Source: Rodentolepis nana
Lineage: Eukaryota > Platyhelminthes > Cestoda > Cyclophyllidea > Hymenolepididae
Assembly (NCBI GenBank): GCA_900617975.1
Contig: UZAE01012764.1
Span: 1-32,316, forward strand
Reading direction: 5' to 3'
Length of the DNA: 32,316 bases
Numbering within the stretch: the first letter of the stretch is position 1; each line of letters starts with the position of its first letter. Positions 1-32,316 of this stretch are shown here, in pieces. The position numbers and the translations under genes are program-made. The notes beneath the pieces were generated by a model that was given only the letters and a program-made list of their open reading frames with translations, was not told the origin of the DNA and searched no databases.

Positions 1-803
1 TCTCCGTTATCGTCCATTTCCTTGCTCAGTCCTTACGAGATTATGGGATTAAAGTGGAAGTTCACATTTCCACTGATCGAAAATTTGGACCTTGAGCTAA
101 TTGCCAGCTAATTTCATTGCTTTAAAGCTTCAAATTTGCAGAAGGAAACGCTCTTCAGAATAATATTGTCAGATTGGTTTGAATTTTAGTTAATACCAAA
201 ATAATGCTTATGATTTATCCGACTCAATTTTAGTAAGAAAGAATACTTAAATTTAACTACATAAGTGCTGCATAAAAAACACAAAATTTATTAAAATTAT
301 ATTAGATCACTCCAAAATTTCATTCTCTTCTGGGTTAACAAGGGCTGCCTATCTGGTAAATGCTTCCTAATAAATACACTTTCTTCTTTGTCACTTAGTG
401 TTTGCCAAATTACTTACAGTCGGTCATTTTGGCTTTGGAACATAAATCATTCTTCCGTTCCCTCATTTTTCCCAGGCATTTAGTTCTACAAACAATATAT
501 ACATTGTTCTATTGTCAATTCAACTTACCCTCCTTATGGTCTGATCAATTATGCGTTGTCTCCCTAAACTGCGCTACCTACAATGATAACCCCCTAGGTT
601 TTACATCGCCCTAATTATTATTAAAAAGGGTGGATGGACATTCTGTGATATTTTTTGTTGTTTTCTCCTTCTTGGGTGGTCTGACCTCCGTCTCCAATCC
701 GGTAGGTAGCCCTAAAATATATTTCGATTCAAGCTCATAAACCTCGCTTTCATCTGTTTTATGACTGGGTGTTGACAGAATTTATTGGCTTATTTGAAAT
801 GAT

Positions 804-838
804 CGAGAGAGAGAGAGAGAGCGATCGAGGGAGAGAGA
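804..838. repeat. (GA)n simple repeat
   Basis: A purine tract of GA dinucleotides, interrupted once by a short GCGATCGAGG segment and then resuming as GA. It is a simple sequence repeat with no visible link to a gene. Confidence 0.9.
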
Positions 839-1548
839 TGGCTTGTCCATAACTTTGTGCATTTCTTTGAAGAATTTGATCGACTGAATGGCATTCTTAA
901 TATAATTCCTGCTAATACTCCCAAAGTCTTCATAAAGTTGCACAACCGGTTCTCCTTGAAAAAATCATGAGTTTTATTACGTAGGCCATTAATTCGGAGG
1001 GTAATGTTAGTAATAATTAAATGTGGTATAAAACCAAAGACTTATATCGTCAAATGAGAAATGTCAAATTACTGGTCTATCTCCATTTTCCCCTCGAAAC
1101 TCCCTTTCCTTGCCAAGTTAATTTCACCGGAGTTTTGTAAAATCGATTTACCAAACCAAGAGGCTAAACTTAATTAATTAATGAGAATTCAGTGTCAATT
1201 CTGCTGATTAATGCTCTTACAACATAATTTAAAAGTTTAAGTATTTTGACTACAAAATAATGGAAATCGTGTATATCTACTTTATTTGCTCAATGTACCA
1301 GATGTTTTTCTCATACACACCACCACTAGTACATAAAAAAAATATTATTATGAATTTATAAAAAAGGCACGATAGTTGTTTATTCGTTTAAATTTAGAAA
1401 TATTTTAAACTTACACGAACACATGTATGACCAATATTCCACTAATTCCTTTTAATTTAAAAATAGCATTGTGAGGTGTCGATGGTATGAACCGATGGTT
1501 GTATTCAGAAAATAGTTTTTACTGCACACCGGACTGTTTGTAATCATA

Positions 1549-1635
1549 GTGACCTCAACCTCCACCCCCACCTCCATAACCAGGTCAACTAGCCCCACCC
1601 ATGTATCTCCCACCCCCCCCCCCCCCCCCCCCTCC
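1549..1635. repeat. C-rich tract with a C20 run
   Basis: A cytosine-rich stretch of CCACC-type units ending in an uninterrupted run of 20 C at 1613-1632. On the minus strand it is a G-run that could form a G-quadruplex. It does not lie inside a recognised mobile element, unlike some other homopolymer C runs in the window. Confidence 0.9.
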
Positions 1636-2003
1636 TCACGGGGATAAGAAATGTTCTTGTACACACAGGCACACGGCCAGTTTAGGTTCTCGCTTAATAA
1701 AAGCATTAAAAAACTTGTCAATTTCCTTCAATGTTAGGACTGTTGTCTTTGGAGCCTGAAAATGCAATAATTATTTATTTAAACAAACTTGCAGTATTCC
1801 CTGTGACGAATCCTGTGCTTTAATCTTCTTGCATTGCTTTCAGCCATGAACTATGCCCGTAGTAAGCCTAAGGCTACATTTTTTCCTCATTAGTAAACCG
1901 CGATTAGTCAACATAGAATAGAAGCTTATTAAGAGAGAACCTACACAATGTAATAGAGTGCAAGTATATGACGATAAATGGCTGGAACCATAAGGGGGCA
2001 CTT

Positions 2004-2075
2004 GCGGTGTGGCATAGACTTACCTCCACATCGTGCACCCTGCACAACGTATACTCATTCCGCAGAAAAGTCTAT
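2004..2075 (+). ncRNA. HDV-like ribozyme, LINE copy (damaged)
   Basis: First 72 nt of the LINE. P2 is intact: ATAGACTT pairs with AAGTCTAT at 2068-2075. P1 is GCGGTGT against GCACCCT, with the G1-U wobble and one C-C mismatch. L3 is TCCACAT. P1.1 is weakened because GG has become GC, P3 has one mismatch, and the 3' strand of P4 is mutated (CGTAT against ATTCC). The order of segments is that of the nested double pseudoknot. G1 lies directly after the upstream target-site duplication, as expected for a retrotransposon whose RNA 5' end is made by self-cleavage. This copy is probably inactive. Confidence 0.72.
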
Positions 2076-2391
2076 CAAAAGGGCAGTTGACTTCAAACAA
2101 TTATGATCAGCCTGAAGCAAAACTCTACTAAGAGAAATTGCCCTTGTCAGGACGAATCGCAATTTCTACAGATCCTTCAGTGGAATGCTGAAGGAAAGTC
2201 AAAAGTCAAGAAGGTCCAAATCCAGAAAATCCTGCAAACCTGTGATATGGACATATTCACAACCATGAAAATAAACCTTACTGATGATAAACTCAAATAC
2301 TACTAATTTCCAAGTTACACCTTATATCTCCTACCTAAAGTAGAATATTGATTGGAGTAAAAGAAGGCCTCACATCACATTGTGAAATAAT

Positions 2392-2463
2392 GGGGTGGGC
2401 GATGGACTTACCTCCACGTGGTGCACCCTGGCAGCGTATACTCATAAGGCAAGGAAAGTCTAT
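2392..2463 (+). ncRNA. HDV-like ribozyme, S1 copy
   Basis: P1 is GGGGTGG against GCACCCT (six of seven pairs, including the G1-U wobble). P2 is ATGGACTT against AAGTCTAT, all eight positions pairing, one as G-U. P3 is ACC with GGT, L3 is TCCACGT, and P1.1 is CC with GG. The P4 stem is CGTAT with ATAAG (damaged). The candidate catalytic C is in GCAAGG. G1 is the first base after the target-site duplication. Confidence 0.8.
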
Positions 2464-2727
2464 AAACCGACATTTGACTTCTGACTTCTAACTACCATGA
2501 CCCCATCGTATGGCATATTCCACCACTTTCACAGTACTCATCTTACCTTTTTCTCTACCTTTGTGTCTGTCTGCCTCCTTTACATCTGTGAATCATTATT
2601 CTGTCCCTCTCTCGAGTTTTTGCCACTTTGATGTTCCTCCTCCTCTCTGCGAAGCCCGAAGTCAGCTAAAGTGCTAATGGTAATTATCAAAACGTCTGTC
2701 GTTTGAAATAAAAAAATAAAACATTTC
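2392..2727 (+). mobile_element. Short ribozyme-headed element S1, nested in LINE
   Basis: Complete 336-bp non-autonomous retroposon. Exact 8-bp duplications GAAATAAT lie at 2384-2391 and 2728-2735, and removing the insert rejoins the LINE endonuclease frame (SHCEII to KSMG). Order of parts: ribozyme head (2392-2463), leader with TTGACTTCTGACTTC, an ATG at the position matching the LINE start codon, a pyrimidine-rich body with CTTTGTGTCTGTCTG, and a 3' end of AAGCCCGAAGTCAGCTAA, CAAAACGTCTGTCGTTTGA and an A-rich tail. It has no long reading frame. Mobilisation by the LINE machinery is inferred from the shared 5' and 3' ends. Confidence 0.88.
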
Positions 2728-5153
2728 GAAATAATCAAGAGTATGGGCTCAATGGAGGACAAATGCTAAACAATCAGATTAAATGTTTGGAAAGGTCAAA
2801 ATCACTTCAAGATATACACTGTCTATAATCCACTCTAGGATATGCCCAACTTCGATCCCCTGAACATCTCACACAAAACTATAGTACTCGGAGAATTCAA
2901 CGTCCATTCCACCAGATGGACTATAAGAACAGGAGCACAGTCTGGAAGGAAGTCAAAGACATGCTTAACGGCAGCTCTCTAGAACTTATTTATTGCGATG
3001 AGGATCCTGCTACATACCTTTAATACAATGGAATCAGAACAACCTCTGACTTGCTCCTGGCTTTAAGCGACAACAGCGAGATTACACACAGAGAATAATT
3101 GACAATCCTGGTTCTGATCATAAACCAGTCATTGTTAGTGTTACTAGCAAACAACAAATGCATGACACCCAAAATGTCAATCAAGCTATCATGGAACTTC
3201 AAGAAGACCGACTGGTCTAGATTCACACACCTTTAAGAAAACGAACTACACGCGTGTCCCATCATTTGCAACCACCATCACGACAAACTGGGTAACAATA
3301 TCACCAGTATTATAATTAGATGTGCAAAGAAATCTATTCCCCGTGGCAAGGCTAAATATCATAGTGTTCTGATCTAAAAACCTTGAGGAACAGAAAAGAA
3401 GCGGGAAGCCCTTCACTACACTGCTGAACAGACTGAAAGAACGGAGGACGTGCAAGTCTGGAGATGGCAGTCAACTGTCCCAAGGCAAACCATCTTACAA
3501 GCCAAACGAACTACCTTCGAAAACTTCATCTCAACTATCAACTACTAAGATGATAGCTAAATCACATTTAAATTCCTGGATAACTTCCAAAACAACAAGA
3601 AAAGACCCCAAATGAGCCAATAAAATTCAACAATAAACTGATTACCACCGACTTCGAACTAGTTAACTACTTTGAGAGATTCTATTCGAATAAACAAAAG
3701 AAAAACTCATTTGTCAGAAACTCTTCAAGGGATATAAAGAAGCAAGTTTGGTGAAATTAAGGAAGACACAGCAATACCACACAATGTACTTACTGAACCA
3801 TTCAGCTTTAAGGGGCTAGTGAAAAATATCATAAATCCTGACATTTGAAATAAAAATAATAGGGGAGCACTTAGTTAAGTTTTCATTGGCTGCTTATTAG
3901 GGCGTCTTGGTAGTACTCGCTAGTCATCGGACACCGGATGGTTCTGCTTCAATGTAGATAGAAGTTTCTTGTAGCAGGAGCAGAACACGAACGGTTGGTT
4001 AAATAATATTGCCATTCTGATTGGTTGAGGAGATAATAAGGATAGATCTCTCTGACTCGTCAAAGCGACACCCCCTAATACCACATATCGCAAAATAACA
4101 ACGCATTAGTCCCATCGTTAAGAGGAATATGAAGAAATTTTTTTTAAGGGACTATAGTAAAGTACGAGTTGACAACTGGTTAGTATGAAAAATGGATGTC
4201 CAATTACCCAGGAAAGTTCTGCAAGCCTCAACTTGAACAGATCGCAAAGGCAGTGGGGATGTCAATTTAGGTAAGGGATTAACCAACGGACCCTCTAAGC
4301 GACACCTTATCTTGTGCCTCGTCTCTGTTCCTTTACTTCCTCAACACAAATTTGCACCAAATTCCCATTTTCCTATGTTTGATATACCGGTCGCTAAAGT
4401 TTTAACTGATTTCACTTATTATTAAGAAGTTATTATCATTTTTGGAACACCTGACATCTGCGCACTCAAATAAGGAAGGAAACTACCACCTTATCGAATT
4501 AATTAATAGGGGAGTTGTTGAGGAAGAATAGTTCAGTAGCCGGAAGGAGAAAATACCTGTTTGAATCGCTTAGTTCGATTCGGAGTATATATTTTCATCA
4601 AATCCCTGGTATAACTTTTTTGTCTTTTCTTTTTCGGTACAACGATCCAAATGAAAGTATAATTTGTATGATATGAAGAGACAAAAATAAGATGAATATC
4701 CCTGAGTGATTCATTTGGCCAAATCCTAATATAATCCCATATGTGTGGTTATTGTATTTTTTCAAAGTGACTTCAGAAAACCAACCATCCCTCCGAGAAA
4801 AACATTTTATCTTAAAAAGTAAAACACGAAGTAGCCATAATGCGCACTACAAAACAAAATAAAGTCACTTTTAATTAAAGAAACATAACTAACCACGTGC
4901 TAGGAGAGGAATCTCCCTGATTAATTCTAATATAAGGCCAATGCAAAGTTAATTTAACTTCTTATTTTATTTTTCACGATTCTATGATTTAAGTAATTCG
5001 TGACTTCTGATGACCTAAAATTACATGCCCACCTCCTGGTGAATCTCTTTTCCATTTTATACGTTATTGAATGCGATTGGTACCGGCATTTACTCACATA
5101 TTTGATCATTATCAAAACCTGTGAATATCTTATGGTAATGACAGCAAAAACAA

Positions 5154-5173
5154 CAATAATAATAATAATAATA
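5154..5173. repeat. (AAT)n microsatellite
   Basis: Six to seven AAT trinucleotides. No target-site duplication or retroposon 3' end was found next to it, so I treat it as a plain microsatellite and not as a LINE tail. Confidence 0.85.
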
Positions 5174-8100
5174 GAGAATGGGCGTTCCTAATAACAGCCT
5201 TGAGAGCACTATTCTGTTTTCCACAGAGCCAAGTTTTAAAGTTTATTTAAATTATATAGTAGATATTTCTTAAAAGCCCATCACTCCGTTCGCAACATGA
5301 GGTATTGCCAAAAACACCAAGTTTTACTTAATCTCTCAAACAAGCCATCTCTCTTCAAATTGTCTGTTATGTGGGTTTCTTTTTCTCTGTCTCTTTAGCG
5401 AATCATTTCCAAACAGTGCAAAATGTGCGCCAATAGAGTAACTTCCTGTTTAAAATGGCTTTTCACTCTTACGCCTCCCCCCTTTATTTAAATAGTCCAT
5501 ACCTACTAAGTCCACCATACTTGTCACTAATTTATTAATAGGTACTTATAGTAGTATCTATTGGAGGAAGGTATCTTCCACTTTAACTGAGTTTATCTAC
5601 TAATAATTCGCTTAATAAAGCTGTCTGTATTCCATAACTAAATAGTACAATGAGCAGTAAGTTGCTCCAAGCAATTAATGATGCACATATATTATGCAAT
5701 TAGAAGTCGCCTCTCAGAGCTTATCTTCTAAAAATATGTACTTTTAATTATCCTTATTAGGCACGTAGTGCAAAGGAGAGTTATGATGGAGGGAACTTAA
5801 CTGGAGACCAAAAGTGGAGCACATCCACACCACTAAAATAGAATTATATTTTTATGCGGAAAAATCTAAAATTAGATATCAAAATGAATTAAAATTCGTG
5901 TTAACTTGCAAAGAGACACCTTAAAGGAACGAATGTTTAAACGGGTTATGAACTACTTCAATGATTGGTTGTTGTTGTCAAATAAAGAGGCAGCTTGCAC
6001 AATAAATTGATTGACAATTTTTAAAACAATAAAAGACCGATTAGATCTCGAGGGCAAAGTGTGAATGAATTAAAATGGTTTTGAAGAGCAGTACTGTGTT
6101 ATTTAAATTTTTAAAAAGGAAATAAAGCTAACTATGTTTGTTCATTGGAATGCATCTACGGTCGGACATCGCGGAAGGAGTAAGAAGATTCTGAATGGAT
6201 AAAAATTGAAGATATAATCATGTCATTGAATGAAAGCCATCAACTTAATTTCTAATTATCGTGAATTTGTAGCCGTCGCTTAATGCTCTTTGGTTTCAAC
6301 GTTGGTATTTGTTAGATTTGAACTTAGTATTTATGAGTGACTTTACGTCCTACTGATCTGATCCTAATTGAATATTTGTTTCAACGGAATGACTGGTGGC
6401 AATTTTTCTGCAAATTCCAGCATTTATTCAATGTCATCACATTTTAAGGTATTTGAAAGAAAATTATACCAAATGCTTTGGCAACCACTAAGGTGCATAG
6501 AATACGTTATTAGCACTGCTCTTATTGTCAAATGGTGAATTTTCACTAACTACTTGTGTGACTATTGATTGACATCAGATAATCAACTACGATTAACACA
6601 ACTCGATCTGGGTATTACACCTCAGCACCCGTAAGCTCTACACCGGCGATTTATAGTTGTTCTGTTCATTTTTACAAAAATGATGTATTGGCATGTTTTC
6701 ATTTCCCGTTAAACTTATTATGGCCATTTATATTCATCGCCAGCTGAGATGATCGATTTTCTGAGTTTATCGTGAACCAATAATAGCAAAATTAATATCA
6801 TAATCATAAACCGAATTAATTAAAACCTAACATTGCGGATTAATGTTTCATCAATTGTTGTGTGCCACGAATAATTTCGGTATCTTTTATTTAAATAAGC
6901 CTAGGCATTTGAATTCCTTCATTTCTGAAACGCATCAAATTTTAAACCGCCGTAAATAAATCAGTAACTGACCCCGTTAAAAGCTGTCTCTTTGCTAAGA
7001 AACGGGAAAACCATATTATTGTGAAACGCCGATGAAACACTTCAAAAGAGGAGGAGTTACACTACCCTGTGTTCCAAGGTTAGGATTTAATAAATAAGAT
7101 GTAAAAACGAAAATAAAAAGACTTTTAACTTATTTGAGAATCCAATAACGCATTGTCTCTCAGAAGAATTTACTAAAAAAGAGATGTTCTCTTAACCATT
7201 AAACACTTATCCTAAGTTATTCCTTATAGCTAATGTGTGCTATGTTAATAAGCAAATGGCAAAATTTATATTAAACAATGACATAATTATTAGCATCTTG
7301 ATGTACCAAAATTTTAGATGAAAGTGTGCGAAAGCGTTAATTAAATTCTGATTGTCACATCCTTACTCCTGTGATTGCTTCAAACTGATACTCAACGTTC
7401 AATGGCCGATCGATGAAAACACTTAATTTTCATCCAATCTAGGCAATATGATGAATGTGAGATGTTTATTGAAAAAATATTATGGATCTTGATACACTTT
7501 ATAATAAAAAATTAATGTCTTTTTCTTTTAATATTTCACTACAAACTTTGTAGAACTAACTAATTAATCAAAGCTAATTTTTTGCTCAAAACGTTGGGTT
7601 CAAGGAATTTGTGATTGACTCATATAGAACTGCTCATGGTAACAATTTATGTCAATAAGCGACTGGTTGTGAACAATTTTGTAAAGATTTCACTTTGGAA
7701 ATTTCGATGGGTATAAATTAGCTATAAGGAAGGACAGTGGTACAAATGAAGTGTTTCCATTTCATTAACTTATTTGTAAAAATATATTAAGAGATTAAAA
7801 AAGCAAATCAATTTTGTATATTTAAATATAGATCGGATGCTTAAATGAAAAACAAACAAAAAACAACCCTAATTCTCTAACTTTTGATGTGTTCATTTTC
7901 TGATCCATTCTGTGTCAACTATTAAACCAGTAAAGCCCGAATTGTGTTCTACTTAATTTCACTAATGTAAGGTACTTTTTATTTTTAGAATAACTTATCT
8001 GTTTGCCTCAAGTATGCAGTCAAACTTAATGCAATAAATAAATAATTTATAGAAGAAATTTTGCAAGTCTACCCGTATTCGTGGAAAGAATTTGAGTCTG

Positions 8101-8345
8101 GTTTCCGGAGATGAGACTGCGAAGGATTGTAGAATGCTCACAATGGAGAGGTTACTATAGAAATTGGAACGCTTCCTGCATAATAAAGCCTCCAATGGTA
8201 CTAAAATAGACTCACAGCCCGAACCGACTGAAATTCACTTTTCTGAGTTATCATGGGTAATTCTAAGGAAATCCTGAAAATCACTTGATTTCTAGATTCT
8301 TTATTTCATTTGAATAAAAAGTAACGGAGAAATATGATTTCATTT

Positions 8346-8394
8346 GGGAGGGAGATAGGGGTGGGGTGGGGTGGGGGGGGGGTGTGGGAATGGG
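8346..8394 (+). repeat. G-rich tract, possible G-quadruplex
   Basis: Successive G runs (GGGAGGGAGATAGGGG, then GTGGGGTGGGGT, then a run of ten G at 8373-8382, then GTGTGGGAATGGG). At least four runs of three or more G within 50 bases meet the usual sequence criterion for a G-quadruplex. There is no link to a gene. Confidence 0.8.
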
Positions 8395-9101
8395 AGAAAA
8401 GGAATTGAAAAAGATAATTATTTGGTTTCAGGAGATTCACAATTCAATTGCACGCAAGTTCAAGAAAAAAAAAAGAAAATGGAACTTTGAATGAATAGTG
8501 GTTTGCTGATTTTGAATTTGCATGTTGTCAATGTAAATTTAAATTTCTTTATTTTGCACGGGGGTTTAATTTTATAATTGAGCAAATAAGGGAATTAATT
8601 TAATTTGACACATTTAAACAAAATGGAATGCATAGTGTTAAGATTTTTTCTAACTTCGGATTGCGTTGAGGCAAACTCAGTTTCCCTAACTATTGTTAAA
8701 GTAATGGGGTGCAAGAAAAACCTCAAAGCTGGTAAATGTTAGGGATATACACAAATGTTTACTAATAGATTATATTGATAGTTTTTGAAATTGGTTTCTG
8801 TAAGGAGTTAAATTAAACAATTCATGACATTTTAAACTCAAACCATTTGCTATCATTTGGCTAATATCTTGGCTAAGGAAGATAAATTACATGTGCTAGT
8901 AACATCCGTATCCGGTAAAAATGACTTCAGTCAGAAATTTAGGCAAAAAATCTTGAATAATGGAATCTAAAACAAATTCACTTTTAACGAACAATTACAT
9001 TGTCTGAATTTAGGTAATAAATTGAATAGACATTTTTGATGCTCACCATTATATTATTACTCAGATCTGTGAGGAACACAACTTTGGCATGGCGAAACTA
9101 G

Positions 9102-9178
9102 AGGTCTCCTGACCAATCAGTGGCTCAAGTCATTCCGTGGTTGTCATGCGAGAAGGTGTATATTATGACTAAGTTCCC
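9102..9178 (+). repeat. Dispersed repeat with CCAAT and TATA-like boxes, copy 1
   Basis: About 75 bp that align with 12526-12603 at roughly 70% by eye. Shared blocks are ACCAATCA, CAAGTCATT, CGTGGTT, TCAT and GTGTATAT-ATGAC. CCAAT at 9113-9117 and the TATA-like TATATTA at 9159-9165 sit about 46 bases apart, and the conserved TCATTCCGTGG between them resembles an ATF/CREB-type site. It may be the promoter part of an old mobile element or LTR. Promoter function is inference only. Confidence 0.5.
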
Positions 9179-10447
9179 TATCCATTCCCACCATAGATTT
9201 GCGGTAGCCTAACTAGTTCTGGAAGTCTGTCCGAACGTGCGGAAACTGCCACTTTCTTACTAGTGTAGCAAACCGTTACAGAGTAGAATGCAAACTCCAT
9301 TTTCGGGTGTTAGTTTATATTTCTAAGATTATTATAATTTTTGATAAATTGAGCTTAATAAGAGTACTTCTATTCGATTCTTAATAAGGCCATGCAAACC
9401 AACAAAAATGTTTTTGTTTAAATTTTTTTATATTTTAACATTGATGCAAATTCTAGTCCCTTTACAACTTATTAACCGATTATAAACTATGGGAAGCGAA
9501 CACTATTCTTCAAAAGATATGCTGCATTATTTGAAAAATTTAATTTGCCATTCCAAATTTGAAAGAAGCAATGCCTTCGTTTTATTAGAATGGAATAATA
9601 ATCAAGCCGTAAAATAATTAAATGCCTTAAATTTTTAGTTCAAATTCAGAAGTTTCGAAGTACAAATCAATAAAACTTGATTATTTGTTGGGTGTGCAAA
9701 TGAAAAATTTAAAAAGAAACAGTTTGTGGAAATACAATTAAAAAATTGTGTCTGACAGAAATAGGGGCATTTATATTCTTTTTACAGTCGAAAATACATA
9801 AAATGACAGTAGATTTGGTTCCTTTGAAGAAAAACTTTCAGCAATTATAACGCTTCAAAAAGCTAAAAGGCTATTAGTTTTTTATGCTCACCGGAGAATT
9901 CGAAATAATAAAAGTTATTACGAATTGAATCAGTTGTATACATAAGGCAATATACTCCAAAATTATAAGTGCGAATTTGAAAATAAATAATTAAATGGTT
10001 TCTCATATAAGCCACAGTCTGCTTCGAACATTGAGCCAATATCGGATTGGCTTGTTGATGTTAGTAAATGCTTAAGTCACTAAGTACAAAGACACACAGA
10101 GGGCAGAGTTCAATAAAGATACCACTTCAATTGGCCGGAGAAGAAATCGAAAGAAATGTGAAGGTGCAGCGTAGCTGAATAAAGAAGCGTTGCATGACTA
10201 AAAAAATTGTAAATGCAGATCGATTAGAAGTTGTAGTGAGGTCATAAAAAGGTGTACGGTAGAAAAGAAGGAAGGTTGGAGTCACACGAAAGAGGTTGAT
10301 AATGCTGGTAATTATTTATTGATGGAGTGGGTTGACCATTGAATTGAGAAATCAGTTGTGAAGGTGAGTTTTAGTACACATCTATTAGGAACTTAAAAGC
10401 AATGTTGAAAAAGATGTAAATAAACATTAACTCGGACACTGGAAACA

Positions 10448-10741
10448 TTTTATTTATTTTTATCAAATGGCAGGCGTTTTGATAGTTATCATTAGCATTT
10501 TAGTTGAAATCAGGATTCAACTAGGGGAAGGAACATCAAAGTGAAAAAAGTCGAGAGGGGGGGTGAAGAGAAGAAAAGAGACAGACATAAAGGTAGAAAA
10601 AGGTGAGGTGAGTACTGTGAAAGTGGTCGAATATGACATATAGTTGGGTTGATGGTAGTTTGAAGTCAGAAGTCAGACTTTTGCGAATGAGTATACGCTG
10701 CCAAGGGTGCACCACGTGGAGGTAAGTCTATCGAGCACCCC
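10448..10741 (-). mobile_element. Short ribozyme-headed element S2 (minus strand)
   Basis: Near-complete copy of the short retroposon in reverse orientation. On plus it starts with the tail TTTTATTTATTTTTATC, followed by AAATGGCAGGCGTTTTGAT, and it ends at the ribozyme head. It keeps the diagnostic 3' block (rc TCAAAACGCCTGCCATTTGA), the body (GTGAGTACTGTGAAAGTGGTCG on plus, in pieces) and the leader. A run of seven G at 10557-10563 lies at the same place in the element where S3 and S9 carry long homopolymers. No convincing target-site duplication was found, perhaps because of decay. Confidence 0.85.
10673..10741 (-). ncRNA. HDV-like ribozyme, S2 copy
   Basis: Read on minus, P1 is GGGGTGC against GCACCCT, seven pairs including the G1-U wobble, making it the best P1 in the window. 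P2 is ATAGACTT against AAGTCTGA (six pairs). P3 is ACC with GGT, L3 is TCCACGT, and P1.1 is CC with GG after one extra T. P4 is CGTAT with ATTCG (one mismatch). The candidate catalytic C is in GCAAA. Confidence 0.8.
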
Positions 10742-13700
10742 ACTCTAGAATCAAAATTACAAACGACTCACAAAGTTTAAAAGTGCAGATTATTCTGGAA
10801 CCACCCATTTAAAAGGAGCATATGTTAAAATTAGTGCTCATTTTGAAAATGAAAACCTCATAATACCAACTTAACTTGATTTTTCATCTTTGCTAAATCT
10901 GTAATTTTGTAGTCTTTAGGGGCTGGCTAAATGCATGTTATAAAAGAGATTGATTAAAATGGAGCAACCTTTGGCATGTTAAAGAAGAGCAAAAATAATG
11001 TTTGGATGCGAATTTAAATATTGTTGCTCAACAATTAGTGATAACTTGATTGGAAATCAAAATCCCTACAAAATCCCGAACTGAATGATTCTTTGCAGTA
11101 GTTCCCCTCACCGATTTTCAATCTTGGTGTATTTTTTTCATAAAACACAATTTAAAGTAGAAAAATATTGAAATCTAAAGTTTAATTTCTTTTTTTAGAA
11201 TGAATATGTTTCACTTGTATCCCATTAAAAAGACCCCCCAAAATAGAAAACATTTATTTAGAAATGAAAGGCAAGGAGGATACGTTCAACGGTTTCGAGG
11301 CTCTTGATGAAAACAGGTACGGCAATGAGAGTTTTGGAGGGGGCAACTTTGTTAATGTGCAAGTAAAGTTCAGACTGGTCATTAAAAAAGGGGAGCTTGA
11401 AATGAATGCTGTGAAATACGGGAACGTTAGCAACCGATTTAGAGCAATGATGGTGAGGAGGATTCTTTGCCCTTATTCGCGAAAGATGTAAGAATTCAAG
11501 TAGCGAATCACTCTTAGGCATTACTGTAACTTAGTAAAAACACTCAAATTAAAGACGATTAATCAGTGAATTATTTTTGATTGAAGGTCCAGACACAGCC
11601 TAATTGCTGGCCGTTTTTTCTGAATAATGGTCATACAGTTAGAAGTCAAGTGCATGCGCATATTGACAAGGATATAGAGGCTACTTATCACGGGAAAAAC
11701 TAAGAATATGCGCCAGTGAGTATGAGATTAACGTTTTAGTAGCTACTTGAAGAGCAAAATCCTAGGCATTTTCATAATTTTTACACCTATCAGCACTAAT
11801 CCCTGGTTTCTTGTTGCGTTTGCTATCGCTCCCAATGATGTTTGAGAAGCTTAATCGTGTGATAGCCCAAAGCTCACAATCGTCCCCTCTAAAGCGGGTT
11901 ATTTAAATTAGTGCCATAAGCTAATTCACCTTTCCTTGATTAAGAAGTGTTAAGGTTTTGTTTCCTTATCAACAGCGTTAGAAACCATTCCATCGCTTTA
12001 CCCTACCTCTTCTCCACCTAAATAAATAATCCCCTTTTCACTCAGAAAATCCCCCTCCCTCCCCCACGGTCATTTGACTTCTTATATGATGGAATCTCAG
12101 GAACTTTTCTTTCCTACTCCAATCGCTCTCTGCCCTTCTCTACTCTCTGATATTTCAATTGACATCCAACATTCGGTGTTCTGTTTGACCTGAGGGGCAA
12201 AGTGTATTCGCTGTCAGTCACTAACTAATAGTCCTGACTTCCAGTTTCTTAATTACAACATATTTTACTGCGACAAAATAAACGCCAATTTTTTGATGTA
12301 GTAAAATCCGTAGTTTTGGGTCTGTTACTCGCTTTACTTATCGCAGAAAAAATAGCTAACAAGGTGAGAGTTATTAGAAACATGACTGATCAGAATTATA
12401 TCTTCAAAATTGACGTAATCTATTGTGGGGAATGTAACGTCAGAACGGATGAAGCAAAAAAACATATGAGCGTCCAAATTTTATGAAACACTATATGCGT
12501 CATTATAGTGAGGCTAATAGGGCAGCGATCTCTCAACCAATCAAAAATCAAAGTCATTACGTGGTTATCATACCCAAAAGTGTATATAATGACAACGTTT
12601 CCTTCAGTCAAAAACTTTACCCCTCACACACCACACCTACAGAGCAACCCAAAACATAACATCACCTAAATAAGCGTATTCCATGATATACGTCTGTTTC
12701 TTCTATAACGTGGTAGATTAGGTTACTTTTGGGATCCATTCCAAATTGGGTGAATCTACCATAGAGATTAATTGCTTTTTAATTATATTACTGCCAATAA
12801 TTTTCAAAAAAAGCAGAATGTTTAAAATAAAAGAGGTTAGATATTGGCATTCAACTTTATAATTCAAATATTATAAATCTTTTATTCTTGGGAAAAATTT
12901 TTTTCTAAAACTTTATATCATAAAATTAATTTTTTTGCATTTGATAATCCCTCTACCTAAAAGGTCAACCATCAATTTTTACAAAAAAAGGATTAGATGC
13001 ATACGTTTGGAAGATCTTTTACAACGAGGCGTAAACGTAAGTTGAAGAGGTCTCAGGAAATAACTCCCACACTCCAATAGATTAACACGACATACATTTT
13101 CACAAGATTTCACTGGGGTTATAAAACCACAAGCTAATTCCTACTAACCTGACCTATTTTACAATGCACATTTTTTAGTTGCCCCATTATATACATATTT
13201 GAGAGTACTCTTTCTTATGATTCCATTAAGAAGAATTGATTAATAAAAATTAATGAAGCAGTATTGCTTGAACTTTGGGAAACAAAGAAGTGAAGGTAGT
13301 AATGAGCCATTTGAAATACTCATCTTTCCCTCCATACAACTCTTTCATACAAACCGTGCATGATACTGTTTCATAGTTTGATACATTATCGAAATGATTG
13401 GCTAAGCGACTGTAGAATCTTGGAGATCTGTGCACGGTGTGTTAACTACAATCACCTAATCTCTAATCTACTTTAGCAATTGAGACACCCCACATTTTAA
13501 CACACATCCAAATCGACAGTTAAAGTCCACTACAATCGTAATTCCATCAGGAGCAGATTGGTTATAACATCTTATGACCATTCTTCTCCCTCTCCCCTCC
13601 CCCCTCCAACCCTCCATAAAGAATATTCTTGGAAATTTTTTTTCAATCTAAAATATCGCTCTAGGTCTGTCTACCCCATTCTCATTCATTTGGCTGATAC

Positions 13701-15221
13701 TTCAGCGCTTTTCTTGTGCATTGTCGAGTATATACCTTTGGGAAACCTTAACGATCACCTTATGGCAGTCCTTTCAAAGTCCTGAAACGCTTCCTTCCCA
13801 GTTAGAACGATACTGAGGACTCTTTGGGCGCGGGCATTTTAATCCGGCCTATTTAGACCCCCCATGTAAACCGATCGATAATTCTGTTGCTGTGTGTTTT
13901 ATACGCCTTCTTGCTCCATCTCTACTCACCTTTACACCTATTCAGTCCTCATATAAAGATAGCGTGTCCCTTCGACTCTTCCGGTTCCATCCGTAATCTA
14001 AGGTACTTTTCAAATTACTACCTCACACACTTTTATTTTTCCACCTAAAGTTAATCACCATAAAATTCAGGAAAGTGCAGCGTGCTACTGATTGCCAATC
14101 GTACAAACGCAGACTTACAGGCAGAGGTCTCCTACAAAATCAGCAATCAATATTTGGGCAAAATTGCGTTAATTTTACCATATTAGTCAGCCACTTTTGA
14201 GTATGTTTATGTTTCTTTGTTTTTTTTTCACTTTGACGCTTCAAAATTCGAGGGGGAGCGGGGAGAGGTGAAGAGGCAACTATAGCTGTACTTGTCTCCA
14301 CCTGATTTGCCTTCTGAGAGAAATATCAAAGGTTTTATTTGCATACTACCAATTGTAAATTACTTCCCAAGTCCTAAATTCCAAAAGTACAGTAATTATT
14401 TTGCAGTGAAATGGAAATTGACGCTTAGCATGCTAATGGAATTGATCATCCAAAATTCGCTTAGTCGACAACATTTAGTACAATGCCAAGTTTTATGTAT
14501 TAATGCAGTGAAAAGAAGAGACTTGCCAAAAATTGGGCACGATTTTGGTATTGCTGAAAGCCCTTTCCTGCTATCCAATTGGGAGTTTTACACTAAAACG
14601 CTCCGACAAATTGGAAAGGACATAGAATGAGTAAAGTACGCTCTCGACTGTCAAACCTATAAGATGTGATTTATGCTTTCAACTTCTACTTGAGGGCTTG
14701 TCGCTTATGGACGTCATAAAATGTGTCTAATTTTCATCGATTTGGACAATGAGAAGGAGCTCGGCTTTAATAACTTATTCTTTATATATATAGTTGATAA
14801 AACATAGTAGATAGCAAGTACGTGCACATTTTAAACAGATGTTAAAGCTGAAATTCTAAAGATTATTCAGTTGTTTTAACAGCAGTTGTGTGGGGAATAA
14901 TTCTGATTGACATACGTTGATAAAGCATCAAGATAGTTGACGAATTTCTCAATCCTACCCAGAGTTTGGATTCCTAAAATTTGCTCTCATTTTCTGAGTA
15001 TAGGTTCATAACAATGATGCCCAAAATGTATTAGTGGCTGAATTATCACCTCTAGTGCAAAAATATGATAATCGTCTCGCTTTCGGAATCATTAAAAAAA
15101 TCTTTGAAGTAAAATGTTAAGGCTATCAGCCATAAATAAACCATTGCTCAACTTGTACAGACCGTTATGAATAGGATATCACTCGGCTATCCATGTTACT
15201 GACTATGTGGTTAGAAGTTCT
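10742..15221. other. Unassigned DNA between S2 and S3
   Basis: Four and a half kilobases without a supportable gene. An open frame on both strands at 11258-11521 (75 codons plus, 87 codons minus) sits in a locally GC-richer patch, so the double opening probably reflects composition. The 112-codon frame at 14292-14630 is the longest non-transposon frame on plus, but in sequence this AT-rich about one frame of that length is expected by chance in 32 kb. Neither shows a recognisable domain. A CCAAT/TATA repeat lies at 12526-12603. Confidence 0.6.
12526..12603 (+). repeat. Dispersed repeat with CCAAT and TATA boxes, copy 2
   Basis: Second copy of the repeat at 9102-9178. CCAAT is at 12537-12541, AAGTCATTACGTGGTTATCA follows at 12551-12570, and TATATAA is at 12583-12589. 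The box spacing matches copy 1. Here the TATA element is a canonical match and the middle block TCATTACGTGG is closer to an ATF/CREB-type half-site. No reading frame with recognisable motifs follows downstream. Confidence 0.5.
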
Positions 15222-15238
15222 GTTAAAGCAAATATTAT

Positions 15239-15551
15239 TATTATATCCAATGGCAGCCGTTTTGATGGTTATCATTAGCCCTTTAGTTGACTACAGGCTT
15301 CACAGAGGGGATGAATATCAAAGTGGAAAAATCGAGAAGGTGGGGGGGGGGGGGCCGAAGGGTATTTCAAAGACGAAGGCAGATAAGGTGGAAAAAAGGT
15401 TAGGTGAGTTCTGTGGAAGTAGTCGAATATGACACAGTGGAGTCATGATAGTTTGAAGTCAGAAGTCAACTTCCAGGTAATAGACTGTTTTGCCGTATGA
15501 GTATACGTTGCCCATGGTGCACCACGTAGAGGTAAGTCTATTACACACCCC
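15239..15551 (-). mobile_element. Short ribozyme-headed element S3 (minus strand)
   Basis: Full-length copy in reverse orientation. The flanks carry TAAAGCAAATATTAT at 15224-15238 and 15554-15568, exact over 15 bases. Extending two bases to 15222 and 15552 gives 16 of 17 matches and places the element 5' end at 15551. The tail is a short ATT repeat, not TAAA. The 3' block (rc CTAATGATAACCATCAAAAC), the pyrimidine body, the leader with the conserved ATG and the ribozyme head are all present. A run of 13 G (15342-15354 on plus) has expanded inside the body. Confidence 0.9.
15480..15551 (-). ncRNA. HDV-like ribozyme, S3 copy
   Basis: Read on minus, P1 is GGGGTGT against GCACCAT (one mismatch, G1-U kept). 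P2 is ATAGACTT with CAGTCTAT (seven pairs). P3 is ACC with GGT. L3 is TCTACGT, so P1.1 is CT with GG. P4 is perfect, CGTAT-ACTC-ATACG, followed by GCAAAA with the candidate catalytic C. G1 at 15551 abuts the target-site duplication. Confidence 0.8.
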
Positions 15552-15568
15552 GCTAAAGCAAATATTAT

Positions 15569-16119
15569 GCAACCGGAACTCAAAATAAGGCAAGCGAAAT
15601 AAGTTTCGTTCAGTTCCTCTACATCAATTATTGGACACCCTGATAGGTGACTTAAGTAGTGTCTGATATCTGAAAGTTTTAGCAATTTTCTATTTTTTGC
15701 AATTTATAATCAAAGTCTAACTGACAACTTTGAAGCTCGTATATTCGGTTTATTTTCAAAAGTTTGACGATGTATTGCACATTTTGAGAATTTAAATCGA
15801 CTTTAAGAGATCATATAATATTTTACCCAAAAGCATGATTCACCTATTTATATTCGATTCGAGAAAAACTTAAAACTGGATTTTAATAGTATTTTTTGCT
15901 CTATTTAGATTACGTTTTGCATCTATTTTAACGCATCATTCTGTCGTCTCGTGTCGATCGATGTTGAGTTATAAATGGCATTAATGCCAAATTTGCAGAT
16001 GTTATTTGCTGAAAAAATGGATTGTAATTTAAAGCCTACGTGTATTTAAACACTTTATACGATTTATAGGTTCTAATAGAGTGATATTTATTTAATATGA
16101 AGTCCAGATGATAATTATT
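15569..16119. other. Unassigned AT-rich spacer
   Basis: Between S3 and S4, two short elements in the same orientation. I see no gene, structured RNA or mobile element end in it. Confidence 0.6.
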
Positions 16120-16430
16120 TATATATTTATTTATAGCGAATGGCACGCATTATGATAGTTATCATTAGCTCTTTAGCTGACTTCGAGGTCCACAGAGGGA
16201 AGGGAAATCATCGTTAAAAATGTCGAGAGGGGGAACAGAAGAGAGAATCACAGATGCGGGAGAAACAGATGCAAATGTAGAGAAAAAGGTAAGGTGAGGT
16301 AAGTACTGTAAAGTTGTCGAATCAATGTAGTTTGAAGTCAGAAGTCAACTTCCGGTTTATGGACGTCTTTACCGCGGGGTTAAACGTTGCCCAGGGTGTA
16401 CCACGTGGAGGTAAGTCATTCGCGCATCCC
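16120..16430 (-). mobile_element. Short ribozyme-headed element S4 (minus strand)
   Basis: Near-complete copy in reverse orientation. The TAAA-type tail appears on plus as TATTTATTTATAG, followed by GCGAATGGCACGCATTATGAT. Body and leader are readable, but the leader has lost several bases around the start codon (AATCAATGTAGTTTGAAGTC on plus). The head is eroded. A possible ATTATT duplication (16114-16119 and 16431-16436) is too short and AT-rich to trust. It seems older than S1 or S3. Confidence 0.82.
16359..16430 (-). ncRNA. HDV-like ribozyme remnant, S4 copy
   Basis: Read on minus, P3 (ACC with GGT), L3 TCCACGT, P1.1 (CC with GG) and most of P1' (ACACCCT) remain. The 5' strand of P1 (GGGATGC), P2 (AATGACTT) and the P4 stem are mutated. 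It is recognisable by homology and would not be expected to cleave. Confidence 0.6.
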
Positions 16431-17483
16431 ATTATTCGATTATAATTAATTAAAATATTAGATTGTAGTGAGGAGATTATTGAGCCAGAGATAATATCGA
16501 TAAACCATAATAATGCGTATTCATAAGTGTGAACTTTTTACAATGTACGTAGAATGAAATATTACACACAAGCAAATTTCCAGAAATTGAGAAGATGATA
16601 CATTCAGGATAAATAACCTTGATAACCCTGCTAAACAGGCTGATTTCACGTCATTGAATCTTCATAATCGTTAACACCAAGTATTATTAAATTATTTAAT
16701 TTCTTTTACAAAAAACACAATACGTTGCTGAGAACAACGTCAAGTGTACTAAAGGATTTGACTGCATTTGGGTTTTACGTTTTGGTTGAGCAACATTCAC
16801 CAATTTTGACTCTCGCGCCTTTTAATTCAAGGTCATGTTTTGGCACATGGATTACAGAAGCGGCTTGTCTATTACATCTGGTACTAATTGAGTTGGCTTT
16901 TAGCAAAGATGGTTCGACTTGCCACTTTGTCTCGTTTCCTTTCTAATATTAGCTCATGTACTATATAATCCTATAATCATAGTAAACCAGGAATGTTATT
17001 GATGGTTTGAATTTCCATAAAAGTCCGGTCATTAATGCATTCTCTGTGGATTATCAGTAGCCGTTGAAGACTATTTAATATTTTCTTAAAATCAACAGTT
17101 AGATAATAGTGACCGGTTTTGAAGCATTGATCGCGGTTTCGCGGTGGAATTAACACCAGATTTAAAAAAGATTTAGACTGAATGGGTGCCTAGAAATGTT
17201 AAACTCAATGAATCAGAGCGCTACTTTATCTTCCGAATTAAGTGCCAACTAGAATTACTAACATTCTTATTTCTTCCCCCTCTTGATGGTTACACTTTGA
17301 CCTGAGATTTATATGCGTAAGCGAATGCGGTGTTAGACTCTTACCCTAAAATTACTTAATTCCCATAAATTCTACCTTCATCGTAATTACGCAGAAACAA
17401 AATAACATTTCTCACTGAAAAGACCATAATCGGCTTCGCCATTCCAAACCCTAAATCATTTTCAAAAGAAGGATAGCCGTGAG
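16431..17483. other. Unassigned DNA between S4 and S5
   Basis: No supportable gene. A 73-codon frame at 16725-16946 lacks recognisable motifs and is within chance expectation. Confidence 0.6.
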
Positions 17484-17674
17484 GTCTCACATTACCCTTT
17501 CTATGCCTTTGTGTCTGTCTGTCTGTCTCTTTTACCTCTGTGAATCATTCTTCGGTTCCTCCCTTTCGACTTTTCCTCACTTCGATGTTAATCCCCCCCC
17601 CTTCTGTGAAGCCTGAAGTCAACTAAAGGGCTAATGTTGACTATCAAAACGCCTGCCATTTGATATTAATAAAT
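17484..17674 (+). mobile_element. Short element S5, 5'-truncated
   Basis: The 3' part of the short retroposon, starting within the pyrimidine body (CTTTGTGTCTGTCTGTCTGT) and running through TGTGAAGCCTGAAGTCAACT, AAAGGGCTAATG, TCAAAACGCCTGCCATTTGA and a short TATTAATAAA tail. The ribozyme head and leader are missing. Such truncation is typical of incomplete reverse transcription. A C-run (17588-17597 region) lies close to the end of the body. No clear duplication was found. Confidence 0.85.
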
Positions 17675-18628
17675 TGTTCATGTTAGTATGAAAAATACAA
17701 AATGTATTTCTAAAAAGACACCTAAGATTGGGACATGGTGATAAAGCTCATTTTAAAGTGAAGAAGAGGGTGTCGAGTCGAAATTGAGAAGATTCAAAAG
17801 TTGGTGTTCAATTGATTTCCTGATTCATCGATCTCATTTGATGTCCAAGCGCTAGTTAAGTCGTTCGCTTTACTTAAACCACAGTAGGTAACGTGAGCTA
17901 TTACCTCTTTCCCAAGAGTTTTAGAATATTACTTTCTCCCTAAAATCTCACATAATATTTCGAAGTTAGTCGTTTTTTCCAGCAATCGCTCATTGATCTC
18001 CTGTGCACCAACTTTGCTGATTGACGAAATCGTTCAAAGCAACTGAAACGGTTTTACTTAAAAGAAGCAAACGCCTGCCATTTGAAATAAATAAATAAAT
18101 AAACTTCTGGAAAGCATCTAGTGCAACATCCTCAGATTTTCTTGCTGCCTTCTTAACTTCTTCTCATAATATTCCTGTTATTTCTTTAGAAGTAAATACT
18201 TCAAATTTTGGTTTTTTATGGTAGAGATCAAATTCAACCATGACATTACCGATCAGGAACTAAAGTTTTGAGTTCATATTAATGTACCGTCTCTAAATTG
18301 TCCATTTAACGTCGTCCATGTCTTTATCAAAAGATAAAATACCTATTTTCATTTTAATAAAAAGCTAGGAGTTAATATGGTACATTGCAATCCTCTTTAG
18401 GTCACGCTGACGATACAAGTGATACTCGTGACTTTAATAATGATGGAGAAAAAATGAATTCTCAATTATCTCAAACCGGTTAAAATGAAAATATTTAAAA
18501 GTATATCAGTATTATAAAATTTACTTGATATTATCACCGGTAATTGATTCTTTTGACCTTTTGAAATAAATAAATAATATTGGTTTATTCTTTCAATTAT
18601 TCTTTCAATGAGAACATTTTATTAGCCA
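17675..18628. other. Unassigned DNA between S5 and mariner
   Basis: Apart from the tail fragment S6 at 18069-18104, nothing recognisable is present. TTTTGAAATAAATAAATAAT near 18559-18579 resembles the short-element tail, but without the CGCCTGCC block it cannot be assigned. Confidence 0.6.
18069..18104 (+). mobile_element. Short element S6, tail-only fragment
   Basis: Only the last part of the element remains: AAACGCCTGCCATTTGA followed by (AATA)n. This is either an extreme 5' truncation during reverse transcription or a deletion remnant. The 14-bp CGCCTGCCATTTGA match is the diagnostic 3' block of the family. Confidence 0.7.
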
Positions 18629-18647
18629 ATATATATATATATATATA

Positions 18648-18677
18648 TTAGGTTGGCAACTAAGTCATTGTCGATTT
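18648..18677 (-). repeat. Mariner 3' terminal inverted repeat
   Basis: TTAGGTTGGCAACTAAGT and the following bases match the terminal repeat typical of irritans-type mariners. The partner repeat at the 5' end is not found near 19640, so the pair needed for transposase-mediated excision is broken. Confidence 0.85.
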
Positions 18678-18721
18678 CAAATAAGAAGGCAAATTCGGAA
18701 TTTTTGTTTAAAAATATAACT

Positions 18722-19638
18722 TTATTCAATTAGATATTGGCCGTTCTTGTCGATGACCTTTTTTCATCGTTCTGGCAGAGTAAAAATTCCCCGTTCGTAA
18801 AATGTCTGGTCTTTGCTATTAAAAAACTGAATTAGGTGTGATCCGACATCATCCGCGTTGTTAAAAATTTTACCATCTAAAGAGTTTTGCATGAAACGAA
18901 ACAAATGGTAATCTGAAGGCGCAAGGTCAGGGCTATATGGTGGGTGTGACAAAACATCCCAACTCAGTTCCAATAATTTTTGCCGAGTAACCAAAGATGT
19001 GTAGAGCCTTGCGTTATCATGATGGAAAACAACACCCTTCCGATTTGATAATGTTGTTCAACATACACATTTGAATTTATCGTTTGGTTCTGCGGCATGA
19101 GTTCAAAATACAAAATTCCTTTGTGATCCCACCAGACTGACAGCATAATCTTTTTTGGTGAATCTCTGCTTTTGATACTGTTTGGGCTGGTTGATCTTGC
19201 TTCACCCATGATCTCTTGCGAGTAACATTGTTATAAACTATCCACTTTTCGTCGCCAGTAACTAGGTTCTTCAGAAATGGATCATTCTCATTCTCATTGC
19301 GTTTCAGTAGCGGCGAATCACAGATGCTAATCCGTTGCATCAAATGAATTTCCTTTAACTGGTGAGGGATCCATAAATCAAGTTTCTTGACATAACCAAG
19401 GGGTTTTAATTTTTTTTCAAAGCATGTATGCGACACATTGAGCTTCTCTGCAATATCTCGTGTTGTGCTGTGACGATTTGAATCGATAACGGCCTTGATA
19501 TGGGTTTCATCCACTTCGACTGGGCGGCCAGATCGTTGTGAATTTTTCAGTGAAAAATCACCGGAACGAAATCTTTCAAACCAATTTCGACACTGCCTTT
19601 CTTTTAAGGCTTCATCTCCATATACGGCACATAACTTT

Positions 19639-19640
<2 letters not shown>
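18722..19640 (-). pseudogene. Mariner transposase pseudogene
   Basis: DDD-type transposase remnant. It starts at KLCAVYGDEALKERQCRNW, lacking the usual first residues. SLKNSQRSGRPVEVDETHIKA and the helix-turn-helix part TTRDIAEKLNVSH follow, then GYVKKLDLWIPHQL in place of the usual WVPHEL. The first catalytic Asp is in TGDEKW. A frameshift after KAEIHQK moves the reading to KIMLSVWWDHKGILYFEL. After YVEQ, some 16-20 codons are deleted and the frame changes. The second Asp is in VVFHHDNARLYTS, and the third in PPYSPDLAPSDYHLF, with D34D-type spacing. Near the end the Trp codon expected after LPER is TGA, then KKVIDKNGQYLIE and the normal stop at 18722-18724 follow. NENEND near residue 70 of the remnant is a 6-bp duplication. 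No functional protein is possible. Confidence 0.92.

Positions 19641-19671
<31 letters not shown>
19641..19671. repeat. (TA)n microsatellite at mariner's broken end
   Basis: About 15 TA units directly at the breakpoint of the mariner. A shorter (TA)n run at 18629-18647 abuts the intact end. Mariner inserts at TA, so the simplest reading is insertion into a (TA)n array followed by loss of the 5' end. Confidence 0.9.
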
Positions 19672-19674
<3 letters not shown>

Positions 19675-20141
19675 GTATTTCATAATCTCCAATAAAACAA
19701 GAAGAAAATTACTGTTTTTTGATTTTCTTTTTTTCCAGTGAAAGCATTTCAAACTCCAATTTGAAATTACAAGTTGACGCAGATGTGACCGGAAATGCAA
19801 GAATAGCATATTCCACGCGAAGCAATATATAATATCGATGCATGTGAAGACAGAAAATATAGTTCGGATAATTTTAATGGAATTATATCTAGCCATGTTA
19901 AATAAAGAAATATTTCAAAAAGTGCGGTCATAATTATGCCATTAAGTCAAGAGTCTTTTTTATTTACATACGAGAAGCATTGGACCAGGGAAAATTGTGA
20001 AATTTAATTGTTTGAATCTAATTTTTCATAATTTATCCTGTATTTCTCGAATGAGTTCTTCCTCACGACATTCAGAGTTGATCGGTCAGTTGAGTTAGTA
20101 ATATCATTGATCATGTCAATGAGGTCAATTTGATCATTCTT
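19672..20141. other. Unassigned spacer between mariner and S7
   Basis: No gene, inverted repeat end or RNA could be recognised. Antisense frames here are extensions of TA-repeat codons. Confidence 0.6.
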
Positions 20142-20153
20142 ATATGCACACTC

Positions 20154-20225
20154 GGGGTTCGCGATACACTTGCCTTCACATGGAGCACGCTGGACAATGT
20201 ATACTCATACGGCAAAAATGTCCAC
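20154..20225 (+). ncRNA. HDV-like ribozyme remnant, S7 copy
   Basis: G1 lies directly after the duplication. P1 is GGGGTTC against GCACGCT with two mismatches, P3 is GCC with GGA, L3 is TTCACAT, and P1.1 is partly lost. P4 is TGTAT-ACTC-ATACG (still pairs, with one wobble), followed by GCAAAAA. P2 is eroded (ATACACTT against TGTCCAC). It is homologous, probably inactive. Confidence 0.65.
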
Positions 20226-20470
20226 AAACCGCCAGTTGATTTCTCACTTCCAACTATCATGACCTCCCTGTATTACGTTTTCCACCACTTCCACAGTACT
20301 CACCTTTACTTTTAATTCCACCTTTGTGTCAGTCTCTTTACATCTGTAAATCACTCTTCTGTTAGAACTCCCGACTTTGCATGACTTTAATGTTCCCTCC
20401 TCTGTGAAGCCCGAAGTCAACTAAAAAGCCAGTGACAACAGTTATAAAGCCTTCTATTTGATATAAATAA
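20154..20470 (+). mobile_element. Short ribozyme-headed element S7
   Basis: Full-length 317-bp copy. Duplications ATATGCACACTC (20142-20153) and ATATGCATACTC (20471-20482) agree at 11 of 12 bases. Head, leader (CAGTTGATTTCTCACTTCC), conserved ATG, body with CCACCTTTGTGTCAGTCTC, 3' block (GAAGCCCGAAGTCAACTAAA, GCCTTCTATTTGATATAA) and tail are all present. After the ATG a 17-codon frame runs to a stop. It is not shared by the other copies. Confidence 0.9.
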
Positions 20471-21156
20471 ATATGCATACTCTAGTTCACTTAACAGCTT
20501 TGCCTATGGTGGACGTAGAACTTAAATGTCTATAACGGGGAAGGGATTGTGATGTTCTTAATCTTACTTCTTGATCAAAATGAGCAGCACTCATTATTGT
20601 TGCTCAAACGTTAACTGAAACTACCGGATTCACTCTGACTTCTCTGTAAGTCTGAAAGTTGTATTGGAGCCTATTAAAATCCATTCCAAGTTCTCAATTC
20701 GGAATAGAGGTGAATTCTTATAATACATTACTCAAGTTAGCAGAGGCTTCCTTGCCACAATCAAGGCTATAAACTAGATTGTCGATAGCCATTGTCTAGT
20801 AGTTCTCATCTCGATCTGCACTAATATATCAGATTTCATCCGGTGCCATGACAGCACCAGCCATTTTTCAGTAAATAATGAATGTCAATATATATCTGGC
20901 CTCCCCGGCACTGGTAAATACCCAATTGTAGGAATCCGCTCTAAGTAGGAACTTCAGAAAAGCATTATCACTCTCTTTTTCAATGTATTCATGAGTATTG
21001 TATTTGTTTTCCTGTTGTAAAGTGCACATTAATGCGTGTTGATAATGTCCCCTGTACCTGCATTCTCACTTCCCGTTGTCACTTAATGCGGATTTGTGTC
21101 AACACTCTAAAATATTCGATCTTTTTTGGATGATTTTCTGAAAAGAAAAGCTCTCA

Positions 21157-21179
21157 GTAATAATAATAATAATAATAAT
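21157..21179. repeat. (TAA)n microsatellite
   Basis: Seven TAA units, without an adjacent retroposon 3' block. Confidence 0.85.
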
Positions 21180-23159
21180 CAGTTGCTATCATTCAATTCA
21201 TGAATTCGAATATTTATTCGGAAGCTATATGGCTGTAATAAAGAATTTGCTGTTTATTATATAAGGTGCTGTTAACTTTAAAATTAACTAAATGCATTTT
21301 TTTTAATAATCTCGTTTCAGAAATAGAAGTTAGATGGATTTTAACAGGAAGTTAAAAGAAAGCCTCATGTAGATCGTCATTGCAACACTATTGAAAGTAG
21401 CCAAGAAAACTTCTTACTTGTGTAAATAATAAATAAATATTATTTATAATACTGTTTATTTAGTAATTTTTTATTATGAGCTTTTAGATTAAAATGTTTA
21501 TAAAATGAATTTTAAAATAGAAAAGTTAAAATAGAAATGTAAAATTTTTTGAATTTACTTACTTTAGATAATCGTATGTCCAATTTCAATTTAAGGCACA
21601 ATTTATATTTTCATTTCATTTTCTTGGAGTTAAAAGAAAATATTATGATATGTAAATTATTCAGAAAGGTGATTTTTAATTCAATCATCTCCATTATTAA
21701 ATCGCAACCTTTGCAGGTCTTGGGGAAGGAACAAGCGTTTCTCACAATGCTTTTGAAAGCGGAAGATTTTAAACTAGAAGTAAAATCCATTTATTTTATC
21801 AATTTTATCTAGTCAATTTGAGGATTAAGAGTTAAAAATAACATTTTTTAGCACTTGATGCAAAATTTGGAAGAAATGGATTTGTAAAGAAAGAAAGCGG
21901 AAATCGAAGAGCATTAAGGTACATCAACACTCCGTGGTAAGCATAAATGAATGAAAAAGTGCATTAAATTTTAAAATCACAAATGATATTTTACATTTTA
22001 TCTTTTAAGTAGCCCCAATCAAAGAGAGGCCATATCTTTCCTCTTGTTATAGCTATAATGAATCGAGTTTTGTTAAGAGAGCGCATTTCAGCATTAGGTA
22101 AGGTATTAAAGCCACAATCCGGTAAATGAATAACTAATTTTAAATGATTTTTATTAACGAGTTCGTTCATCAATCCGCTCTATAGGCAAGACGCTCTAGA
22201 CACATCTAATTTGTGATTCTATCACAAATATCTGTTGTTATATAGTTCTTTTGAGCAAATAGTATCTACGGTATCTACCAAATTCACATAAATACCATTT
22301 AATGTCCCAAAGGTAAGGCCTCTAGACACCTTTTGCCTCTTCTATCTACCTTGCTTTGCCCAATTTTTTGTGAAATGTAAATGGTTTGGTTAGACAGCAC
22401 AAATGAAAGATTCTAAAGCCTCATTTTGGCTCCGATAAAATGATATCACTTATGGAAGCATTCAATGCATTGTGATTTCACCAGGAGAGTTCGATTTCAC
22501 CTATGTTGCCGCAAATCTCAATTCCTTACTTGAATGGTAATCTGGGTTTGCTTCAGGGGAAGGCATCAGCATCTGGTAGACTCTTAAATATAGTTTGCGA
22601 CTGACATCTCTATTGCCTGACGGCCTTAACGTTGCTTTCAGGTTGAATGCCCAAAAAATTGTCATTTATAATAACCAGTTTTTTATATGAGGGCTTAAAA
22701 TTTTAGACCATAGTCTTGTTTATCAAAAATTATCTTATTAAATGCGCAAATTCAAATTGAAGTTAATTTTTTTTTCGTGAAAAAAACATTTGTTTTCAAT
22801 ATTGATAAGAAATGATTTATACTTTTGTGTGGGCTTTCCAGACAGACGTAAATACATCAGCCGAATGGTAAGATTTATGACAGTTGAACTGTGTTGTGGT
22901 TTTCGTTAATTTAATTTTAATGGTTTAGAACATAAAGTTGCCAATTAAGCATGTAGCCAACAAGTTTGACCTGTCTTCGTAGTTTACAAATTCAAACAAC
23001 CAAGTTAGTAGATACCTACTTACTACACTTATAAATAGTACATATTGGCCTATTGTACCTCATTAATGGTTAATCAAGTTAACTGAGAAAAAATTTTCCT
23101 TTTGTAAACTTTTATAATTAAGTTTAATTAAAAATTTGGATGGTGTTCGTAAAAGACCT

Positions 23160-23353
23160 ATGTGTAGCGGATTGCTACTTTATTAAAGCCTGACTGACTC
23201 AGAAATCTTTATGGCAGATCCTCCTGCATCTAGCTAGACTCCCAGAATCAGCTAAGCTATAGCCCAGCTATAAAGGAAACAGACGTGTAGCACGGAGCAC
23301 GCTTATTCAGTACGGGTATTGCGGATAAAGTGTACGCGCAGGGAGCTACACAT
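23160..23353. repeat. Possible small inverted-repeat element
   Basis: ATGTGTAGC at 23160-23168 and its exact complement GCTACACAT at 23345-23353 bound 194 bp that are clearly richer in G+C than the surroundings and contain internal CTAGCTAGACT and AGCTATAGCCCAGCTATA motifs. The arrangement resembles a miniature inverted-repeat transposable element. No target-site duplication is visible and the repeat is only 9 bp, so chance cannot be excluded. Confidence 0.3.
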
Positions 23354-24401
23354 GATCAGGATGGGGGATTAGGTTAAACAGAGGTTGATGATTGGTCACT
23401 CTCTGCACGGTCGCTGCACACAGAGTTGTGCGGCCGCACCTCCCAATCCTGGCGAGCAGACATGCAGGCATACGATGACGCACAGAGCGATAACGTGTCC
23501 CACATATGCTTAGGTTGAGTTATTTGAGGAAACCTCCATGCCATTAGGATAATTGACTGGAATTCAAAATCCAGATTTTTTCCCATTGGAATATATAGGA
23601 TTTTGATCATTTACACTCATTAAAATTTTATATAATAAATGAAGAATCCGAAAGTTGTTTAAACCATGTGTATAAACGTCCTTTATTACCATTAAATGAT
23701 TGGTTTTGTGTTACTTTTCAGCATAGATCTTTCTACTTGTAGTACCACGAACAATCCTCAAATGATAGCTACTCAAAAGTGATATCTTTTGAGCTTGGTT
23801 TTTCCTCAACTTTCTGTTCTTGATCTGATCCATTTCACTCATACCATCAACCTCCTTCCCTCCCCCGTCCTCTTGTAAATCTCCCATCCAAATCTCGCGT
23901 TTTTTGATCAGTGTTCAGTGATCATAGCAGATATTAACAAGTAAAGCTCATTTGAACAGCCATGTACGCTCTTATGAATTTCAGTTTATAGTTTTGATAA
24001 TATAACTATTAGAATTTTTTTGTAACGTCCACAACAAATAACACTATGCATNTGGTTAAACTAACTAACTACTATTTTGGCCATTTTAAATCAGAAATAA
24101 ATAAACTATGATATTGTTGTTTACGTCACGCTGTTTTTTTAACATATTTTTCAACCTCTCCTGCTTTCTACCGACATTCGGGTTAACCAATCTCAGTTGG
24201 GGACACAATTTTCAAACTCTTTCATTTCTGCAGTACTCTGAAACCCATTAATATTTACTTTCAGATGGCCTAAATGTAGAAAGTGGTAAATTATATGTAG
24301 ATGTATTTAATGAAACTCAATTCTATTTTGCGGTGTTAAGGTATTCAATAGAAATCGCTTATCTGAAGGCTTTCAATTAACTTGCCATTAGTTGTCCGGA
24401 T

Positions 24402-24473
24402 GGAGTGTACGATAGACCAACCTCCAGGTGGTGCACCCTGGACAACGTATACTCAAACGGCAAAAAGGTCTGT
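24402..24473 (+). ncRNA. HDV-like ribozyme, S8 copy with covarying P2
   Basis: P1 is GGAGTGT against GCACCCT (one mismatch, G1-U kept). P2 is ATAGACC against GGTCTGT: compared with the family consensus, a U-A pair has become C-G by changes on both strands, so pairing is preserved. P3 is ACC with GGT, L3 is TCCAGGT, P1.1 is CC with GG. P4 is CGTAT-ACTC-AAACG (one mismatch), then GCAAAAA. G1 follows the duplication directly. Confidence 0.82.
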
Positions 24474-24734
24474 TAACTGGCAGTTGACTTCTCACTTCAA
24501 ACTACTATGACCCCAATGTATGTCATATTCGACCCCTTCACAGTATTCATCTTACCTTTTCTCTGCCTTTGTGTCTGTCTCTTTTACATCTTTGAAACAC
24601 TCTTCTGTTCCTTCTCCCTCGACTTTAATGTTCCTTCCCCTCTGTGAAACCTGAAGTCAACTAAAGGAAATCAAAGCGCCTGCCATTTGATATAATAATA
24701 AAAATGATCATCAAAACGCCTACCATCTGATATA
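24402..24734 (+). mobile_element. Short ribozyme-headed element S8, doubled tail
   Basis: Full-length copy. Duplications AGTTGTCCGGAT (24390-24401) and AGTTATCCGGAT (24735-24746) agree at 11 of 12 bases. Head, leader (GGCAGTTGACTTCTCACTTC), ATG, body and 3' block are present. The 3' end is doubled: TCAAAGCGCCTGCCATTTGA with an AATAATAAAA tail is followed by a second ATCATCAAAACGCCTACCAT with CTGATATA, both inside one duplication pair. A 46-codon frame from the ATG is open here but is not maintained in other copies. Confidence 0.9.
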
Positions 24735-24746
24735 AGTTATCCGGAT

Positions 24747-27700
24747 TTGTTGTACTTTGTTTAAAGTGGAGTTCAAAGTTCACTTATTTCAAAATCATTT
24801 TCCTTCTTACTTTGCATGGCAATAAAAATATTCTATTCTTAAAGAATAGGGTGCGAATGTATTAACAACGCAAAGTAAATAGGCAGATTCAATTATGAAA
24901 TCTGAATGAGATTTTATACTCATAATTCATAATTTGAGTCATACACTAAGTGTTGTATATTGAAATTTATGGGCTCAATACTTGAATATTTGGGCAATAA
25001 TATTTGATGATGAAAATTAAATCAAGCGCTGTGTATAGCCTATTTTATTTATGGTTGTTTGGCAAAATAAAAGTCAATCAATTTTTACAGACAGAAGTAA
25101 TTAATAAACAAGTAAAAATTACCTTTTAACCCATTGATTACAAAAATCTAGTACCTCAAAGTTAAGCAAAAATATTTTATTAACATAAATGTAATCGATT
25201 TACATTTCTTTAATAGCTTTTGCATAGTTTTTTTGTCTCCTCTACTTGTAACATTGTCAGGTATTTATTTTATTTTAAAAAATATTACTAATTTAATCTT
25301 CTTAGGTTTCACAGCGTTAATAAAGTCCTTTTGTTATTAGGCATTCTTAATTTTGGTTATTTTTACAGATAAAAATGGGTGAATTTGATCGACTCCGTAT
25401 TGATTAAAAAATTGATAAATGGCAGTATGCAGTAAACAATAACATAATTTCTGTTGAGCCGAAAGTAAAGTGTGAGGAGAGTGCGGTTGTCATCTTGATA
25501 TCCATAAAGTTTTATTTGTTTAAGTATCATACCAGTCCTCTTGCATAGAATTTAGATTTCAAGTGTATGGAAAATATGTGCAAAAGATATCGAATTTTAT
25601 TTGCTTTAAGCAAGTTCGTACTTTACACATCTTTGCGTATCAGTCTGCTGGAATAATAAATTATGGCATAGATTTTTCACCGACATGGAGTTGGAATATG
25701 GTACAATTTACATTTTAAATAGAGGATTCAAACTGTGTCCAATAATTGAGCATCAAGACGAGTTTGGCTAGTGTGAACTGAAAATTGCCAGGCCCACAAA
25801 ACTATCAACTCCACTTCAATAGCCTATTTGCATATTATCCTATACATAATTCTTCTTTCATTCACAGCGCGTTCTCCAAAATGAAATAAATTATACATTA
25901 AAAGGCCTATTTGAATTCTACCTACCCCCCCCCCCCCNCCCCCCCCCCCTCCCCCACCCAACCCAACCCCCCCACTCTCCCCTACCGCCCCCTCCCTCGT
26001 ACTTGAACCGCTCTGTTCTTATATCTTTACAACATTGCACTTTCGAATATATGCAGATCAAGTTAAATGACGGAAAGAAAAATTTGGAATTCTATTGGAA
26101 TAATTGAAGAATCGTCTAATTTATTTAATTATTTCACGGACCGGAACAGTATGAAAATTACTGTATAAAAGAATTTGGAGGGGTTCATGGGGGAAGGAGT
26201 GATGTGTGGGGAGGGGGAGTTGGGCTTGAAAAATAACGTTTATCCCAATGCCGAATGGCGGAGCAATGCATTGGTGTGTTGCTAGTCCGGTCCCAGCAAA
26301 CACGCAAGGCATCGCGGTCACCTTTGGAAAGAATTAATATGGATTTAGTTAAGGCTAGAAAACCCGCTATTCACATAAAGGTTGACCTTCACATAATTTC
26401 TTTTCCAAATTATTTCCTAAAATAGGATATCAAATACGACAATATAATTAATTGTCCATTCAATAAATTGAACAAATAGTAATGGTTGTAAGGGATTCAG
26501 TTAATTACAATTTAAGATTAAGATAGTCCAAATTCGGCCCAAGGGATTTTTATGCAGCCAAATAAATCGATTATAAGCTTAATATTTTTAAAAAATATAT
26601 TTTTAATTATTTCATTTAAACTCAAATGTTTTTAAGACAAATATGATTATACACAGCCTAACCATTTATTTACTTCATGTTAAATTTTCATCCAAATTAT
26701 CGTAATATTTACTTTTAATTTTATCTAAAATGAAAGAGATTTCATGTTTTAAATGACTTTAATTATGGCAATTTTACCGAAGAAAATGATTTAAAATCAT
26801 GTGTAGGTGAATCTGTGCATGCACCCTTTAGACGTGTCAATTGGCATTTTCATGATAAGTAATTTAATTTGATAAAATATTTGTCGGGTGTAATTAACTT
26901 GTATATTTTAATGAAAGAATAATTTTATTACCTTTTTTAATAAATTTTTGGACTGAAATCGCTGTCTATTTGGACTATTAATTTTTACTATTGATTAATC
27001 CCTATTTTTTGAGTTGCTGAGAACCGCGCATCATTTTGAGATCAAAATGTTGATAGATCGCTCGTCGGCTAACATGGAAACAATATCAGTTAAATTCCCT
27101 CAATTTGCTTTAGTTTGTTCTGCTCATGCCACAAGTCGGATTCTACTCCATTTGCTTTTTTATTATTCGTACTGTTTTCTTTTTTCTCACTCACAGTGCA
27201 TAACGGTAGCTGCACGCACATTTTTTTCCAAGCATCGGTTTGACCAACAATTTTGGCAAAAATTGTTGAAACCTGTCAATTTTGTAAAGAGATAACACCA
27301 ATTCCAATATCCGGGCTCATAAAGTAGCGTTGCTAAGGGAGCGATAGCTCTTTGAAATTACTAAATTTGAAACTAGAGACATTTGACTGGTTTTAAAATT
27401 TATTTATTTAAGTAAGCATGCGAAAATGGAATTTTGAAAGTACCCAATATTTCACCTCATGAATATTCGTAAAATTTCTGAGGTATTTTCAAAATGTAAT
27501 TTCACTTGTGAACAACTCTCATTTTTGACAAATAGAGTTGAGTAACAGTAATTGTCTTTATAAAGAGATTCCCAAAGCTTATTTAACTTAAGATATTGTT
27601 TTAGGATGGTAAAAGAATGTCAACAGCTATGGTTGGATAAAATTATATGCGACAGATGTCGAATGACATGAAAAAAGACAGCAAAGGACCAAATAAGGTT

Positions 27701-29756
27701 AACAACTTAATGAAAAGTAATAAAAAGTATAATTAAAGGAATATAAAATGCAGCTTTGAAATGATGTTCCAGCGAAGGAAGCTGTGAGGAGGAAAGCAGC
27801 TAGACTGTAGGAACTTGTGGAAGAAGTTGAAGAGTGAAGGAATCGGAAACTCCTTAAAATATCGATTTTAGGTTATTGATGCAGTTCCCAAGGTCAAGTG
27901 CTTAGAAAATTATAAATGGATTAGTATTTCAGCTTAAAGAAGCTTGCACAGAAATCGAAAAATAATTTAGAATTTTGAATATGGACATCTAAACTATTTT
28001 AAAATGTTAATCTCGATAAACCAAACTTTGACCTATCATATGCACAAATTTAATTTCGGATTTCATTAGTAGAAGTTTGGATTTTGCTTAAGCAAATTTA
28101 AATTTGACTTTTCCCCTATTTATTTTTACCTTTATCATTCTTTAAGATAAGACCATTATTTTAAAACTTATTATACAGTAGGTTAAAAAAAGATTTCTAC
28201 CTCAAATCGGCCATGTTGGACACTAATCTTTGCTACAATCATCTCATACAGTAGGAATAAAAATCCCCACTGAGAAACGTAATTTTAGACGTCCGTTTTG
28301 AATCAAATAAAATTCCCCTTGAACTTAGAGTTTAAATCATTAGTATATTATTAATATTTTACCAAAACTACCTTTCGCAACCAAAACTGGGAAAAGATAA
28401 TATTGGCATTCTTAGCTGAATTTAAAAGTTAAAATAAAATCGATAAGGTTATTTTTATCTATTGATTATAGTGAGAACTGATCTTCCTTACAGAAGTTTT
28501 GATTTCTTGTGATTTTAAATTTATGAAAATGTAAATCTACTATTTTTAAAGCGATTCGCTGACATCATGCGATTCGATGTCAATGAAAATCGTTTGTCAA
28601 CGAGTGTATTAAAGTTAATTTTTACACGACATCTTATATAAAATCCCTTCCACGTTTCGTTATCTCTCATTTCTAATAATCATTTCTAAATTTAAAATGT
28701 GGTAGTTGTGTAGGCTAAAATTATTGCAAATATTTTCTTCCAATCTCGTTAACCAATCTTGAATTCGAGATATTTTTGTGAAAGTATACATTCAGAAGCG
28801 CAAAAAAAATTGGACCAGTTGTTTCCTCAGCCAATTTTTTCCGCCTCGCACGCCTTCCAGACGATTTGCACCAGCACATCTTGAAAATGACCTTCATAAA
28901 ATTGCTTGTGTCAATTTTATTAAATAACAAGATGGGCAAAGTAAAAGTTCTCTTGGCAAACTCAATAGGATACACAAAAAATGCATTTCTGTTTAGTTGG
29001 TCTGTAAAGTAGTTGAACGGGAAACTACAGAGGTAAAAAGCTTGAGAATATCTCATTATGAGGAAGCAGCAAAACCCATGGGAACTGTCGAGCGGAAATG
29101 TGAATCAGTGCAACTCTACCTCAACTGTGCTTAATGATAATCAGATCAAAATTCTGTTGAAATCCCAATTTCTTCAAATGCGTTCTTTCTACTCATAATT
29201 TTCGTTGTATAGTTTTACGTAACAAGTTTTTTATATGAATTTAAAGCTATCTTATATTCAACTACTTTTGTTGGCACTCATCGTCCGCCTACAGAAATCT
29301 AACAATTTCAGATTGCATTTAGCATTGAGGTAATCCAACCGGTAGGGTTTAATAATCTTGCTTTTGAATGCGAGATCGGGGGTCAATGACATCGTTGAAT
29401 CAATGCGTATAATTCTTTTTTACATCCATTTCCGTGGAAGTAAATGTTCAGCAGTGCGGGGGGTATAATTTATTGTGTGACGCGTTTCGATTTTTGATAG
29501 CATAAAACCTGTCATAGCCTATTCCTTCAAAGCTCAGATCGTGATGAGCATAATTTTGATTACAACGGACCTTTCCTCGTGTCCAATCTTCACAATTTGT
29601 ACCTGCCCACAGATTTACTCTGTGACTTTAGAATTTTACACCAAGTTTACTTGAAGGATCCTTGTCTGTATCCGCTTATAAATTCATTTATCACCTGCTG
29701 TAAAAGTCTAGTGCCGTATTTTGAGTAGTTTTCCGCACAGTCTTCAATTCATTATT
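24747..29756. other. Unassigned DNA between S8 and S9
   Basis: Five kilobases without a supportable gene. A C-rich tract with an ambiguous base lies at 25921-25998. Frames of 93 codons (27014-27295 plus) and 111 codons (28721-29056 minus) are the longest. They have no recognisable motifs, no visible initiator context and are near chance expectation for this base composition. Confidence 0.6.
25921..25998. repeat. C-rich tract containing an ambiguous base
   Basis: A run of C interrupted by N at 25938, followed by CCCACCCAACCCAACCC-type units and CCCCTCCCTC. The N probably marks a homopolymer that sequencing could not resolve, so the true length is uncertain. Confidence 0.9.
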
Positions 29757-29770
29757 ATCTTCAGACAACC

Positions 29771-29840
29771 GGATGTGTGATAGACTTGCCTCCAAGTGGT
29801 GTACCCTGGGTAACGTATACTCATACGCCAAAAAGTCTAT
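29771..29840 (+). ncRNA. HDV-like ribozyme, S9 copy
   Basis: P2 is a perfect eight pairs (ATAGACTT with AAGTCTAT). P3 is GCC with GGT, L3 is TCCAAGT, P1.1 is CC with GG, and P4 is perfect (CGTAT-ACTC-ATACG). The candidate catalytic C is in GCCAAAA. P1 is damaged (GGATGTG against GTACCCT). G1 follows the extended duplication directly. Confidence 0.72.
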
Positions 29841-30046
29841 AAACCGGCAGTTGACTTCTGACCCCACAATATGTCATATTCGACTACTTCCATAGTACTC
29901 ACATCACACTCCTCTGCTTCCCCCCCCCCCCCCCCCTCCTCTCGGCATTTTTCACTTTGATGTTCTTTCCCCTCTGTGAAGCCTGAAGTCGACTATAGGG
30001 CAAATGATAACCATCAAAACGCCTGCCATCTGATATAAATAAATAA
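29771..30046 (+). mobile_element. Short ribozyme-headed element S9
   Basis: Copy of about 276 bp. Duplications ATCTTCAGACAACC (29757-29770) and ATCTTCAGACAGCT (30047-30060) agree at 12 of 14 bases, the first 11 exactly. Head, leader and 3' block (GAAGCCTGAAGTCGACTA, TCAAAACGCCTGCCATCTGA, TAAA tail) are present. The segment that carries the ATG in other copies is deleted (GACTTCTGACCCCACAATA), and part of the body is replaced by a C17 run at 29920-29936. Confidence 0.9.
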
Positions 30047-30060
30047 ATCTTCAGACAGCT

Positions 30061-32277
30061 TTAGATAAACCCCACAGAATGAGTGATTTGTAAAAAATGT
30101 CAAATTTCTTTGTTTCTCATATAGGTAATTTTAAATTGCATTAACTTATGGCTATGAGAAGGGAGGAATGGAACGTTTCATGATTGATAATTAGATTCAA
30201 CTAGCAAATCCCTGTTTACCAGAGCTCACTAGGTAATGATGTACCAAGGGGAAGTTTTAAAGCAATTTGAACTTTCAAACAGCTTAAAGAAAGTGGGCCT
30301 ATCCACTCTCTTTTAGAATTCCGAGAGACTTTATCGCCCATATCGGACTACTGGTCACACTTTTGGCAAGACTGTCTTGCTACATCACATATTCAACTAT
30401 TGTCTTATAATGAATCTTATAAAACCACGGTAAAGAAATAGATCTTGCAGCCATCGTGAGTTTTGTCAAGCGGGGTTACTCACAATAATACCCTCCCCCA
30501 TCCCCAACCCCCGTAAATGCAGCCATTTCTGCGCAAACTGTTAAACAATTTAGTTGTTGAACGGCCATCATTTTCATACTCTCTGATTTGTAATCGATCC
30601 CGCAAGGAACACATTTGATTGAATGACATACAATGGCAAGAATATAAAATCTGAATCTTCGCTTTATTAAATCACGAGTCATTTGAACATAATTTAGTAA
30701 ACTACATGAGAAATGTGTGAAATTCGTTAGTAACTAGCCTATTTTAAATGCTAAGCTGAAGAAATTGTTTTCAGAAAGGTCTGACTTCATCAGTTTTCGT
30801 ATATGTTGCAGAAGACCACGTAACAAGTATTGTTCCAATCACTACTATTGCCAAACCGTTATATATTTAAAAGAGGAGTTTTCTTTACCATTGGCTCCTT
30901 TTTACAACTTGATTATGAGTATTGTGAGTAAGGAGTATCAAATGAAGTGAGGAATAGTCTTTAGCTCAATTTAAGAGGAACATTTTAACTCTCTTGTAGA
31001 CCCATGGATCCGTCGTTCCAGATTTTATTATGACTTGCTGAAAAAATAATGGCATAAGTAATTTCAAACGCAGCATTTGTTCAAAATTTAAACTCCTTAT
31101 TTGTAACTGTGCACATAAATTTACGTCTAAGTTCGAACAAGAAAAATAGCATGTTACTGAAAGTGCTTTAAGTAACTTGCAAATTTAATGCATAATAAGT
31201 GCAAAACACGCTCTAATACCATTGCAATATTCCACTCCTTAAAATAATTGCAAAATGATACAAGTATTGCATCCAATTTTATTGAATGCACGCTGAAATT
31301 AAAAGGAAGAATGAAAGTTATAATTTGCCCTCTGATGACAAAAACTCTCTATTCAACTAGTCCAGGGGTGATGATATCGTAGTCCACCATTGTGTAGGTA
31401 ATCTTAAACAAATTTGCTCTAGTTTCCTATTTGGTTTTCTCATCTTCATTCTTGGTCCAAGAGAAAGGAGATCTCTTTTAAAGAGGTAAGTGAAGTGCAC
31501 GGAACATGCCACTAAGTATCAAGATGGCTACATTCCAAAAGACCAAAGACAGTCCCCCCCCCCGGCCGAGCATACACCTTATTAATGGAAATTAAATCAG
31601 TAGCAATTAAGGCAAACCTTTCAATTTTGGATAGTTCTATTAAGAATGCTACAAGTGGTAAAACTTTTCCCTCCACATTCTCCCCAATGACCCTATTTGC
31701 AAAGTTGAAGTTACTTAGAGTTCCCTGAAAAATTTACCTATCAAAATATTGATAAAACCGAGCGAAGCATAAGAAAAATGTCTACATATTTAGAGAGACC
31801 CGTAAAATACCACTATTCAACAACCTCTTTTAGAATTGACTCTCAAATGTGCTGCTTTAATTGATAATGGTTTTCTTGAAATGTCGTAGAATTGCAGAAC
31901 ACTGAATTGCCCGCTCTTAAGGAATTAGCAGCTTTTAAAATGAATTGCATAAAAATAAAAAGAGTAAAAAATAGGTAAGTCAAACCAAGGTTTCGTAGAA
32001 TATAATAAATTTCTAGCCAAAACTTCTAGGTTAATTTGACAAAAGAATGTACCGAAATATCATCCCCATCACCACAATAATTAGCACGGTCATTTGGAGA
32101 GCCGCTTAGCAGTCGATTAAATAAATACTATGCTGATGATTCTAGTTAATTTAGTTTTAAGTAGATAAAGTCTAAAGAACTGTGCGAGATGTCACCTAAT
32201 AGTCTTCGATTTAGTTCTAAACTGAACAAAACAAGGTGCAAGGTACATTCACCTAAATATTATAATTATTTAGGCAA
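30061..32277. other. Unassigned DNA between S9 and S10
   Basis: No supportable gene. Frames of 61-68 codons (30476-30682 minus, 30765-30950 plus) are without motifs. A C-run at about 31554-31563 is followed by GGCCGAG. Nothing else was recognised. Confidence 0.6.
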
Positions 32278-32316
32278 AATATTTATATCAAATGGCAGGC
32301 GTCTTGATGGTTATCA
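32278..32316 (-). mobile_element. Short element S10, 3' end, cut by window edge
   Basis: ATATTTATATC, then AAATGGCAGGCGTCTTGAT and GGTTATCA, is the reverse complement of the family's 3' end and tail. The rest of the element, including any ribozyme head, would lie beyond the window. It could equally be the 3' end of a full LINE, because both share this end. Confidence 0.85.

What the first reader, a model, noticed from the sequence alone, without database searches (positions are those of the whole stretch)
2004..29840. A family of retroposons headed by an HDV-like self-cleaving ribozyme
Eight elements (LINE, S1, S2, S3, S4, S7, S8, S9) start with the same ~70-nt block. Its segments occur in the exact order of an HDV-like double pseudoknot: P1 GGGGUGY, P2 AUAGACUU, P3 ACC, L3 UCCACGU, P3' GGU, P1' GCACCCU, then GG (P1.1 with the CC of L3), ACAA, P4 CGUAU-ACUC-AUACG, J4/2 GCAAA with a candidate catalytic C, P2' AAGUCUAU. 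P1 has seven pairs with the first a G-U wobble, as in known members. HDV-like ribozymes are known at the 5' ends of R2, RTE and trypanosome L1Tc-type elements. This host and this jockey/CR1-like family with a short derivative may be undescribed. Seen: the pairings. Inferred: cleavage activity.
Basis: partly seen in the sequence, partly recalled or inferred. Interest (0 to 1): 0.96.

Follow-up and report, generated by a model that had tools for sequence, protein, structure and literature searches.

The report
Tapeworm retroposons with self-cutting RNA heads
The genome of the dwarf tapeworm holds thousands of copies of a jumping gene and a short derivative whose RNA starts with a sequence that is predicted to fold into an HDV-like self-cutting ribozyme, which likely trims the RNA to its exact first base before it is copied into a new place.

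Summary
Confirmed and extended. All eight elements start with the same ~72-nt block. Its consensus forms 25 of 25 pairs of an HDV-like double pseudoknot, with a C at the catalytic position of J4/2. Rfam's HDV-F-prausnitzii model, run genome-wide, gave 59 matches at E<=0.001 among 61 places scored (37 over the curated cut-off; 0 of 14 prokaryotic control genomes). The 20 best all lie at the head of this element. The host is Rodentolepis (Hymenolepis) nana. An exact 19-nt core of the block occurs 7,030 times in 107 Mb.

The LINE encodes an APE-type endonuclease, RT and RNase H, with its AUG ~100 nt in. The SINE joins the LINE's first ~97 nt and last ~80 nt around ~140 unrelated nt. In 100 copies conservation begins abruptly at G1. 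48 of 72 SINEs have target-site duplications; 28 of these abut G1 exactly. Between SINE and LINE the ribozyme differs at 5 of 72 positions, the next stretch at 20 of 43.

Not shown: cleavage, and covariation among copies (none beyond shuffles; every window copy is damaged). The arrangement matches R2, L1Tc and their internally deleted derivatives: a new member of a known kind, in a new host, at high copy number.

The parts
2004..3861 (+). LINE copy, decayed, missing the RT part; interrupted by S1 (2392-2727)
   Evidence: head aligned; endonuclease pieces translated; relatives; 3' tail 3809-3861 matches the SINE tail
2004..2075 (+). LINE ribozyme head, 20/25 pairs
2103..2391 (+). start of LINE ORF (AUG ~100 nt from G1), APE endonuclease N-terminal part with one stop
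   Evidence: sequence
2736..3808 (+). LINE ORF remnants (endonuclease C-terminal part and following, frameshifted)
3809..3861 (+). LINE 3' tail homologous to the SINE tail
   Evidence: (D6)
2384..2391 (+). target-site duplication of S1, 5' copy (GAAATAAT), abuts G1; 3' copy at 2728-2735
   Evidence: score 8; sequence
2392..2727 (+). S1, full-length SINE inserted in the LINE; ribozyme 2392-2463, 22/25 pairs
10458..10741 (-). S2, SINE; ribozyme head from 10741 down, P2' partly lost, 20/25 pairs; no TSD found
15231..15551 (-). S3, SINE, best preserved copy of the window; 15-nt TSD ending 2 nt before G1
15480..15551 (-). S3 ribozyme, 23/25 pairs, Rfam RF02682 40.3 bits, E 2.7e-4 (cut-off 44)
16121..16430 (-). 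S4, SINE; ribozyme head from 16430 down, 18/25 pairs, J4/2 C is T; no TSD found
20154..20466 (+). S7, SINE; ribozyme 20154-20225, 18/25 pairs; TSD 20142-20153 (one mismatch) abuts G1
   Evidence: (score 8)
24402..24701 (+). S8, SINE; ribozyme 24402-24473, 22/25 pairs, RF02682 27.2 bits; TSD 24390-24401 (one mismatch) abuts G1
   Evidence: (score 8)
29770..30038 (+). S9, SINE; ribozyme 29770-29840, 22/25 pairs; TSD 29757-29767 ends 2 nt before the head
17578..17672 (+). 5'-truncated SINE (3' part only)
18069..18090 (+). SINE tail fragment
32283..32316 (-). SINE tail, rest beyond the window end

Best explanation
This is a LINE and its short non-autonomous derivative in the tapeworm Rodentolepis nana, both headed by a 72-nt sequence predicted to be an HDV-like ribozyme that would cut transcripts just before the element's first G. 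Shown: the shared head, the abrupt start of conservation at G1, target-site duplications that abut G1, the shared 3' tail, and the LINE's endonuclease, RT and RNase H domains. Inferred: (1) the element is transcribed from host or nearby promoters; (2) the double pseudoknot forms and cleaves, leaving a 5'-OH RNA that begins at G1; (3) the LINE protein binds the common 3' tail of LINE and SINE RNA and copies it by target-primed reverse transcription; (4) the cDNA ends at G1, so full-length copies keep the ribozyme and can repeat the cycle from any transcribed site without a promoter of their own.
For: Structure: the consensus has 25/25 pairs in P1, P2, P3, P1.1 and P4 and a C in J4/2. RF02682 over its cut-off: 6 of 22 RF02682 matches in 20 fetched loci and 37 of 61 scored places genome-wide, 0 of 14 controls, all prokaryotes. 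The 20 best places, fetched, are all this head followed by the tail motif. Descriptor: 47 hits in 620,592 bases (both strands counted, some loci overlap), all 47 with the element's core motif, and 0 of 20,000 dinucleotide shuffles. 5' end: mean information 0.20 (SINE, n=72) and 0.24 (LINE, n=28) bits per column for -30..-1, against 1.58 and 1.71 for 1..60. TSDs: 48 of 72 SINEs against 10 of 355 mismatched pairs; 28 of 48 end exactly at G1 and 37 within 1 nt, while no control hit lies within 5 nt. Constraint: SINE and LINE 5' consensus (46 and 27 copies) agree at 67/72 ribozyme positions and 23/43 just after P2' (Fisher p 1.1e-6). LINE/SINE partnership: SINE 1-97 and ~240-321 match the LINE's ends. 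Domains. Copy number: 7,030 exact 19-nt cores, reversed control 0.
Against: No cleavage data exist. Covariation among 80 distinct copies does not exceed shuffles (2 double changes against a mean of 1.6; 93.3% of cells paired against 93.3%), and changes break P1/P2 pairs more often than they keep them (70 against 50 cells). The pseudoknot-free fold is no better than shuffles (z -0.14). None of the eight window copies keeps all pairs. 5 of 83 aligned heads lack the J4/2 C. Majority LINE heads have a U-U mismatch at the P4 closing pair. 11 of the 20 best RF02682 places carry C at position 18, which breaks the innermost P2 pair. 24 of 72 SINEs showed no TSD by the score used, and 11 of the 48 TSDs end 2-6 nt before G1. 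A promoter with a fixed start at G1 would also give exact 5' ends. Only this one genome was available.
Confidence: 0.86

Rival explanations
1. The block is an internal promoter whose transcription start is G1, as Pr77 of trypanosomatids also is; exact 5' ends come from the start site and the fold is secondary or unused.
For: It explains exact 5' ends and TSDs at G1. The Pr77 sequence of trypanosomatid elements is described as both internal promoter and ribozyme (PMC4035085, background section read). No transcript data are available here.
Against: A promoter needs no P1/P2/P3/P1.1/P4 topology, no RF02682 match and no conservation that stops at the 3' end of P2'. No tRNA, 5S or 7SL match was found in 20 loci. 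The two functions are compatible.
Confidence: 0.08
2. The ribozyme was active in the ancestor but the amplified lineage kept the fold only as a structure for RT binding or jumping, without cleavage.
For: Many copies carry damage in P1-P4 or J4/2.
Against: Several copies match the consensus over all 72 ribozyme positions (L011, L019, L026 twice, L027, L030), and the lineage-level differences spare P1, P2, P3 and P1.1. Damage is what dead copies accumulate.
Confidence: 0.05
3. Chance resemblance of an ordinary SINE head to an HDV-like pseudoknot.
For: Nested folding energy is unremarkable.
Against: 0 of 20,000 shuffles satisfy the descriptor; Rfam cut-off passed at 37 places.
Confidence: 0.01

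Closest known systems
L1Tc/ingi LINEs and NARTc/RIME of trypanosomatids (Pr77 HDV-like ribozyme; PMC4035085, abstract and background section read)
   Same: 5'-terminal HDV-like ribozyme shared by a LINE with APE endonuclease, RT and RNase H and by short truncated derivatives
   Different: Animal host. RT clade relation not tested. Promoter activity of the head unknown here. The trypanosomatid ribozymes are reported active in the majority; these were not tested
R2 and R2 SIDEs of Drosophila (PMC3414825 and PMC3774820, passages read)
   Same: 5' HDV-like ribozyme; SIDE made of LINE 5' ribozyme, an unrelated centre and the LINE 3' end
   Different: R2 inserts into 28S rDNA, relies on rRNA co-transcription and has (recalled) a restriction-like endonuclease. 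This LINE has an APE-type endonuclease and dispersed sites. R2 SIDEs are described as rare; here an exact core occurs thousands of times
R4/Dong, RTE and Baggins ribozymes (named in PMC3774820 passages; the 2011 study by Ruminski et al. seen only as a reference, not held)
   Same: Cleavage at the 5' end of a non-LTR element
   Different: Other LINE lineages; sequences not compared here
HDV-F-prausnitzii ribozyme (Rfam RF02682)
   Same: P1 7 bp, ACC-UCYACGU-GGU P3/L3, GGCAACG after P1', GGC in J4/2 (alignments)
   Different: Bacterial; P2, J1/2 and P1 sequence differ; 16 of 22 RF02682 matches in 20 loci score below its cut-off
Non-LTR retrozymes (PMC7761336, passages read)
   Same: Non-autonomous retroelement carrying a small self-cleaving ribozyme
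   Different: Those use hammerheads, are expressed as RNA circles and are thought to depend on Penelope-like elements; hammerheads did not appear in the Rfam scans, RNA circles could not be looked for

Membership tests
HDV-like self-cleaving ribozymes | Nested double pseudoknot P1, P2, P3, P1.1, P4 in fixed order | tested here: met
   consensus 25/25 pairs; 0 of 20,000 shuffles
HDV-like self-cleaving ribozymes | Catalytic C in J4/2 | tested here: met
   C60 in 98% of 46 SINE heads; 78 of 83 aligned heads; six of eight window heads
HDV-like self-cleaving ribozymes | Match to a curated family model over its cut-off | tested here: met
   RF02682: 37 of 61 scored places, 6 of 22 matches in 20 loci; RF00094 only below its cut-off (4 matches); the two window matches are below it
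HDV-like self-cleaving ribozymes | Covariation in helices | tested here: inconclusive
   no excess over shuffles among dead copies
HDV-like self-cleaving ribozymes | Mg2+-dependent cleavage 5' of G1, lost on change of the C | not testable with these tools
   needs transcripts
Non-LTR retrotransposon (LINE), APE type | Endonuclease and RT domains | tested here: met
   PF14529/PF03372 (L069), PF00078 (L002) over cut-offs
Non-LTR retrotransposon (LINE), APE type | TSD-flanked insertion with a 3' repeat tail | tested here: met
   48 of 72 SINEs with TSD; AATAA-type tails. LINE TSDs not tested
L1Tc/ingi clade | RNase H downstream of RT | tested here: met
   PF00075 in L079; RT and RNase H reading frames in order on one locus
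L1Tc/ingi clade | RT phylogeny within the clade | not tested
   no labelled reference sequences at hand
R2 clade | Restriction-like endonuclease and 28S rDNA target | tested here: not met
   APE-type endonuclease, unrelated flanks
Short internally deleted element (SIDE) | 5' and 3' ends of a LINE, coding part absent | tested here: met
   SINE 1-97 and ~240-321 match the LINE, middle does not except a 16-nt C-rich stretch
tRNA/5S/7SL-headed SINE | Small-RNA-gene head | tested here: not met
   Rfam scan of 20 loci found only HDV families at E<=0.1

The most novel reading that the evidence does not exclude
The LINE reverse transcriptase hops in steps of about 40 nt between different ribozyme-headed RNAs, and has written mosaic arrays into the genome in which dozens of differing head fragments follow one another (L110, L111, L112). 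The compact ribozyme fold, met by the enzyme from its 3' side, would be one of the stall points. The arrays would then be a genomic record of RT template hopping on folded RNA.
Probability: 0.2. Interest if true: 0.75.

Novelty: new member of a known kind. Interest (0 to 1): 0.62.

Why it matters
The searches listed in the report showed no paper on an HDV-like ribozyme in a tapeworm. If active, the family would make one tapeworm genome a rich store of HDV-like ribozymes: 7,030 exact core copies in 107 Mb, some of them in fragment arrays (no counts from other animal genomes were compared here). It repeats in a flatworm the arrangement of trypanosomatid L1Tc with NARTc/RIME and of Drosophila R2 with its SIDEs: a self-cutting head plus a LINE tail would be enough to make a successful parasite of a LINE. 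Thousands of natural variants with exact insertion ends would let one test how ribozyme strength relates to transposition success, and whether sense copies in host transcripts cut them. SL trans-splicing in tapeworms (H. microstoma, PMC7653826, passages read) raises the further question of how an uncapped LINE RNA is translated.

Tried and rejected
Covariation among genomic copies as proof of structure: tried, no excess over shuffles; not used as support. Nested MFE folding: uninformative. Relatives in viral contigs by one exact DNA pattern and by one RT protein: none. SSU rRNA search for host identity: not completed; the host was identified instead by an R. nana protein whose contig length (89,128) equals that of G000:C2222. 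PDB search of the short L070 endonuclease ORF: no match. Pfam on the same ORF: 0 families; the longer L069 ORF matched. Model R1 could not be run on the genome and was not used further. Ruminski 2011 is not held.

Rows left out: 61 used 83 of the 91 heads; dropped were one duplicate (L073) and seven truncated, tandem or degenerate heads (two in L058, one each in L057, L043, L033, L045, and window S2). One search used 73 of the 91 (score >=60, clear SINE tail or LINE ORF start). One search used heads of score >=45 plus the 20, kept those with 30 nt upstream and a recognisable SINE tail or LINE ORF, duplicates removed: 72 SINE and 28 LINE.
Full report
OBSERVATION. Two pieces of the block with up to 3 mismatches hit 7 places each and 0 of 100 shuffles; the eighth place is seen as a member of repeat family D3. 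All eight window copies are damaged: 18 to 23 of 25 pairs. An Rfam scan of the window at E<=1 gave four matches, none over its family's cut-off: RF02682 (HDV-F-prausnitzii) at S3, 40.3 bits, E 2.7e-4, and at S8, 27.2 bits, E 0.29, against a cut-off of 44; and two weak matches of unrelated families elsewhere.

HOST. The window is contig C2958 of a 107.1-Mb assembly. Of the relatives of its LINE protein that bear a species name, most are from Rodentolepis nana and Hymenolepis microstoma. R. nana protein P0039 lies on a 89,128-bp contig. It matches C2222 in two neighbouring pieces, 99% over residues 1-234 and 95% over 213-454, and C2222 is 89,128 bp long. I take the genome to be R. nana (Cestoda).

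GENOME-WIDE COPIES. A 199-nt query gave 4,285 first-look candidates; the 40 scored all matched, the window's own S3 among them. The exact 19-nt core ACCTCCACGTGGTGCACCC occurs 7,030 times, reversed control 0. Of the 100 places listed, 26 start within 100 nt of another (my count), so single heads are fewer. RF02682 searched over the genome scored 61 of 25,212 first-look candidates: 59 matched at E<=0.001, 37 over the cut-off, and 0 of 14 control genomes (prokaryotes) matched. I fetched the 20 best: all 20 are this head, followed within 276-420 nt by the common tail motif (up to 4 errors allowed). In 20 loci chosen from earlier searches, cmscan gave 26 matches at E<=0.1, all of them HDV families: 22 of RF02682, six of these over its cut-off, and four weak RF00094 matches.

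STRUCTURE. Consensus (1-72): P1 1-7/32-38 with G1-U38; P2 11-18/65-72; P3 19-21/29-31; P1.1 C23-G40 and C24-G39; P4 45-49/54-58; C60 in J4/2 (25 of 25 pairs). A descriptor of this topology gave 47 hits in 620,592 bases (both strands counted, some loci overlap), all 47 with the element's core motif and 27 of them at a head of the list, and 0 of 20,000 dinucleotide shuffles of the consensus. Among 83 aligned heads (80 distinct; 8 of 91 dropped) 93.3% of cells pair, against 29-52% when the partners are slid; but there is no covariation beyond shuffles, and changes in P1 and P2 break pairs in 70 cells and keep them in 50. I read this as decay of dead copies from few source sequences. It neither proves nor refutes the structure. 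5 of the 83 heads lack C60. The nested-only fold is unremarkable (z -0.14).

CONSTRAINT BETWEEN LINEAGES. A consensus of 46 SINE and of 27 LINE heads agrees at 67 of 72 ribozyme positions and at 23 of the next 43 (Fisher p 1.1e-6). The five differences are position 7 (U or C, both pair with G32), 41 (between P1.1 and P4), 50 and 51 (loop of P4) and 54 (closing pair of P4, U-U in the majority LINE form). Conservation thus stops where P2' stops. Against this, 11 of the 20 best RF02682 places carry C18, which breaks the innermost P2 pair; that sample is biased, as the model itself has C there.

EXACT 5' ENDS. In 72 SINE and 28 LINE copies mean column information is 0.20 and 0.24 bits over -30..-1, and 1.58 and 1.71 bits over 1..60. 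TSDs (score >=9) are found in 48 of 72 SINEs against 10 of 355 mismatched pairs. They end at G1 exactly in 28, within 1 nt in 37, and 2-6 nt upstream in 11; no control match lies within 5 nt. In the window S1, S7 and S8 have TSDs that abut G1, S3 and S9 have TSDs that end 2 nt before, and S2 and S4 show none (S1, S7 and S8 score 8 there, below the cut-off used for the counts). The 5' end of the copied RNA is therefore, in most copies with a TSD, the predicted cleavage site. A fixed transcription start would give the same ends, so this does not by itself prove cleavage.

THE LINE AND ITS SINE. Of 30 loci fetched with the LINE's endonuclease start (the window's own included), 28 carry the block upstream by an automatic search (not L041 and L059; L059 has a partial block by eye; L051, L057 and L058 have extra partial blocks). 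The ORF begins about 100 nt from G1 and opens with an APE-type endonuclease (PF14529, PF03372); RT (PF00078) and RNase H (PF00075) follow, each matched on a different copy and seen in that order on single loci. No ORF1 lies between head and endonuclease in the copies read. RT copies number at least 150 (159 matches; 150 of 778 candidates scored). The LINE 3' UTR ends in a tail that the SINE shares. By blastn, SINE positions 1-97 and about 240-321 match LINE ends, while the middle matches only stretches that I take to be other SINEs in the same loci, and a 16-nt C-rich run. This is the anatomy of an internally deleted element such as R2Dwi_SIDE, whose centre also has no match (PMC3414825, passages).

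MECHANISM. Shown: anatomy, exact ends, TSDs, shared tail. Inferred: read-through transcription, self-cleavage at G1, recognition of the tail by the LINE protein, target-primed reverse transcription ending at G1. Nothing here tests transcription or cleavage.

WHAT IS KNOWN. HDV-like ribozymes sit at the 5' ends of R2, R4/Dong, RTE, Baggins and L1Tc (PMC3774820, passages). Short derivatives with the ribozyme are known in Drosophila (PMC3414825) and trypanosomatids (PMC4035085, abstract and background). A 2020 review lists R2 and other LINEs (PMC7761336, passages). A search for 'Hymenolepis' with 'ribozyme' found 0 papers. The lists of searches (23 of 23 papers; 25 of 169; 4 of 4; 15 of 308; 15 of 172; 15 of 16; 8 of 11; 10 of 2,271) showed none on tapeworm HDV-like ribozymes in titles or abstract starts; most lists were cut, and subscription papers are largely missing from that library. 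The H. microstoma genome paper reports TEs at about 23% of the assembly, with a large unclassified share (PMC7653826, passages), and a 2019 paper calls information on tapeworm transposons scarce (PMC6880638, passages). I therefore call this a new member of a known kind.

SIDE OBSERVATION. Some loci hold arrays of head fragments of about 40 nt that differ from one another, all in one orientation; in the main run of L112 each steps back 37-49 nt with changing breakpoints, and in L110 pieces of about 80 nt occur as well (L110, L111, L112). C26 and C12 share the start of one array, and C26 and C20 share an inner series. 4 of 74 SINE copies show inner step-backs (sizes 34, 39, 40, 41, 42, 53, 86); L097, with two of them, is flanked by what reads by eye as a TSD. 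RT template hopping, DNA-level duplication and assembly error are all open.

Noticed in passing
L110 (C26:46800-50000), L111 (C12:64700-65454), L112 (C20:53200-54500), LINE 5' ends L051, L057, L058: Mosaic arrays of ~40-nt, mutually different fragments of the SINE/LINE head in one orientation, with step-backs of about 37-49 nt (L112) at varying breakpoints; one L110 piece begins with a telomere-like TAACCCTAAC.
   Followed up: partly
L097, L109, L024, L033: Single SINE copies with internal step-back duplications, 4 of 7 of them 39-42 nt (4 of 74 copies).
   Followed up: partly
window 18650-19660: Mariner-like transposase remnant on the minus strand flanked by AT repeats (recognised by eye, no search run).
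   Followed up: no
L101: Head continues with LINE-type sequence after the ribozyme and ends in a LINE-type tail within ~380 nt: possibly a second, independent short internally deleted derivative.
   Followed up: no
P0030, P0035: Spider proteins (Caerostris, Araneus) match the tapeworm LINE RT at 54% and 45% identity over 30% and 38% of the query; horizontal transfer or an old wide clade, not tested.
   Followed up: no
L091, L096-L099, L101, L103-L106, L109: SINE heads with C at ribozyme position 18 (11 of the 20), which would allow a longer P3 (C18-G32) at the cost of one P2 and one P1 pair.
   Followed up: no
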